This document shows positions 1 through 64,000 of a stretch of DNA of 64,000 nucleotides, piece by piece. The stretch spans positions 496,001-560,000 of the forward strand of contig QXJR01000009.1 of assembly GCA_020975725.1 (NCBI GenBank), in the 5' to 3' direction. Position 1 is the first letter of the stretch. Each line of letters starts with the position of its first letter. The notes beneath the pieces are model-generated. The model was not told where the DNA came from and ran no database searches. It saw nothing but the letters and a program-made list of their open reading frames with translations. The DNA comes from Picocystis sp. L7. Its lineage: Eukaryota > Chlorophyta > Picocystophyceae > Picocystales > Picocystaceae. The position numbers and the translations under genes are program-made.

Positions 1-1071
1 GCCGATCGTCCACCTCCGGCTGCGAATCGCTTCGGCCATCCGTAGCTCAGGTACGGCATATGGGTTCCTTCGCGCGTCCGAACCCTCTCCAGATCCTTCT
101 GCGACCTCGTGCACCTCTCGATGCTTCCCTTTTCCCATGCAAAGGCGCACGCCTTGCCTTCTCGTGCGCGCCAAAAGCCCACGAGGAAATGCCGAGATGG
201 GACCAAGCCCACCTGCCGGATCGGTCGATACCGTGTCACTACGGGTCGAGCCCCCTCCTCCGGTCCGAGGGAGTTTCTTCTCTCGGGGGAGGGGGGTTGG
301 AGACGCATGGAGGGTGGGAAGGGCCCAGGAAAGTAGGTGCAGGAGACAAAGGCGTCCATCCAAGCACAGCAGGAAATCCAGGGGAGCACAGACAAGGGAT
401 GCAACATTCATGCTGGTAGGGAATGGGAAGAACACGGGACGGGACGTCCGTGGAAGCAGGGGGACGTGGGTGCAGGGAGCAACAGGCGGGTGCACACGAG
501 GAACGAGAGCGACAGGAAGGGGTCGTGGACGTGACCCTCCGATGCTTTTGACACCGATCCCGCGGTCCAAGCACCTCATCTCCCACCACCGACGTCCCAC
601 CCGTTCGGTGGTCCTCGTCCCATGGCCACGTCCTGGCGCCATCGCTCCTCCCTCCGTCTGCACGTCGCATCTGGGCGCGCATCGACGTCCATCGGCACAC
701 CCCCAGGCAGCCATTCCAAACGCATGGGACGTCTGGGATGGATCCTGGGAGGATGGGTCCCCATCAACCCCACCTGCCAGGGAGGGATTGGGGCGGACAC
801 ACTGGGGTCGCACCACGACCCTGCCCGAAAGGAAAGCTCTGGAGTGACGCGTCCCGCCGCCAGAGGAGAGGAGACAGGTGCGCAGGCGTGCAGCTGCAGG
901 TGGACAAACGCGATGGATCCGTGCGGGAGGAGGGGAACACGGTCGGAAGACGAACTGCGGGATCGAAGGTGGGACAGGAGGGTCGAAACGAGGCGGTGCA
1001 CTCAAGGGAAGGAGAAGGATCTGGAAGGAATCCGAGCTGACGAACACCGCACTCGTCAATGCAGAAAAGCA
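1..1071. other. Gene-free left edge of window
   Basis: No reading frame here resembles a known protein, and the long open frames on both strands overlap each other with low-complexity composition. The only structured element seen is one copy of the 18-bp promoter-like motif at 269-286, oriented towards a gene that would lie to the left of the window. The right end should contain the promoter and 5' UTR of the ERp29-like gene. Confidence 0.5.
269..286 (-). promoter_or_regulatory. 18-bp motif A, copy 1
   Basis: Exact GGGAGTTTCTTCTCTCGG on the plus strand (CCGAGAGAAGAAACTCCC on the minus strand). The other five copies point CCGAGAGAAGAAACTCCC towards the gene they precede, so this copy should belong to a minus-strand gene beyond position 1. 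Its function is inferred only from recurrence and position. Confidence 0.5.
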
Positions 1072-1893
1072 ATGAAAACGAATGCGAAAGCCATCTCGGC
1101 CGTGCTGCTGGTGCTGCTTGTCGCCTTCTTCCAAGCCGGAAAAGCCTACGACGACTACTATGACGATTACGGCGGTGGCGCGAAGGCCCCGAAGAAGATC
1201 GCAGGAGTAGTGGACCTCGACGAAATCACCTTCGACAAGATCGTCGATGGAAGCCACAACGTGTTCGTGTCTTTCGTCGATGGAGACAGCACAGCCGCGG
1301 ATGACGAAGATGATGAAGGCGACGATGAAGATAGCACAGACAGCGACGACGACAGCAGCTCGGACTTTTCAACCGAACTTGAAACGTTGGCCGAGAAGTT
1401 CGGCAAGCACAACGGCGTCATCTTGGCGAGGGTCGATGCTTCGGATGCCTTCGATATCACCGAGAAGTTCGACGTGAACTCCTACCCGACTCTCATGCTC
1501 TTCCAGAAGGGTGAGAAGACGCCCGAAAGGTACGAAGGAGTGCTGAACGCGGACAAAATCGAGGCATTTTTGGGATCCAAGGTTGGGTTCCCGGCGGTCG
1601 TGGAAGAGCTCGAAGGTATTGTGAAAAAGTTCAAATCGGATGAATCCAGCAGAGACAAAACTCTCAAAGAAGCCAGGGAAGTAGTCGAGGGCCTGGACGA
1701 GGAGAAGAAGAAACTGGGCGAGTACTATCTCAAAGTAATGGAGAAGGTCATGAAGAAAGGGAACGATCACGTGAGTAAAGAGGCAAGGAGATTGAGTTCG
1801 ATCATCGAGAAAGGGTCCGCTCTGCAAGATAAAATCACTGAAATGAAGCAGAGGCTCGACATCCTGCGCTCTTTCCATAAGGATGAGCTGTAA
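1072..1893 (+). CDS. ERp29-like ER chaperone with acidic insert, KDEL
   Basis: A 273-aa secretory-pathway protein. Residues 1-25 form a signal peptide and the last four residues are KDEL, so it should stay in the ER lumen. Residues about 45-170 read as one thioredoxin fold (strand VFVSF at 64-68, cis-proline in SYPT at 137-140). Residues 172-265 match the all-helical ERp29 C-terminal domain (GEYYLKVMEKV, then RRLSSIIEK). ERp29 is a redox-inactive escort chaperone. Here the position of the PDI WCGHC motif holds an in-frame Asp/Glu/Ser stretch at 71-98, and the protein has no cysteine at all, so it cannot be an oxidoreductase. The ATG at 1072 is chosen because it opens directly on the signal peptide; the frame is open further upstream without protein-like content. 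The acidic run could bind calcium, which is inference. Confidence 0.85.
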   Translation: MKTNAKAISAVLLVLLVAFFQAGKAYDDYYDDYGGGAKAPKKIAGVVDLDEITFDKIVDGSHNVFVSFVDGDSTAADDEDDEGDDEDSTDSDDDSSSDFSTELETLAEKFGKHNGVILARVDASDAFDITEKFDVNSYPTLMLFQKGEKTPERYEGVLNADKIEAFLGSKVGFPAVVEELEGIVKKFKSDESSRDKTLKEAREVVEGLDEEKKKLGEYYLKVMEKVMKKGNDHVSKEARRLSSIIEKGSALQDKITEMKQRLDILRSFHKDEL

Positions 1894-2323
1894 TTCCATA
1901 AACACAGCATCAGCGCGATGAAATATCGAGATGGTGAAGCATTCCACACACTCAAACAAACATCTGTGTTCTGGGACGACCCCTCAATCATCTTACCGGC
2001 GATCTCTTGTTTTCCCGCTTTGGCGAGTTCCGATGGTCATGGTCGACCACGAACCCTTCTCTCCAAGAAAAGATCCTGTACCACAGCAGGGTCAGGTTTG
2101 CGACCCTGAATTCATGACCTGTTGGCCGGTTCCGACCCTCGACCACACCCCATCCACTCTCGAACGGTTATCGCCCCCATAACCGTCCATTCATCGGGGT
2201 TTACACCCGAATGGACGACATCCGTTCCAGATGCGTGGGTTGGTGCAGTCGGCCGCACCGCCGCCTGTTCATCGACAGAACGTTTCGAGGCGACGAAGGA
2301 TCGCCAAAGCGGCTTCGAACGCG
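1894..2323. other. Intergenic, ERp29-like to GMP synthase
   Basis: About 430 bp holding the 3' end of the ERp29-like gene and the promoter of GMP synthase. No further gene or strong repeat seen. Confidence 0.4.
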
Positions 2324-4127
2324 ATGGGCGAGACCAAGATGGATAAGATAGAGCCACCAGAGAACGAACCTGGAGATCTCGTGCTCGTCTTGGACTTCGG
2401 CTCGCAATACACCCAGCTCATCTGCCGACGTGTGCGAGAAGTCGGATTCTACTCGCAGCTGCTGCCCTCCGATGTCTCCATGGTGCGCATACGAGGAACG
2501 AAAGCGCATCGTAGGGGATACGACGCCTCCTGCCTATCGCAAGACAGCTTGGAATCGCGCGTGTCTTGCGCCAAGAGATTCCCATTTCCCGAAAAGGTAG
2601 TGCTTGCCTCCATGGGCGGGAAACGCCGTGACTGACCAAATCCACGAAACAACGCAGGAGCGGATCAAGGAAATTGGCCCGAAAGTGATTGTACTGTCTG
2701 GAGGACCCAACTCCGTGCATATGAAAGGGAGCCCAACCGTGTCTGACGAGTTCTTCACGTACTGCGAGGAGAAAGGCGTGACGGTGTTGGGTATCTGTTA
2801 CGGGATGCAACTCTTGGTGCACAAGTTGGGCGGGGAGGTGAAACCTGCCGTCTCCAGGGAGTATGGAAGAATGCCAATCTTTACTGAAAAAACTTCCGCT
2901 CTGTTCGGGAAAGCCGAGGAAGACGTGCAACGTGTCTGGATGAGTCACGGGGATGAAGCAGTCAAGTTGCCAGAAGGCTTTCAAGCGATCGCAAGGAGTG
3001 AACAGGGTGCAATTGTAGCCATTGAAAATCCAGAGAGGAAGATGTTCGGCCTCCAGTATCATCCAGAAGTTACGCACAGTGAGAAGGGACTCGATACTCT
3101 GAAGCATTTCCTGTTCAACATCTGCAAGGGACGGGGGAATTGGAAAATGCAAAATGTGTTGGATGAGCAGCTCCAGCTCATTCGCCAGCAAATCGGTCCA
3201 GACAAGCATGCCATATGTGCGCTTTCCGGCGGCGTCGATTCGTGTGTAGCAGCTACTCTTGTACACCTTGCTATTGGCGATCGCTTGCATTGTGTCTTTG
3301 TTGACAATGGCCTACTGAGGTACAAAGAACAAGAAAGAGTCATGAAAACATTCGAAGATTATCTGCATCTTCCGGTGAAAGTAGTGGATGCTTCTGAGCG
3401 GACTCTATCAAAGCTTAAGGGTGTGACAGAGCCAGAGAAGAAACGCAAAATCATTGGTGGAGAGTTCATTGGTGTATTCAGAGATGCCGCAATTGAGATT
3501 GAAAGAGAGCTCGGTGTGCATCCAGCCTTTCTCGTCCAAGGTACCCTGTATCCGGATGTCATTGAGTCCTGTCCACCCCCTGGTAGTGACATGAAGCACA
3601 GTCACACCATCAAGTCTCATCACAACGTGGGCGGATTACCTAAGGATTTGGGTTTTGAACTGGTGGAGCCTTTAAGGTGGCTGTTCAAGGATGAAGTTCG
3701 GAAGCTGGGAGCTTTGATGGGAGTTCCGCTCACGTTTTTGAGCCGCCATCCATTCCCGGGCCCTGGTCTTGCTGTTCGGGTCCTCGGAGATGTTACCGCA
3801 GACAATGCTTTAGAGACCTTGCGGCTGGTTGATGAGGTGTTCATCAATAGCATTCGCGAGGCTGGTCTGTACGATACAATCTGGCAGGCATTTGCCGTCT
3901 TTCTCCCCATCAAGAGTGTAGGTGTCCAAGGGGACCAACGGACCCACAGCCATGTAGTTGGACTGCGAGCCATCATTTCATCCGATGGTATGACCGCGGA
4001 CTGGTATCCGTTCGAACCTGCATTTCTGCAGCAAGTCTCCAACAGAATCACGAACACAGTGCCAGGAGTCAATCGGGTCGTGTATGACATCACATCCAAG
4101 CCGCCATCCACGATCGAATGGGAATAA
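2324..4127 (+). CDS. guaA: GMP synthase (glutamine-hydrolysing)
   Basis: Converts XMP to GMP using ATP and glutamine, the last step of GMP synthesis in the cytosol. Two exons, 2324-2482 and 2658-4127, give 542 aa, close to the usual 525. The intron (2483-2657) starts GTGCGC, has CTGAC upstream of the acceptor and is phase 0; it joins SDVSM to [10 protein letters not shown] exactly where the family is continuous. The N-terminal half is a class I glutamine amidotransferase: LDFGSQYTQ at 23-31, nucleophile Cys100 in GICYGMQ, then the histidine in [10 protein letters not shown]. The C-terminal half has the PP-loop SGGVDS of ATP pyrophosphatases and ends with the conserved dimerisation tail [10 protein letters not shown]. 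The ATG at 2324 was preferred to a longer non-ATG extension. Confidence 0.95.
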
Positions 4128-4709
4128 TTCACGGTTTCTCTTCAACGCACCACGTCCTAGTTTCTTTGCCCATGTCACGCGTCCGATTGGACCTTTGCTT
4201 CATTCTGAGGATCAGATAGCGTCCTCACCATCATTCATGTGTGTTGCTTCATCCATGCATCGAGAGCCTGCAGCTTTCAGCTCCACTCCTGGAGACCCAC
4301 GTGCACGGGGTTCAGATTCCTGCCCCCGAGTGTGGGACCGGACGACATGCAGCTCAGGTTCGTTTCGGTGCTTTCCTCTTCGTTCCTCCCCACCGAATCC
4401 CGGCCCACGTGGCACTCTAACCGATCGACCTGGCGTCGTCTTCCCGGAGCCGCAGAGGCTCGTCGGGGCTGGGTCTTCTCCCCTTTCGGAGCCCGTCGAT
4501 TCGATCTTTGTCCCCTTCTGTTCCACGGGTTTGAACCCGATCCTGTCCTGGGAGACGCCCCATGCGTCCCGGTTGCAACTTCCTTGTCGGGACAGGATAC
4601 GTGCGCCACTCACTGGCCACCTTCATCGCAGCGGAAACAAGCAACCATTTACAGCCGCAATCTTACTGCACGCCAAGACCAAACCGTTGACCAGCGCACG
4701 AGTGCGAGG
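4128..4709. other. Intergenic upstream of HIR gene
   Basis: About 580 bp between two same-strand genes. The overlapping open frames on both strands show no family resemblance. Promoter and 5' UTR are expected, and nothing else was recognised. Confidence 0.4.
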
Positions 4710-5594
4710 ATGCTGAATCTCATCTGCTGCGCATGTGTACCGCAGAGCACGGCCGGGGTCGTGGAGCGATTCGGGAAGTTCTCCCGAGTGATCTATCCCG
4801 GACTGAACTTCCTGGCTTGCTGCATCGGAGAGTGCGTGTCAGGAGCCGTCAGCTTGCGTGTGAGGCAGCTCGACGTGACCATCGAGACGAAGACCAAGGA
4901 CAACGTGTTTGTCGTCGTCGTCGTCTCTGTACAGTATGAGGTGGAGAATGACCAAGTGTACGATGCCTTCTACAGGCTTACGAACCCACTCGAACAAATC
5001 CGAGCATACGTGTTTGACGTGGTTCGAAGCACTGTGCCGAAAATCAACCTGGACGACGTGTTCGACCAGAAGGATGAAATTGCAAAAGCAGTCAAGTCAG
5101 ACCTGGCGCAAACCATGCCTTCGTATGGGTACCACATCCTGCAGACCTTGGTGACTGACATCGAGCCCGACAGTCGGGTCAAAAGCGCCATGAACGAAAT
5201 CAATGCAGCACAACGTCAGAGAGTTGCAGCCGCTGACAAAGCCGAGGCTGAGAAGATCCTGGTGGTGAAGGCAGCAGAGGCAGACGCAGAAAGCAAATAC
5301 CTGGCAGGGGTGGGTATATCCAGACAGAGACAGGCCATCGTCAACGGTTTGCGGGATTCTGTGCAAGCATTTACCCGTGAGATATCGGATGTGTCTCCGA
5401 GGGACGTTCTGGAAATCATGATGATGACACAGTACTTTGACATGATGAAGGATGTCGGGTCAAACTCCAAAACCAGCACAGTTTTTGTGCCCAACACCCC
5501 TGGAGCAGTGTCGGATGTTTCTTCGCAGATCAGGAACGCTTTCCTCCAAGCCGGTGCTGGGATGCCTGCCGAACAGCAGAAAATGAGGAGATGA
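4710..5594 (+). CDS. HIR-type SPFH/prohibitin-domain protein
   Basis: A 294-aa protein of the hypersensitive-induced-response branch of the stomatin/prohibitin (SPFH) family, which forms membrane microdomain oligomers. The sequence follows plant HIR proteins throughout: QSTAGVVERFGKF, SLRVRQLDVTIETKTKDNV, the helical region NEINAAQRQRVAA and EADAESKYLAGVGISRQRQ. Plant HIRs start MGN with an N-myristoylated Gly2. This one starts MLNLICCACV, so Gly2 is absent, but a cysteine cluster at 6, 7 and 9 could be palmitoylated (inference). The start is the ATG at 4710. It converges on eIF3j with about 100 bp between the stops. Confidence 0.9.
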   Translation: MLNLICCACVPQSTAGVVERFGKFSRVIYPGLNFLACCIGECVSGAVSLRVRQLDVTIETKTKDNVFVVVVVSVQYEVENDQVYDAFYRLTNPLEQIRAYVFDVVRSTVPKINLDDVFDQKDEIAKAVKSDLAQTMPSYGYHILQTLVTDIEPDSRVKSAMNEINAAQRQRVAAADKAEAEKILVVKAAEADAESKYLAGVGISRQRQAIVNGLRDSVQAFTREISDVSPRDVLEIMMMTQYFDMMKDVGSNSKTSTVFVPNTPGAVSDVSSQIRNAFLQAGAGMPAEQQKMRR

Positions 5595-5700
5595 GCTTTT
5601 GAGCAGCATTGCGACGCATCTACTTCCTCTTGAACTACCCCAAGTGTTGTTGAACAAAATCTTTCTGTAAGTTGTCTTTCCATCCACTTTGACCTCATCA

Positions 5701-6375
5701 TCACATGAAGTCATACCCATCGTCGATCTCGTCGTCGAAGATGTGTGCATCGTCGAGCCCAGCTGTAGCACTGACATTGAGCTGCTTCTTCTTCTGGTTT
5801 TTCTTCGCCTTCCCTGCTGCAGCCTTTTCTTCTTTGAGTCTCTCGTTCCTTTGTGCAATGATTGATGTCTCAACCTCCTTGATTTCTGCAGACGACAGCT
5901 CCTCAACCGCTGTCCTTAGAAGCGCCTTGAGGCAGTTCTTGTAGTGCGTAGACTTGGACTTGTCCACCAAGTACTTGGTCGCTACAAGGCGACCGAACTC
6001 TTCAAAATCGGCTTGAGACTTGGGGATCATGCCGGACAGGTCCTTCTCGGCCAGGTCGCCGAACATCGCCTTCGCAGCAGCCAGGTCGCCCTCTTCTTGG
6101 ATGCGCTGCTGTCGCAGTTTTTCGGCTATGGGATCTGCGAGGGTCTCATCCACTTTCTTGGCTCCATCTTTGTGCCCGAATCGGTTGGTTTCCTTCTTCT
6201 TCGGCTGGGGCTTTGGCACATCAAACGTCTTGACGTCTTCTTCTTCGTCCTCGTCTGCAAACTTATCTTCGACGGCCTTGTTCACCGGAACGACCGGGGC
6301 CACTTCGAAATCATCGTCGTCTACCGGTTCCAATGAACGTCGGAGCAGCGTCACGAGGTCAGCCTCTTCCTCCAT
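5701..6375 (-). CDS. Translation initiation factor eIF3 subunit J
   Basis: A 224-aa protein, highly charged, with the eIF3j/Hcr1 layout: acidic N-terminus (DDDDFEVAPV), then KETNRFG, a central helical region (LRQQRIQEEGDLAAAKAMFG, the conserved block) and a lysine-rich end finishing DDGYDFM. eIF3j binds the 40S decoding centre and helps start-site scanning and recycling. Family members usually begin with Trp and acidic residues; here the first ATG (6375) gives MEEEADLV. The sequence CCGGTAG before DDDDFEV could be a splice acceptor, so a short upstream exon is possible. It shares the 6.4-6.9 kb divergent promoter with ribosomal L28. Confidence 0.85.
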   Translation of the reverse strand: MEEEADLVTLLRRSLEPVDDDDFEVAPVVPVNKAVEDKFADEDEEEDVKTFDVPKPQPKKKETNRFGHKDGAKKVDETLADPIAEKLRQQRIQEEGDLAAAKAMFGDLAEKDLSGMIPKSQADFEEFGRLVATKYLVDKSKSTHYKNCLKALLRTAVEELSSAEIKEVETSIIAQRNERLKEEKAAAGKAKKNQKKKQLNVSATAGLDDAHIFDDEIDDGYDFM

Positions 6376-6639
6376 TCCTGTTTCACATCTGCGTGCAAGC
6401 ACCGCACATTGTTTTCACTTCCGCCGTTCCCGTGTGTCTCTCCACCGCCCACACTTGCGCCCTTCCTCGTCCTCCTTCCGTCGGGACCCACAGAACCCTT
6501 TCCCAACTCGATCCGTCGCTACGCACCCCACGCCATCGCTTCGAATGCGCGATTTCAGGCCGCCTTTGCTGCTGAACCTCCGCCGAAGTGGCGCGAGTTG
6601 GGATGTGCGGCGCCAGAGCACCGTCCATCCACGCCCTTG

Positions 6640-6649
6640 CGAATATTCG
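6640..6649. promoter_or_regulatory. Palindrome CGAATATTCG, copy 1
   Basis: Perfect 10-bp palindrome, 265 bp from the eIF3j start and 216 bp from the L28 start. Three copies occur in 64 kb, all in regions just upstream of start codons, where about 0.06 is expected by chance. Confidence 0.5.
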
Positions 6650-6683
6650 TACCCACCGGGGTGGATCCCGTGCAGTTCCGGTC

Positions 6684-6709
6684 TCGAACCGGCCCTCGCT
6701 CCGGTTCGA
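6684..6709. repeat. Inverted repeat TCGAACCGG / CCGGTTCGA
   Basis: Two 9-bp arms separated by 8 nt in the eIF3j/L28 promoter. Related GGTTCGAACC-like palindromes occur at 25014-25030 and 53334-53349. Confidence 0.5.
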
Positions 6710-6757
6710 AAGGGAAGGGACCGACCGATACGATTCCGTTCGCACGTGAAATATTCG

Positions 6758-6774
6758 ATCGAGATGATCTCGAT
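6758..6774. repeat. Inverted repeat ATCGAGAT / ATCTCGAT
   Basis: Two 8-bp arms around one central base, 90 bp upstream of the L28 start codon. Confidence 0.4.
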
Positions 6775-6864
6775 GAAATGGAGAGATCTCGATGAGAACG
6801 GGGTTGGATCGTAGGCCTTCGATGGTGGTGGACCGGCTGTGGGACGTCGAATCTGCAGCCAGCG

Positions 6865-7290
6865 ATGGGGTCTGCAAGCCGCTTCTGCAAAACCATCATG
6901 AAACGGGCGAGAAGGGGACTGTATGCTGGGAAACACATCGGGTTCGGAAACAAGATCAGCGAAGACGGAGGGAACAAGTGCGTCCCGCGAACGATGCACG
7001 TGGAGGGAACCCTCGAAGGAAGCGAGCAAGGTGCTGACCGGACGACGGAAACGTGAACGCGAAGGTCGAGGAGAAGCTGGAAACCGAACGTGCAGAACAA
7101 AAGGTTGTACAGCGAGTCGTTGGACGAAATGATCCGGTTCCGAGTGACGACGGCCGCTCTGAAGTGGATCGACAAAGCCGGAGGACTGGATCGGTACTTG
7201 CTCAACACGCCGGAAAAGAAAATCAATTCGGACAAAGGGCTTGCGGTGAAACAGAGGATCCTCGCCAAGCTCTCCGGAAAAGATGCCTGA
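6865..7290 (+). CDS. Mitochondrial-type ribosomal protein bL28
   Basis: Large-subunit ribosomal protein L28 of the plant mitochondrial type, 112 aa from two exons (6865-6977 and 7065-7290). Exon 1 carries RRGLYAGKHIGFGNKISEDG; exon 2 carries SRRSWKPNVQNKRLYSE and VTTAALKWIDKAGG, both close to plant bL28m. The 87-nt intron (6978-7064) begins GTGCGT, contains GTGCTGACC and ends GCGAAG. This junction alone restores GGNK-SRRSWKPN in frame. The start could be the ATG at 6865 or the internal one at 6898. AATAAA lies 26 nt after the stop. The gene converges on the activase-like gene, with the two polyadenylation signals overlapping each other's tail. Confidence 0.88.
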
Positions 7291-7294
7291 CTTC

Positions 7295-7321
7295 TTTATT
7301 CGCAATCCAGGCTGGAATAAA
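7295..7321. terminator. Overlapping polyadenylation signals of L28 and activase-like gene
   Basis: AATAAA on the plus strand at 7316-7321 follows L28 by 26 nt. AATAAA on the minus strand (TTTATT at 7295-7300) follows the activase-like stop by about 43 nt. The two 3' UTRs must therefore overlap if both are used. Confidence 0.55.
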
Positions 7322-7342
7322 TGCATGGCACGCCCTGGCTGA

Positions 7343-8650
7343 TCAAGTAGTGAAACCAATCAACGAACCCTCGCACTCGGTCTGCTTCATGTATTCTTCG
7401 GATAGCTTGTTGGACATCACGTGCTCCTGCTCCGCTACCAAGACTTTTCCTATCCTCAGCAACCCGTCAACACTTGTCTCGGGCATGCTAAACTGTGGCA
7501 GAGGATTGTCTTTGTCCATCAGCCTACGCCCAAATTCTTTGTGGACATCAGCATCTTCGTCCAAGATGAGCTCGGCTTTGACCCACTCCAAAATCTGGGA
7601 GTCGTACACATGGCTCCTCAAGGCCCCATAAAAATCCAAAGACTGATTCGGGAAGTTATCCAACAGCACCGACATATCTGCCATCGTGTATCCATCATCC
7701 CTGAAGATTTGCCAAATGATGCTGAGGAGATCCTCCCTTGAAGGTTTCCAATAAAACTTGTCCATCCTACCATCTCGTACCAAGGGTGCATAAACTCGGT
7801 TGAAGTCGTTCCCCGTCAAGATAATGGGGATCCTTTTGCAGTAGTCCCCTTCAATCCATCTCGACGAGATGCTGACGCGGTTCGGATGGTCACATATGTT
7901 CATCAAGGTGCCCAGAACCATTTGGTTGTTCACGGTGACCTGGGTATTTTTGAAGCGAATCATTCCTGCGTCGAAGTCGTTGATGATGAGGCAGCTCATT
8001 TTCCCTTGATTCTTCACCACTTCAGCCGCCTTGCGATACCGTTCCCTGATCAGTTTTCCCGGTGTGCCGGCCCATTCATTTTCAAGCTCCCCAGCTGACA
8101 TAATGATTGGAACGACACCAAGTTTCTTGCAAACCAACTCAAGCTGGAAGGATTTGCCTTGACCTTTTCCTCCCCAGACGGCCAAGATGGACGGCACTTT
8201 GCAAGACAACTGCTCTGCAAGGTAGTTTTTGGTGAGATGAAGGGCGATCCTTTCTTCAAATGCTGGGCAAATGTAGTAATCTCCGTGCAAGTGTTCCAAC
8301 GTACGCGTTTCGTTCCAGCGGAGCTCTCCGGATGCAATGTCGCCGTCGGCACCAAGGAAGCTTCCGACGAACTTGGGATCAATCATTCCGGCTCGAGCCC
8401 CTACGTTGGTGTTCGTGTTCGTGCTCTGTCTTCCGAGTTCGTACAAGAAGTCGTTTTCGAGGATCGAGTCTGCGTCTTTCGCGTCCCAGCTAGACTTGAA
8501 TCGATTCTTGAACTTTTTGCTGTCTGCCAAGCTCTGCCCGTCGTCGCTTCTTTCCGCTCGCGCTCCCACCCGCCTCGCACATCCGTCCCTCCTTCCACAG
8601 GCGGTTCCAGCACGCGTCGACGGGACCCTTCCCACCACACTGCACTTCAT
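7343..8650 (-). CDS. Rubisco activase-like AAA+ ATPase, plastid
   Basis: A 435-aa AAA+ protein. Residues 1-40 are Arg/Ser/Ala-rich and look like a plastid transit peptide. Walker A GGKGQGKS is at 160-167, sensor-like MSAGELE at 184-190, Walker B region LIINDFDAG at 221-229, then LTGNDFNRVYAPLVRDGRMDK. Phrases such as NTQVTVNNQMVLGTLMN and FPNQSLDFYGALRS are closer to the plant activase-like paralogue (the Arabidopsis At1g73110 type) than to canonical Rubisco activase as I recall them. Family knowledge: activases remodel inhibited Rubisco; the role of the paralogue is unclear. The ATG at 8650 starts the transit-like segment. No intron was needed. Confidence 0.85.
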   Translation of the reverse strand: MKCSVVGRVPSTRAGTACGRRDGCARRVGARAERSDDGQSLADSKKFKNRFKSSWDAKDADSILENDFLYELGRQSTNTNTNVGARAGMIDPKFVGSFLGADGDIASGELRWNETRTLEHLHGDYYICPAFEERIALHLTKNYLAEQLSCKVPSILAVWGGKGQGKSFQLELVCKKLGVVPIIMSAGELENEWAGTPGKLIRERYRKAAEVVKNQGKMSCLIINDFDAGMIRFKNTQVTVNNQMVLGTLMNICDHPNRVSISSRWIEGDYCKRIPIILTGNDFNRVYAPLVRDGRMDKFYWKPSREDLLSIIWQIFRDDGYTMADMSVLLDNFPNQSLDFYGALRSHVYDSQILEWVKAELILDEDADVHKEFGRRLMDKDNPLPQFSMPETSVDGLLRIGKVLVAEQEHVMSNKLSEEYMKQTECEGSLIGFTT

Positions 8651-8895
8651 CCTGCGCCGATCGATGCGCACGTGTGCAGTCGGCTCCGCTTTCGCCACAC
8701 GTGACGGTCCGACACCGACTCGTGGACGAGGTCGATGGGCGTTGCAACGCCTCCCTGCTGGCGTTGCAACGGCAGATCCATCTCGCGAGGGATCCCGGGT
8801 TGCTTTGGGGGATGAAGTAGCCGAGTTCAGGGACTCGACTCGGTTTAGAGACAACAACATCGTGGGACGTGACGTCGACCGCAGCACGGCGAGAG

Positions 8896-9468
8896 ATGCG
8901 AGCGGCCATGCGCTCTTGCGGACGCAGGACGGCCGGAATTTCGGTCCGTGAGGCCGCAGGAGACCCGAACGGAAGGCCGAACCGCCACGTCCACGCCCAA
9001 GCGTCCGTCGCACCTGCGGGAACGTCGAGCTCCAGGAGCCAGGAGGCAGATCCGTACTTCGCCGAAGACAAGCGTCCGATCGTGCTCTTCGATGGGGTGT
9101 GCAACATGTGCAATGGTGGGGTGAACTTCATCCTGGACTGGGACAAGACCAAGCGGTTGCGGTTTGGTGCGTTGCAAAGCGAAGCGGGTCGGAATCTGCT
9201 GGAGCGCTGTGGGAGAAGTCCGGATGACATCTCCTCCATTGTCCTAGTGGAAGAGAAGGAGCATCATCTGAAGTCCGATGCGATTTTACGCATTGCACAA
9301 GCTTGCGACATGCCTCTCCCGGTCGCGTCGACTTTGATGTTCCTGTTCCCTGCTTTCTTTCGGGACGGGGTCTACGATGTCGTGGCCAACAACCGGTACT
9401 CAGTGCTGGGAACGCGTGACACCTGCAGGTTGTCCGACGATTCCTTCGCCGACCGTTTTGTACAGTAA
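8896..9468 (+). CDS. DCC-family (DUF393) thiol-oxidoreductase-like protein, probably organellar
   Basis: A 190-aa protein. Residues 62-185 are a DCC/DUF393 domain: the signature LFDGVCNMCNGGVNFI with a CxxC at 69 and 72, then the conserved middle (RFGALQS, SDAILRIAQ) and the C-terminal YDVVANNRYSVLG. The family is predicted to be a thiol-disulfide oxidoreductase from the CxxC and fold; substrates are not established. The first 55 residues are basic and Ser/Ala-rich, consistent with an organelle transit peptide. The frame is open back to a GTG, but the first ATG is 8896. The gene is divergent from the activase-like gene. Confidence 0.8.
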   Translation: MRAAMRSCGRRTAGISVREAAGDPNGRPNRHVHAQASVAPAGTSSSRSQEADPYFAEDKRPIVLFDGVCNMCNGGVNFILDWDKTKRLRFGALQSEAGRNLLERCGRSPDDISSIVLVEEKEHHLKSDAILRIAQACDMPLPVASTLMFLFPAFFRDGVYDVVANNRYSVLGTRDTCRLSDDSFADRFVQ

Positions 9469-9953
9469 TGTCCACCGTTGCGCCCTTTCCTGCATTACGT
9501 AGCACGCGTTCACCAACGAAACGTGTTCCCTTCGTGCTTGGGACCTTCCCGACCATCGACCATCCCGAACGTCCAGTCCGGCCTCGTTGACCGGATCGCC
9601 CCTGGGTTGAATGGACACGCACCCGGGGCCGTCCCCGGTCAACTGTCCCGTCCATCGGAAGTTGAAGCCCGGCTCTTGGGTTGGGGTGGTCCTTTCACAA
9701 CCCGCCCCAAACTCCCACACAACGCCCCGACCCGACCCTGGGACGGAAACGACACATTGCTGTGAAAACGGACCGTCGCGACCTCGAATCCGCGAACGAA
9801 ACCGCGACGAGTCGCACACGAAAGGCAGAAGGAGCGAAGGTAGACATGGGGGTCACGAAGCAAGGGATAAACGGTAGACAGAGGGAGGAGAAACGTAATG
9901 GAAGGCCCTCCTGCCCCTCGGAAAGAGGGTCCGCCACGGAAGAGGCAGGCAGG
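9469..9953. other. Intergenic before coiled-coil gene
   Basis: About 485 bp between same-strand genes. The coiled-coil frame is open from 9681, but the stretch before the ATG at 9954 is low in protein-like content. No repeat or RNA gene recognised. Confidence 0.35.
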
Positions 9954-10829
9954 ATGACACCCAAGAAAGCAACTACGAAAAGGTCTGACATCCAAGGAAA
10001 AGGTCCACGCAGGGAGAGCGAATCCGCCACGCGTTCAGAAGAAGGTCAGGAAGCAACACCGGAGAAAGGATCGCGAAAACATTCGGACAGACTGCTGAAG
10101 GAAGTCATCGCAGAAAAAGAGGCTTGGAAAGACAGGTACGGAAAGCTTAAGACTCTCTTCGAGGAACTCAGGGATCAGAAAATAAAAGAAAACGAGGAGA
10201 TATCCTCTCTCTTCCGAGAATATCAGCAGAATTTCGCCGCAGAAGTTCAAGGTGAGCTTGACAACGTCCGCAGCCAAACCCATGCCCTGCATAAACAGAT
10301 TGGGCAGCTCGAAGGGGAATTGCTTATCGCTCAGCAGGAAGCGGAGGCGGCAACTTCGGAGAGCAAGCGCCTTTCTTCGTTACTCGATGTCAGCAGCAAT
10401 GCCGTCCAGAGCGTTCAGGTTCAGGCGCAAGGTAGCTTGCAGAAAGAGAGAGACCAAGCCCTGGAAAGAATCGTCCAGTTGGAATCAGAGTTTAATAGGC
10501 AGTCTCGCGAATGGGGCCAGGAGCGTGATGTTCTGCAGGCATCCGTCCGTGAAGAAGAGAAAAAAGTTCAAGAACTGAAGTGCGAGTTGCGGGACACAAT
10601 GAAAGAATTACGGAGCATGAAGACTCAATGTGAAGAATCAAAATTTACATGCGATCGAACTCGACAGTATTATGACGAATTGCTGGCACAAATGAAGTCA
10701 CAACTGTCCGTCCAAGAAAGCGAAGCAGCTGTAGCAAAGGAAGAATTGCTTCAGCAGCTGCGCGATTTCCTAGACCAATCAATGATGGCGGATGTGCACA
10801 TTGGGCGCATGAATTGCGCAGGAGGGTGA
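9954..10829 (+). CDS. Long coiled-coil protein, function unknown
   Basis: I do not recognise a family. The 291-aa product has a basic, Ser/Thr-rich N-terminus (about 1-45) followed by a nearly continuous heptad-type coiled coil from about 45 to 280 rich in Glu, Lys, Gln and Leu (ELRDQKIKENEEISSLF, KERDQALERIVQLESEFNRQ). Length and composition suit a cytoskeletal or centrosomal/basal-body protein, but the sequence does not decide this. The last 15 residues (MMADVHIGRMNCAGG) are unlike the rest, so a missed 3' splice is possible. It converges on the type I membrane protein gene. Confidence 0.6.
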   Translation: MTPKKATTKRSDIQGKGPRRESESATRSEEGQEATPEKGSRKHSDRLLKEVIAEKEAWKDRYGKLKTLFEELRDQKIKENEEISSLFREYQQNFAAEVQGELDNVRSQTHALHKQIGQLEGELLIAQQEAEAATSESKRLSSLLDVSSNAVQSVQVQAQGSLQKERDQALERIVQLESEFNRQSREWGQERDVLQASVREEEKKVQELKCELRDTMKELRSMKTQCEESKFTCDRTRQYYDELLAQMKSQLSVQESEAAVAKEELLQQLRDFLDQSMMADVHIGRMNCAGG

Positions 10830-10965
10830 AGGCCATAATCATCTGTAATTCAGGGCATGCAAGACTTCACCAATTCCTATCTTCCACCATCGTGATCTCC
10901 GTTGTGTAGGTTTCACGAGCACATAGGGTTCTCTAAACTTGATATGGAAGGACGATCCTGGATTC

Positions 10966-12385
10966 TCAGTCAAGCTTCCCTTTCTTATATAAGAGAGTAT
11001 CCTTCTGTACTGGCATGTTGTACATGCAGCAGCATCCACAACACGCAGCCACTAAGGCAATGATTCCTCCCACCCACATGACAGTCTGCGCCAGCCACTC
11101 GCTCGCAGTCAACTCTTCGTTATTCCCAAAAAGTGCTCCGCCATACCACATCGGTGCAAGTTGCCTTCCCCGATGTATTGCGCTGGCCCCCGCTTTCAGG
11201 TGCCCATTCACAAGGTTGCAGTGATCGCTCGATTCACTCAAAACTAAGATCTGGATGGCAACTTCTCCCCCAGAGATACCACTTGCTTTCTGAGCGACTG
11301 CAGCAGCAACTTCCCACTCAAACAGGCTCGTTGCAATCGATTGTTCAGTCTCACCTCCCCATTGCGAGCGCATCAGTGCCCCCATTGTCATGGATCCATG
11401 AAGCAAGGAAGGCTGCGTGCGTAGCATCACGGGGGGCTCGTCACGGACAGGCTGACTTGTAATGCGCACTGCGATTGCATGCCATAGACAAGCAATCTCG
11501 CTTGCCCACGCCCTCACTTGGATATCCTTCAAATCCAACTCGGTTTCTCGGCCATTCTTTGATAATTTCAGCACACCTTTGAAAGGTTGAATGGCTGCCA
11601 CATAAGTTGCTTTGGTATATTGCACCAGGTCTTGCAGGGCTCTTTCTTGGCACTTTCGATCACACTCATTTCGAGCAGGGCATGCCAAATATTCCTGGCC
11701 GATCTCTGGTTGCTTGTTTATGCCAAATCGCACCATTGCTCCAGCGACATTACCATCGTCTTCTGCCATGTTGTACGTCTCTACGTGCCATCCTTCCAAC
11801 TGTTCAGTGGCTTCCTGTGCCTCTCCTTCGTTCAGCATGTACAAGCTGATCAACGTTTTCGGTCGGATGAAAGGATTGGTGCTCACGATGTCGTCCACCT
11901 GCAGATTTCGAGCCATTTCGCAAGCGTGTCAACCACAGGCAATCGAACGGTTTCGTCGCGGAAACCATTTCGAAGAAAAACGCACCTTTTGAGCCGCAGC
12001 AGTGCTCAGAGCAAAGCCCGGATGCACGTCTAGTAGGGATGCTGCCGTTCCACAGATCACTTCCTCGTCGACGGCCACATCCTTCGTCTTGATCGTCGAG
12101 GACGGTGTCAGTCGGCGTTTCGCCTCGTGGATCTCTTCCTTTGCGCACGGATTTTCCTATCGCACTGCTCCACTCACTCGTTCTTCTCCGCTGGTTCGGA
12201 AGTACGTCCCACCTGGTCCGCTCAGGTACGCGACCTGTCCGAAGCGTCCGTTTTCGGTCAGTTTTTCCTCTTTCGTGCGTTTTCCTTTCGTCTTCGCCTT
12301 CGCCTTCCGTTTCCACGCCCACCTGTGCTCCTCTGGCACCGCACAAGGAACCCAACAAGGCGAAGATCGCTGCGTTGCGCGGCAT
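10966..12385 (-). CDS. Type I membrane protein with NPFxRP motif, three exons
   Basis: Model from three exons on the minus strand: 12323-12385, 11986-12156 and 10966-11898 (388 aa). Exon 1 is a signal peptide (MPRNAAIFALLGSLCGARGA). The 166-nt and 87-nt introns (12157-12322 starting GTGGGC; 11899-11985 starting GTGCGT with TTGAC) are both phase 0 and keep one frame. A lumenal domain follows with TAASLLDVHPGFALS and NPFIRPKTLISL, then a single membrane span near the C-terminus (VMWVGGIIALVAACCGCCC) and a short basic cytosolic tail. The NPFxRP block resembles the plant family of uncharacterised single-pass ER proteins now called DUF7794. That match is from memory and tentative. Function is unknown. 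Confidence 0.65.
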
Positions 12386-12429
12386 CTTCTTCGTGTCTTG
12401 GATGCCCATCCACCGACGTCTTGGTTCTC

Positions 12430-12565
12430 TCAATCCCTCTCAATGCCCTCTCTCTCGATCCCCTCTCTCTCAATGCCCTCTCTCTCTCAATGCCCTCTCT
12501 CAATGCCCTCTCTCTCGATCCCCTCTCTCTCTCAATGCCCTCCCTCCATCCATCCCTCTCTCGGG
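12430..12565. repeat. CTCTCAATGCC / CTCTCGATCCC minisatellite
   Basis: Imperfect tandem array of pyrimidine-rich units alternating CTCTCAATGCC and CTCTCGATCCC, separated by CTCT runs. It lies 45-180 bp upstream of the membrane-protein start codon, so it may be transcribed or act in the promoter. Confidence 0.7.
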
Positions 12566-12636
12566 GACCCTCACTCCCTGTGGATCCCCTCCCTCGATCA
12601 CACCCAACCCGTCCCTCTCCAACCCCGGTCGCCAAG

Positions 12637-12654
12637 GGGAGTTTCTTCTCTCGG
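12637..12654 (-). promoter_or_regulatory. 18-bp motif A, copy 2
   Basis: Exact GGGAGTTTCTTCTCTCGG, identical over 18 bases to copy 1. Reading on the minus strand it precedes the membrane-protein start by 252 bp. Confidence 0.55.
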
Positions 12655-13023
12655 AGGTGGCGGGAGGTGGCACCGAGGACCAGGCTGGATGGACGGAGAA
12701 GGAGCCAGGGTTGGGAGGTCCAAGCGTGGGGCGGCTTGGATTGGAAACGGTGGAGATGTCCAACGGTTGGACAGGATGCACGCTTCCTGCCCGACGAATT
12801 CGAAAGGTGGTTGAGGTGAGAGCTCCGCTGCAGCCAACAACAATTGGGACCGTCCTACCGAAGCATTCGCCACGAAAGAAGGCACAGCACGAATCCTTCC
12901 CACTGGTTTCCATCCCATACCATCCGCCCGACACCAATGCACAGGCATCCTGTGCACCGAAGTTCCTCACCATCATCCCTAACCGAGGGACTGTTCCAAC
13001 GAATTCCCTTCTTTCATCGGGAC

Positions 13024-13028
13024 GAGGT
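13024..13028. repeat. Target-site duplication GAGGT (left)
   Basis: GAGGT immediately precedes the left LTR and recurs at 17923-17927 immediately after the right LTR, as expected for 5-bp duplications made by LTR-element integrases. Confidence 0.9.
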
Positions 13029-13514
13029 TGTTTAATTGACTAATGAGTCCCTTCAATTAGTTCTGGTTCTCTCCACAGTCGTTGTGAAATCAGTTGTGAA
13101 CTGATCTGTGTCAATGAGACGTAACCCTAGTTGAGCGTTTCTTCTTTCGTTCAGGCGGTGTGGTGCCTTCAGCGACACGTCGCAGGACGGAGGTGAGAGT
13201 GGCTTGCCGTTGGAGGGCGTTGTGGAGAACTCAGTTGGAGAATGGAAAAATCTCTTTTACAGGTAATGCATGTGCGCTATTTATAGCGCTCCGAGTTTGT
13301 TCGAGCGAGGTGTTGTTCGTAGTTGCACGACGCCTACTGACTTGCTTGTTTTTCTGTCGAAGGCACCTGTCGAGCAGCTTTGCGTTCGTCCTGTCCAATG
13401 TCGGATTCCTCGGCATCTTCGTCGGGGGAAGTCCTTGTCTTGGACTTCGTCGAAGATTGGGTTTGGTCACTGAGTGTGGGGCTGTTCCCTTCTGAAAGGG
13501 TAGTTCTTTCAACA
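13029..13514 (-). repeat. LTR (3' LTR of the element)
   Basis: 486 bp, identical to the copy at 17437-17922. On the minus strand it begins TGTTGAAAG and ends in TTAAACA. It contains a TATAAATA box inside the small palindrome GCGCTATAAATAGCGC. The end of the gag-pol frame runs into this LTR. Confidence 0.95.
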
Positions 13515-16500
13515 CTCCCACTCAGCTCCACTTCAGGTGAGTACATGCCAAGCTTTGATATGCAGGTCTTGAATTTTTCTTTTGGGAGTCTTTTCGTGAG
13601 GTAGTCTGCCCACATTTTTTCCGTTGGGCAGTACCTGAAGTCAACTTCTTCACGTATCGCTCGTTCACGCAGAAAATGGTGTTGCACGTCAATATGTTTT
13701 GCACGGCTGACTGATTGTGGATTCTTCAACAAGCGCAGAGCTGATTGGTTGTCCACCTTAACAACTATCTCAACCTTCTCTGGGTTGAGTAGTTGGTCGA
13801 TGAAGTTCTTCATCCATAGGGCTTCTTTGACCGCAGCAGTGGCAGCTTGATATTCGGCTTCAGTTGTTGACAGGGAGATGGTTGGTTGAAGTTTACTTTG
13901 CCAGGCCACTAGTCCTCCCATTATCAGTATGGCGTATCCGGTTCTGGACCTGCGTGTGTCACTCTCTCCTGCATAGTCAGCATCACTGTATACGGTTATC
14001 TGAATGCAGTCAGGTAAGTTCTGTGAGGTGCCTTGGTACGTTAGTTGTAAGTTCCTGGTTCCGTTCAGATACTTTAGCGTGTTTCTCATTGCTTTCCAAT
14101 GTTCCTTTGTAGGATGATTGTTGAATCTGGCTAACACGGATGCTGCATAGCAGATGTCTGGTCTTGTTGTACCAGCGAGGTATTGGAGCTGTCCGCTAAT
14201 TTGCTGATACTGACTGTGCATCACTTTTTCTTCATCAGGTTTGGCAGTCAGTGGTACAGAGAGTGGTAAATCTTGAATCTTGCTGTCTTCAATCCCATGT
14301 TGTGTCACATAGTCCGTCACTTTTGCAGTCTGGTCCATGCTCAATGTTTGGTCAGGAATTTTTCTGGTGAGTGTGATTCCAAGAAATTGGTTTGCTTCTC
14401 CCACATCAGTTGCCTTGTACTTGGATTTGATTAGAGTTTTCATCTGTTGGATTGTATCAGATTTGTCACTGGCGATCAGTATATCGTCCACATAGAAACA
14501 CAGGAAACAGGTTGTATCTTGTGCAGAGCATTTCAGTACGCTCTGGTCAACCTGATTGCATGAGAAGTTCATACTTCTCAAGGTATTGGTTAGTTCGATG
14601 TTCCAGGCTCTGGGAGCTTGCTTGAGTCCGTAGAGGCTGCGATCGAGTTTCAGCACTTGGTCTGAGTTTTTGTCTGCTGACAGTCCTTTGGGTATTCGCA
14701 GGTACACTTCTTCCTCTAGGCTTGCATTGAGAAATGCAGTTTCGATGTCCATTTGATGTAGGTAAAGTTGGAGTTGGTTTACCGTTGCGAGGAAGATTCT
14801 GAGCGCTGTTTTGCTGACCACTGAGGCATATATGTCCTCATAGTCTTGTCCAGGTTTCTGATGACATCCAAGTGCGACCAGTCTGGCTTTGTATTTGACT
14901 ATGTTGTTGTTGGCATCCCTTTTTATCTTGAAGATCCACTTGCTTCCAATGGGTCTTTTGTCCTTTGGCAGATCAGTCTTGGTCCAGGTTCTCATGTGAT
15001 TGAGGGAGGTGAGTTCGGATTGGATAGCTTCCTCCCACATGGCTTTGTCAGCTCTTTTCATGGCCTGTTCATAGCCATCGAATTTGTCTGGTAAGTTTTC
15101 AGCTCTGTAGGCTTTATATTGCCTTTGTCTGTTTGGTCGGAGGTTGTATGGCTGACTCCCATGTTCATCTTCAGGTTGTGTTTCCGTTGGATCTGCCGTG
15201 TTTTCTTGTGTGGTATCAATCTCGGTTGTACCTGTGTCATTGGTATCGGTCACTGATAAGGTGTCAGTTGTGTTTTGATGCAATTCATCTTGTGCATCAA
15301 TGGTGGCAGCAGCCTCCCACTGAACAGGGACATTCAGGTAGTTTGTGGCAGTTCTCAGTTGTGTCACTTCATATGGTGTGGGAGAATATTCTCCCTTCTG
15401 GGTTTCATCAAATTTGACATTTCTGCTTATGATGAGTGAGTTGTTCACAAGCACGCGGTAGGTGCTTGTGTTCTCATAGCCCAGGAATATGCCCTTTTCA
15501 CTTCGGGCATCAAACTTTTTGGTGAGTTGTTTTGAGTTCTTGAGAACCCAGGCTGCGCATCCGAAAACTCGCAGGTGCTTTACTGACTGCTTCCTGTTGC
15601 TGAGTTTTTCATATGGGGATTTGTGATCCTTTGGGTCACTGGGTGGAATTAGGTTTCTGGTGTGGGTGTAGTTCTTGATAGCTTCACCCCAGTACTTCGA
15701 TGGCAAGTTTGAGCTGTTCAGCATGGTGCTGGCATGTTCCCTTAAATCTCGGTGATACCTCTCAGCATCATTTTGTTGTGGAGTGTATCCTGCAGTTAAT
15801 TCATGTTGAATTCCCTTTGCAGAAAGAAACTCCTTGAGGTCATTTCCCAGAAACTCTTGACCACGGTCCGTTCTCACTGATCTGACCCTTTTGTTTGAGC
15901 CAGCGAGTTTTTCCAGGTGGTTGATGGCTTCCCTGGCATATTGGGAAGCCTGTCCCTTGGAGGACATCAGGTAAGTGAGTCCAAATTTGGTTGAGTGATC
16001 CAGTACTGACAAGTAATGTGTGTACCCTGCGGGTGTTGGTGGGCTGATTTCACCAACCACATCCATGTACAGCAAATCCAGTGGTTCCAACTGGTAATTT
16101 TTTGGCTTGAAAGCAGTAGCTGTCTGCTTGTTCTGGATGCAGTCTTCACATTTTTTATCAGTTTTATGTGGGAGGTCAAGCTTTTTTATGCGACTTGGAT
16201 GCACATGTCCAAGTCTTTGATGCCAGGTTTTTGCTGTCACGCGTAGGCAGTAGTGGCTGCCTGTCATGGTGGTGATTTGCAAGGTATGGTTCCCCTTTTT
16301 GATTGTGCACCTGTTGTTTTGGAAACTTACTGACGCGTTCTGTTCTGTCATGCTTGATACTGACAATAGGTTTGCGGTGAGTCCAGGTACATACAATACA
16401 TTGGTAAGTGTGAGTTTGGTATGGATTTTGTCATCCAGTACTAACTCCACTGTTCCTCTGCCTTCAGCTTTCAGGTGTGTTCCATCTGCAATTTCGATGG

Positions 16501-17401
16501 TTGCATGATGCTGATCGAGTGACATGTCCTTGAACATTTCCTTGTGGCCTGCCATGTGCCACGATGCCCCAGAATCAATGATCCAGGTGTGCTGGTCATT
16601 GGTGGTAAGTTCTGCGGTCACTGCCATAAGGCTAATGACATTATCCTCGACCTCTGTTGACTTGTTTTTGTTGGAAGGTTTTCTCTTTGGTCCAGAGATG
16701 GTGATCCCATGGTCTGCTTTGAATTTCCTGCAGTCAGCGAGCACATGGCCTTTGTTGTGGCAGTACTGACACCGTACTTTTTCTTTCTTCGCAGGTTTGT
16801 TTACAGAGTCAGTCTTGGCTATGAAGCTGGTACCATGGTAGAGTCTGGCTTCTTCATGGGTCAGTGATTTTCTCACTTGGGCAATGGTCAGTTTCTCATG
16901 GTAGTGCTCCAGTACAGTCACTAGATTGTTGTACTCTGCAGGCAGTCCATTTATGGCTATGGTGGCAACTTCCTGCTCAGGGAGGTTTATCCCAATTTGC
17001 CGAAGTTCCTCGATGATCAGTACCAGGTAGTTGATGTATTGGTCTGCTGTTTGATCAGATTGCTTCTTGAGCTGACTGAGTTTGCTCCTGAGATCCTTTT
17101 CGCGCAGAAATCCCTTTTCATTGTACAGGTTCTGCAGTACTTTCCAGATTTCACACGGAGTCTTGCATTGGTTCACATGCGACATGTACTCCATTGTAAG
17201 GCTATTTTTTATCCTTATCTTAGCTTTGTTAAGTTTTCTCTGAAACTCTTTGTCATCTTCCACATCTGATTTTTCAGGTTCTTCTTGTGTCATTTCCCAC
17301 AGGTCATGGAGAATCAAATGATTCTCCATTCGGATGAACCATTCCTTCCAGTTTGTTCCATCCAGTTTAGGTACTGCACATACCTCAGCTGGATCATTCA
17401 T
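13334..17401 (-). CDS. Copia-type gag-pol polyprotein
   Basis: A single open frame of 1,355 codons from the first ATG inside the element. Domains in order: a gag region (DGTNWKEWFIRMENHL near the start), a CCHC knuckle (CQYCHNKGHVLADC), an aspartic protease (IDSGASWHM), an integrase core with GAG-pre-integrase (WHQRLGHVH), a reverse transcriptase (YVDDILIAS) and RNase H near the C-terminus. Copia elements commonly express gag and pol from one frame, as here. It is mobile-element coding capacity, not a host gene. Confidence 0.92.
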   Translation of the reverse strand: MNDPAEVCAVPKLDGTNWKEWFIRMENHLILHDLWEMTQEEPEKSDVEDDKEFQRKLNKAKIRIKNSLTMEYMSHVNQCKTPCEIWKVLQNLYNEKGFLREKDLRSKLSQLKKQSDQTADQYINYLVLIIEELRQIGINLPEQEVATIAINGLPAEYNNLVTVLEHYHEKLTIAQVRKSLTHEEARLYHGTSFIAKTDSVNKPAKKEKVRCQYCHNKGHVLADCRKFKADHGITISGPKRKPSNKNKSTEVEDNVISLMAVTAELTTNDQHTWIIDSGASWHMAGHKEMFKDMSLDQHHATIEIADGTHLKAEGRGTVELVLDDKIHTKLTLTNVLYVPGLTANLLSVSSMTEQNASVSFQNNRCTIKKGNHTLQITTMTGSHYCLRVTAKTWHQRLGHVHPSRIKKLDLPHKTDKKCEDCIQNKQTATAFKPKNYQLEPLDLLYMDVVGEISPPTPAGYTHYLSVLDHSTKFGLTYLMSSKGQASQYAREAINHLEKLAGSNKRVRSVRTDRGQEFLGNDLKEFLSAKGIQHELTAGYTPQQNDAERYHRDLREHASTMLNSSNLPSKYWGEAIKNYTHTRNLIPPSDPKDHKSPYEKLSNRKQSVKHLRVFGCAAWVLKNSKQLTKKFDARSEKGIFLGYENTSTYRVLVNNSLIISRNVKFDETQKGEYSPTPYEVTQLRTATNYLNVPVQWEAAATIDAQDELHQNTTDTLSVTDTNDTGTTEIDTTQENTADPTETQPEDEHGSQPYNLRPNRQRQYKAYRAENLPDKFDGYEQAMKRADKAMWEEAIQSELTSLNHMRTWTKTDLPKDKRPIGSKWIFKIKRDANNNIVKYKARLVALGCHQKPGQDYEDIYASVVSKTALRIFLATVNQLQLYLHQMDIETAFLNASLEEEVYLRIPKGLSADKNSDQVLKLDRSLYGLKQAPRAWNIELTNTLRSMNFSCNQVDQSVLKCSAQDTTCFLCFYVDDILIASDKSDTIQQMKTLIKSKYKATDVGEANQFLGITLTRKIPDQTLSMDQTAKVTDYVTQHGIEDSKIQDLPLSVPLTAKPDEEKVMHSQYQQISGQLQYLAGTTRPDICYAASVLARFNNHPTKEHWKAMRNTLKYLNGTRNLQLTYQGTSQNLPDCIQITVYSDADYAGESDTRRSRTGYAILIMGGLVAWQSKLQPTISLSTTEAEYQAATAAVKEALWMKNFIDQLLNPEKVEIVVKVDNQSALRLLKNPQSVSRAKHIDVQHHFLRERAIREEVDFRYCPTEKMWADYLTKRLPKEKFKTCISKLGMYSPEVELSGSVERTTLSEGNSPTLSDQTQSSTKSKTRTSPDEDAEESDIGQDERKAARQVPSTEKQASQ

Positions 17402-17436
17402 TGAGATGTTTTCCAAGCAATGCAAGGCTCTTAACC

Positions 17437-17922
17437 TGTTTAATTGACTAATGAGTCCCTTCAATTAGTTCTGGTTCTCTCCACAGTCGTTGTGAAATCA
17501 GTTGTGAACTGATCTGTGTCAATGAGACGTAACCCTAGTTGAGCGTTTCTTCTTTCGTTCAGGCGGTGTGGTGCCTTCAGCGACACGTCGCAGGACGGAG
17601 GTGAGAGTGGCTTGCCGTTGGAGGGCGTTGTGGAGAACTCAGTTGGAGAATGGAAAAATCTCTTTTACAGGTAATGCATGTGCGCTATTTATAGCGCTCC
17701 GAGTTTGTTCGAGCGAGGTGTTGTTCGTAGTTGCACGACGCCTACTGACTTGCTTGTTTTTCTGTCGAAGGCACCTGTCGAGCAGCTTTGCGTTCGTCCT
17801 GTCCAATGTCGGATTCCTCGGCATCTTCGTCGGGGGAAGTCCTTGTCTTGGACTTCGTCGAAGATTGGGTTTGGTCACTGAGTGTGGGGCTGTTCCCTTC
17901 TGAAAGGGTAGTTCTTTCAACA
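17437..17922 (-). repeat. LTR (5' LTR of the element)
   Basis: 486 bp, identical to 13029-13514. The internal region on the minus strand starts GGTTAAGAGCC right after this LTR. That loosely resembles the initiator-tRNA primer-binding site used by many copia elements, but the match is imperfect. Confidence 0.95.
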
Positions 17923-17927
17923 GAGGT
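17923..17927. repeat. Target-site duplication GAGGT (right)
   Basis: Second copy of the 5-bp duplication, directly after the right LTR. Confidence 0.9.
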
Positions 17928-18011
17928 TCCCTTTGAAACCGAATCACGGTCCCGACTCCTCCCATACGATCCCATCGAGTCCTTTTCCACTTATATCGAT
18001 ATCTTTGAGAA

Positions 18012-18034
18012 GGTATCGATCGTGGATCGATACC
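18012..18034. promoter_or_regulatory. TATCGAT inverted repeat, 5-nt spacer (copy 1)
   Basis: Arms GGTATCGAT and ATCGATACC separated by 5 nt, 54 bp upstream of the Rsa3-domain ATG; an extra ATATCGATAT palindrome sits just before it. An arrangement with the same arm length and spacer recurs at 49431-49453. Confidence 0.5.
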
Positions 18035-18087
18035 GCAGGGATTCCTCGGGGGTTGTAGCGAGGACAGACGGAGGCGGCGGAGCGGCT

Positions 18088-19092
18088 ATGGCGAAGTTCG
18101 AGGCTAGAAGGGATGCTCTGGGCCTCGCAGAGGTTTCAAGGAAGCTTCGAGAAGCCTTCAAGGATGTATCGGATGGGAAGAGGAAACTAAAAGAGGAAGA
18201 CAAGGAACCGGAGAAGAAGAGGAAGAAGGAGAAAGGCAAGAGTTCGACCGACGTACTTGACTCTCAACCAACTTCAGACGGGGAAAAAGTCCGTGAAGCA
18301 CACCATGCGGGTGTCAAAGCTACAGTGGACGACTCGGAAGACACGAACGGAGAACGAATGGAAGAGGACCCATCCTCCAACCCCTCTGAAGCCGAAGTCG
18401 GAGGGCACAAAGAAGCAGACGGTCCAACCGACACCTCGTTCGAGAGAAGTCTCCAGGCGTTGAGGAAGGTTCAAGCAGAGTGCATGAAAGCGGAATTGGT
18501 GAGGACGAAGAAAGTGAATAAGATGAAGGAGTCAGAGAAAGGGGTCTACATAGATATTTGTGGGAGATTCAGCACGAAACTGGCGGTTGCAATGGTGGAC
18601 AGCCTCCATCGCCTTCGGGCCATGATGGGCAAGAGAGTCACGGATCCCGGTCCCCTGGGTAGCAATCTTTCAGAGGACATTGAAATCCCACGAGAGGGCC
18701 TCGAAAGGACACTTGCACCGTCAACTTCCTACTCAAAGATTAGGTTGTGGTCCCAGATCCATGCGCTCAATGCAGAGATCGTTGGTCACACGAGGCATGC
18801 CATCCAACGATCCCACAGGGATGCAGATGCAGTAGGGGGGAATCTTAGGACAAGCGACAGCCCAGAAGAGCGAAGGAAGCAGACCTTCAAGGATGTGTAT
18901 TTTTCCATGTTTGCCGATGCATTCGGGGACGACTTGGATGAAATGAGGAAACAAGAAGAGAAGAATAGCAAGCGCGGATCAATAAACGTGGAGCTTATCA
19001 AACAAGCCATTGAGATGGGCACGGACATCTTTGAACCATGGGAACAGGAGCTTCTAGTGGACCAACACTTGGCCCAGAGGCCCGGCAATTGA
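18088..19092 (+). CDS. Nuclear protein with C-terminal Rsa3-type domain (ribosome assembly)
   Basis: A 334-aa protein. Residues about 25-125 are charged and disordered with a strong nuclear-localisation-like run (KKRKKEKGK). The middle is helical (LQALRKVQAECMKAELV). The C-terminal part FKDVYFSMFADAFGDDLDEM followed by VELIKQAIEMGTDIF matches my recollection of the Rsa3 ribosome-assembly domain (FgDDLd, then a helix ending QGxxxF). Rsa3 acts in yeast 60S pre-ribosome assembly. Yeast Rsa3 is shorter, so the long N-terminal part is extra. The longer frame begins inside the retrotransposon LTR, so the ATG at 18088 is used. Its AATAAA at 19150-19155 lies inside the neighbouring homeobox coding region. 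Confidence 0.65.
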   Translation: MAKFEARRDALGLAEVSRKLREAFKDVSDGKRKLKEEDKEPEKKRKKEKGKSSTDVLDSQPTSDGEKVREAHHAGVKATVDDSEDTNGERMEEDPSSNPSEAEVGGHKEADGPTDTSFERSLQALRKVQAECMKAELVRTKKVNKMKESEKGVYIDICGRFSTKLAVAMVDSLHRLRAMMGKRVTDPGPLGSNLSEDIEIPREGLERTLAPSTSYSKIRLWSQIHALNAEIVGHTRHAIQRSHRDADAVGGNLRTSDSPEERRKQTFKDVYFSMFADAFGDDLDEMRKQEEKNSKRGSINVELIKQAIEMGTDIFEPWEQELLVDQHLAQRPGN

Positions 19093-19125
19093 GGGACCTG
19101 ACAGGGCACAGCTGCTGACGAATGC

Positions 19126-19953
19126 TCACTTTTCGCGGACAAGGTCCTCAATAAACGGTTTCCAAAAGCGCACACGTGCATTGATGAACCAAGTGGAGAC
19201 CTGAGACTCCGAAATTCCCGTGGCTTCTGCCAGTTCACGCCTGTCCTTGTCGCTGGGATAAGGATGGAGGAAGTTCGCAAAGAGCCACTCCTTCAGCAGC
19301 TGCTGCGGTTTGACGTGGATCCGATTGATTTTTTTGCTTCTCTTGGTGCCTTGGATTTGCTGCAAATGCTCTCCCACCTCTCTGTACACAGAATCAAGCA
19401 AAGTTTCCGCCAATCTCAGGGTTGTTGCTTCGTTGCTGCCTCCCCACAGGTATTGGCGGTAGGCAGGCTGGAGCCAGCACAGCTGCTCCAAGGTGCGGCA
19501 TCTTTGCTTGCGAATCTTTCCCATTAGGTTGCGCAGCATAGCCACGCGCTGGCTCTTGGTGTTGGCATGCGGATAGGGAGGTTTGTTGGACATTGCAGGG
19601 CGATGTTCTGTGATGTATCTTTGGCTTTGCCCCTCCACCTTGAGTTGGACTTTTGAACAGCACTGTTGGAAGGTACGGTTGAGGATTTCGTTGGTTTCGG
19701 CGAAGAGCCTGTGTGTTTGCACTCGATCGAGGTAGGAGGGTGCTTCTACCGCGTTTGGATGGGGACATCGATAGGTTGGCTTGGTTGTGTGTCCGTTGGA
19801 ACGCTGTTCTTCCTTCTGGTCCTCCTCTCCTGGATGTTTCTCTCCCTCGTTCCATTGCCTTTCATCTTCTCCGGAAGGATCCATCCACGCTTGGATCATG
19901 GAACGGCACCATGTCACGTCTTGTTCCCACTCTTCCATCCATCCTTCTTCCAT
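19126..19953 (-). CDS. BELL-class TALE homeodomain transcription factor
   Basis: A 275-aa protein whose last 65 residues form a TALE homeodomain: [20 protein letters not shown] carries the three-residue PYP insertion, and [12 protein letters not shown] is the recognition helix. This end matches plant BEL1-like and Chlamydomonas GSP1 proteins more than KNOX. Upstream, a helical block ([14 protein letters not shown], then [10 protein letters not shown]) resembles the BELL/POX region, weakly. In green algae BELL-KNOX heterodimers switch on the zygote programme, so this may be a mating or diploidy regulator (inference). The ATG at 19953 gives MEEGWMEEW; the longer frame overlaps the divergent PP2C. 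A run of about a dozen Cs near 20000 lies just upstream. Confidence 0.85.
19150..19155 (+). terminator. AATAAA of Rsa3-domain gene inside homeobox coding region
   Basis: AATAAA 58 nt after the Rsa3-domain stop falls within the last codons of the opposite-strand BELL gene, implying antisense overlap of the two mRNAs. Confidence 0.45.
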
Positions 19954-20328
19954 CTCGCCTTCCCTTCTGGACGTGCCTCGGTTGCACCTCCCCGGTGTCC
20001 CCCCCCCCCGTGGCTTCGCCCCTTCGAGAAGGGACCCTTCCCCCCTTTCCCCTTCCCTTGCAGTTGGGAGGGATGTCTGGTTCGGATGGCTCGAGACACG
20101 AAAGGACAGGTCCCCAGACGCGCCTGAGACGCGACGTGCGCACGTGAAGGGACGGGGTCCTGGTCGTTCCATGAGCTCCTTGGCGCGCCTGTTCACGGGG
20201 AAGAAGGAACGAGAAGGCAAGGAAGGGAAGGGAAAGTGCGTGTGAAGCGAAACCAGAAGAAAAAAAAGGGGACAGCTGGACGTGGTCGCTGACGGAGGAG
20301 GAGGACGCACGTGCGCAGAGCGGGAGCC
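19954..20328. promoter_or_regulatory. Divergent promoter, BELL and PP2C-1
   Basis: 375 bp between two divergent starts. Contains a poly-C tract near 20000 and CTTCGAGAAGGGACCCTTCC, a diverged relative of motif A at best. No exact motif A, B or TATCGAT repeat was seen here. Confidence 0.35.
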
Positions 20329-21175
20329 ATGGCCTACGGATACCACCTGGAACTGGGCCGACGTGCGGACATGGAAGATGCAGTGGTCGTGCGGGTACGT
20401 GGAAGAAGGCGAAGCGAAAGCACGCGCGAGCAGGAGGGGAAGGATTCCGCGGCTGACGCGAAGGTCGACGTTCCAGGTGCAAAGGGACACGTTCGGGACG
20501 GAAAAGGCGTCCTTCTTCGCGGTGCTGGACGGACATGGCGGCGCGGCTGTGGTGGAAAAAGTCAAGGAAAGGTTGGTCCATAACGTGGTCAGCAGCTCGC
20601 ACTTCCAAAACGGCACGGACATGAAAGCAGCCATCATGGAAGGGTTCCGAAAGACCGACGAACAGGTGATCGAAGACGCGACTGCTTCGCAGTTCTGCGG
20701 ATCTACCGCAGCTATGGTGGTCGTGGTGGGGAGCAGGATCTACTTGGCACACATAGGAGACACGAGGATCGTCGTCAGCTGCGACAACGGGGAAACACAC
20801 GTCACCAGAGATCACAAAGCGAATCGTGAAGACGAGAAGAAGAGGATCGAAGAACTCGGCGGTACCGTGCTCTTCTTCGGCACGTGGAGAGTAGAAGGCA
20901 TGCTGGCCGTCACGCGGTCGTTCGGAGACGGCGTGCTCAAGACCTTGATCCCTGCAGATCCAGAGGTCGACGTGAGAGAAGTGCCCCCCTCCAACATGTC
21001 GGTTGCAATCATAGCCACGGACGGTGTGTGGGACGTGATCTCCAACCAAGAAGCCATACGAACCGTTCGAGGAGCCTCAAACCCGAAGGAGGCGGCCAAA
21101 ACGCTGGTCCAAGAAGCGTTCGACAGGGGCAGTACAGACAACATTAGTGCGATTGTGGTAGAGTTCAATTCCTAA
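20329..21175 (+). CDS. PP2C-type Ser/Thr phosphatase, small
   Basis: Metal-dependent protein phosphatase (PPM/PP2C), 254 aa from exons 20329-20394 and 20477-21175. Exon 1 gives [12 protein letters not shown], the first PP2C motif. The 82-nt intron starts GTACGT, has GCTGACGCG, ends TTCCAG and is phase 0. Exon 2 holds [48 protein letters not shown] and DNISAIVV, giving all four usual metal-binding acidic positions. It is essentially a bare catalytic domain. Target unknown. It converges on the catalytic M16 peptidase gene. Confidence 0.92.
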
Positions 21176-21261
21176 TAGATGGTCCGACAATATCCGGGCA
21201 AAATCAGAGGCCTCGATCCATTGGGCGAAGGGTGTCCATTCATGTCCAGGAGATGGCTACT

Positions 21262-21267
21262 TTTATT
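21262..21267 (-). terminator. AATAAA overlapping the stop codon of M16 gene
   Basis: TTTATT on the plus strand reads AATAAA on the minus strand and overlaps the TAA stop (CAA TAA AAG) of the catalytic M16 peptidase. Confidence 0.4.
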
Positions 21268-22933
21268 GCCCTTTCTTGCCGAACATGCCAAAAAATTTCT
21301 TCATCCCAATTTGCGGCTTTGAAACGTACCCTACTACACACCTCTCCTCGTCGAAGATGCGTTCGGCCGTTTCTCTTATGTCCTGTTCGGACACCCTGTC
21401 AAGTCGATCAAATTGCGTGATCAAAGTCTTCCAATCCCCTGTCAGCGCCGTGTACCTGGCAAGCAAGGAGGCAAGAGCTCGGTTGTTTCCCATCGTCTCT
21501 AGCAATGCCACACGATTCGTCTTCTTCACTTTGACAAGCTCCTTCTCGCTCACGCGGTCCAATCCTTTGCTCCACAATTTAGACAGCTCGTCCCGAAGAC
21601 TGCGGGCAGCAACCTCTGGGTTGCCTTTGTCCTGGGCGCCTGCGACACTTGTCAACAAGTACATGTTCGCAAGCTTATTGCCAGGGAAGGTAGAAGTGGC
21701 GCTCGCTCCCAAGGCCTTTCCGGGTGTGACTAGGTTCTTGTAGAACCTGGAGGTTCTTCCTGAACTCAAAGCGTCCGTGATCACATCCAACACAAAGTCG
21801 TCATCAGATTCAAAGTTAGGACGCGAATATCCCACAAGGGTGTAAGGACCTGCATTGGAAGCCATTTTGAGCACGTTCCCTTCCTCTGCAATCCCGCCCT
21901 GCTGCAGCAGCTTTCGGTAGAATTCCGGACCTATGTCCACCTTGGAACCTTTCGTTTCCCCTTTTTCTTCTGTTGAACCATACCAGCCTCCAAAGTACTT
22001 GTGTGCTAACTTTTCGACCTCGGTGGGATCTGCATCTCCAACGATTCCGACTGTCAGCTTGGAGGGTAGATATCGCTTGTGGAAGAAGGCCTCCACTTCC
22101 TTCCTGCCCAGGGTCACGAAGTCTTCAGGATAGCCAATTACTGGGCGCCCGTACGGCGAGTTTGGCAACCCCTTGGATGCAAAAGCCTGCTGAAACAGTC
22201 CAAGCGGGCTGTTTTCAACTCTTAGTCTTCTCTCTTCCTCGATGACTTTTTTCTCGGAATAGAGTTCCCGAAAGACAGGATTCTGGAAGCGTTCCGCTTC
22301 GACGGCGAACCAGAATTCGAGTTTATTCGACGGAAGGTCGACGAAATACCGCGTTGCATCGTGAGAGGTTGCTGCGTTCAGTCCGACTCCTCCTTCTCGG
22401 GAGACGAGTGCCCCATACGCGTTGGGAATGACCAGTTCGGCGGCTTCCTTCTGGATTTCTTCCATGCGCTGGAGATGCTTCTTCGCTTTATCCATGTCTC
22501 CCATTTCTTCAGCGTCAACTTTGCGATAGAACTCTTCGTCGATTAGATTCAACAGCTCCTTCTCCTTGTCCAGGTCCTTCGAACCAATGGATTGGGTCCC
22601 TTTGAACGCCATGTGCTCCAGCAAATGTGCAAGGCCCGTGCTTCCCACGTCCTCGTCTGCGGCTCCCACATCTGCATAGGTGTGGAAGCTCACCACCGGC
22701 GCATTCCTGCGCTCGAGCACGAGAAAACGCATCCCGTTCGGCAGTCGAAACTCGCTGACACGTGGCTCCATGGTTGCGACGGCTCGCCCTCCCGGCGTTT
22801 CCGCCGCGCTTCTTCCCGCCATTGCGACGCTCGTGGTCAATCCTAGTCCCATACGTCTCTTTCCAACCTTCCATTCACTTCCTTGGCGATGGGGAGTGCC
22901 TCTAACGTGCGCCATGCCGTCCGGTTGAGACAT
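21263..22933 (-). CDS. M16 metallopeptidase, catalytic (HxxEH) subunit
   Basis: Zinc peptidase of family M16B, 556 aa. Residues 1-55 are basic and Ser/Ala/Thr-rich, consistent with an organelle transit peptide. The inverted zinc motif HLLEH is at 103-107, with the distal glutamate region (FWFAVEAERF) further on. Between them is an extra charged helical segment (KELLNLIDEEFYRK...MEEIQKEAAELV), as in cyanobacterial and bacterial M16B proteins. In its C-terminal half the substrate-binding R/Y pair usual in the second domain is not evident: RTSRFYKNL is followed by KALGASAT where others have LAYSV. That deficit is filled by the divergent neighbour. Starts at 22933 or 22915 are both possible. Confidence 0.9.
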   Translation of the reverse strand: MSQPDGMAHVRGTPHRQGSEWKVGKRRMGLGLTTSVAMAGRSAAETPGGRAVATMEPRVSEFRLPNGMRFLVLERRNAPVVSFHTYADVGAADEDVGSTGLAHLLEHMAFKGTQSIGSKDLDKEKELLNLIDEEFYRKVDAEEMGDMDKAKKHLQRMEEIQKEAAELVIPNAYGALVSREGGVGLNAATSHDATRYFVDLPSNKLEFWFAVEAERFQNPVFRELYSEKKVIEEERRLRVENSPLGLFQQAFASKGLPNSPYGRPVIGYPEDFVTLGRKEVEAFFHKRYLPSKLTVGIVGDADPTEVEKLAHKYFGGWYGSTEEKGETKGSKVDIGPEFYRKLLQQGGIAEEGNVLKMASNAGPYTLVGYSRPNFESDDDFVLDVITDALSSGRTSRFYKNLVTPGKALGASATSTFPGNKLANMYLLTSVAGAQDKGNPEVAARSLRDELSKLWSKGLDRVSEKELVKVKKTNRVALLETMGNNRALASLLARYTALTGDWKTLITQFDRLDRVSEQDIRETAERIFDEERCVVGYVSKPQIGMKKFFGMFGKKGQ

Positions 22934-23136
22934 CTTCGCCACCGTCGATTCGCACGTCTCGGAACCTCCTGCTGGCGAATGCCTGCGAATATTCGCACGG
23001 GAAAGAGGGGGTACGTTTTCCCCGTGTTGGATCGAAGGCAAAAAGACCCCCGCCTCCCTGCCTCCCTGCCTCCGGGAGATCGGACCTTCGGGCGAAGGGG
23101 AACGAACAAGTTAAATCGAAAGTTAATCGAAGGCCG
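22934..23136. promoter_or_regulatory. Bidirectional promoter of M16 subunit pair
   Basis: Only about 200 bp separates the two start codons. It contains the perfect palindrome GCGAATATTCGC at 22985-22996 and a direct repeat of GTTAA-TCGAA near 23109-23130. Confidence 0.55.
22986..22995. promoter_or_regulatory. Palindrome CGAATATTCG, copy 2
   Basis: Perfect palindrome (12 bp counting flanking G/C), 53 bp from the catalytic M16 start and about 140 bp from the partner's start, so it could serve both genes. Confidence 0.5.
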
Positions 23137-24741
23137 ATGTCCGACACGTGCGCTTCGATGAGAGCGGAGAGGATGCACGGCATGGCGACGAGGACAGGAC
23201 GGCGTGTAGGTACACCAGGGACCTGGAAAAGAAACAGGAGGGACAGAAGGAAGACCCGGGTGGAAGCGACGTGCGGATGGACGCAGGAAATGCGTGCCAA
23301 GACTTGTGGACGTCTCGCTGGACCCCTGATTGCCATCGCACAGTGCACCGCAAGCGTAGGGGATGCAGATGCGAACGAACTGCCCGCCATACCGACCGAT
23401 TTCCCTCCCTTGAGACCCGTGGAGATTCCTCAAGTGAGGAAAGAAACACTGCCCAACGGATTGCGGGTGTTCCTGCTGGAGGACCACGAACGAGGCCTGG
23501 TGAACGGGAAGATCCTGTTTCTTGGAGGTATCCGTGGCGAGAATGGAGAAAAAACTGGGATCTCTTCCCTGGCTTCGAATGTACAAAGGTCAGGGGGAAG
23601 CAAATTGCACCCGGGAGATCAACTGAACGAGTTGCTGGATTCATACGCTGCAGCCATAGAGTTCTCAGTGGGAGGATCTACTATCACGGCCCAGTTTGAG
23701 TGTCTATCGGAGGATGTCCAACAGGTGCTTCCACTGTTTGGTGAAGTGCTGCGTGAACCACTTTTACCAAGGAAAGAACTGGACCTTTTCAAATCGCAGC
23801 TCCTCAGCCTCATCATGCATCGGGATGATGATCCAGGTGGCATCCCCTACAGAGAATTGCGGCGGATCATCTATGGGGAAAACTCTCCTTATGCGCGTGT
23901 GCCTACGCTGCGCTCGGTTGGATCAATCAACATCAATGATATGAAAGAGTATTTGAACAAGTGGGAGAGGCCTGATGGTGCCATCTTGGGTTTAGTGGGG
24001 GATTTCGATGCCGACGACATGCTGGAATTGGTGAGGGCCGAGTTTGGGGACTGGGCCCCGGGCCAAGGTCAGCCGTTGGAACCGTCTGTGTTGCCCACGC
24101 CAGAACCTCAAGGTGAGAAGAAGGGAGGGGCCGTATATTTAGTCGATCGTCCGGGCTTGAATCAAGCCTACTTGGCGATGGGAGAGTTGGGTACCTTGCT
24201 CTATGATCCGGATGTTCATTCTTTGGACGTTCTGAATGGGATACTCAACAGTTTTGGTGGGAGGCTATTCAACGAGATACGCACAAAGGAAGCCCTCGCC
24301 TACTCTGTGGGAGCAGCTTGGTCTCCATCACTAGACTATCCCGGTTTGTTTGTGGCGAGCGGCCAGACGAAGGAGCCCGCACGGTTCATCTCAGCCGTCC
24401 AAAATGTGCTTCAAGACTGCACAGAATCTGAGCCATCGGCCGAGGTGTTGAAACAGGCCAAGGACACGGCTTTGAACGGGTTCGTATTCAATTTTGCGGA
24501 CACGAACCTTCAGCTGGCGAGGATTATGAGCTACGACTTCTTCGGGATCCCAGAGGACTTCATCTATCGCTATCGTGACGAACTGGAAGGCACGACATCG
24601 TCCGACGTCCTCCAGGCGGCTCGTCGTCACCTGCACGTGGGCGAGCAACCCATTGTGGTGGTGGCGGACGCCCGCACTGTTCGCGAGGAGCTGGAATCGC
24701 TGGGGATGCCTGTGCGCGACCTCCAGCTGAAGATTTTGTGA
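23137..24741 (+). CDS. M16-family partner subunit lacking HxxEH, with R/Y pair
   Basis: M16B protein of 534 aa. The first 85 residues are basic and then more hydrophobic (RLAGPLIAIAQCTASVGDADA), like a bipartite plastid targeting signal. The first M16 domain begins LPNGLRVFLLEDHERG, but the zinc site is absent: GISSLASNVQ stands where HxxEH should be. The second domain keeps RTKEALAYSV, with Arg382 and Tyr389 as the conserved R/Y pair that binds substrate in M16 enzymes. In bacterial heterodimeric M16B peptidases one subunit supplies zinc and the other R/Y. The head-to-head neighbour has exactly the complementary set, so these two probably form one enzyme. Confidence 0.9.
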   Translation: MSDTCASMRAERMHGMATRTGRRVGTPGTWKRNRRDRRKTRVEATCGWTQEMRAKTCGRLAGPLIAIAQCTASVGDADANELPAIPTDFPPLRPVEIPQVRKETLPNGLRVFLLEDHERGLVNGKILFLGGIRGENGEKTGISSLASNVQRSGGSKLHPGDQLNELLDSYAAAIEFSVGGSTITAQFECLSEDVQQVLPLFGEVLREPLLPRKELDLFKSQLLSLIMHRDDDPGGIPYRELRRIIYGENSPYARVPTLRSVGSININDMKEYLNKWERPDGAILGLVGDFDADDMLELVRAEFGDWAPGQGQPLEPSVLPTPEPQGEKKGGAVYLVDRPGLNQAYLAMGELGTLLYDPDVHSLDVLNGILNSFGGRLFNEIRTKEALAYSVGAAWSPSLDYPGLFVASGQTKEPARFISAVQNVLQDCTESEPSAEVLKQAKDTALNGFVFNFADTNLQLARIMSYDFFGIPEDFIYRYRDELEGTTSSDVLQAARRHLHVGEQPIVVVADARTVREELESLGMPVRDLQLKIL

Positions 24742-25231
24742 CCCTCGGTTTCCAATTCTTCAGCTTTTGATTCGATGCCTGTTGTATCCAATCGTCCAGC
24801 TGGACCCTTTCATGTCGATCCTTCCCCTTGGTTTGACCCGATGTGCCAGCCCGACACCCATGGAACATCCAATGGATGAGGCCCCCGCCGCCACGCCTCC
24901 CCGGCACACGGTGGCCGGAGGTGGAAGGAACAGAGAAGGACCGGAAGAAAGGTCCACGTTTCTCTGGATGCCGACGAGGAGCCCCTTCCTGCTCCCTCCC
25001 CCGGGGATTTCGACCCGGTTCGGAACCGGGCCTTGATCGGGACGAACCCGAAGCTTGATCGGAGGTCCCTCCCGGTCCAAACGGCGCGTTGGATCGAAAC
25101 CTTCGTCGTGGTTTCATCGCATGCTTCGTCCGATCCATCGAGATCTATACCCCAAAGATCTCGATCAGGTTCGGCAGGGGGCTGCGTGCAGAGGTGGCTC
25201 CACGACACACCGACACGGCCGCCACGTGAAG
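24742..25231. other. Intergenic upstream of EF-Ts polyprotein
   Basis: About 490 bp with the palindrome at 25014-25030 and a further AGATCT...AGATCTCGATC cluster near 25140-25165. No gene recognised. Confidence 0.4.
25014..25030. promoter_or_regulatory. Palindrome CCCGGTTC / GAACCGGG
   Basis: 8-bp arms around one base, about 200 bp upstream of the modelled EF-Ts polyprotein start. Same core (GGTTC/GAACC) as 6684-6709 and 53334-53349. Confidence 0.45.
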
Positions 25232-28230
25232 ATGGCACGCGCCGCCGCACATTCGAGCGTCAAGGTACGTCCTCACGCGCGGAACCGGGACGTGGAGGGT
25301 GCTGGAAGAGCGTGGAAGCGTGGCACCTGGCGTTGTGTGCGAAAGGGACGGTGGAAGGCGGAGGGACGACGGAGAAACGTGCCCGAACGTGGAGGAACCG
25401 CGGCATCGACGCCACAGACGCGGGACGAGTGCGGCAACATGGAACGCAACGAGAGTGTCCTGGTGTATCGGTTGGTGGTCCGACGCTTATGGTGGCGCGC
25501 TTTGCGTTTCGAACGGAGCGGAACGAAACCAAAAGCACGCCCGAAGGCCGTACAGCGAAGCCAGCCCACCCGCTATCCAGAAGCTGACGGAGATGTTGAA
25601 TTTTTGCCACCGCAAATTCAACCTGCAGGTCCAAGCTAGCTCGACGTTGAAAAGCCGCCATGTAAAAGCGAGAATGTCAAGCTTTAGCCTGGCCCCCAAA
25701 CCGGCATTCGGATGCTGGAAGAATGGTGCGTGCACTTGCAAGATAAGGTTCCGTGGATCGTGTCTTCGATAGACTCGAACTTGTGGCTGACCTCCAGTGC
25801 TGTCTTGTAGGGCATGGTGCTATTGCAATCTTTTACAAGGACTCCTATTCCCTTGCGGCTGCAGCCATTGAGACTAGTGAATCTTTGACCGAGGAGAATG
25901 TGGAGGAGGTACCGGAGGAAAAGGTGGCTCCGGCAGATGCGGCAGAAGCTGTGCCTGAAGGTGAAAAACCGGCAGGAGCTAGGGAGAGTAAAAAACCACG
26001 TGGTGGGCGCCGCCCACGCAAGACCATCACAGTGAAGATGGAGGAACTCGCCCCGAATCAAATGCTCAAGGGCAAGGTTTGCAATGTCACAGCTTACGGT
26101 GCATTTGTGGACGTGGGCGCTAAGTCGGACGGCTTGATCCACATTTCGGAGCTGAGTACTGGCTTTGTCTCAGAGGTCGGGGAGGTGGTCGCTGTGGGCC
26201 AAGAGGTCGACGTGCGCGTTATCTCGGTGGACATGGAAAAGAACCGCATTGCATTGAGTTTGATCTCTGAGGAAGCCAAGGCACAAGTCACTGAGTCCAG
26301 GACAGCAGAAGTAGACATGGCGACCGGGGAAAAGCCAACCCATGGAAAGGTTGCGAGACGTCAAAAGAAAGAGAAGAAGCAACAGCGACCCAAAATCAAT
26401 CTTAAAAAGGGCCAAAAGTTGACAGGGCCTGTTTCGTCTGTCACATCCTTTGGCTGCTTTGTGACAGTTGCAGAGGGAGTTGAAGGTCTTGTTCATGTCA
26501 GCGAGATGACCGATGAATCAGACAAGGATGTGAACGAGTTGGTCAGCGTTGGAGATGAAGTGGAAGTGAGAGTACTCAATGTCCAAGGCGGCAAAATTAG
26601 TTTGACAATGAAGGAGCAACTGGATGCATCCGCTTTCACCTCCTCTAGCCCTGATGTTGGTTCTGCGGAAACAGTCCTTGAGCTTGCTTTGAAGAGGGCT
26701 GGACTCAACAGGGATCTGTTCCCAGAAGCCCCTTCAGACGTGGAGGAGAAGGCAGAGGTAACGAATGAAGCACCGGCTCCCGCTGCTGCCCAGGAAGTTC
26801 CTGCATCGCCGGTCGAGGCTGCATCTGAGACTCCATCTTCTGCCAATGCTGTGTCTGCGAAGGACGTGAAGGCCCTTCGTGACCAGACTGGCGCTGGTAT
26901 GATGGACTGCAAGAAGGCCCTGGCAGAGAACGATGGGGACATTGAAGCCGCTGCAGAATTCCTTCGGAAGAAGGGCATGGCCTCTGCAGACAAGAAGGCC
27001 GGCCGCGTGGCAGCAGAGGGTGCGGTTGCCAGTTATATCCACCCGGGATCTCGCATTGGTGTTCTTGTAGAGGTCAACAGTGAGACGGACTTTGTGGCCC
27101 GTGGCGAGATCTTCCAACAGCTTGTTCAGGACATCGCCATGCAGATTGCTGCCAACCCGGATGTGGAGTTTGTCAGCACAGCCGATGCCGACCCTGCATG
27201 GGTGGCAAAGGAGAAGGAGATCGAAATGGGCAAGGAAGACATTTTGAGCAAACCAGAGAACATCAGGGAGAAGATGGTGGAGGGTCGACTGGCCAAGACC
27301 ATCAAAGAGAAGGCACTTTTGGAGCAGGACTTCATCAAGGACACGAACAAGACGGTGGAGGAGTACCTGAAGGAGACCGTTGCTTCTTGCGGGGAGAACT
27401 TGCAGATCCGGAGGTTTGTGCGCTTCAATTTGGGCGAGGGCATTGAGAAGAAGGACGTCAACTTTGCAGAGGAAGTGGCAGAACAGACCAAGGCAAAAGA
27501 GGATTCACCCACATCTACTGAACCCGAGGCGGCTCCAGAGCCGGCCAACGTAGAGGAAGAAGCAGTTCCGAAGATTGCTGTGTCTGCGAAGGACGTGAAG
27601 GCCCTTCGTGACCAGACTGGCGCTGGTATGATGGACTGCAAGAAGGCCCTGGCAGAGAACGATGGGGACATTGAAGCCGCTGCAGAATTCCTTCGGAAGA
27701 AGGGCATGGCCTCTGCAGACAAGAAGGCCGGCCGCGTGGCAGCAGAGGGTGCGGTTGCCAGTTATATCCACCCGGGATCTCGCATTGGTGTTCTTGTAGA
27801 GGTCAACAGTGAGACGGACTTTGTGGCCCGTGGCGAGATCTTCCAACAGCTTGTTCAGGACATCGCCATGCAGATTGCTGCCAACCCGGATGTGGAGTTT
27901 GTCAGCACAGCCGATGCCGACCCTGCATGGGTGGCAAAGGAGAAGGAGATCGAAATGGGCAAGGAAGACATTTTGAGCAAACCAGAGAACATCAGGGAGA
28001 AGATGGTGGAGGGTCGACTGGCCAAGACCATCAAAGAGAAGGCACTTTTGGAGCAGGACTTCATCAAGGACACGAACAAGACGGTGGAGGAGTACCTGAA
28101 GGAGACCGTTGCTTCTTGCGGGGAGAACTTGCAGATCCGGAGGTTTGTGCGGTTCAACTTGGGCGAGGGCATCGAGAAGAAGGACGTCAACTTTGCAGAG
28201 GAAGTGGCGCAACAAACAGGTAGGGCTTGA
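25232..28230 (+). CDS. Plastid S1-S1-EF-Ts-EF-Ts polyprotein (PETs)
   Basis: Green-lineage plastid EF-Ts fused to S1 domains, which in Chlamydomonas yields PSRP-7 and EF-Ts. Model: exons 25232-25264, 25629-25725 and 25811-28230, 849 aa. Intron 1 (364 nt, GTACGT) and intron 2 (85 nt, GTGCGT, GGCTGACC) keep frame and give a transit-like start [11 protein letters not shown] then [11 protein letters not shown]1 domains at about 129-199 and 244-312 ([36 protein letters not shown]). EF-Ts domains at about 391-600 and 634-843, each with [19 protein letters not shown]. The two EF-Ts units are identical in protein and differ at only three synonymous bases. EF-Ts exchanges GDP for GTP on EF-Tu. The core of exon 3 is certain; the first two exons are a splice model. 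Confidence 0.92.
26847..27479 (+). repeat. EF-Ts coding repeat, unit 1
   Basis: 633-bp unit repeated at 27576-28208 (period 729 bp). I counted three differences between the copies, all near the end and all synonymous (CGC/CGG, AAT/AAC, ATT/ATC). Confidence 0.95.
27576..28208 (+). repeat. EF-Ts coding repeat, unit 2
   Basis: Second 633-bp unit, nearly identical to 26847-27479. The 96-bp linker between units is unique and Glu/Pro/Ala-rich. Confidence 0.95.
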
Positions 28231-28371
28231 GTACTTCACTGCATTCATGGAAGGGTAGCTGTACCAACATGCGAGCGGTGCATGCATATGTTGGGTCTGC
28301 TGCCACATGCTTCCCGTCACTTCACGGCTGCAGGACAGCTCGCAACGGAATGAGTTGAAAAATAGGGACCG

Positions 28372-29238
28372 TTATTCTTGCTTCGTTTGGTTCATGTCTT
28401 GATCTCGAGTTCTCCCGTGCTCCCTCGCTTCGATCCTACAGGTGATTCGATCCGGTTGGACCGTATCTAGCGTGCATTCGACCTGCCTGTGGTGTACCTC
28501 TCCTTCTTTGGTCCGTTTGTCTGGTCGTCTGTTGTCGGCTTGGTCTTCCTCCGTTTCCATTCCGTCTCGCCTTCTCTTGTTTGGTTCCGACGCTTTCGAG
28601 GCCATGTCCCTTTCCTTCTCTTCCACCAGGAATGCTTCGTACTCCTCCGAGGTCAGCAGGCGCGGCAGCTCCCACTTGGCCTCGGCAAGCGTTCGTTTTT
28701 CTTGGTCGTCTCCACGACGCACCCGTGCGCGCTGTTCCTGCACGGCTTGGACCACGTGCACGTACCAGCGGCGTGGGATCCGCAGGTCTTGGATCAAGAC
28801 GGACGCGTACGTCTCTGGTAGGCACGTTTCGTCTTCCACGTCCCAAAGCACGTCGTCCACCAGCACGTGCGGGTCCATGGCCACGCGCACGCGCAGCACG
28901 GCCAGCCGCCTTCGGTGCGGTTTGGCGCACGCGTCCGTGGTTCCTGACGGCAGCCACGCTTCCAAGGACTCGTCCACGGCCCTGGCCGCCGCCACAGGCA
29001 GCTTGGTCTCGGCGAGGATGCGTTGCACGCGATCAGCGCGCGTGCAACCATCGCCCACTTCGCCGAGGAAGGTGTCGTGCAGCGCCTCTTGTCCTGGATG
29101 TTCCACGTCCACGCTCACTGGCACCATCCACCTGCTGCGCCTCTCCTTCCCTCTCCCCTCCTCCGAACCGCGGTCGTACGTCGATGGAAACTGCGACACG
29201 CGACGCCGCAGCTCGCACCACGTCGTGTGCGTTCCCAT
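28372..29238 (-). CDS. SNF5/BSH (SMARCB1-type) SWI/SNF core subunit
   Basis: A 288-aa nuclear protein with the paired SNF5 repeats. The first starts MVPVSVDVEHPGQEALHDTF, the second LRVRVAMDPHVLVDDVLWDV with LIQDLRIPRRWYVHVV. The C-terminal LLTSEEYEAFLVEEKERD matches the tail of plant BSH (LLTSEEVDALEAREERHAR). SNF5 anchors SWI/SNF remodellers to the nucleosome. The end is a charged region rich in Lys and Arg. The frame is open to a GTG at 29289; the first ATG is 29238. Divergence is high and repeat 1 has a longer insertion than usual. The gene converges on the EF-Ts polyprotein with about 140 bp between stops. Confidence 0.8.
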   Translation of the reverse strand: MGTHTTWCELRRRVSQFPSTYDRGSEEGRGKERRSRWMVPVSVDVEHPGQEALHDTFLGEVGDGCTRADRVQRILAETKLPVAAARAVDESLEAWLPSGTTDACAKPHRRRLAVLRVRVAMDPHVLVDDVLWDVEDETCLPETYASVLIQDLRIPRRWYVHVVQAVQEQRARVRRGDDQEKRTLAEAKWELPRLLTSEEYEAFLVEEKERDMASKASEPNKRRRDGMETEEDQADNRRPDKRTKEGEVHHRQVECTLDTVQPDRITCRIEAREHGRTRDQDMNQTKQE

Positions 29239-30601
29239 CCCAAACCCACGTCCCAGTGCGCCACTTCCTGCCTCAAAGTGGGAACACACCCCACCGATCG
29301 GTGCATGGACACATGTCCTTGTTCACATCGAGGTGTGTGCAGTCGTGCATGCAGGTGTGCACGGGGATGTGCATGGGTGGAGGTGGAAGGGTCTCGCAAC
29401 GATGCAACGAAGGAAGGATCCACAATAGACACGACGGACGGGACACCACCGACGAGACGCGCACGAGGATGGAAGGGGAACGGAGGTCAAGGGAAACGCT
29501 AGGCGATGTGGGTGGATGGAGCTCAACATGCGAGCGAAGAACATGGGGACGGACTCGATCCGGAAGGTCGGGAACTGTGCAACCAACACGAAAGGACGAA
29601 AGGATTGGATTCCCCTTTTCATGCGATGGATGGAAAAACCCAAATCGGAGTCCATAGGAAGAGGACAATACGTGCCGAGCACCAAGAATAGGTCGACGTG
29701 GTACGAAAGAAGGCACATGGATCCACCTGCAAGCTAAGAAAACGGTTTCTCCCCTCTTGCAGAGCGAGAACACATGGAGCAAACGGGGTGGTCGCCATTG
29801 TCGCGAAAACCCTCAGAGTTTGGAGACATTTCTTCGAAAGGAAGCTTTGGCGTGCTGTGTAACCCGTGAAGATGGAGTTGCCTGCCGGAAGGGAATCCGA
29901 TTGGTGATGTCCGGCCCCGTGCTTCATCCTTTGGCCAAGAGACGAAGGCGGATATGGTCAAACGAAACTCAGTGGGATGAATGCGTGTTCAATAGAAAGA
30001 GAACGCCTTCGAAGAAGAAGACCAATGAACCCATGTGCTTCGTGCCTTGCAATCCACCCTCCATGCTTCCTGTGTGTGTTGGGATGACGATGCTCTCTTC
30101 AAATCACGAGGATGTATTCTTGCAACGAGAGGATGGTTGACCGATGCAGGCGGTCCGCACGTGGACCCAGGATCGAAGTCGACAGCTCCGTCGCATTGCG
30201 TATCGAGAGCGATCCTTCACCACCACCGCGAAGCGAATTGGTTTGGAAACCAAACACCCCCACCACAAGTTTCACGACTCGAGAGAAGAAACTCCCTTCG
30301 ATTTCATCGTCCCTGTCTCCTCCCCCACCTCCTTCCTTCGTTGAACCGAAGCATGCTGGGTTCGATTGGAGATCGGTAGTCGGTTCCATCCGTAAACGCC
30401 CCCGGTCGGGACTTCCAATGAGATCCTTTCCAGCCGTGTCTGGAGGATCCAAGCGAAACGGTTCGCTGCGAGACCGCACGGCGCAAGCGTGCGACGCACA
30501 TTTCGATGCGAATAGTGCGTGGACGGTTGAATCGAGGAGTTCAAGGGGGGAGAAAGGGATCCACGAGGCACGAAACGGATCCACAGGTGGGTCGAAACGC
30601 A
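29239..30601. other. Intergenic between SNF5 and TMEM14-like gene
   Basis: About 1.36 kb with no recognisable gene. The largest plus frame (about 29757-30140) has no family resemblance. A motif A copy lies at 30280-30296. Confidence 0.4.
30280..30296 (+). promoter_or_regulatory. Motif A, copy 3
   Basis: CGAGAGAAGAAACTCCC on the plus strand (17 of 18 bases), 306 bp upstream of the TMEM14-like ATG and pointing towards it. Confidence 0.55.
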
Positions 30602-31099
30602 ATGCGGAGGCCTTACACGGCCAAGAATCGAGGGAAGAGGGACAGGGAAAAAACAACTGGTGAAGTGGCTGCCTCAGCCGCCAATGCAGACGGACAGGCC
30701 TTGAGCGGAAAAGAGGAAAGCGTGAAATCTAGGCACGCAATGTTGCACGACTTTTGTATGGGGCTGCCGTACGGCACGATCTTCCTGGTCGGAGGAGTCG
30801 CAGCCGTCCCTTTCGTAGGAGCGAAGGGGCTTGCCTTCTCCCTGTGTGGTGCGCTGGTACTGCTTCTGTCCATCATGAGCCTTAAATCGTGGAGGAAGAG
30901 GAAGACTTCCACGGCATACACAATTGGAGGATCGTGCGCTGCTGCAGTTGCGCTGTGGCAGAGCAAGTCGTTCGTACAAGCGCCATACACCATGTACACG
31001 ACTATTCCTGCCCTTGCGACGGTACTGAGCGGAATGATGGCCCTTTTCTTGCTGTACAATGTGCTCGCTGGAGGTAACCCACCCAAAAGTGAACAGTGA
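30602..31099 (+). CDS. TMEM14/FAX-like membrane protein
   Basis: Small membrane protein of the TMEM14 (Tmemb_14/FAX) family, 165 aa, with about four hydrophobic helices from residue 55 on. HDFCMGLPYGTIFLVGG matches the N-terminus of the short plant FAX5-7 proteins (MHDFCFTIPYG), and the last helix LATVLSGMMALFLLYNVLAGG fits too. Plant FAX proteins are linked to fatty-acid export across plastid or ER membranes; animal TMEM14C to haem-precursor transport. The 46 residues before MLHDFC are hydrophilic and not family-like, so the real start may be the ATG at 30740, giving about 119 aa. AATAAA occurs near 31299. Confidence 0.8.
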   Translation: MRRPYTAKNRGKRDREKTTGEVAASAANADGQALSGKEESVKSRHAMLHDFCMGLPYGTIFLVGGVAAVPFVGAKGLAFSLCGALVLLLSIMSLKSWRKRKTSTAYTIGGSCAAAVALWQSKSFVQAPYTMYTTIPALATVLSGMMALFLLYNVLAGGNPPKSEQ

Positions 31100-31845
31100 G
31101 GGCTTAGTGCGTGGCAGGTGGAAACCGGGGTCCGAAGAATTGCAAGGTTCATCCTTGGGCGGGATACGAGGTGCATCTGTGCATTTTCTGCGCTCTGCAC
31201 TGTGCCCGGCGCGCACGAGCAAGCGCAAGCAACAACATCTTTCTGCGGTGTTGGTGATGGGATGCTTATGCGGGTAGACACATGCATGCTTTGGTCAATA
31301 AAACTATCATGCTTTCCAACACATGTGTCAATGTTTTACGATTTGTCGCGTTAAACGTGGTGCAAAGCTGCATAGTCTGCGTTGCACATCGGACCTGTAC
31401 GTTCGCTTACGAACCTTGACTGCTTGACGCCAATCTGGCACCATGGGCGGGCTTCGAGTTATCGAAGGGCCTGGCGGACGCATTTCGCTGTGGATTGTCC
31501 ACGCCGGCGTCTTATACAGGAGTGGCATGGCAATTCTGTCCCCGTTCCAGGACCACGATCCATCCATCCAATGGACGAATCCGTGTCTCAGGCATGTCCA
31601 TCTTTCCCTACCCCTCCTTTGCTGTGTTTGTCCCATGGTTTCCCCGACCGTTGCCCCTCCCTCCTCATCGACACCTTTTCTTCACCCATCGCGACCTCTC
31701 CCCTTATCATCGAGATGTTTGCGAAAAGATATCGATGGAGCCACGTGGAGGCATCGGGTGGGGCCCTCGTGGCCGTCTCCCGAACCGATCCTTCACGTCG
31801 GTCTTCGCGTTGGACACGACTTGCAAGCGCACTTGAACGGTCGCC
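31100..31845. other. Intergenic, TMEM14-like to LCB2
   Basis: About 745 bp between same-strand genes. AATAAA near 31299 should end the TMEM14-like mRNA. A GATATCGATGG element near 31730, about 110 bp upstream of LCB2, resembles the TATCGAT repeats elsewhere. No other gene seen. Confidence 0.4.
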
Positions 31846-33309
31846 ATGGGGATCAAATCGGACGTGCGTCACCTGATCGTGCTCCCGTACCTGACCGCAC
31901 TGGGAGTGTACTTCTCGTACAGCTTGCTGTACCTGTTCGGACACATCCGCGACTTGTACTTCCACCTGAGAGGGAAGAGGAAGACACCGAGTGGTTACGC
32001 ACCCATCACTTCCGACGATGAAGCCTTCTACACCAGGAATCTTTACCACCGCATCCAGGATTGTTGGAACAGACCGATTTGCAGTGCGCCAGATGCCTGG
32101 TTCGACGTGATGGACAGGACAAGCTTCGACAACAACAAAACCATGAAACTCACGGGAACCCACAGAAATTGCCTGAATTTAGGATCCTACAACTATCTCG
32201 GATTCGCAGCTAGCGATCCGTATTGCACGCCCAAGGTAATTGAGACACTAGAAAAATATGGATGGAGCACATGCAGTAGCCGTATGGATGCTGGGACAAC
32301 GGAGATTCACACAGAACTGGAGGCGTTGGTGGCCAAGTATGTGGGGAAGGAAGATGCTATCGTGTATGGCATGGGCTTCGCAACCAACAGCGTCACAATT
32401 CCTTCACTGGTGGGACCTGGATGTCTTGTTCTCAGCGATTCGCTCAACCACACCTCCATCGTGGCAGGTGTGCGAGCATCAGGCGCAAAGGTCAAAATCT
32501 TCCGCCACAACGACGCAAATTATCTGGAAAAGATTCTTAGGGATACCATCAGTGAAGGCCAACCGAGGACCCACAGACCGTGGAAGAAAGTACTCATCAT
32601 CGTGGAAGGGATATACAGTATGGAAGGAGAAGTCTGTTCACTGAAGGAAATAGTTGAGATCAAGAAAAAGTACAAAGCTTATCTTTACTTGGACGAGGCG
32701 CACAGCATTGGAGCACTAGGAAAGACGGGACGAGGAGCCTGCGAGTACTGTGGAGTAGATCCAACAGACGTGGATATAATGATGGGAACCTTTACGAAAT
32801 CGTTTGGTTCCTGCGGAGGATACATTGCCGGGGACAAAGATTTGATTCAGTACTTGCGATGTGTGGCACCTGGCAGCCTCTACGCCACCGCCATGTCTCC
32901 ACCAGCAGTGAAGCAAGTGACCAGTGCATTGCAATTGATACTGGGCGAGGATGGATCTACGAGGGGCATCAGCAAGATCTTGCAACTACATGACAATGCC
33001 AATTGGTTCCGGGAGGAGCTGAAGAAGCTTGGACTGGACGTGCTTGGCGATGAAGATAGCCCCGTGATGCCCATCATGTTGTACAGCCCAGGAAAGATCG
33101 GAGCCTTTTCAAGATATTGTCTTGAGCGGAATGTTGCTGTGGTAGTAGTTGGCTTTCCAGCTACGCCCCTTTTGCTTTCACGCTCTCGTGTGTGCATTTC
33201 TGCGGCACATAGCAGGGAGGATCTAGAGTTTGCACTCCAGGTTATTGAGGAAGCAGCAGATGCATGCCAGCTGCGCTATGACTCGTCCATTGAGAAATTG
33301 CACGGTTGA
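31846..33309 (+). CDS. LCB2: Serine palmitoyltransferase, LCB2 subunit
   Basis: Catalytic subunit of serine palmitoyltransferase, which condenses serine and palmitoyl-CoA in the first step of sphingolipid synthesis at the ER. 487 aa, the usual length. One membrane span near the N-terminus (about 13-35, LTALGVYFSYSLLYLFG). Fold type I PLP enzyme: LNLGSYNYLGFA, STCSSRMDAGTTEIH, LDEAHSIGALGKTGRG, and the Schiff-base lysine at 318 in GTFTKSFGSCGGYIAG. The presence of this lysine makes it LCB2 rather than LCB1. A single exon with ATG in GCCATGG context. It converges on MMSDH. Confidence 0.96.
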   Translation: MGIKSDVRHLIVLPYLTALGVYFSYSLLYLFGHIRDLYFHLRGKRKTPSGYAPITSDDEAFYTRNLYHRIQDCWNRPICSAPDAWFDVMDRTSFDNNKTMKLTGTHRNCLNLGSYNYLGFAASDPYCTPKVIETLEKYGWSTCSSRMDAGTTEIHTELEALVAKYVGKEDAIVYGMGFATNSVTIPSLVGPGCLVLSDSLNHTSIVAGVRASGAKVKIFRHNDANYLEKILRDTISEGQPRTHRPWKKVLIIVEGIYSMEGEVCSLKEIVEIKKKYKAYLYLDEAHSIGALGKTGRGACEYCGVDPTDVDIMMGTFTKSFGSCGGYIAGDKDLIQYLRCVAPGSLYATAMSPPAVKQVTSALQLILGEDGSTRGISKILQLHDNANWFREELKKLGLDVLGDEDSPVMPIMLYSPGKIGAFSRYCLERNVAVVVVGFPATPLLLSRSRVCISAAHSREDLEFALQVIEEAADACQLRYDSSIEKLHG

Positions 33310-33437
33310 TGCGACTGACTCGGTGGCCAGTTTGAGTTGGTCTGGAGCACATTCATCTTTTTACCACACAATATATTTACACTTCTATAATTGCTTCTTC
33401 GTACATGATATGCATATACTACAAAGATCCATGTGCT

Positions 33438-35021
33438 TCACTTTACACCTACACCCGACAGGCCTTGTGGCCTCATTGTGGAAGGTATGTCCGAATCTTG
33501 CCATTGTGACGTCACCGTTTTGACCCGCGTGTAGAAATTGACCCCCGCCTTCCCATAGAAGTTGCTTTCCCCCCAGAAAGATCCTCTCCACCCAGTGAAC
33601 GAGAAGAATGGGAGGGGTACGGGGATGGGCACGTTGATACCAACTTGTCCAACATCAATTTCTGCTTGGAACTTCCTCGCTGCAGATCCAGAAGTGGTGA
33701 ACACAGCCGTACCATTCGCCCATTCATTCCTATTAACAATCTGGATTGCGTCGTCCAAAGAATCTACCTGAAGACACACCAGTACTGGACCGAATACTTC
33801 CTTCTGGTAGCACTCCATGGCCGTCTTGACATTGGTCAGTATGGTCGGTCCGACAAAGTTCCCTTGTGGATAGCCAGGTACCACAAAACCTCGTCCATCC
33901 AGTATGCAGTCGGCTCCAGCCGCTATGCCGCTGGTTACTAGCTTTTCAATTCTTTCTTTCGCATCTGCACTGATCACAGGCCCAAGATCTGCACCGTCCT
34001 CCATCCCACCATTCACGTTCAATTTGGAAGCCTTCTCCTTGATCTTGTTGAGCACGATGTTCCCCTCTCCAACAAAGACGACCGCTGAGATTGCCATGCA
34101 CCTCTGACCTGCAGCTCCAAACGCAGCCCCTACAATGGCATTCGCGGCCTGTTCTGGTGCAGCATCAGGCAGAACGATCGCATGGTTCTTGGCACCCATG
34201 TTGCATTGCACTCTCTTCCCAGTCTGGGTGGCCCTCCTGTAGATGTGCTCCCCAGCAGCATTCGACCCCACAAAACTAATGGCCTTGATATCTGGATGGT
34301 CACACATTCTGTTCACGGTATCCACCGTGCCATGAACGATGTTGAACACCCCTGGAGGGAGTCCTGCATCCATGGCCAGCTCGGCCAGCATCATGGCTGC
34401 CCCTGGATCCTTCTCGCTCGGCTTGAGTATGAAGGTGTTGCCACATGCAGTGGCAAGGGGAAACATCCACAGCGGGATCATGGCAGGAAAGTTGAACGGC
34501 GCGATGCCTGCACAAACCCCGAGTGGCTGTCTATAGGAGACGGTGTCGATTCCCTTGGCCACGCCTGCTAGTGTCTCTCCCAGGAGATGATTGCCTACGG
34601 TGCAGGCTTGCTCCACCACCTCCATGCCGCGGAAGACATCTCCGTGTGCATCGGGCAATGTCTTCCCTTGCTCCAGCGTCACGCACTTGGCCAGCTGGTC
34701 TCGATGCTGCTGGATGCGTTCCAAGAATCGGAACATCACACGCGAGCGCACTGACACCGGCGTCTGCGACCAGCTGGCGAAGGCTTCCTTGGCAGATGCC
34801 ACCGCCGCTTCGAATTCGTCGCACGTACTCTCTGGAACGCGTCCCAGGAGCTCCTGCGTGGCTGGATTGCGCAGTTCGACGTGTCGCGTCGCAATCGAGG
34901 TCGCGAGGCGACCGTCGATCCAGTTCGACACCGTCGGTGCGGCACTGGACGACGTCGTGGCCGCGAGGGATGCGTGGCGGCGTGCGAAGCGCGTCCATTG
35001 CGACGCGAGGCGCTTCGCCAT
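33438..35021 (-). CDS. Methylmalonate-semialdehyde dehydrogenase (ALDH6), mitochondrial
   Basis: CoA-acylating aldehyde dehydrogenase of valine and pyrimidine catabolism, 527 aa. Residues 1-35 ([20 protein letters not shown]) are an Arg/Ser/Ala-rich mitochondrial presequence. ALDH blocks follow: [37 protein letters not shown], and catalytic Cys308 in GQRCMAIS. The family-specific NWIDG start and the C-terminal [15 protein letters not shown] with KTVTSQW are those of MMSDH. The frame is open back to 35309, but 35021 is the ATG that opens the presequence. It is tandem with the alpha/beta hydrolase. Confidence 0.95.
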
Positions 35022-35242
35022 GCCGCGTGGGACGTGTCGGAAACGTAGAAATGACTCCGAAACCGACCTGGAGTTGGATGGAAACGAACCACCCCATGGA
35101 AAGCCAACCAGTGCAACCACTCGGTTGAAGAATGCACCTGCACAAGGGAGTGTGGAGGCCTTCGCTCGTGCAAACGTGCACGTGCGTGGTGGTGGGAAGG
35201 AGGAGGGACATGGTACAGCGCGAAGAAAAGGAGGCGAAAGGA

Positions 35243-36310
35243 TCAAAGATCTTCCAAGAAGGTGAGGATAGCACCTGCTGCTTCCTCCCAATGGGCGTCC
35301 AACATGCAATCGTGTGCCAAATTAGGCACCAAGACAGCTGGAGTATCGTAGGCCCTCGCCGTCTCTTCTAGACCTTGAAGGTCCACCACTGCATCCTTTG
35401 CACCCCCCAACACAAAGGCAGGCACCGGTGTACGCGGCGGCCTGATGGGAACTGACTTTCGAAGGGCCTGAAGGTCCACCAGACGCGACTTGGAGCTCGT
35501 ACGCAGGAAATCCATGTAGTGCCTCAATGTTTCCTCTGGTAAATCCTCCGAGAAGAAAGTCTCACGACAGAGCTTGGGATCCTTGCTAAACGCTTGTGCC
35601 ACAAAACTGTAGGTGATTCGAAGGCTCTTTATTGGCATTCTGATCAGGTATCGCATGATCATGTCCTGGTTCCCAGACGGAGGCACCGAATTCAGCAGAC
35701 CAATTGCCTTGACGGGTGGGCTGTCCAGTCTCACGTAGTTCTGGACAACCAGCCCCCCGAAGGAATGACCCAACAGCACCGGTTCCATGTCCAACTTTCC
35801 CAGAAAGTGCTGAATATCACTTGTGTGCTCTTCCAGCAACCCAGCAGGCGATCCCTCGGGCACGTCGCTCTTTCCTTGTCCACGAAAGCTGATTGCATAC
35901 GAATCATATCCTCGCTGGGCGAAGTATGGCATGAAATGCACGTTCCAGCACCAAGCTGCGTGGTAGGATCCGTGCAAGAACACCAGCGGAGGTTTCCCAG
36001 TGTTCTCGAGCGGCTTTTGCCTCAACACTTCGAGCTTGAGACCGCTGGGTACTTCGTGGAAGTAGGCTTCCAATTCGGTCTCGCACAGCCGGGTTGGACT
36101 GCTGGCCGCACAATGCAGTGTCGCTGCGACGTGTCCTTCTCGCCTTCGACACCGCCATCCCCTCTCGTCCCTTGACTTGCGATCCTGGACGCCGAATCGT
36201 TCCTTGGAACGCGCGTGTGTGGTGGATTGCCCACTCGCGACGCGCATCGCCATCGAACCACGTGTCGGCCAGAATCTCCCATCTAATCTCTTGGGTCTTG
36301 CCAGGGTCAT
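35243..36310 (-). CDS. Alpha/beta hydrolase, probably plastid-targeted
   Basis: A 355-aa serine hydrolase. Residues 1-70 are basic and Ser/Ala-rich ([18 protein letters not shown]), transit-like. The hydrolase core starts at [15 protein letters not shown] (oxyanion HG), with nucleophile Ser183 in [13 protein letters not shown], the acid region [15 protein letters not shown] and the catalytic histidine in NLAHDCMLD. The substrate cannot be read from sequence. The general layout is that of plant lipase-like or esterase-like hydrolases. The start at 36310 is a choice among several in-frame ATGs (also 36253). Confidence 0.8.
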
Positions 36311-36907
36311 GGTGGCAAGACCGAAAGAGACCTTGCCCAAGGGTGAAGGGATCCACATCGGACACCTGTGGATCAGTTCATCTCGATGGATACACGATGC
36401 AGGGGCAGCTGGACCGTTCAGGGCCGACCCAGAAGCAGAGGTGGGCGTGGGAGGTTCAAGGATGAATGCACCAGCCAGTGAAGGATTCGCGTGCTGCCTA
36501 TCTGAGGCTGAAACATGGCCTGTGCCGGTGAGCTGCCTCCCGTCAAGGACAGAGAAAGGAGCGCCATCAAGGCAGCTATGTCGCCCCGAGGTTGAGAGTG
36601 ATTGAGGCTCCAGGAAACGAGGCCTCAACCCTCACTGCATGACAGAGTCGGGGATTCGCATGGCCAACAATCCTGCTTTCAAGTGCACGGTCTAATCAGG
36701 CCCAATGGTGTGGTTGCAAGGGAGCACATTGGCAGTCTTTCTGGCGTCTCGTCTCCTCTGGAAAGCAATCGTTGCAACATGACGCGAGCTTTTGTAAAGG
36801 GCCTACATTATGTACAGAAATACATATATTTCCCTGTTAGGAAACAACAAATTTCGTGGCTTAGGTTTTGAGCGATCAACACGAAAATGGAAAAACCTTG
36901 GGGCTTC
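36311..36907. other. Intergenic, hydrolase to PfkB kinase
   Basis: About 600 bp between two minus-strand genes, holding the hydrolase promoter and the kinase 3' UTR. The hydrolase frame is open over part of it without family content. Nothing else recognised. Confidence 0.35.
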
Positions 36908-37993
36908 TTAGGTACCCAGGATATTGTAGATCTGCTCTCTCAGATTCCTCCACTCTTCCAGAGGAAGCTGGGCACCAACAACTTGTACAGCCGCTGACCC
37001 CGCTGCACAACCGCACCTGGCAGCTTTTTCAAGGCCGTAGCCTTGCAGGTAGGCAAAGAGGAACCCACTCGAGAAGATGTCGCCCGCACCTACTGTGTCT
37101 CTCACTTTCACTGGGAGGGCAGGGGCTTTGACGCACTCGCCATCCCGGTGGCGCGCAATGCATCCCTTGGCACCCAGACTCACAACTGAGACTTGGCAAT
37201 GCTGTAGGACAAGGTCCTGGGCCTTCTCAATGCATGGTTCCTGCCCCTCTACCAGGGCTGCGGCCTCTTCTTCGTTGCAGAACATGATATCCACAAGCTC
37301 CTCTCTCAGGATTTGCATGAGTTCCTCTCTCTTATTTCTGACCACTTCAAAGGACGCGAGGTCCATGGAGATCGTGGCTCCAGCCTTCCTTGCATCCCTC
37401 ATGGACTGCAGGGCGAGCTCTGGACGGTAAAGACAGTACCCCTCCACGTGGAGCAGGGTGAGGCCGTTGGACATCACGTCAGTTGGCCAATGATCTTTCT
37501 CCATGTTGCATGCTGCCCCCAGAAAGGTCCTCATTGTCCTTTGACCATCTCCGGTGACCATGCAGACGGACTTGGCGGAGGGTGTGCCTTTCGAGCAACG
37601 TGCAAGGCACGGGACGACGTGCTGTTCAATCAGGTTGTCTTCGTACACCTTTCCCACCTCGTCGTTTCCTACCATGCCCACGAAGTAGCATTGGAACACG
37701 CCCAGTCCCAGGTTGGCCAATCCCTTGAGTACGTTGGCGGTGCTTCCACCCGGCACGACCACGGCTCCTTTTGCCTTTTCCAGGATCTGCACGACATCCT
37801 CGTGCTTCGCATGCGAGCTTCCACCTTTTTCGACGCCTATCTCTCGCAGGAACTCGTCCTCGACCGCCACCATCACGTCGGTCACCGGATCACCAATGCC
37901 CAAGATCCGCGTCAGCGGTCCGCCGCCGCAGACCGTAGGCACGCGCTCGAGGCTCTCCGCGCCCGTCGGCGGCTCCACAGGCATGGCCAGCAT
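36908..37993 (-). CDS. PfkB-family sugar/nucleoside kinase
   Basis: A 361-aa carbohydrate kinase of the ribokinase/adenosine-kinase type. Motifs in order: VVPGGSTANVLKGLANLG (signature 1 region), FVGMVGNDEVGKVY, FCNEEEAAALVEG, and signature 2 DTVGAGDIFSSGFLFAYLQG with the catalytic Asp in GAGD. Substrate unknown; the overall spacing and the PGGSTANVL stretch are like plant adenosine-kinase-like PfkB proteins. The ATG at 37993 fits the usual N-terminal length; no transit peptide is obvious. Confidence 0.88.
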   Translation of the reverse strand: MLAMPVEPPTGAESLERVPTVCGGGPLTRILGIGDPVTDVMVAVEDEFLREIGVEKGGSSHAKHEDVVQILEKAKGAVVVPGGSTANVLKGLANLGLGVFQCYFVGMVGNDEVGKVYEDNLIEQHVVPCLARCSKGTPSAKSVCMVTGDGQRTMRTFLGAACNMEKDHWPTDVMSNGLTLLHVEGYCLYRPELALQSMRDARKAGATISMDLASFEVVRNKREELMQILREELVDIMFCNEEEAAALVEGQEPCIEKAQDLVLQHCQVSVVSLGAKGCIARHRDGECVKAPALPVKVRDTVGAGDIFSSGFLFAYLQGYGLEKAARCGCAAGSAAVQVVGAQLPLEEWRNLREQIYNILGT

Positions 37994-38129
37994 CCTTCCT
38001 CTTTTCTGGACGCGTTTCAGGACAAAGAAGGTGCCATGGCGACGCGATCTTCTCCGTCCGATGGCGCAGCCGAGCCGCGCGGCAGGCGCACGACTGCAAC
38101 GATGGCCGAAGCACCCCCCTCGGCCATAC

Positions 38130-38150
38130 CGGTTAAACTCTACTTAACCG
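38130..38150. repeat. Inverted repeat CGGTTAA / TTAACCG
   Basis: 7-bp arms with a 7-nt spacer, about 140 bp upstream of the PfkB kinase start. Confidence 0.4.
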
Positions 38151-38353
38151 CCTGGATGGAGAGCAGGGGAGGGAGGGTTAATTCGGGTCGATGGAGGTGA
38201 AATGGGGGGGAAGGCGGGAACTGGGTCTCCTCCGGTTCGACGGGAAGGTTTGATCGGGTGGGATTCGGGGATGAAAGGGGAGAACCGAAGGTTTGAACCG
38301 GGGGAGAGGTGGTCGAAACCGGGGCCATCCGACGGTTGGGGGACCAATCGCAT

Positions 38354-38365
38354 CGATACGTATCG
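38354..38365. promoter_or_regulatory. Perfect palindrome CGATACGTATCG
   Basis: 12-bp perfect palindrome in a cluster with AATCGATACTT and TAGCGATACG within 60 bp. It shares the ATCGAT/CGATAC theme with the elements at 18012 and 49431. Confidence 0.4.
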
Positions 38366-41300
38366 GAAGGAATAATCGATACTTCATGAAAGATAGCGAT
38401 ACGAACCCCAACGAGGGATCCCGACGCGGGAATCGAAGGTGAGGGGCGCCCACTCGCCGTAGAGGACGCTCCCTTGGACGCCGAATACCGCTCGGTTCGA
38501 TCGGTCGGTCACCAACCCCTGCCTCTGCGGCACATGAGGAACCCGCGTATCATCCAGCGGCTGAGGATGTTCAAACCGAGGCCACCACGTCGAAGGGTAC
38601 CGGCCACGGTGGCGAACCTCTGGCTGTCGAGACTGCTGGTACGACGTATGGTGTACGACAGCTGTAGCCTCAGATCGTCACCTTTCCCAGTCCATGGGAT
38701 GGGAGAGCAGCTTGCAACAGCCGCACTGGTCGAACAGGGAAGGAAAGTCGATTCCCTTGCGCGCATCGCCCTACACAGATCGCCCCAGCGAGTTCTGACA
38801 GCGAACTTGAAACGCTATTGCTGGTGCACCTTCTCCTTCGATCCACTGGAGCCGACTTGCTGCAGGGGACGATGCAGTGTGCGAACCGGACACGTAACCC
38901 ACGATCCGAAATCCTTCAGCGAAGAACTCTCTCCATTTTTTTCTGTACGGCCGATCCCCCCCAGAAATCGAGTTTCAGGGAAGAATTCGGGGCGTTTCCG
39001 TAATGGGGTCCGATGATTGGTGGAAAAATACAGCCACGCGCCCCAAAAAAATTTCCACCGGGGTTCCTTCCCATTTTATCGACCCCGAATTATTCCTTCT
39101 GAATCTCTCTTTCGAGGTACAGCGTTTGGCAGGGCATCCGGCAGGAAATGCGCCCCTTTGAATCGGATGGTTGGGGGCTACGAATAATTGACGCCCCCAC
39201 CTCCCATGCGACTTACAGAGCCAAACCCAGCCTCTGATCCGTTTTCTGGGCCGGCCCTGAAGCCACTCTGAAGTCAGCCGATCCGACAACGCCAGACCAG
39301 AACTAGGAGTGACGACTACGCTGCAGCGCAACAGCGTCTTGGTTCGATCCTTGCTGATTCAGCATGAGAACGCAAAGTGGATGTGGCGACTCCATGGGGC
39401 CAGTGGGGTGTACCATGCCTCGGAGTACAACCCGCTCGTCAGGTGGCATCGCACGAGAGCTGTGCATTCGTTGGTTGATGCAGTTCGAAAGCGATGGCGA
39501 TGCCCCCAACTGCGCGTTTCAGTACGATCGGCAGGAAGAAGATGTGTCAAGCTCTTGCGCCTTCCCGGCCTCCTCCAGGGATAGCTCGGGTAGAGGTTCC
39601 GCAGTACTGGAAGACACCATTGACAACGGGAGGAATTGTTGGCGCTACGAAGGCATGGCATCTCCAGCAGTCACGGCGGTATTGCCAAACACAACATCAA
39701 ACGCGAAGAGATACTGCTGTGCGAGCTCCACGCAAAGTAGATCTGCAGACTCTAGTGAGACTGCATGGGAGCAAGCCCGTGTATCCAGTAGCAAGATACA
39801 AAACTTTCTACAACAATCCTTCATGCGTGAAAAAAAATTGGCGAGACAGAAAATATACCTCTTTGCCACTGCAGTTCTTGAAGAAGAGCATGCTGTTTTT
39901 GCAGAGGCATCGCGAAAACTGCAGCGCGCTTTATCGATGACTGTTGATCAGCTTTGGGGCATACAAGTTGCTGAAGGTTGCTTGCATCGGCCATCTGAGC
40001 GGCGTAGAAAGAGGGTGAAAAGAGACTTCCAAATCTATGCAGAAGGTAATCACCACTCCTACAGCATTGGGAAGCGGAGGTGTGCAAGGGATGGGTAGAG
40101 GATCACCAACTGGGTTTCAATGGCTTTGATGGATCTGCAGCCCACAAATTGTCCTCATCCTGCAGGGATCTTCCTTCAATGTGCAAGGGAAGGTCTTGAG
40201 ATCTGGATATCTCTGTAGTCGTCTCTCGTACACGGATTTTCCGATGGCTCCAGACGGATCTCGTCCTGCAATCGATCGTGCACCTTGTGCTCTGGCCGGT
40301 GGCCGGCGAACGAAAACGTGGGTTCAATCGACACTTTGCTTCGATGATTCGTTTAAATTTTCGTTGTCCTGGTGCCTTCCAGGTCCACGACCGAGGTGTT
40401 CGGATGAGTGGATGGGAATTGATGGGACTGACCGGGGGATTGAACCCGTCTGCCCGTACTTCAATGCGAAGCCGCCCCGGTCCCCCCGACGCCCTCCTGT
40501 GCAACCCATGGCGACGACCCGAGGATCCCTCACACCTTTTTCGGAATAAAAGTTCGGTGCTCGTCCGACACTCGCAGAGGAGCCTTTCGTGGTTGGGGCG
40601 GACCGATCCCCCCTAGTGGTGTCCCACGAAAGTTTCCTCTACCCGGCATCGACCGCAGAGGAAGTTGTGCGCTTGTCTTCTCGTGGCACAGAAGTTCGTC
40701 TTCAGACGTGCTGGTCGTGCTCGCCTGTGCGCGCACGTCCGGCCGTCTCCCGCCGCATCGCGGCGGTCACAAGACCTCAGGACCGTCGAATCTGCACTTG
40801 TTCGCATGTCGTGGGACGCATGCGCGTCATCAGTGCACCAGCTCGCTCTGTCATTCCCGTGTTTCGTTTCGGGGACCTAGGAGACGCCGCCAACGAGGGT
40901 TGTGAAGCCCTGGCATCCAGAAACTCAGCCCACTGGCCCATAACTGCCACGAACGACTATACGATGATGTAGAAACGGATGAGCACGCTACCGACGTAGT
41001 TTGGGAGGGATCTTGTCAGACGCGTGACCTCGTCGCCTCAACCTGGAACTGGAGGGAGAAGGGTACTCTGACCACCTGCTTCAACGTCGTTCGAACCGTC
41101 AGTCTTAGGGCGGGATCCTTGCAAGACAAGTGCATCGAATGCAATGCACCCATCGATGAACGGCGTAGAATCGACTTCTTATGTTGGGCAGTGTGTGTGT
41201 CGCTGCCGGGAAATCAGTCACTGGTTAGCTAGGCTCAGATCTGGAACAAGGGAGGAGAGTTACCTGCACTCCGTCAGTTCTCGTGCTCGGACCTTGGTTC

Positions 41301-42213
41301 CAACCCGTGTGGTCTACTTCAAGCGTGAGCATGTCAACCAGCTCCAAGTCGTCATGAGTAGGAGAGGAAACCATAGCTATCTCTCATCTGCATGGGTCTC
41401 TTTGCAGCACAGTCGTCTTGATGAATCATGGCAAGTCAGCATTTTCCCGTCCTGCAGCACGCTCAGGTACAAGCCTTTTACTGCCAACTCTGAAGCTCGC
41501 ACCCGCGATACAGGTCGCACACACGTCACCGGACATCAAGAGCAGGAAAGGGTAGGTTCCCCAATCACTCTGCACTCTGACATCTGTTTTGCTTTGTTTC
41601 TGTCGCACCATGTTGCAGTCAAGCGCTCGGACACGTCTCCTGGATTTGCACCGCAAGATCAAGATCCTTGTTATGGGCCCCACTTTCAATGCCAGGCACC
41701 CAGCCTTCCACGAGCCCCTTGAGTTTTCAGGTCTTTTCGAAAGCCCGTTGCCCGTGCATCCCACCGTGGCGGATGTCTACACTACAACTGGTGTTTTACA
41801 ACACCCGGCCTGGCTTACCCAAAGCCGATTGGCCAACTTTTTTTCTTCGACCGGACATTTTTTCAACTCACCAACTTCCTTTCACCTCCACCATCTCTCC
41901 GATGGATGCGTGGCGAGGACGAGTGTGCGCTCACGCCATGTATATGTGGTTTCGGACAGTGTCATGGCAAAGCCTCTTTGTGTGCAAGGATGTAATTGTT
42001 GATCCTGACTCCCACCTTCAACTGGAACACTGTTCGGCTTTGTTCGTCATTCCCAAGCTCTGGGTCCCGAGCGCCGTTTCACTCACATCTTCCTTCGCAC
42101 GCGATGCCGCGCGCTGCTAAGTCTCGCGTGCGCAGTTGAGGCCGCTGCTCCGCGTCCTGCTGCAGAGTAAACAGTCGAGGTGTGCCGGGACGTGGAAGCC
42201 GGTGCTCGCCTCG

Positions 42214-43494
42214 ATGCTGGAGCAAAGAAGCGACCAGGAACTAGAGGTCGAAGACGTTTTGTTAGGAGCGAGTTCGGCGAACGGAAGGGTGGAGCCCATC
42301 GACAGAAGAAACGTTGTCTACACCATTTTCTTCTTGCTCGGAGCAGGCATACTGTTTCCATGGAACGTGTTCATCACGGCAGTAGACTACTTCGACGCAC
42401 TCTATCCTTCCAAGGACATGGACCGGTTGTTTGGAGCACTGTACATGGCCCCAAATTTGGTCATGCTCTGCTTGCTAGTGATTTACGGACATAACTTTTC
42501 GAACAAATTGAAGGTTGTGGGTGGCTTCATCGGATACCTTGTGGCCATCATCAGCATACCAATCATGGACCTGGTGCTTGGACCAACCCCTGGCGAATCA
42601 AGTACGTTCGCGTTTCATCTAACTCTCATCCTCGTTGCAGAGACTGGCGTAGCAGATGCCGTAGCTCAGGGTAGCTTGTATGGTATGGCAGGTTTGTTTC
42701 CCCCCAGGTACACTCAAGCGCTGATGGCAGGAACAAGTGCCTCAGGTTTCCTGGTGTCCTTGTTGCGAGTGTCCACAAAAGCAAGCTTGCCTTCGACATT
42801 TGCTGGCCTCAGGATCAGCGCAACAATTTACTTTTTGATCTCATTTTTGTTTATTGTTGTATGCTTGGCATCATTCATGTACTTGCCTCGCACTGAAGTC
42901 GTTCAGTTTTATACGAAAAGTATGGACCGAAGCATGGAACTTACACCCCTAAGGACATGCAAGGAGGGTGGCAAAGAAAAGATATTCCAGAAGCTGTCTC
43001 GAACAAGTGTGTTTTCCGTATTCAGGCAGATATGGCCCTTTGCAACGATGGTAGCATACACCTACCTTGTCACGCTGGCACTTTTTCCTGGTTTTGTCAC
43101 CGAGAACCTTCACTGGGACTTCGTGGGCGATTGGTATCCGGTACTTCTGATCACCATGTTTAACTTCGGCGACCTACTTGGGAAGATCCAGCCAAGTTAT
43201 CAGAAGATCGGCAGCTTGCGTGCACTTTGCATTTGTGTCGCAAGCAGAACCCTCTTCCTGCCGGTCTTTTGGATTTGTGGGAAGACCTGGGCTGGTTTCG
43301 ACTCTCCTTGGACGGTGTTTACCCTTGTCTTCTTCTTGGGCTGGACGAACGGCTACTTGGGATGCCTTCTCATGATGATTGCTCCGGGGAAATGTGCTCC
43401 AGAGGATGCAGAGCTTGCAGGCACAACGATGGTTTTCTTCTTGATATTGGGACTCACGCTCGGGGCATTCCTGGGCTGGATTTGGGTGCTTTGA
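42214..43494 (+). CDS. Equilibrative nucleoside transporter (ENT/SLC29)
   Basis: A 426-aa polytopic membrane protein of the ENT family, which moves nucleosides or nucleobases across membranes. The first span has the ENT hallmark LLGAGILFPWNVFITAVDYF. Further landmarks are ADAVAQGSLYGMAGLFPPRYTQALMAGTSASG (spans 4-5), a hydrophilic loop around 230-265, FPGFVTENLHW, NFGDLLGKIQPSY, and the final spans with GWTNGYLGCLLMMIAPG. About 11 hydrophobic helices can be counted, as expected. The frame is open upstream to a TTG; the first ATG is 42214 and gives a short acidic cytosolic N-terminus. Confidence 0.92.
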   Translation: MLEQRSDQELEVEDVLLGASSANGRVEPIDRRNVVYTIFFLLGAGILFPWNVFITAVDYFDALYPSKDMDRLFGALYMAPNLVMLCLLVIYGHNFSNKLKVVGGFIGYLVAIISIPIMDLVLGPTPGESSTFAFHLTLILVAETGVADAVAQGSLYGMAGLFPPRYTQALMAGTSASGFLVSLLRVSTKASLPSTFAGLRISATIYFLISFLFIVVCLASFMYLPRTEVVQFYTKSMDRSMELTPLRTCKEGGKEKIFQKLSRTSVFSVFRQIWPFATMVAYTYLVTLALFPGFVTENLHWDFVGDWYPVLLITMFNFGDLLGKIQPSYQKIGSLRALCICVASRTLFLPVFWICGKTWAGFDSPWTVFTLVFFLGWTNGYLGCLLMMIAPGKCAPEDAELAGTTMVFFLILGLTLGAFLGWIWVL

Positions 43495-43989
43495 ACATGA
43501 ACCCATCTGTTGCCAGGGTTCTTCTCCCAGGTGCACCCATCCCTCAACCCCAAGCACTAACTTCACAATTTGTACATTCTCATACCCCTTCCTTTATTCC
43601 CTTTCCCATCCATCCACGGGGTTTGCCAATGAATTGGTGCATCTGAACACTTGAAGGCCCAGTCTGGCAGTCACCAGCCTGTGTTGGTTCGCCTCGACAG
43701 GACCGTCGATGTCGATCGCACAGCCAGCAGACGATCCTCGAACTACCACGACGGAATCGCTCCGAACAAGAGACATGTTCCCCATGAAACGCACCCTACG
43801 AATGCATCGTCCGACGAGACATCCCTCATCCTCGAAGGCGATGAACTTTCTCGCCCTTTCCTTCGGGAAACCTGTGAGGATTTTGCCTTCAGAGTTGCAT
43901 CGCTCGCAGAGTTGGAACGGTGGGAGTCGATTCGACTGGTGTTGGGAGACGGAAAGTTGGCGCGGAACCGAGGCGAAAGCGCACGCGCC
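43495..43989. other. Intergenic, ENT to PP2C-2
   Basis: About 495 bp between same-strand genes. The PP2C-2 frame is open from 43651 but lacks an ATG until 43990, so part of this could be coding if an upstream exon exists. Nothing else recognised. Confidence 0.35.
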
Positions 43990-45258
43990 ATGGCTTCTCA
44001 CGTGTGTGGATCGGCACGAAAGGCCGTGGAAGATCTCGTGAAGGGTTCCGTGAAATGCACGAAGGTGTCGGAGGGGGATTTCGGACGGCTGGGAGACGGA
44101 ACAACCGCACCGTCGAGTGAACCAACCACGAGCTCCTCCACTGGGTTCCACGTTGTGGGCGCAGAATCCGATTTGCAAGCGAAGGAAGAAGCCGTGTTGG
44201 TGGTTGAAGTTGTGCAGGAGCTCGAAGATGTAAAGCGAGGAGACTCGGGCTTCAGGTCTCCTGGAGAAGATGCCTCCGACACTTCCGTCGAACCACTGCC
44301 AGTCCAGCTGAAGCACGTCTTGCCTTCGATACTATCCACTAGTCCCATAGATGCAACCAAACTGAGACCTTTCAAATTTGGAGTTTCTCATTCGAGAGGT
44401 GCTCGACCGTACATGGAAGACCGATACAATATTGTGGCCACTTTTCGTGCCTCCGGTCAAGGGGAGAAGGATGATGGAACCATTAGAAGCTTCTGTGGAG
44501 TGTACGATGGCCACAACGGATTCAAGGCAGCAGAATATGCTTCCAGCCGGATCCAGCAACTGATGTCGTATCATCCCTGCCTGATGCATGCCGATCCACA
44601 CCCGGTCGATGTGAAGCATGCTTTGCGGGCGTCTTTTCTTCAAACAGACAGGGAGATTCTTGACAGAATGAAGAAAGAAGGGTGTAGAGATGGAACAACA
44701 GCAGTGGTCGCGATGAGGCTGGGAAGATACCTCTATTTGGGGAATGTAGGAGATTCACGCGCTGTGCTTTGTCGGAAGGGGGTCGCCTACCGCCTCACGA
44801 TCGACCACAAGCCTGATTTGGCACATGAAAAGTCGCGCGTGCATTCAGTAGGTGGCCGCGTCGAGTTCAGTGGCTGTTGGAGGGTGATATGTGAACCACG
44901 GGAAAACCGACCAGGTAGCGGTCTTGCCGTCACAAGGAGCTTAGGAGATTTGGATTTCAAGGAGCCGATCCCTCTGGTAGAAGCTAATCCAGACGTTGGA
45001 CACCTACCAATGCAACCCGATGATCAGTTTGTGATTTTGGGTTCGGATGGGTTATGGGATGTAATTACTGACCAGGAAGCTGCAGATCTCGTGTACAATA
45101 CAATATTTGAGGTTCGGAAGCATGGGCAGGTTTCCAAACCTAGGAATACCAGGTCGGGTATGGCAAAGGCAGCGTCCGATGCGCTAGTGAGAGCTGCTTT
45201 GAAAAGGGGTTCCTTGGATAATGTCACATCACTTGTCATACTATTTGAATGGTGCTGA
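43990..45258 (+). CDS. PP2C-type phosphatase with N-terminal extension
   Basis: A 422-aa PPM/PP2C protein. The N-terminal 130 residues are acidic and Ser/Thr-rich with no known domain. The catalytic domain begins FGVSHSRGARPYMEDRYN, then CGVYDGHNGFKAAEY, DGTTAVVAM, LGNVGDSRAV, LAVTRSLGDLDF, LGSDGLWDVITDQEAADLV and SLDNVTSLVILF. All metal-binding acidic positions are present; the usual DGHGG is DGHNG. The layout resembles algal and plant clades with regulatory N-termini, but the target is unknown. Only 35 bp separates its stop from that of the convergent SufE-BolA gene. Confidence 0.92.
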   Translation: MASHVCGSARKAVEDLVKGSVKCTKVSEGDFGRLGDGTTAPSSEPTTSSSTGFHVVGAESDLQAKEEAVLVVEVVQELEDVKRGDSGFRSPGEDASDTSVEPLPVQLKHVLPSILSTSPIDATKLRPFKFGVSHSRGARPYMEDRYNIVATFRASGQGEKDDGTIRSFCGVYDGHNGFKAAEYASSRIQQLMSYHPCLMHADPHPVDVKHALRASFLQTDREILDRMKKEGCRDGTTAVVAMRLGRYLYLGNVGDSRAVLCRKGVAYRLTIDHKPDLAHEKSRVHSVGGRVEFSGCWRVICEPRENRPGSGLAVTRSLGDLDFKEPIPLVEANPDVGHLPMQPDDQFVILGSDGLWDVITDQEAADLVYNTIFEVRKHGQVSKPRNTRSGMAKAASDALVRAALKRGSLDNVTSLVILFEWC

Positions 45259-45293
45259 TTCAATATTTTTGAGCAATTAGCAAAAATTTTACC

Positions 45294-46235
45294 TTACATG
45301 CCCACTTCTTCGGGTGTCTTTGCCGTAACTGATAGCGCATGCACGCCACCTTTGATTTCCTCGTCTACTATACCGTAAACCAACCTGTGTCTCTTGAGTT
45401 GGTTCAGCCCGGAAAACTTTTCTGACACAATGCTGATTGCCAGGTGGGTCTCTGTACTACGCAGCCCCTTCGTACCTGCATGGCCAGCATGCTGGTCAGA
45501 GTTGTCTTCAATACTGAGTTTCAAGGGCGACAGCTCTTTTTCCAGCTTCGCGTGCATGGAATCACGGACCGGGGTGGTAGATGCGTCTTCTTCACCATCC
45601 ACCTAGAAACAGTTGTGGTTGTTTGAATCTGTTAGAACCTCTCTCACCGGAGCGTACATAAACTCGCAAAGTTCGCAGTCTCTGGTCCGCGTGGATCATA
45701 CCTGAGCGTCCGCCTCCCCTTTGGCTTGGGCAATGTACAGCTCCAATGTTTTCTTTTGCATCATCTTGAGCATGTTGAGGAACCCATTGTTTCTTGATGG
45801 GGTCAAGCTCTGCTTGAGTCCGAGCATTTCGATGAAATCGGGGGTCACGTCCATGATTTCTTGCGGCGTGGATCCACTGAGACCTTCCACGAGCAACGCT
45901 GCCAGCCCCTTGGTGAGCTGGGAGTCGGAATCGGCCTGGAAGTACACTTTCCCGTCCTCCTGCAGCTCCGGCAGGACCCACACCTGTGACACACATCCCT
46001 TCACGCGATTTTCTTCGACGTGAGCTTCTTCTGGAAGTGGCTTCAGCTTCGAGGCGAAGAAGAGGAGCTGTTTGTACCTCTGCATGGGATCCGGCACCAT
46101 TTGGAAGGCACCCACGATGCGTCTCAGCGATCCAGGGAGCTCTTCCATCGACTGTGAACTCGATGCATGCACTGCACGTCTCCCTGAAGCTCCCACACGC
46201 ACGGAACGTGCCGCTCTTGCGCGCAACATCGCCAT
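45294..46235 (-). CDS. SufE-BolA fusion (plastid SufE1-type)
   Basis: A 280-aa protein from exons 45702-46235 and 45294-45602. The start MAMLRARAARSVRVGASG is transit-like. The SufE domain follows (LRRIVGAFQMVPDPMQRYKQ, the sulfur-accepting Cys in VKGCVSQVW, FIEMLGL). After the intron comes a BolA domain (MHAKLEKELSPLKLSIEDNSDQHAGH, then THLAISIVSEKFSG and KRHRLVY). The 99-nt intron (45603-45701) starts GTATGA, is phase 0 and lies exactly at the domain joint. Plant SufE1 has the same fusion. SufE activates the cysteine desulfurase NFS2 for plastid Fe-S cluster assembly, and BolA binds glutaredoxin. Confidence 0.92.
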
Positions 46236-46968
46236 CGAAGTCGTCGGTCTGTCGGACCTGGCACCTGGCTGGGGTGCAGGACCCGGACCAGACACACCCT
46301 TTCGGGCATCCGTACCTCCTCTCCCATTGGATGTGGGTACGATCGATGGTCCGTGCTCGCCGTAGGAGGGTGTATCTGCAGAAAGGGGTGTAGGTGGAGG
46401 GCTGGATGCAGCAGAGGTGGGAGGTGGGAGGTGGAAGATGGCATCCAGAGAAAAGCGAAAGAGAAGCCAGCCACCGGATTGGGAAGAGGGAAATGAAGAA
46501 GAAGGACGGGAGGTGGAGGTCGAACGCATGCACGAGGACATGAAGAGACAGGAGAGTTGCCTTTCGAAGCCAAAGGTATGGAAAATTGCGGGTTCAATCG
46601 GAAGCCCATGGGGTAAAGCCCAATCCTGCGTGCCTTCCGCAGACACATCCGAATCCATCCATTCATGTTTGCACCGCTCCTTTGTAGACGTCGATCCTCC
46701 CCGTACGACTTGCAACCCCCAACCAACACACCCTCTTGTGCTGCTGCTTCGAACCTCAGTTTCCTTGCATGTCACAGATGCACTGGTTCCGATCCTCTCC
46801 ATCACCTGGGTGGATGCGTTACTTGCACTCGCAACCTTGGCAGGTAGACCAATGGAAACACATACCGTTTGTTCGATGGACCAGAGCACATAGGATCCAC
46901 GGACGGTTGCGGCATTGCCTGCCATCCGATTCCCAACGCATGTGCCTTTCCTGGTCGATCCAAGTCCT
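46236..46968. other. Intergenic, SufE-BolA to lumen protein
   Basis: About 730 bp between minus-strand genes. It contains a plus-strand open frame at 46438-46893 listed separately. Otherwise nothing recognised. Confidence 0.35.
46438..46893 (+). CDS. Possible small ORF, unknown
   Basis: An open frame starting MASREKRKRSQPPDWEEGN, strongly charged for its first 45 residues and then hydrophobic without family resemblance. The charged start looks gene-like; a GTATGG donor-like sequence follows the charged part. It may be a short exon of an unrecognised gene or chance. Confidence 0.2.
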   Translation: MASREKRKRSQPPDWEEGNEEEGREVEVERMHEDMKRQESCLSKPKVWKIAGSIGSPWGKAQSCVPSADTSESIHSCLHRSFVDVDPPRTTCNPQPTHPLVLLLRTSVSLHVTDALVPILSITWVDALLALATLAGRPMETHTVCSMDQST

Positions 46969-47553
46969 TCAGATGAAAGCGAGGGGTTCGTCTTGATCTC
47001 CTTCCAATCGCGAGCATCGCAAAGGCCCGACTTCTGGATCTCTCAAGCAAGCGTCGATGGACGCCACAGCCGCTTCCACCGCACCGTCCACACCTTTTTC
47101 CTTCCAGAACGAGGCGGTGCCGAACCTCCCTTCCAACCTGCGCCAGAAGGTCCTCGGCACCAGCAAGTCCACGTTCGATCCGACGGAGAAATGCAGCGCG
47201 TTGCCCAGTCCTGGATCCGCCACCATCACCACGGTGTCGTCGTCCACGTTCCAATACTCCGCCACGGCCTTTCCCGGCGTGTATGGATAATTCTGCGCCA
47301 GGACACGTAGACGCACGCCGGTGTCGGATTCGAGTTTGCGCGCCACGCGTTCGATGCGATCCACTTGGCGCGGTGTGAGCCAACCGCCGACGTCGAAGGC
47401 CAGCTTCGCAGGCTCGCCTGGCGCGCGCGGAGGGAGCAGTTCTGGCGCGTCCACGCCTTCCAGGCGACGTGCAGCCAGTGCTGGACGCGGCAGGAGGAAG
47501 GCGGGCGGAACGAGCGCAGATGCACGCATCAGCTGCGCGCGCGAGAGCTGCAT
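46969..47553 (-). CDS. Thylakoid lumen 15 kDa (TPM-domain) protein
   Basis: A 194-aa protein. The first 30 residues are basic, then hydrophobic, ending ALA, like a lumen-targeting signal. The mature part is a TPM domain close to the plant thylakoid lumenal 15.0 kDa protein 2: DAPELLPPRA, KLAFDVGGWLTPRQVDRIE, TGVRLRVLAQNYPYTPG, NVDDDTVVMVADPGLGN, VPRTFWRRLEGRFG and SFWKEKGVDGAVEAAV. TPM proteins include TLP18.3/Psb32, involved in photosystem II repair; the role of this 15-kDa type is not established. The stromal part of a bipartite signal looks short, so an upstream exon is possible; the frame is open to a TTG at 47595. Confidence 0.85.
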   Translation of the reverse strand: MQLSRAQLMRASALVPPAFLLPRPALAARRLEGVDAPELLPPRAPGEPAKLAFDVGGWLTPRQVDRIERVARKLESDTGVRLRVLAQNYPYTPGKAVAEYWNVDDDTVVMVADPGLGNALHFSVGSNVDLLVPRTFWRRLEGRFGTASFWKEKGVDGAVEAAVASIDACLRDPEVGPLRCSRLEGDQDEPLAFI

Positions 47554-47946
47554 GACGTGGCCCAGCCGACGTGGTCCGACCAATGTGACCGACAAGGACA
47601 GTGTGAGTGGAAGGTGGGGACCTTGGGGAAGCCCAACACCATCTCTCTGGATGCAGAGGGATGATGTGGATCTGCTGCTGGAACCGCGGTGGACGAGGAG
47701 AAGACAACAAATGGGGTGCAGATGTGGCTCCGGAAACAGGAGGACGGGAGATGGAAGGCTCCCACATCCTTAGACTGTACCAAAGAGTGGACGTAATGTT
47801 GCAAGCGTACTGCCCTGGGCCGAACCAGCAAATCAACCCATGGTAATTAGGCTTGCTTCGGAGCCAAGCTCCAGGCACAGAAGGTACCCTCGCTGCATTA
47901 TTCACGTGGATTACAAAGATTCCACGAATACAAAATTGTGTGTTCC
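47554..47946. other. Intergenic, lumen protein to PSAT
   Basis: About 390 bp between two minus-strand genes. No gene or repeat recognised; a transit-peptide exon for the lumen protein could lie here. Confidence 0.35.
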
Positions 47947-49333
47947 TCAATGCGATGCCTGGAACTCCTTCATCAATTGCGCAAGCCTCTCCACGCCAGA
48001 CACCGGCATGGCATTGTAAATGGAAGCTCGCATCCCTCCGACCGAACGATGCCCCTTCAATTGGATCAGGCCGTTGTCCTGGCACAGGCCCAAGAACTCC
48101 TTTTCCAATTCAGGGGTGTCCATCGTGAACGGAACGTTCATGGAGCTGCGCACGTTCTCGGCCACGGGGGACTTGAAGTACCCATTGGATGCCTGGATTG
48201 CATCGTACAGGACAGCCGCTTTGGCCTGGTTGTGCTTCTCCACTTCAGACAAACCACCCATGGACAGAAGCTTCTTGAAAACCAGCCCACACATGTAAAT
48301 GGACCAACAAGGGGGGGTGTTGTAAAGGGAGTCGTTCTCGGCCATGATTTGGTAGTCCAGCATGACGGGAGTCTCAGGCCTGGCGTGTCCAATGAGGTCC
48401 TCACGAATGATCACAATTGTCACTCCTGCAGGTCCAACGTTCTTCTGGGCACCGGCGTATATGATACCATACTTGCTCACATCCACCTGCTTGGAGCAGA
48501 AGTTCGACGACATGTCGGCAATCAGGCAACCATCCACGGTTGGGTCGTGTTTGAATTCCACTCCCTGGATCGTTTCGTTCGCACAAATGTGCACGTACTT
48601 TGCACCAGGCGTAAGCTTCCACTCGGACTGATCAGGAATGACCGTGAAGCTGGAATCCTTGGTGGTAGCTGCCAGGTTGGCCTTGCAGTACTTTTGCGCT
48701 TCCTTGTATGCCCTGCACGGTGAGAAGCGGTGATCAGTCAGAATTGGTCCGACGCAAGAGAGGGCACGCGGTTCGGCCATCTTCTGCTGAGGGCACTTAC
48801 TTTGATCCCCAGCTGCCCGTCACGATATAGTCGGTGACATCATCGGCGGAGGTTAGATTCAGAGGGAGCGCGGAGAACTGCGTGGAAGCTCCTCCTTGCA
48901 TGAACAACACCTATTGCCGAATCCATTCCTTTCAAAGTCAGCTCACGTCTCTTTTTACGAATCGCCGCACGTGCAAGGCTTCCACCATCGCAACGAGCGC
49001 TTGTCGTTCGTTCATCTCCTTCCATCCGCCCACCTTGTAGTTACTGGGAATTTGAAGCAGTTCCCTGAGATCACTCTCCGCCTCTTGAATGATGGTCATG
49101 AACTCTTTACCTCGGTGGGACATCTCCATGACGCTCATTCCGCTGCCGTGCCAGCTGAGCATCTCCTTCTGGGCGGTCTCCAGGACGTCTTCGAAGATGG
49201 CAGCAGGTCCTGCCGAGAAATTGTACACGCGATCTGTGCCGGTCGCGACGGCCCTGGGCACGCGCGTGGCGGCCACAGGTCTCGTCTGGACCGTCCCACG
49301 CCTTGTGGTGCACCTCAACATGCGCGTCTGCAT
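47947..49333 (-). CDS. Phosphoserine aminotransferase, plastid
   Basis: PLP enzyme of the phosphorylated serine pathway (3-phosphohydroxypyruvate to phosphoserine), 391 aa. Exons on the minus strand: 49034-49333, 48801-48910 and 47947-48712. Exon 1 gives a transit-like start and [17 protein letters not shown] with [13 protein letters not shown]. Exon 2 gives [19 protein letters not shown] and VTGSWGS. Exon 3 gives [26 protein letters not shown] and the PLP lysine in [14 protein letters not shown]. Both introns (123 nt GTGGGC; 88 nt GTAAGT) have CTGAC before the acceptor, and the joins restore the family sequence without gaps. Confidence 0.95.
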
Positions 49334-49430
49334 CGTTTCGAGGCGGTTGCTTCGACGTGTGGCTTCGTTGCTCTCGTGCGACTTGCTCTGGACCGTCGGT
49401 TGGTTGGCGGCGGTGGGCCCTGGTTCCCAA

Positions 49431-49453
49431 GCTATCGATTCGGGATCGATAGC
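49431..49453. promoter_or_regulatory. TATCGAT inverted repeat, 5-nt spacer (copy 2)
   Basis: Arms GCTATCGAT and ATCGATAGC separated by 5 nt, the same geometry as 18012-18034, about 100 bp upstream of the PSAT start. Confidence 0.5.
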
Positions 49454-49684
49454 TTTACCACCCACATCGCGATCTCGATCGATACCTCTTTCGTCTCGCA
49501 CCCCTCCCCCGGGGACCGTTCCCTCTCGGTCTTCCCCGCAGTGCTGTCCTTCTGTTCCATGGACAGAAGGAACCCTTGATCGAGGGCGATTCGGGTCTAT
49601 CGGACCTACCCCCGGGATCCTCCCATCCCTTCCCACCCCCCAATCACCCCCACCCACTCGATCCAGATCGAACCCGGTCGGAAG

Positions 49685-49855
49685 GAAAGGACAGACATCG
49701 ACAGACAGAGAGATTGAGGGAGGTGGAGAGGAGGGAGATTGAGAGAGGTGGAGAGAGGTGGAGGGAGATGGAGAGAGATGGAGAGAGATTGACAGAGGTG
49801 GAGGCAGGTGGAGGGAGATTGAGAGAGGTGGAGAGAGGTGGAGGGGAGTGTCGGA
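49685..49855. repeat. GAGAGAGGTGGA purine-rich microsatellite
   Basis: Imperfect tandem purine tract built from GAGAGAGGTGGA and GAGAGATGGA units on the plus strand, ending just before the PP2C-3 ATG. It would form the 5' UTR or promoter of that gene. Confidence 0.7.
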
Positions 49856-49869
49856 ACTCAGTCGAGAAG

Positions 49870-51699
49870 ATGGATCTCGTGGTGAAGCATGGCCTCAGCA
49901 AGTTGCTCGTGAAAGGAGAAGACGCGCACGTGGTGGAGATCCGAGGACGCGTATCGTGCGGGAAAGGGGACCAGCAGCTGCCGTACTCGTGTTTCGGGAT
50001 CTTCGACGGACACGGTGGCAAGCAGGCGTCGCGTTTCTGCGCCAAACACGCCGTGGAGACGCTCCGAGAAGAACTGGAAGAGCGGTTGCGAAGACAAGGC
50101 GAGGGAATGGAAAGCGTGCTGCCGGATGCTTTGGAAAGAGAAGGTTGGTGCGAGCGAGAAATGTGGACAGAAGTGGCCAGCCGCGTCGCTGCAGGAGCCT
50201 TAAAGGGCTGCTTCGAACGCCTCAACGACACCTTCAACATGAAGCAGCAACCGTCCGGATGCACAGGAACCTTGGCGCTCCAAGTGGGTTGGTCGCTGGC
50301 AGTTGCGAGCGTAGGAGACTCCTTGGCATTGGTAGACGTGGCCCACGAGGTGCTGCAGATCAGTGGAGATCACAGGCTGGATCGAAGCACCACGGAAAGA
50401 GAGAGAGTCCTCGCAACGGGAGACGTCATCGCTCGCTCAGCCTTGCCCACAGACGAAGACGACGTGTCTGCCGGGTCTTCCGATGCGGCGAAGGGAGGAA
50501 AAGGAGTGGGACCGCTGCGCGTGTGGCCAGGAGGATTGGCCATGTCCAGGACGATTGGAGATGCTGCAGCGGGTGGAAGCGTCATTCCGACTCCAGAAGT
50601 GAGACAAATCACGATTCCGAGGACGGGATGCAGGATGATCGTGGCCTCGGATGGACTCTGGGATGCCATGAGCCTTAAAGCTGCGGCGCATGCTGCACGA
50701 GGTTCAGTTCCAACCACGGCAGCTGGTTCGTTGGTCAAGGGAGCATGCAAGGCACGCGGGCAAAGAGATGATGTGACGGTCATCGTGGTGGATTACATCC
50801 CTCCAGGCGAGAAGAAACTAGCCACCATCGTCTCGTACACCAAAGAACAACAGCGTATCCTGCACCACACGGAGTCGAACGTGCATATCCTGAGGCCATT
50901 GGAAGAGCCCCTCCCAGATACGATGCCCATGGGGGTGCACTTTGCTGGCCAGGCTCCAGAATCAAGGGTACACGTGGATGAATTGCATCTGGAAAGCGCA
51001 TCAGTGCAAGAGGCAGGCAAAGTTGTGTCTGACTTCTATCGTTCTGCTGTGGAAGCGTGCTGCACGGAAGAAGGGACATGTGTTGATGAAGATGGTGATG
51101 GAGGTTGGATACCTGCCGTTCAGAAGCATTCAAGCAAAACATCCAACACCTCAGCAGTGTCCGAAACGATCCCTGTTGGGAAGGCAGTTTCGGATCAAGA
51201 ATCGCAACCGTCAAATCACATGGAATCTTCGTCAGCAAGTGCTGATACGGTGCGGCGCCAGCAAGGGATCAGGAGAAGAAAGCACATTCCAGCCAAAGCG
51301 GCCAGCCAGCCCCAGATGCAGGCGGATGAAAGGGCAGAAAAGAGCCAAAGAAGACATGATGTGAGGAAGAAGAAGCAGAATTACGTTGATGGCAAGAGTA
51401 AGAGCCAGGGTTCCGGTGGGGGCGAGGATCCCCGCACTGATGCCAAGGCACAGGTGGAGGAAAAACTCCAGGAACTTTCTGTGTCCCCAAGATCAACAAG
51501 GGCAAAGCCACAAAGGTCCACATCCAAGCCCAAAGCAATGCATGAAGAGAAAGATGAATCAGCATTATCTGAGAACAAAGGAGCTGCACAGGTGAACGGT
51601 GGACAAAGAAAGGCATCAGGCACAGGCCAGAAGCGATTCAGGCGACGGCAAAGACAGCACCCTGAGGCAAGCGGCCATGATGCAGACCGGGGGGCATAG
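49870..51699 (+). CDS. PP2C-type phosphatase with long basic disordered tail
   Basis: A 609-aa protein. The catalytic domain covers about residues 1-320: [69 protein letters not shown] and [15 protein letters not shown]. The first motif (R-x-MED) is replaced by [12 protein letters not shown]. The remaining 290 residues are low-complexity: acidic and Ser-rich, then increasingly Lys/Arg/Gln-rich, ending [13 protein letters not shown]. This suggests nucleic-acid or chromatin association, which is inference. The ATG at 49870 follows the purine repeat. It converges on the TraB gene. Confidence 0.9.
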
Positions 51700-51831
51700 C
51701 ACAGGAAAGGTAGAATTTATTTTCTGGACGGTCTGCAAGACTGTTGTACCCCCTTGCAGGATGCAATTTAGTTTGTGTGGCGGTGTGTTTGAAAAGGTAT
51801 CGCTGTGCTGGTGATTGTTTTTCTTGCTTCA

Positions 51832-52788
51832 TCAGTGAGGCACTTGGTTCCAAATCCACCCCAAGGCAAGCAGCACGGCTGTGTCCAAACCGATGCGCCT
51901 TGCAATGGCTGCTACATTCGGCTTCCTCTCTTCGCTGGTGCCCACGAGATCCTTGAATCGTAGCCTGCCTTGGCTTTCTCCGAGTGCAGTCAAGACGCCT
52001 TCCATATGTCCTTTTCCAATGACACCCACCACTGTGTCAACCTCTCGCACGGCCTTGGACCTTTTCAATGACCAGGCGATGTAGATGTCTCTTTCGTGGA
52101 CGATGGCCGGCATGAGTTGCGGCAGTACCCCGCCGACTTCCTCTGCGGCGACGCTCCACAAGTCCTCTTGCATGAGCTTTTCGATTTTTTCCTGCGTGAG
52201 GTCCATTTGGTCCACTTGTTTCAAGCTCGATCCCATCAGCCACAGAAGCTTCGCTTTGCTTCTCCATCCCAGCCCATCCCACGCTCGCTTGAGCGTGATT
52301 TCGATCGGTCGGTCGCCGAGCACGATCTGCGCTCCCACTTCCTCTGCTGCCACTCTTGCCGCTTCGAACTCCCCTCCCACTTGTGCTTGTGCTAGCAAGG
52401 ACATGCGTGCGTAGATTCGGCTCAAGAGATACCGCAGCACCAGTGCAGGTGTTCCTCCCAAAGACACGCTCCTGGTCACTGCATCTCGGAACCTCGCGCC
52501 TCCGAGGCCAAACCTGGTTTGTGCCTCTCCACGAGGTTCTTGGGAGGCGTAGAGCGCACCCGATCGGCTCCTGCAGAGCTCCACCACCACGCACTGCGGT
52601 TTGACGGTCCTTATGACGCGTTGCACGTCTTGGACGGATCGCTGGGCGAGGTGCGCAGTGCCGACGAGCAGGATCTCCTTGGGCTTGTGCACGCCCGCTT
52701 CGAGCTTCGGCACCACCGCACGCACCGTCCCGTCCTCGAACAGATCCCTCAGCTGCGGATGGGCCTTGTAGGCCGCGCTTGCTCGCAT
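51832..52788 (-). CDS. TraB-family protein
   Basis: A 318-aa member of the TraB/PrgY family. Hallmarks: ILLVGTAHLAQRSVQDVQRVI (the GTAH motif), PQCVVVELCRSR, GGEFEAARVAAEEVGAQIVLGDRPIEITLKRAW, ERDIYIAW, and VVGVIGKGHMEGV. The C-terminus has a moderately hydrophobic segment (AVLLALGWIW) that may anchor it. Bacterial TraB was named for pheromone shutdown. Eukaryotic members sit on organelle outer membranes, and plant TRB1 tethers mitochondria to ER. The fold is metalloprotease-like. The longer frame up to 53028 runs over motif A, so the ATG at 52788 is chosen. Confidence 0.88.
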   Translation of the reverse strand: MRASAAYKAHPQLRDLFEDGTVRAVVPKLEAGVHKPKEILLVGTAHLAQRSVQDVQRVIRTVKPQCVVVELCRSRSGALYASQEPRGEAQTRFGLGGARFRDAVTRSVSLGGTPALVLRYLLSRIYARMSLLAQAQVGGEFEAARVAAEEVGAQIVLGDRPIEITLKRAWDGLGWRSKAKLLWLMGSSLKQVDQMDLTQEKIEKLMQEDLWSVAAEEVGGVLPQLMPAIVHERDIYIAWSLKRSKAVREVDTVVGVIGKGHMEGVLTALGESQGRLRFKDLVGTSEERKPNVAAIARRIGLDTAVLLALGWIWNQVPH

Positions 52789-52910
52789 CTCGCGGCGCAC
52801 CACGCACGCGTAAGGCGCGCCTCTGCACCCTCCTTGGCGTCCCAACGAGCTGGGATCGTTCTCCACCACACAATGTGCCACGTGGATCCCCACCCCGCCT
52901 CCACGGCCGA

Positions 52911-52928
52911 GGGAGTTTTTTCTCTCGG
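52911..52928 (-). promoter_or_regulatory. Motif A, copy 4
   Basis: GGGAGTTTTTTCTCTCGG on the plus strand (17 of 18), reading towards TraB, 123 bp from its start codon. Confidence 0.55.
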
Positions 52929-53265
52929 GGGTTGGGACCTCGGATGGTCCTTTTCGGATCGACGTGGATCCGAAACCATCGGAACGTGGAGCCGACTCAC
53001 GGCGTCTGCTGGGCACGTCGACGTCCACGGATCCGCGGTTTCGGCGCAGGAGGTGTGGATCCGCCGCACGAGCTCATCCACGGGACCCGTGGGGACGGGG
53101 TTCGATCCACCATCCCAGCATCCGGACGCATCGCACACGCGCGATCTCGCGTTCGCGTCAGGAACGCCACCACGCGCCTCGATCGTCCGCGTCTTCGCCA
53201 TCCTTCCATCCCAACCGTCCGTCCTTCCTTCGATGGCGACATGCCGACGCTCCATCCCTCCCCTT

Positions 53266-53282
53266 CGAGAGAAGAAACTCCC
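53266..53282 (+). promoter_or_regulatory. Motif A, copy 5
   Basis: CGAGAGAAGAAACTCCC on the plus strand, 264 bp upstream of the helical-repeat gene and pointing to it. Confidence 0.55.
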
Positions 53283-53333
53283 TTCCTTCCGTGGCGGATG
53301 GGAGAGGCGAGCTGCGAACCTCCCCCCACCGGG

Positions 53334-53349
53334 TACGGTTCGAACCGTA
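53334..53349. promoter_or_regulatory. Perfect palindrome TACGGTTCGAACCGTA
   Basis: 16-bp perfect palindrome about 200 bp upstream of the helical-repeat gene. Core GGTTCGAACC as at 6684 and 25014. It also resembles a tRNA T-loop box, but there is no tRNA around it. Confidence 0.5.
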
Positions 53350-53545
53350 GTCCAAGGACACGTCATCGACGGTTTGGTCCTGGTCCACCGCGTCGCGCGC
53401 TTCAGGCGCGCTTGACGTGCGCTTCGCGTCTTCCGACGGATCCGCGTCGCAGGAACGGGCCGCAAGGACGAGCAGGAGGCGGGAGAGGAACCTGGGAAGG
53501 ACGTAAAAACGCACGTGTGGAAAGAAACGACGTCGAACGAAGGGC

Positions 53546-55216
53546 ATGACGCCCAGATCCACGAACACGATGCGACGCGTGTACGTGCCTCGCGCTTCGC
53601 AGCGTCGCAACAGACACGTGTCGACGCTCCTGGGACTTTTGGAGAAGTTCCTGGAGCGACAGGAGTGGTGTGCGGCCGCGTCCGTCGCGTCCTTGCTGTT
53701 GCGCGCGACGACGAACCGAGGCGAAGCCGGTGCCAAGGCGATACAAGCGGCCTTGGAATGCGCATGGCGCGGTCGGAAGGAACTCAAACAAGCGATCCTG
53801 CGTCTCATGAGGGAAAGAAGACAGTGGAAGGCCGTGGAACAAGCCTACGTGGAAGAAGCCGCCACCAGGATCGTCCAAGGGGAACACAACCGAGCGGTGT
53901 CGCTGCTGGACGAGTCCTTCGACTTTCGGAGCGCGTACAGCAGACAGAGAGTGCAAGCGAGCGAAGAAAGCCTTGTTTTCGAATACGTCTGCCATGCCGT
54001 GCAGGGAATCGCCAGCTACCTTGAATGGCTGCTCGCAGTGAAACGGGAGAGCGCAGAAGGACCATGGAAAACCCAACGAAGAACGGAAAGCCTGGGAAAG
54101 AGCTGTCATCGGATCCTGAAGCTACAAGGGACTACCGAAAGCGCTCAAGGCATAGAAGAGAAGGAAACGGCCCTTGGATTCCTGAACAAGGCGTTGGACC
54201 AAAACCCAGAGGCCAACTTGTTGGCCCTGCTGTATGCGCAGCTCTGCGCCTGCTCCAACGACTGGGAGAGAGGGCTCAAGGAAATAAAAACACTGATGGG
54301 ACGTGGAAACGTAACGCCCCATCTAAAGTGCATCGGCATAGTGGTGCTTGAAGCCAGCATCTACGAAAGTACTAGAACTGCAACGAACAGCACGAGCACC
54401 ACCGCGTCTTCGAGCTCGGACACAACCAACGAGTTCCACCAGCAAGAACCCCGCCGAGAGGAGGAGGAAGGAACTAGAGGGAACCGAGCCGATGCACAAT
54501 CAAGGACGAGCGAATTGATTCCAGAAGAGTGGGCAGAGGCCCCCCGTAGCCAATTGGAAACACTACAGGAATGGTACACCTGTGCTGCAAAGGCTTCCCC
54601 AGGATGCCATACTACCTGCCGCCGCCTGCTTCTTCTCCTGCGTTTTCTCAAGGGAGAGACCATCAGATCGTGCATGGATGAAATCGATGCATTGGCAAAT
54701 CACCTAGACGTCTGCACTCACTGCCCATGGGGTTGGGAAAGAATGAGCCAATTGTTATTTGAACATGCCACCTTGCCCTCTTGCCCAGGTTGGTCGCAAC
54801 TCTGTGGCAGCACATGGAACGCCAGGCTTCTTGTGTGGAGGGACTTTCACTTTTCTTCACTTTCGATTTTGAAAAAGGATGATGTTGTGGCCAGGCACCA
54901 AGCTGGCTTTCTTCGTTGCCACGGCGCGAAGGTAGTCTGTGCATCATTCTTCTATGGGCTTGAATTTGTCGACTACAAGCATGCGAGGGATCGTATGCGC
55001 AAATGGGACTCGGCATCGGTAAAACAGGTCAACGAAGACATAGCACGAGCTAGGACAATGCGTTCAGAATACTTGGAACACCTCTTTCTAGAAGACAAGC
55101 CATATTTTGTTACACATCCACATGAGTTGCCCTCGTCATTCTGGAGAGTCTTTCCGCAGCATCGCCGCCAGATGAGAGATGGGGGGGTGCCCCATGCTGT
55201 TGAAGCTCATGATTAA
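53546..55216 (+). CDS. Helical-repeat protein, unknown (TAF1A-like?)
   Basis: A 556-aa soluble protein that I cannot assign firmly. The N-terminal half is helical with TPR-like spacing (LLGLLEKFLERQEWCAAASV, then LLLRATT; ALGFLNKALDQNPEANLLALLYAQL). The middle (about 275-335) is a Ser/Thr/Glu-rich linker, and the C-terminal part is helical again with several Cys/Trp. The opening helix pair and general shape recall TAF1A, an RNA polymerase I factor, but no diagnostic motif is visible. The neighbouring ribosome-biogenesis gene ESF1 is weak support. Its TAA stop is immediately followed by the minus-strand AATAAA of ESF1. Confidence 0.55.
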   Translation: MTPRSTNTMRRVYVPRASQRRNRHVSTLLGLLEKFLERQEWCAAASVASLLLRATTNRGEAGAKAIQAALECAWRGRKELKQAILRLMRERRQWKAVEQAYVEEAATRIVQGEHNRAVSLLDESFDFRSAYSRQRVQASEESLVFEYVCHAVQGIASYLEWLLAVKRESAEGPWKTQRRTESLGKSCHRILKLQGTTESAQGIEEKETALGFLNKALDQNPEANLLALLYAQLCACSNDWERGLKEIKTLMGRGNVTPHLKCIGIVVLEASIYESTRTATNSTSTTASSSSDTTNEFHQQEPRREEEEGTRGNRADAQSRTSELIPEEWAEAPRSQLETLQEWYTCAAKASPGCHTTCRRLLLLLRFLKGETIRSCMDEIDALANHLDVCTHCPWGWERMSQLLFEHATLPSCPGWSQLCGSTWNARLLVWRDFHFSSLSILKKDDVVARHQAGFLRCHGAKVVCASFFYGLEFVDYKHARDRMRKWDSASVKQVNEDIARARTMRSEYLEHLFLEDKPYFVTHPHELPSSFWRVFPQHRRQMRDGGVPHAVEAHD

Positions 55217-55222
55217 TTTATT
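55217..55222 (-). terminator. AATAAA of ESF1 abutting neighbour's stop
   Basis: TTTATT on the plus strand, directly after the stop of the helical-repeat gene, is AATAAA for ESF1, about 50 nt past its stop. Confidence 0.5.
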
Positions 55223-55272
55223 GACTTCTCAGGTATCGTTCGTTGGTGCCGGTTCGTGCTCTTGCCAGCGCG

Positions 55273-57387
55273 TCATGCCTTATGTGATGTTTGCAATTGC
55301 TTCCTCAGTTTTTGCCTCTTATCCTTCGTTTTCAATGACATGACCATGGCTTTGACATCAGAGCCGATATTGTCGGATTTCGAAGGAACTGTTTGGCTCT
55401 CATGGGGCTCTACCTGCACCTTCCTGCGTTTCAGTCTTTCTTCAGTGATTTGTTTCACGGCAACAGATTCCTTCTTATACCGTGGATCTGTTGGATCTAG
55501 TGCATAGTGATGCGAGGCGTACAATGCCGCAAACCTGGGGTCGTCCACATCGATCTTCAGGCTGGCTTTCTTGTTTAGATCAACATTGTCCTCTTCTTCA
55601 CTTTCTCCAACATTCCTTCTATTCTTCTTCTTCTTGCTCGTCTTTGGAGCTCTCCGTGACATCTGATGCTGTGCTGCGATTTCAGTTGGCTTGCTGTTCC
55701 CTTGAGCGATGTCGTGCAAGTGGTTGTCATCAAGCATCAGCAACTCAAGCTCGTGCTGTCTCCTTGCTTCTGCCAACTCCTCCTTCTTTCTTCCCCGTCG
55801 CCCTGAATTCTCAACAACAGGTCGCCTTTTCTCATCCATGAAAAATTCATCTTCAGAGAGTTGCTTTGCATCATCGTGGGCGGGGTTGTCTACATACATA
55901 TCATCGCTGTTATCCTCGTCTGAACTGTCGCCCCTTTTCCCACCCTTCCTACTCTTTGCTTTTTCCTTTTTGCGCCGCATGTAGGTCTGCCACACACTCT
56001 CGCCTTCCTTTTTCTTTTCATCACGCTTCTCTTCCAAAATTCTTTTGCTGAGGTTTTCCAACCCAGAGTCAAAGGTGATTTCCATGTTTCCATCTTCCTC
56101 TGATGCCCCTTCTCCCATTGCCCATTCTTTATCTGCACGCTCTCTTTCCCCCTTCATCAACAAATCTCTCAGTGCTGCAGCTTTTGCGGAGAGATCCTCG
56201 GTGGCATCTTCTTCACTTTCTTCCTCAGTGGATGCAATGTATGCCTTGAGGTCTTCATCCTTGATAGCATCTTCAGACAGTTTCTTCTTGAGAAGTTGTT
56301 TGCGCGGCTCATCGTCTGCGTCCCAAGTCAGCTGAGGCTTAGAATGTTGCAGGGACTTTGTCTCAAAAACAGGGGCTTCGTACCCTACAGGTAGCTCGCA
56401 TGCACGTTCCTTGATTTCCCGGCCTGAAAAGTCCTGCTCCGATGGCACGTATCTCAAGTCAAACTTGGTGGCAGTCTTTTCAAACTCCATCCCGTCACAT
56501 TCGTTGTAAACCACTGCAGCAGTCTTTCTACTGTCAAATTCTGCAATGGCATAGTAGTACCTCAGCTTTGATCTTTCGTAGGCTCTCAACTTTACATCTT
56601 CCACATCTTCCCCAGACGAGCTGTCATCCTCGTGTACGCGCTTGCTCTCGTCCTGGTCTCGAAAGATGCTAGGGCCTTTCAATTCCTCCTCCTTCATCCT
56701 TTCCAACCCATAGTCTGATGGGTATATGGTCACGCTACGAAGAATGCCTCTTTTTGGCACAAAGGAATGGAGTGCTGCAAACAGGTCCACTGCCTTGACA
56801 CGGTCCCAGTCCATGTCCACAATGGCCAGTCTATTGGTTTCTTCCTCGATGTCTGGAATATTCTCTTCATGTTTCGTCACACCGTACAAGGATCCAGCAA
56901 ACGCTCCCACACCCCACACTTCTTCTCCTCCGCTGTCGGTGGACTCGCTCACTGCATCTGAGAACTCCGCTTCGGACCCTGATGTATCCTCATCTTCCTC
57001 TTCTTCCTCATTGTTGCCATCTAGCCCTCGCAGGCGTAGGTAGCGCTGTTTTTCTTCAAGAGTCGAAAAACGGATTCCCATGTATTCCAACTGTTCCTCC
57101 TCGTCCTCCGTGGCATCCTCTTTCCCTTCCTCTGGTGCTTTGGTCTTTCCATCCTCCTGTTCTTCCAGACGGTAGTACTTTCCTCCTTCTGCCTTTCTAT
57201 TTCCCTTGGCATTTTCACGCACCGGTGCACCTCTTTTGTCCACCTTGGCTCTTTCTGTCCGGAACAGTCCTTTCCCTTCAATCGCATCTCGAAAGCGAGC
57301 ATCCACGGCCACTTTCCGCTGCTCCTTTGGGAGGCGGCGGAACCTCGGGTCGGTGCGTGCGTGAACGAATCGGTCGTCTTCTTCCAT
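55273..57387 (-). CDS. ESF1: ESF1 pre-rRNA processing factor
   Basis: A 704-aa nucleolar protein needed for 18S rRNA maturation in yeast. The start RFVHARTDPRFRRLPK is the ESF1 opening (DPRF, then VDARF). An acidic stretch follows at about 95-165. The conserved core has TNRLAIVDMDWDRVKAVDLFAAL, SVTIYPSDYGLERM, LRYYYAIAEFDS and YNECDGMEFEKTATKFDLRYVP. The C-terminus has a NUC153 motif (DDPRFAALYASHHYALDPTDPRY) and a basic tail. Acidic and basic low-complexity segments alternate, as in family members. The start MEEDDRF (57387) is the first ATG. Motif A lies 270 bp upstream. Confidence 0.95.
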   Translation of the reverse strand: MEEDDRFVHARTDPRFRRLPKEQRKVAVDARFRDAIEGKGLFRTERAKVDKRGAPVRENAKGNRKAEGGKYYRLEEQEDGKTKAPEEGKEDATEDEEEQLEYMGIRFSTLEEKQRYLRLRGLDGNNEEEEEDEDTSGSEAEFSDAVSESTDSGGEEVWGVGAFAGSLYGVTKHEENIPDIEEETNRLAIVDMDWDRVKAVDLFAALHSFVPKRGILRSVTIYPSDYGLERMKEEELKGPSIFRDQDESKRVHEDDSSSGEDVEDVKLRAYERSKLRYYYAIAEFDSRKTAAVVYNECDGMEFEKTATKFDLRYVPSEQDFSGREIKERACELPVGYEAPVFETKSLQHSKPQLTWDADDEPRKQLLKKKLSEDAIKDEDLKAYIASTEEESEEDATEDLSAKAAALRDLLMKGERERADKEWAMGEGASEEDGNMEITFDSGLENLSKRILEEKRDEKKKEGESVWQTYMRRKKEKAKSRKGGKRGDSSDEDNSDDMYVDNPAHDDAKQLSEDEFFMDEKRRPVVENSGRRGRKKEELAEARRQHELELLMLDDNHLHDIAQGNSKPTEIAAQHQMSRRAPKTSKKKKNRRNVGESEEEDNVDLNKKASLKIDVDDPRFAALYASHHYALDPTDPRYKKESVAVKQITEERLKRRKVQVEPHESQTVPSKSDNIGSDVKAMVMSLKTKDKRQKLRKQLQTSHKA

Positions 57388-57656
57388 CACGCGTCGAATT
57401 CGATGCAAGAGACGCGTTCAGCAATGATTCCTGCCACTCTTTGGTCGAGCAAGACTCGCAAAAGACGGTCCAAGCGCGACAGAGGGGAGCGCGACACCGC
57501 TGCAAGTCGACGCGATGGAACGAAATGGCCATGGCCTGGGCCCCATCGACTTAACTCAAAGGTAAACACGTGTTCGGAGAGGACCCGCTGAGGGGAAACG
57601 AGGTTACTTTCGGGGATTAATACCGTCCAGAACGACCCAGGGGGTGGCAGGCACCA

Positions 57657-57671
57657 GGGAGTTTCTTCTCT
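57657..57671 (-). promoter_or_regulatory. Motif A, copy 6 (15 of 18)
   Basis: GGGAGTTTCTTCTCT on the plus strand, then GCAGG instead of CGG. It reads towards ESF1, 270 bp from its start codon. Confidence 0.45.
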
Positions 57672-57961
57672 GCAGGGATGGATGTACGTGAAGGTCCATG
57701 AAGAGTGGATGGGAGCTTCGGACGGTAGGACGAGGAGGAGACGCATCAACAGTACCCGAAGAGGAGGAATGTCTGGGAGCGGAGACGCAAGCAAAGCGAA
57801 TGCATGCCTTCAAGGTGCACCGTTTCGAAATCACGCAACGAAAACACCAGAAGATGAAGTGCAAAATGCGACCGGAAATCATTGCGTTGCGGAAATGGAT
57901 CCATCACCCATGCCGCATCGTTCCCCCAATGGGTCTTCTCAAAGGATGGAATGACGGTCCG

Positions 57962-58679
57962 CATGCTTGCCTTGGCAATGGTGCTTGAGAAAGATGCGAA
58001 CATTAAACGGAAGTAAGGCACTTGGTTACGATTTTGGTACGGTCACCCAACATGGCTTCCATGGTAACTACGCAAAAGACAAGGCCTACATGCTTTGCAC
58101 AATCATTGACGGATTAGAAAACCGGCAATTCGGTGCCCACATCCTTCCACTTGCAAAAGCATGCACGATGGGAGACATCGATGCTCGATGCAAATCAAAC
58201 ATGCTTGTTCGAGTAAGAATGTCCAACGAGCGTCGCAAAATTGCCACGAGCATTGATTGTAGCAAAAGCAACCAAGCATGGCGACGAGTGAAGGTTTGAT
58301 TTGCTTCTTGGATTGACATGAATGATCATAGCTACAACGAAGTTCCACTCCATTTAAATACTAACAATGGGTGCCAACGACACAAATTCAAGCAACCAAA
58401 AATCACAGTCGAGTTTGTCAGCTCAATGCGGTCATTCAAGAATCATAAAGTTGAGGTGGATTCGTCGAAGGTAGCACCCGCGTGTTTGACCGACCACATC
58501 GAGTAGCCCTACTAGGACGAAAGTAACAAGTTCGACGGTGCCCACGGGTCTCTATTGCTGGCAGGTATTGAAAACACGCGCCCGAACACCAAGGGTGCAC
58601 GCAAGCCGTTTTTTGCACCTGACTTAATTTTTGCTTCAATGTAAGCTATCATGTGCCAAGCATGAGAATAGTCATGCTT
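57962..58679. repeat. Cluster of CATGCTT / AAGCATG heptamers
   Basis: Seven dispersed copies: plus at 57962, 58089, 58200 and 58673; reverse at 58157, 58274 and 58658. By chance about 0.1 copy would be expected in this length. They are not in tandem and not in a recognisable gene. Confidence 0.5.
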
Positions 58680-59068
58680 GCATATACAAAGCATCCTTCG
58701 AGCATGATTCGTCCTTTTTGACCTTATCCTTTCGGAATTGGGTTCGATTCATGCGTCAATCGCTAGAGGAAGCGCGAGAATCGAAGCGCTTCCAAGCAAG
58801 CGTTCGTGCCCATCGTTTGCCATGTACCTTGGGTGGGGAGCGACGGCCAAAGCCGTTCTCGATCGATCATCGAAGAAGGACCATATTCCTTCGCCGAGTC
58901 TCCACACGCACGCGTCAACCTCCATGTTGCGAGGTCCGCGTTGCAGCACCACTTTCAATTCGTCTTTGCATCCTTCCGTGTCCCTTCTCCGTCCTCCACC
59001 TCGACTTGGGTCGTGCATCCCACCTTCCCTTTCCTTGGGGTCTCCCATCCCTACCCGAGCGAATGCAC

Positions 59069-59078
59069 CGAATATTCG
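59069..59078. promoter_or_regulatory. Palindrome CGAATATTCG, copy 3
   Basis: 114 bp upstream of the ATG at 59192. Third exact copy in the window, again followed within a few bases by GGG. Confidence 0.5.
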
Positions 59079-59191
59079 CTTGGGCGCATTGGTTTCGCGT
59101 CGGATTGGTCCTTGCGCCGCCTCCATTCTTCTCTTCCGACTCGTCTTTTGTTCGGACACGTGCTTCTTCGACACGCAGGAGCGACCCGAGG

Positions 59192-59925
59192 ATGGTGTCC
59201 ACACGAAGGAAGAGGTATTCCAACACGGCTCAAGAGGAAAACGAGGACGTGGAAAAGGCGCAGGTGCAGGAAACCAAGGACGCCATGGACGAAGGAAGGA
59301 ACGTCCAAGCGGACAGCAGCGAGGACGAAGCGCCGGAAGAAGTGGGATTGGACGAGGTGAGAGTGGCTGGATTCGTCTTGGTGCATCCGACGGCGAAACG
59401 GCGGATCGAACAAGGACGAAACGGACCTGGCTGCGTCCTTGCTCGCTCGCACCGACGAACATCTCGTCGCAGGCGCAAGGATGAGGAACTGACGCAAGCG
59501 GACGTCGAAACCGCGCGATACAGAGCAAACGAGTGGCGTTGCAAAGACACAGGGAGAGGCCCGTGTCTGCACCACGTCCCAGGTCGGACGCACAGCGAAA
59601 ACGGTCTCGAGCTCGCCGAGAACAAGTGGAACACGAAGCGGAACGAACCGAATCGGAGGGAGAAGGAGCCGAAGGCATGGCAAGTCCTACGCAGGAATCT
59701 CCGCGAGTGCAAGCCAGGCTTTCCGCCACTCCGAAACCACCCAAGCACGAAACACGAGTGGCCAAGGTTGGTGGCTTTGAAGTTCGAGTGCGTCCATCGG
59801 AGGATAATTTACAGCTAAGGAAAGCAAGCGCCAGCGCAAAGTCGTTCCTAGAGACCAAACGTGGCAAGAAAAGGCGATCTCACTCCATGCTCCTGCCACG
59901 GCGTGCACCAGCGTTGCGATTCTGA
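59192..59925 (+). CDS. Small basic protein, probably nuclear, unknown
   Basis: A 188-aa model from exons 59192-59356 and 59524-59925. The 167-nt intron begins GTGAGA, has AACTGACGC and ends GATACAG; both joins are phase 0. Exon 1 is acidic (VSTRRKRYSNTAQEENEDVE...). Exon 2 is Arg/Glu-rich, then ends in a compact segment VGGFEVRVRPSEDNLQLRKA followed by SFLETKRGKKRRSHSM and a basic tail. I do not recognise the family. The charge pattern and KKRR runs suggest a nuclear or nucleolar protein. AATAAA lies 32 nt after the stop (59957-59962). Confidence 0.55.
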
Positions 59926-60655
59926 TGGGCCTGTTTGCCGATGACGCTTCAACGCCAATAAACAGAATCCAATGCAGTCGTTGTCATCGGTCACATTTCA
60001 GCCCGCTCTTCCTTTCACCTGTACAAGGCTTTGCGACCTGCTTTGCGTGCGGCTGTTGCAGCTGCACCTGCGAGAAGGATCCTTGATTTTTGTCTGCTGG
60101 GCGACAGGCTTCCCTCGAGGCACCGTGGAGGGCCTCCTGTGTAGCGAACGTCTCGCAGCGCAGACTCACATGGTTTGCCGAGTGTAACTACGCCTGGCAT
60201 CGGAATCTGCGGCCTGCAATCCTGGGAATGGTTCCTCGACCGTCCTGGTTTGTCCTGGGCCACCAGTGGCTCGATGGGCAAACGTTTGTGCATTGGCCGC
60301 GGCTTCCATGCCCCTTTTCTTTCGATCGACCTCGAGGGCACCGTTTCGTCTGTGCAGAACGCGGTTCCCTGCGCGTGCATGGTTCCATCTTCCTTGGTTG
60401 CCCACGTCTTGTTCTCACTGCTCGCGTTCCAAGGTTCCCCGTGTCCCATTCCACCCAAACGTTCCTGGCTCGCATTCTCCTTCGTTGCGTTGTGGATGTC
60501 TGCCGGGTGGTCTGGTCCTGGACGGAACGATCGTTCCCGTCCCGGCGGTGGATGCAGGACAGCTTCCTTCTTCTGGGTGCTGTGCAGGTGTGTCGGTTGC
60601 CACTTCCATTCCATCGCATCGGGACGTGTGAGGTCTGCTTTCGCAGCATGGGACG
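59926..60655. other. Intergenic upstream of AMP-binding ligase
   Basis: About 730 bp: the AATAAA of the preceding gene near 59957, then the promoter of the ligase. Overlapping open frames on both strands have no family resemblance. Confidence 0.35.
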
Positions 60656-62356
60656 ATGGCGCACGTGGCTTCGGCGCTGCTGAGAGCTTCGTACGTCCAC
60701 GGCGGCGAGGCCGAGCTCTACTCCTGGGACGCCTCCGGATCCGTTCGCTTCGCGACGGCGCGTTCCTTGCGTCGTGGTGCGTTTGGTCTGGCCGAAGCGC
60801 TTCGCCTCCGCGGCGTGGCGTGCGTCGCCATCCACGTTCGCGACGGCATCGCCTTCACCGAGGCGTTCTACGCCTCCGTCGCCGCCGGATGCATCGCAGC
60901 TCCGCTCCACGTGCGATGGAGCCACGAGGAATGCGCCGTGGCCGCTTCCGTCGTCGGCGCGGACGTCCTCATCACCGACGACGTCGACGTCGCCATCGCC
61001 TTGGCGAAGCGTTCGACGTCGCTGCGTTGGATCCTGCTGCACGCATCGTCGAAGGACGAGCTGGAACAGGTGCGCAGTTCCGCGTGCCGCGCCGAGGTGA
61101 GCCGCACCTGCGACGCCGCCTTGCGCCGTGCCACGACCAAGCTCTTCTACGCGCCTTGCGGCACCGCGTTCGTGTGCTTCACGTCGGGAACGACGGGTCC
61201 TTTCAAGGCTGCACGCATCTCCCACGCTTCTGCGCTCTACCAGGCTTCCCAGAAGCGCAAAACCATGGTCCTGGACGGCGGTTCTTGCGTCCTCCATGCG
61301 CTCCCATGGGCACACGTGGGCGCTTTGTCCCAGCTGCACGCTTCCATGTGGTCCACGTGCAAGACGCACGTGTTCCTGGATCGATTCGAAGCGAGGACGT
61401 GCCGCGACGCGATGCTGGAGCACCGCATCACCCACCTCTCCTTGGTGCCGCCGATGCTGGACGACCTCCGACACGTGGATGGACGCGCATGGACGCACGT
61501 GTCTTCGCTGCTGGTGGGCGGAGGAGCCTTGGATGCGCGCAGGAGACGAGATGCGAACGCCATGTTCCCGAACGCGTCCATCGCGACGGCCTACGGCGCC
61601 ACCGAAGCGTTCTCCACCATCGCCGTCGGCGTGGTCGAAGGTGGATACGAGGCGGTTTCCGACACGTGGGCACTCGAGTGCAAGCGACATCGACGCCTGG
61701 CGCACACACCGAACGCGTGGTGCGGATGCGAAGCGGGAGAGGTCCTGGTGCGCGGTCCACACGTCATGCTGGGATACCACAACGACGAAGCAGCCACGAA
61801 GAGCGCCAGGACGGAAACGGGATGGTGGAGGAGCGGTGACCTGGGGACCTTCCTCGACGAAAAGGGGACCCGGTTCCAGATCGTGGGACGCATCAAGGAC
61901 GTCATACGGACGGGTGGAGAAGGAGTGCACGCCAGGCAAGTCGAACAGATCCTCGAACAACATCCCAGTGTGCGCAGAGCGGCCGTGTTCGGGATCCCAC
62001 ACGCATACTACGGGGAAATGGTCACCGCAGCGGTCGAACTGCAACCGCATCGAGAGTGGCAAGGGAGCAAGCTCTGGCACGCCAAGGCCGACACACAATC
62101 CGCCGCCGTCCCAACAATCAATAAACAGGCTTCCAGCGGAGAGCAGATGCAAGCCTTCTGCCGGGACCAAGGTCTTTCGGGCTTCAAGCTTCCGAGGATC
62201 GTCTGGTGCAGGGAAGGAGGCCTCCCAGTGAACAGCCTTGGAAAAGTCGTCAAATCGAAGCTTCAGCAAGAGCTACAGCAGGCTCAAGAAGGAAGCGAAC
62301 GCTTGGGCGATGCAGAGGTCGGACAATTGAGGCTGCTCCTCCAGAGCAAACTGTGA
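60656..62356 (+). CDS. AMP-binding acyl-CoA ligase, MenE/AAE14-like
   Basis: A 566-aa adenylate-forming enzyme. AMP-binding signature FVCFTSGTTGPFKAARISH, then LPWAHVGALSQLHA, SLLVGGGAL, AYGATEAFSTI, WWRSGDLGTFLDEKGTRFQIVGR, and the C-terminal IKDVIRTGGEGVHARQVEQ with catalytic Lys in LGKVVKSKL. The pattern and length suit o-succinylbenzoyl-CoA ligase (MenE, plant AAE14) of phylloquinone synthesis, where GGE(G/N)V-x-P is typical; here the proline is replaced by HARQVE. Other acyl-CoA synthetases remain possible. The gene is visibly GC-richer than its neighbours with strong third-position GC. No clear transit peptide. Confidence 0.8.
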   Translation: MAHVASALLRASYVHGGEAELYSWDASGSVRFATARSLRRGAFGLAEALRLRGVACVAIHVRDGIAFTEAFYASVAAGCIAAPLHVRWSHEECAVAASVVGADVLITDDVDVAIALAKRSTSLRWILLHASSKDELEQVRSSACRAEVSRTCDAALRRATTKLFYAPCGTAFVCFTSGTTGPFKAARISHASALYQASQKRKTMVLDGGSCVLHALPWAHVGALSQLHASMWSTCKTHVFLDRFEARTCRDAMLEHRITHLSLVPPMLDDLRHVDGRAWTHVSSLLVGGGALDARRRRDANAMFPNASIATAYGATEAFSTIAVGVVEGGYEAVSDTWALECKRHRRLAHTPNAWCGCEAGEVLVRGPHVMLGYHNDEAATKSARTETGWWRSGDLGTFLDEKGTRFQIVGRIKDVIRTGGEGVHARQVEQILEQHPSVRRAAVFGIPHAYYGEMVTAAVELQPHREWQGSKLWHAKADTQSAAVPTINKQASSGEQMQAFCRDQGLSGFKLPRIVWCREGGLPVNSLGKVVKSKLQQELQQAQEGSERLGDAEVGQLRLLLQSKL

Positions 62357-62374
62357 ACCAAAGTGCGCCTCTGC

Positions 62375-62380
62375 TTTATT
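62375..62380 (-). terminator. AATAAA of F1-alpha-like gene, 19 nt past neighbour's stop
   Basis: TTTATT on the plus strand reads AATAAA on the minus strand, about 30 nt after the stop of the F1-alpha-like gene and 19 nt beyond the ligase stop, so the convergent mRNAs should overlap. Confidence 0.5.
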
Positions 62381-62408
62381 CTTATGCGTGTGTTAGCGTC
62401 GCACAGTC

Positions 62409-64000
62409 TCAGCCATGAATTCCAGCAAACTGGTCATGGTCCAGGCTCTTGAGAGCAGCAGCAAGCATTTCCTCAGGCTTGCTCGTTTCTGTGCTGGTGC
62501 CGTACAGCGTTTCTAGGACATGTGGATGCTGAACCTGGATCTGCTGCAGTAGCCCCTTCACGTGCCGCTTGATTTCCGGTGCCTTGACATTGGCGCAGTA
62601 ACCGTTTTGAATGGCAAAAAGCCCCACCGCAATTTCTTCGGGGAGGACAAGGTCACCAGGCCTCTGGCGTAAAAATTGGTCGACTTGCTGCAGCTTCAGC
62701 TGACGCTTGCTGTTGATCGGGTCAGTAGGATCACCAAAATCTTGCTCGTCAAAGCTTTGGTTCATGTCCAACCGGAGGGACGAGGCAAAATCCCGGATGG
62801 CAGGGTGATATGCCTTGTTGCCGATACGAGAAAGGGATTCACGACTCAGTATTCCTGATTGACGTGTAGAGGGATCATACGTGTTTCTGTCAAAGACAAT
62901 CTGACCATCGGCCAAGGACTTGAGCTCCTCTATGTAGTCAGTAGAAAGCTTACTTTCCTCAGCGATCGCCTGCTTGGCGTCTTCTTCCTGCTTCCTCTTT
63001 TCTATTGCAGACAACAGGGCCTGACGCTGTTGTTTGTTCAGTCCCTTCAGTGACTTCACCTTCTCTATGCTCAATCCTCCTCTCGCAGCCAGTTTGCCCT
63101 GGCTTGCACTGATGATGGAGGCAGGCATTCCTTCAACGGCCATGAGAAATGTCAAGCTTCCTGCACCAAGCAGATCGTTCATTTTCGCAGCTCTTTGAAT
63201 AAGCATCGAAATGAACTGCCTGCGTATAGCCATCTGTTCAGATACCATCATCCCTTCGTACTCGATCATTTTTTCTTCGCTTGCATTTGAGCCATCATCG
63301 CCTTGGCATAGGTTCCATGCTTCCTTCCAAAGTTGCACCGGTGCAGTGAAATCATCGACGACCAGAAGGCAGTGCTTGCCCTCATCCCTCAAGTATTCTG
63401 CTATGCAGAGTGCCCGACACATCCCCAGAAATTGTTGAGTCTTGGACTGTTCGGTGACTCGTACGATTGCCGTGTTGGTAATCGCTCCGTTTTCATGCAG
63501 CTGGGTCTGGAATGCAGCAAATTCTTGCTCTGGCTGTCCCAGCGAAGCATACACGCAGTAAACTCCAGAATCTTTCTGTGCGCACACCGCATCCATCAGT
63601 GCCTGCGATTTTCCTGACCCTTTTGGCCCGATAAAAGGCATGGTTTGGCCGCGACCAATTGGTGCAAGGGCATCAACCCCACACAAGCCTGTGTGTAGGT
63701 TCTCATGGATCTTTTGCCGAGAGCCCACGTCTGGCTGTGCATTCAACATTGGTATCATCTTTTCGGAACGGACCTCTGATTTTCCGTCCAGAGGCTTTCC
63801 ATCGTGATCCACTACACGTCCCAAGAATTCCCTCCCGGCCTCAACTTGGTAGAGTTGGGCACTAGCTTCAACTTCCTCACCCACAGACACCTGCTCGTTT
63901 CGACTGGTGATCAGTGCCACGGCATTCGTGTAGTCGAAACGCATCAGGAGCATACCTTTCGCTCCTTTCTCGAATCCCAGTTCCACGCCGAGCGGCACTT
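62409..64000 (-). CDS. Divergent F1-ATPase alpha-subunit-like protein (partial)
   Basis: The frame is open to the window end (530 codons seen), so the N-terminus is missing. It follows the alpha subunit of F1-ATPase: KGAKGMLLMR, AGREFLGRVVDHDGKPLDGK, MLNAQPDVGSRQKIHENLHTGLCGVDALAPIGRGQ, the nucleotide-binding domain and a C-terminal helical domain (ADGQIVFDR, SRIGNKAYHPAIRDFASSLRLDM). Key motifs differ from true alpha: the P-loop is GPKGSGKS where alpha has GDRQTGKT, and Walker B is LLVVDDFTAPV. A lysine/glutamate-rich helical insertion (about 40 residues after ARGGLSIEKV) is absent from standard alpha. It may be a lineage-specific ATP-synthase component or a moonlighting paralogue. Confidence 0.8.
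   Translation of the reverse strand, partial: VPLGVELGFEKGAKGMLLMRFDYTNAVALITSRNEQVSVGEEVEASAQLYQVEAGREFLGRVVDHDGKPLDGKSEVRSEKMIPMLNAQPDVGSRQKIHENLHTGLCGVDALAPIGRGQTMPFIGPKGSGKSQALMDAVCAQKDSGVYCVYASLGQPEQEFAAFQTQLHENGAITNTAIVRVTEQSKTQQFLGMCRALCIAEYLRDEGKHCLLVVDDFTAPVQLWKEAWNLCQGDDGSNASEEKMIEYEGMMVSEQMAIRRQFISMLIQRAAKMNDLLGAGSLTFLMAVEGMPASIISASQGKLAARGGLSIEKVKSLKGLNKQQRQALLSAIEKRKQEEDAKQAIAEESKLSTDYIEELKSLADGQIVFDRNTYDPSTRQSGILSRESLSRIGNKAYHPAIRDFASSLRLDMNQSFDEQDFGDPTDPINSKRQLKLQQVDQFLRQRPGDLVLPEEIAVGLFAIQNGYCANVKAPEIKRHVKGLLQQIQVQHPHVLETLYGTSTETSKPEEMLAAALKSLDHDQFAGIHG

What the first reader, a model, noticed from the sequence alone, without database searches (positions are those of the whole stretch)
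269..57671. Directional 18-bp intergenic element GGGAGTTTCTTCTCTCGG in six places
Copies at 269, 12637, 30280, 52911, 53266 and 57657 match at 18, 18, 17, 17, 17 and 15 of 18 bases. Chance expectation for even one exact repeat of an 18-mer in 64 kb is negligible. All lie in intergenic sequence. In all five cases where the adjacent gene is visible, CCGAGAGAAGAAACTCCC reads towards its start codon at 123-306 bp (membrane protein, TMEM14-like, TraB, helical-repeat protein, ESF1). In the TraB/helical-repeat promoter two copies point outwards, each to its own gene. A core-promoter or regulon element is the simplest reading; a short mobile or transcribed repeat is the alternative.
Basis: partly seen in the sequence, partly recalled or inferred. 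Interest (0 to 1): 0.8.

Follow-up and report, generated by a model that had tools for sequence, protein, structure and literature searches.

The report
Long, near-invariant algal promoter element
A nearly unchanging 15-18 base DNA word sits just upstream of several genes in what looks like a green alga, probably where transcription begins, and is best read as an undescribed promoter signal bound by an unknown protein.

Summary
Six copies of GGGAGTTTCTTCTCTCGG (0,0,1,1,1,3 mismatches) lie in the window against 0.09 expected, and none score between them and background. All six lie outside my gene models, though a coding-potential segment runs through copy 4. The window looks like nuclear DNA of the green lineage. 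In 5 of 5 testable copies the gene-sense reading AGAGAARAAACTCCC points to the nearer start codon, 122-269 bp away. All four complete intergenic regions are head-to-head, so some start is always pointed at: orientation alone P=0.03, with distance P=0.003. New here: the motif lies at the C>G strand-skew peak (motif masked; mean offset 29-39 bp against 134-147 expected for 60-100 bp windows, P 0.0001-0.0006; P=0.04 at 150 bp). That peak marks transcription starts in land plants (PMC555766, abstract). Hairpin, coding and mobile-repeat readings were tested and not supported. Best reading: a start-site-proximal, oriented promoter element on a subset of genes. A ribosome-biogenesis regulon is possible but weak (P about 0.05). 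No whole genome or transcripts were available, so the genome-wide test remains open.

The parts
269..286 (-). copy 1 (CCGAGAGAAGAAACTCCC on the minus strand), pointing to a gene beyond the window's left end
   Evidence: perfect 9-bp hairpin with 4-nt flank on the other strand; target gene not visible
12637..12654 (-). copy 2, 227 bp before the modelled start (12409) of the DUF7794 gene; head-to-head with an Rsa3-like gene (likely start 18088) after discounting a Copia insertion
30279..30296 (+). copy 3, 209 bp before a small membrane-protein-like ORF (start 30506); head-to-head with SNF5-domain gene (minus strand, start 29238)
52911..52928 (-). copy 4, 122 bp before TraB-family gene (start 52788); the TraB frame is open through it
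53265..53282 (+). copy 5, 263 bp before TAF1_subA-like gene (start 53546); same head-to-head region as copy 4, pointing the other way
57657..57674 (-). copy 6 (3 mismatches, all at the outer end), 269 bp before ESF1 gene (start 57387)
51832..52788 (-). TraB/PrgY/gumN-family gene (target of copy 4)
   Evidence: Pfam PF01963 E=1.3e-17
53546..55216 (+). gene with a partial RNA polymerase I TAF subunit A match (target of copy 5)
   Evidence: Pfam PF14929 E=4.5e-8, 33.3 bits against cut-off 31.8, residues 378-478; single-sequence model unusable
55273..57387 (-). ESF1, nucleolar pre-rRNA processing factor by family name (target of copy 6)
   Evidence: PF25121 E=4.6e-54, PF08159 E=3e-9
30506..31099 (+). 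small membrane-protein-like ORF (target of copy 3); TMEM14/FAX identity not confirmed
   Evidence: no Pfam hit above cut-off and no PDB sequence hit up to E=1; single-sequence model poor, pLDDT 55.7
10966..12409 (-). DUF7794 gene in at least two exons or frames (target of copy 2)
   Evidence: PF25070 E=8e-9, 35.7 bits against cut-off 32 on 10966-11916; upstream exon inferred from ORF 11804-12409 and coding-potential segment 12040-12339, itself without a Pfam match

Best explanation
The element (gene-sense consensus YCGAGAGAARAAACTCCC, core AGAGAARAAACTCCC) is a transcription-start-proximal promoter element of a green alga's nuclear genome. A sequence-specific DNA-binding protein or core-promoter complex recognises the whole 15-bp core in a fixed orientation at or up to a few tens of bases downstream of the start site. 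It helps set the site and direction of initiation for the nearer gene; where two divergent genes both use it, each has its own copy. Shown: six near-identical copies outside gene models, orientation to the nearer start, coincidence with the C>G skew peak, no long shared repeat, no covarying RNA stem, no coding in four of five testable copies. Inferred: the position of the start site, the existence of the binding protein, and an effect on transcription.
For: Copies far above chance and sharply separated from background. Pairwise similarity of the flanked copies is limited to 15-39 bp around the core. Oriented to and within 310 bp of the nearer start in 5 of 5, simulation P=0.003. With the motif masked, the 100-bp C>G skew peak on the gene-sense strand is centred -60 to +10 bp from the motif centre in 6 of 6; P=0.0005, 0.0001, 0.0006 and 0.04 for 60-, 80-, 100- and 150-bp windows. 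The C-to-G step is largest at the motif among common offsets; 0 of 20000 random offset sets reach it for GC skew, and P is 0.001 or less for C+T. C>G skew marks transcription starts in Arabidopsis and rice (PMC555766, abstract read). In the TraB / TAF1_subA region each gene has its own outward copy.
Against: No transcript or start-site data, no binding data and no second genome. Orientation alone is P=0.03 on five copies, and the 310-bp cut-off was chosen after seeing the data; distance alone gives P=0.10. Copy 3 has the C-to-G step in the wrong direction at 60 bp, and copy 4's skew peak is low (0.17). With a 150-bp window copy 1's peak lies 177 bp away. A coding-potential segment and an open TraB frame run through copy 4. 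Distance to the start codon varies (122-269 bp). The other 20 gene starts that I listed have no copy, so it is not general. The 18-mer's own hairpin on the non-gene strand is as stable in only 1.4% of composition shuffles, which an RNA reading would predict. The skew-start link is published for land plants and not tested in this organism. Gene starts are my models.
Confidence: 0.67

Rival explanations
1. Regulon element: a binding site that co-regulates a subset of genes, most plausibly ribosome biogenesis / Pol I, rather than a core-promoter element.
For: Two of five targeted genes are nucleolar or Pol I by family name (ESF1; TAF1_subA), and the partner in the copy-2 region is Rsa3-like. Exact test about 0.053 with 3 such genes among about 33 (hand count). 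Only 5 of the 25 gene starts that I listed carry it.
Against: The other three targets (DUF7794, TraB, small membrane protein) have no evident nucleolar role. Copy 2 points away from the Rsa3-like gene, whose Pfam score (22.3) is under the cut-off (27). The test is post hoc.
Confidence: 0.25
2. RNA-level element in 5' leaders (for example a protein-binding or translational control site, or a hairpin).
For: The motif may lie in the leader if transcription starts just upstream. The GGGAG-TTTCTT-CTCTC strand forms a short hairpin more stable than 98.6% of composition shuffles of the 18-mer, extended to 9 bp in copies 1 and 4. With flanks shuffled separately, copy 1 still folds well on the gene-sense strand (P 0.02-0.03).
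Against: The more stable hairpin is on the strand opposite to the target mRNA. Only copies 1 and 4 form the full 9-bp stem. No covariation: 225 of 500 shuffles reach the observed score. Summed over the six copies, folding does not beat controls that keep flank composition (P 0.09-0.27). No Rfam match at gathering thresholds.
Confidence: 0.13
3. Short mobile element or terminal inverted repeat; copies 4 and 5 would be the two ends of a 372-bp element.
For: Copies 4 and 5 are an inverted pair 354 bp apart. The Copia LTRs hold a 13-mer with 2 mismatches to the core.
Against: The four other copies have no partner scoring above background. No target-site duplication by inspection. Local matches between copies end within about 20 bp of the core. 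The only transposon recognised among the 50 of 89 ORFs that I scanned, the Copia element at 13029-17922, holds no copy within 3 mismatches of the 18-mer.
Confidence: 0.04
4. Chromatin or replication element (origin or barrier) that happens to sit between divergent genes.
For: All four complete host regions are head-to-head; 4 of 9 head-to-head against 0 of 11 tandem regions (hand counts), P=0.026.
Against: By length this is not significant: head-to-head regions are about 58% of assignable non-coding DNA in my models, 5 of 5 gives about 0.065 (own arithmetic). It does not predict orientation to the nearer gene or the skew peak.
Confidence: 0.08

Closest known systems
Long, sharply defined start-site motifs of animal housekeeping promoters (ZNF143/SBS ACTACAATTCCC, Drosophila Ohler motif 1, TCTCGCGAGA); recalled, not from a call
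   Same: long, low-degeneracy, start-site-proximal, common in divergent promoters
   Different: different sequence; green-lineage host; binding factor unknown; no start-site data here
Plant Y patch (recalled) and GC-skew start-site signature (PMC555766, abstract read)
   Same: the element sits at the C>G skew peak on the gene-sense strand
   Different: Y patch is a loose pyrimidine run; this is a 15-bp near-invariant word with a purine-rich half
Yeast general regulatory factor sites (Rap1, Reb1, Abf1; PMC6602560, passages read)
   Same: strong sites in promoters of a gene subset, including ribosome-related genes for Rap1
   Different: passages say Rap1's repression of divergent transcription does not depend on motif orientation, and speak of sites several hundred bp upstream of coding starts (start of that sentence not shown); here the copies are oriented and inferred to lie at the start
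Oomycete Inr-FPR core promoter (recalled)
   Same: long supra-initiator element in a protist genome
   Different: unrelated sequence and lineage

Membership tests
Start-site-proximal core-promoter / transcription-factor element | non-coding, upstream of genes, not in coding or 3' regions | tested here: met
   6 of 6 copies outside my gene models; non-coding stretches of 40 or more bases total 16615 of 64000. Reservation: a coding-potential segment runs through copy 4
Start-site-proximal core-promoter / transcription-factor element | orientation bias to the served gene | tested here: met
   5 of 5 to the nearer start, P=0.03; weak because all four complete host regions are head-to-head
Start-site-proximal core-promoter / transcription-factor element | fixed position relative to the transcription start | tested here: inconclusive
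   only a proxy: skew peak -60 to +10 bp from motif centre with 100-bp windows, one copy at -177 with 150-bp windows; no transcript data
Start-site-proximal core-promoter / transcription-factor element | effect on transcription and a bound factor | not testable with these tools
   needs reporter, DAP-seq or pull-down
Dispersed mobile repeat (MITE, SINE, TIR) | homology well beyond the core, TIRs or target-site duplications | tested here: not met
   local matches of 15-39 bp only; no partner copies for the four others; no duplication by inspection
Structured RNA element | covarying stem across copies | tested here: not met
   no Rfam match. The core is invariant, so its own short stem cannot be tested by covariation
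Conserved coding peptide | open frame through the motif into the gene | tested here: not met
   in-frame stops before the start codon in 4 of 5 copies; open only at TraB
Ribosome-biogenesis regulon site | enrichment at ribosome-biogenesis genes | tested here: inconclusive
   2 of 5 targets; exact test about 0.053, post hoc

The most novel reading that the evidence does not exclude
A lineage-specific, unusually long (about 15 bp) and almost invariant directional initiator-type element, read by a dedicated DNA-binding factor, that specifies the start and direction of transcription for a large gene subset (possibly thousands of sites if the window's density of six per 64 kb holds) in a green alga, with divergent genes each carrying their own copy.
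Probability: 0.35. Interest if true: 0.65.

Novelty: new member of a known kind. Interest (0 to 1): 0.5.

Why it matters
Core-promoter elements outside animals, yeasts and land plants are, to my knowledge, poorly catalogued. A long motif with no intermediate versions in non-coding DNA, placed at the inferred start site and oriented to the nearer gene, would give a handle on how green algae choose start sites and direction in head-to-head gene pairs, and would name a target for finding its binding protein. It would also help annotate this alga's genes.

Tried and rejected
RNA hairpin: folded with and without flanks and pairs counted. For it: the 18-mer's own hairpin beats 98.6% of composition shuffles; with flanks pooled and shuffled, copies 1 and 4 (4-nt flanks) and copies 1 and 2 (16-nt flanks, -31.6 and -24.8 kcal/mol) fold unusually well. 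Against it: with each flank shuffled separately the sum over six copies is not unusual (P 0.09-0.27; copy 1 alone 0.02-0.08), so much of this comes from C-rich and G-rich flanks facing each other, and there is no covariation.

Mobile repeat: flank BLAST and partner search. Weak copies: a 13-base search gave six further sites with 2 mismatches, two in LTRs and four in coding models. Coding or upstream ORF: frames read; all five offsets to the start codon are 2 mod 3 (chance 1/81, post hoc), but stops intervene in four; left unexplained. Prokaryotic or viral origin: 0 exact 17-mers in the viral collection; 53 stretches in the 84,980-genome prokaryote collection (with the R variant) against about 60 expected by chance (own arithmetic). 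Relatives in viral contigs: ESF1 and aminotransferase searches found none; the EF-Ts search found 5 loci with 38-59% identity in the best segment, not used further.

Literature, listings only unless said: element 12-mers, 31 papers, 30 listed, none about such an element by title and abstract start; 10-mers with alga/promoter, 7 of 7 listed, none; algal promoter motifs, picoalgal genomes and ribosome-biogenesis elements (3, 0, 2, 12 of 13, and 0 papers listed), none fitting. PMC12633428 (Auxenochlorella, preprint): 12 of 28 matching places seen, no such motif there. Single-sequence structure models of two target proteins were too poor to use (pLDDT 55.7 and 41.9), so no fold search was run. A basic protein at 59192 had no Pfam hit up to E=1 or PDB hit up to E=10 and was not counted as ribosome-related.

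Small mismatches in my own scripts: one search used 29245, 18082 and 59195 as gene boundaries where the same call placed the starts at 29238, 18088 and 59192; region lengths shift by 3-7 bp. Copy 1, without a visible start, was searched over a different range.

Full report
WHAT WAS CLAIMED AND WHAT IS THERE. A search with up to three mismatches finds exactly those six: 269 (+), 12637 (+), 30279 (-), 52911 (+), 53265 (-), 57657 (+), with 0,0,1,1,1,3 mismatches. A hundred dinucleotide shuffles of the window give a mean of 0.09 matches and never more than one. A weight matrix built from the six scores them 30.4-34.5; the next window site scores 12.5 and the best in ten Markov-shuffled windows 16.1. 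A looser search with a 13-base part and two mismatches finds twelve sites against 1.92 expected: the six, two in the LTRs of a Copia element, and four inside coding models. So intermediate copies do not appear in the remaining non-coding DNA, which is unusual for a typical short transcription-factor motif (my judgement). In a search for 12-mers shared, with one mismatch, among 30 non-coding stretches, 18 of the 20 12-mers reaching five stretches belong to this element and two to CCATCCATCCC; two of four shuffles also gave two such 12-mers. Fourteen of the 18 columns are invariant, and five of six changes lie in the last three bases of the CGG end, so the conserved core is about 15 bp: gene-sense AGAGAARAAACTCCC.

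WHAT GENOME IT IS IN. The window has matches to RuBisCO activase, an S1/EF-Ts polyprotein with two EF-Ts domains, a KN homeobox protein, DUF7794, ESF1, eIF3 subunit, SNF5 and a Copia retrotransposon, among the 50 of 89 ORFs that I scanned. The activase matches chloroplast activases in the PDB. I infer nuclear DNA of the green lineage, probably a compact, intron-poor green alga. No whole genome is held. Exact 17-mers are absent from the viral contig collection, and 53 stretches match in the prokaryote collection, about what chance gives (about 60, own arithmetic), so nothing links the element to viruses or prokaryotes.

GENE CONTEXT. Four motif-bearing regions have both neighbours in view: DUF7794 | Rsa3-like (with a recent Copia insertion between, identical 486-bp LTRs and a 5-bp duplication), SNF5 | small membrane-protein-like ORF, TraB | TAF1_subA-like (two copies, pointing outward), ESF1 | unidentified basic protein. 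All four are head-to-head. Copy 1 points off the left end of the window. Because head-to-head regions have a start on each side, 'reads towards a start codon' is automatic. The informative facts are that in 5 of 5 testable copies the element points to the nearer start (P=0.03), and that orientation plus distance within 310 bp has P=0.003 in a simulation within the actual regions; distance alone has P=0.10. The cut-off was chosen after seeing the data, and gene starts are my models from ORFs, coding potential and Pfam. A coding-potential segment (51841-53034) and the open TraB frame run through copy 4, so that copy could be argued to lie in an extended reading frame, although no in-frame ATG was seen upstream of it in the stretch printed. 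By hand count the element is in 4 of 9 head-to-head and 0 of 11 tandem upstream regions (P=0.026), but head-to-head regions also hold about 58% of the assignable non-coding DNA (own arithmetic), so this is not significant by length.

AN INDEPENDENT SIGN OF TRANSCRIPTION STARTS. Land-plant genes show a C>G strand skew peaking near the transcription start (PMC555766; abstract read). With the motif masked, I located the skew peak on the gene-sense strand of each region. For 100-bp windows its centre lies -39, -60, +10, -44, -34 and -25 bp from the motif centre in copies 1 to 6, that is 6 of 6 within 60 bp. Mean distance is 38.5, 29.3 and 35.3 bp for 60-, 80- and 100-bp windows against 147, 140 and 134 expected, P=0.0005, 0.0001 and 0.0006; with a 150-bp window it is 68 against 126, P=0.04, copy 1 then lying 177 bp away. 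The C-to-G change across the motif is larger than at random offsets (0 of 20000 sets for GC skew; P=0.00095 and 0.0007 for C+T). Against this, copy 3 has the step reversed at 60 bp and copy 4's peak is low (0.17). In 20 other genes the peak lies at a median of 253 bp before the modelled start codon, the same zone as the motif copies. I read this as the motif lying at, or up to a few tens of bases downstream of, the start of transcription. This is inference: there are no transcripts.

WHAT IT IS PROBABLY NOT. Hairpin: the strand opposite to the target mRNA can form CCGAGGGAG-UUUC-UUCUCUCGG in copies 1 and 4, and the 18-mer's own short hairpin is as stable in only 1.4% of composition shuffles. 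But the other copies do not keep the outer pairs, pair counting shows no covariation beyond shuffles (225 of 500), and the summed folding energy does not beat shuffles that keep each flank's composition (P 0.09-0.27; copy 1 alone 0.02-0.08). Rfam: no match at gathering thresholds. Coding: the motif reads (E/Q)R(R/K)NS in the frame of the downstream gene in all five testable cases, a 1/81 coincidence noticed after the fact, but stops intervene in four of five. Mobile repeat: local matches between the flanked copies are 15-39 bp long, the longest between copies 1 and 4, and the four copies outside the TraB region have no partner.

HOW IT MOST LIKELY WORKS. A DNA-binding protein or a specialised initiation complex recognises the full 15-bp core in one orientation and places initiation for the nearer gene; in the TraB | TAF1_subA pair each gene has its own copy. 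Whether it is a general element of one promoter class or a regulon site is open. Two of five targets are nucleolar or Pol I genes by family name (ESF1, TAF1_subA), exact test about 0.053, post hoc and with an approximate gene count of 33.

NOVELTY. No described element with this sequence was found in the searches made, within an open-access library that lacks most subscription papers; sequence logos in figures would be missed. The closest kinds are long housekeeping start-site motifs of animals (recalled) and general regulatory factor sites of yeast (PMC6602560, passages). I rate it a new member of a known kind, of moderate interest, with a clear genome-wide test outstanding.

Noticed in passing
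13029-17922: Recent Copia LTR retrotransposon (486-bp identical LTRs, GAGGT duplication, single 1355-aa gag-pol ORF on the minus strand) inserted in the DUF7794 | Rsa3-like divergent region, about 165 bp before the likely Rsa3-like start.
   Followed up: partly
26847-27422 and 27576-28151: 576-bp perfect duplication inside the S1/EF-Ts polyprotein gene, which has two EF-Ts domains; looks like recent gene conversion or duplication.
   Followed up: no
62409-63953: Apparently nuclear gene resembling ATP synthase alpha (chloroplast, bacterial and mitochondrial chains) over about 270 residues, with a further C-terminal ATP-synthase domain match near its end; possible divergent paralogue.
   Followed up: no
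38030-42195: 4.1 kb between divergent genes with no coding-potential segment in my scan and no BLAST match to the rest of the window; perhaps non-coding RNA or decayed element.
   Followed up: partly
motif copies 2-6: Offset from motif to the downstream start codon is 2 mod 3 in all five cases (245, 227, 140, 281, 287), unexplained.
   Followed up: partly
12437-12562 and 49716-49845: CT/GA-rich minisatellites close to gene starts.
   Followed up: no
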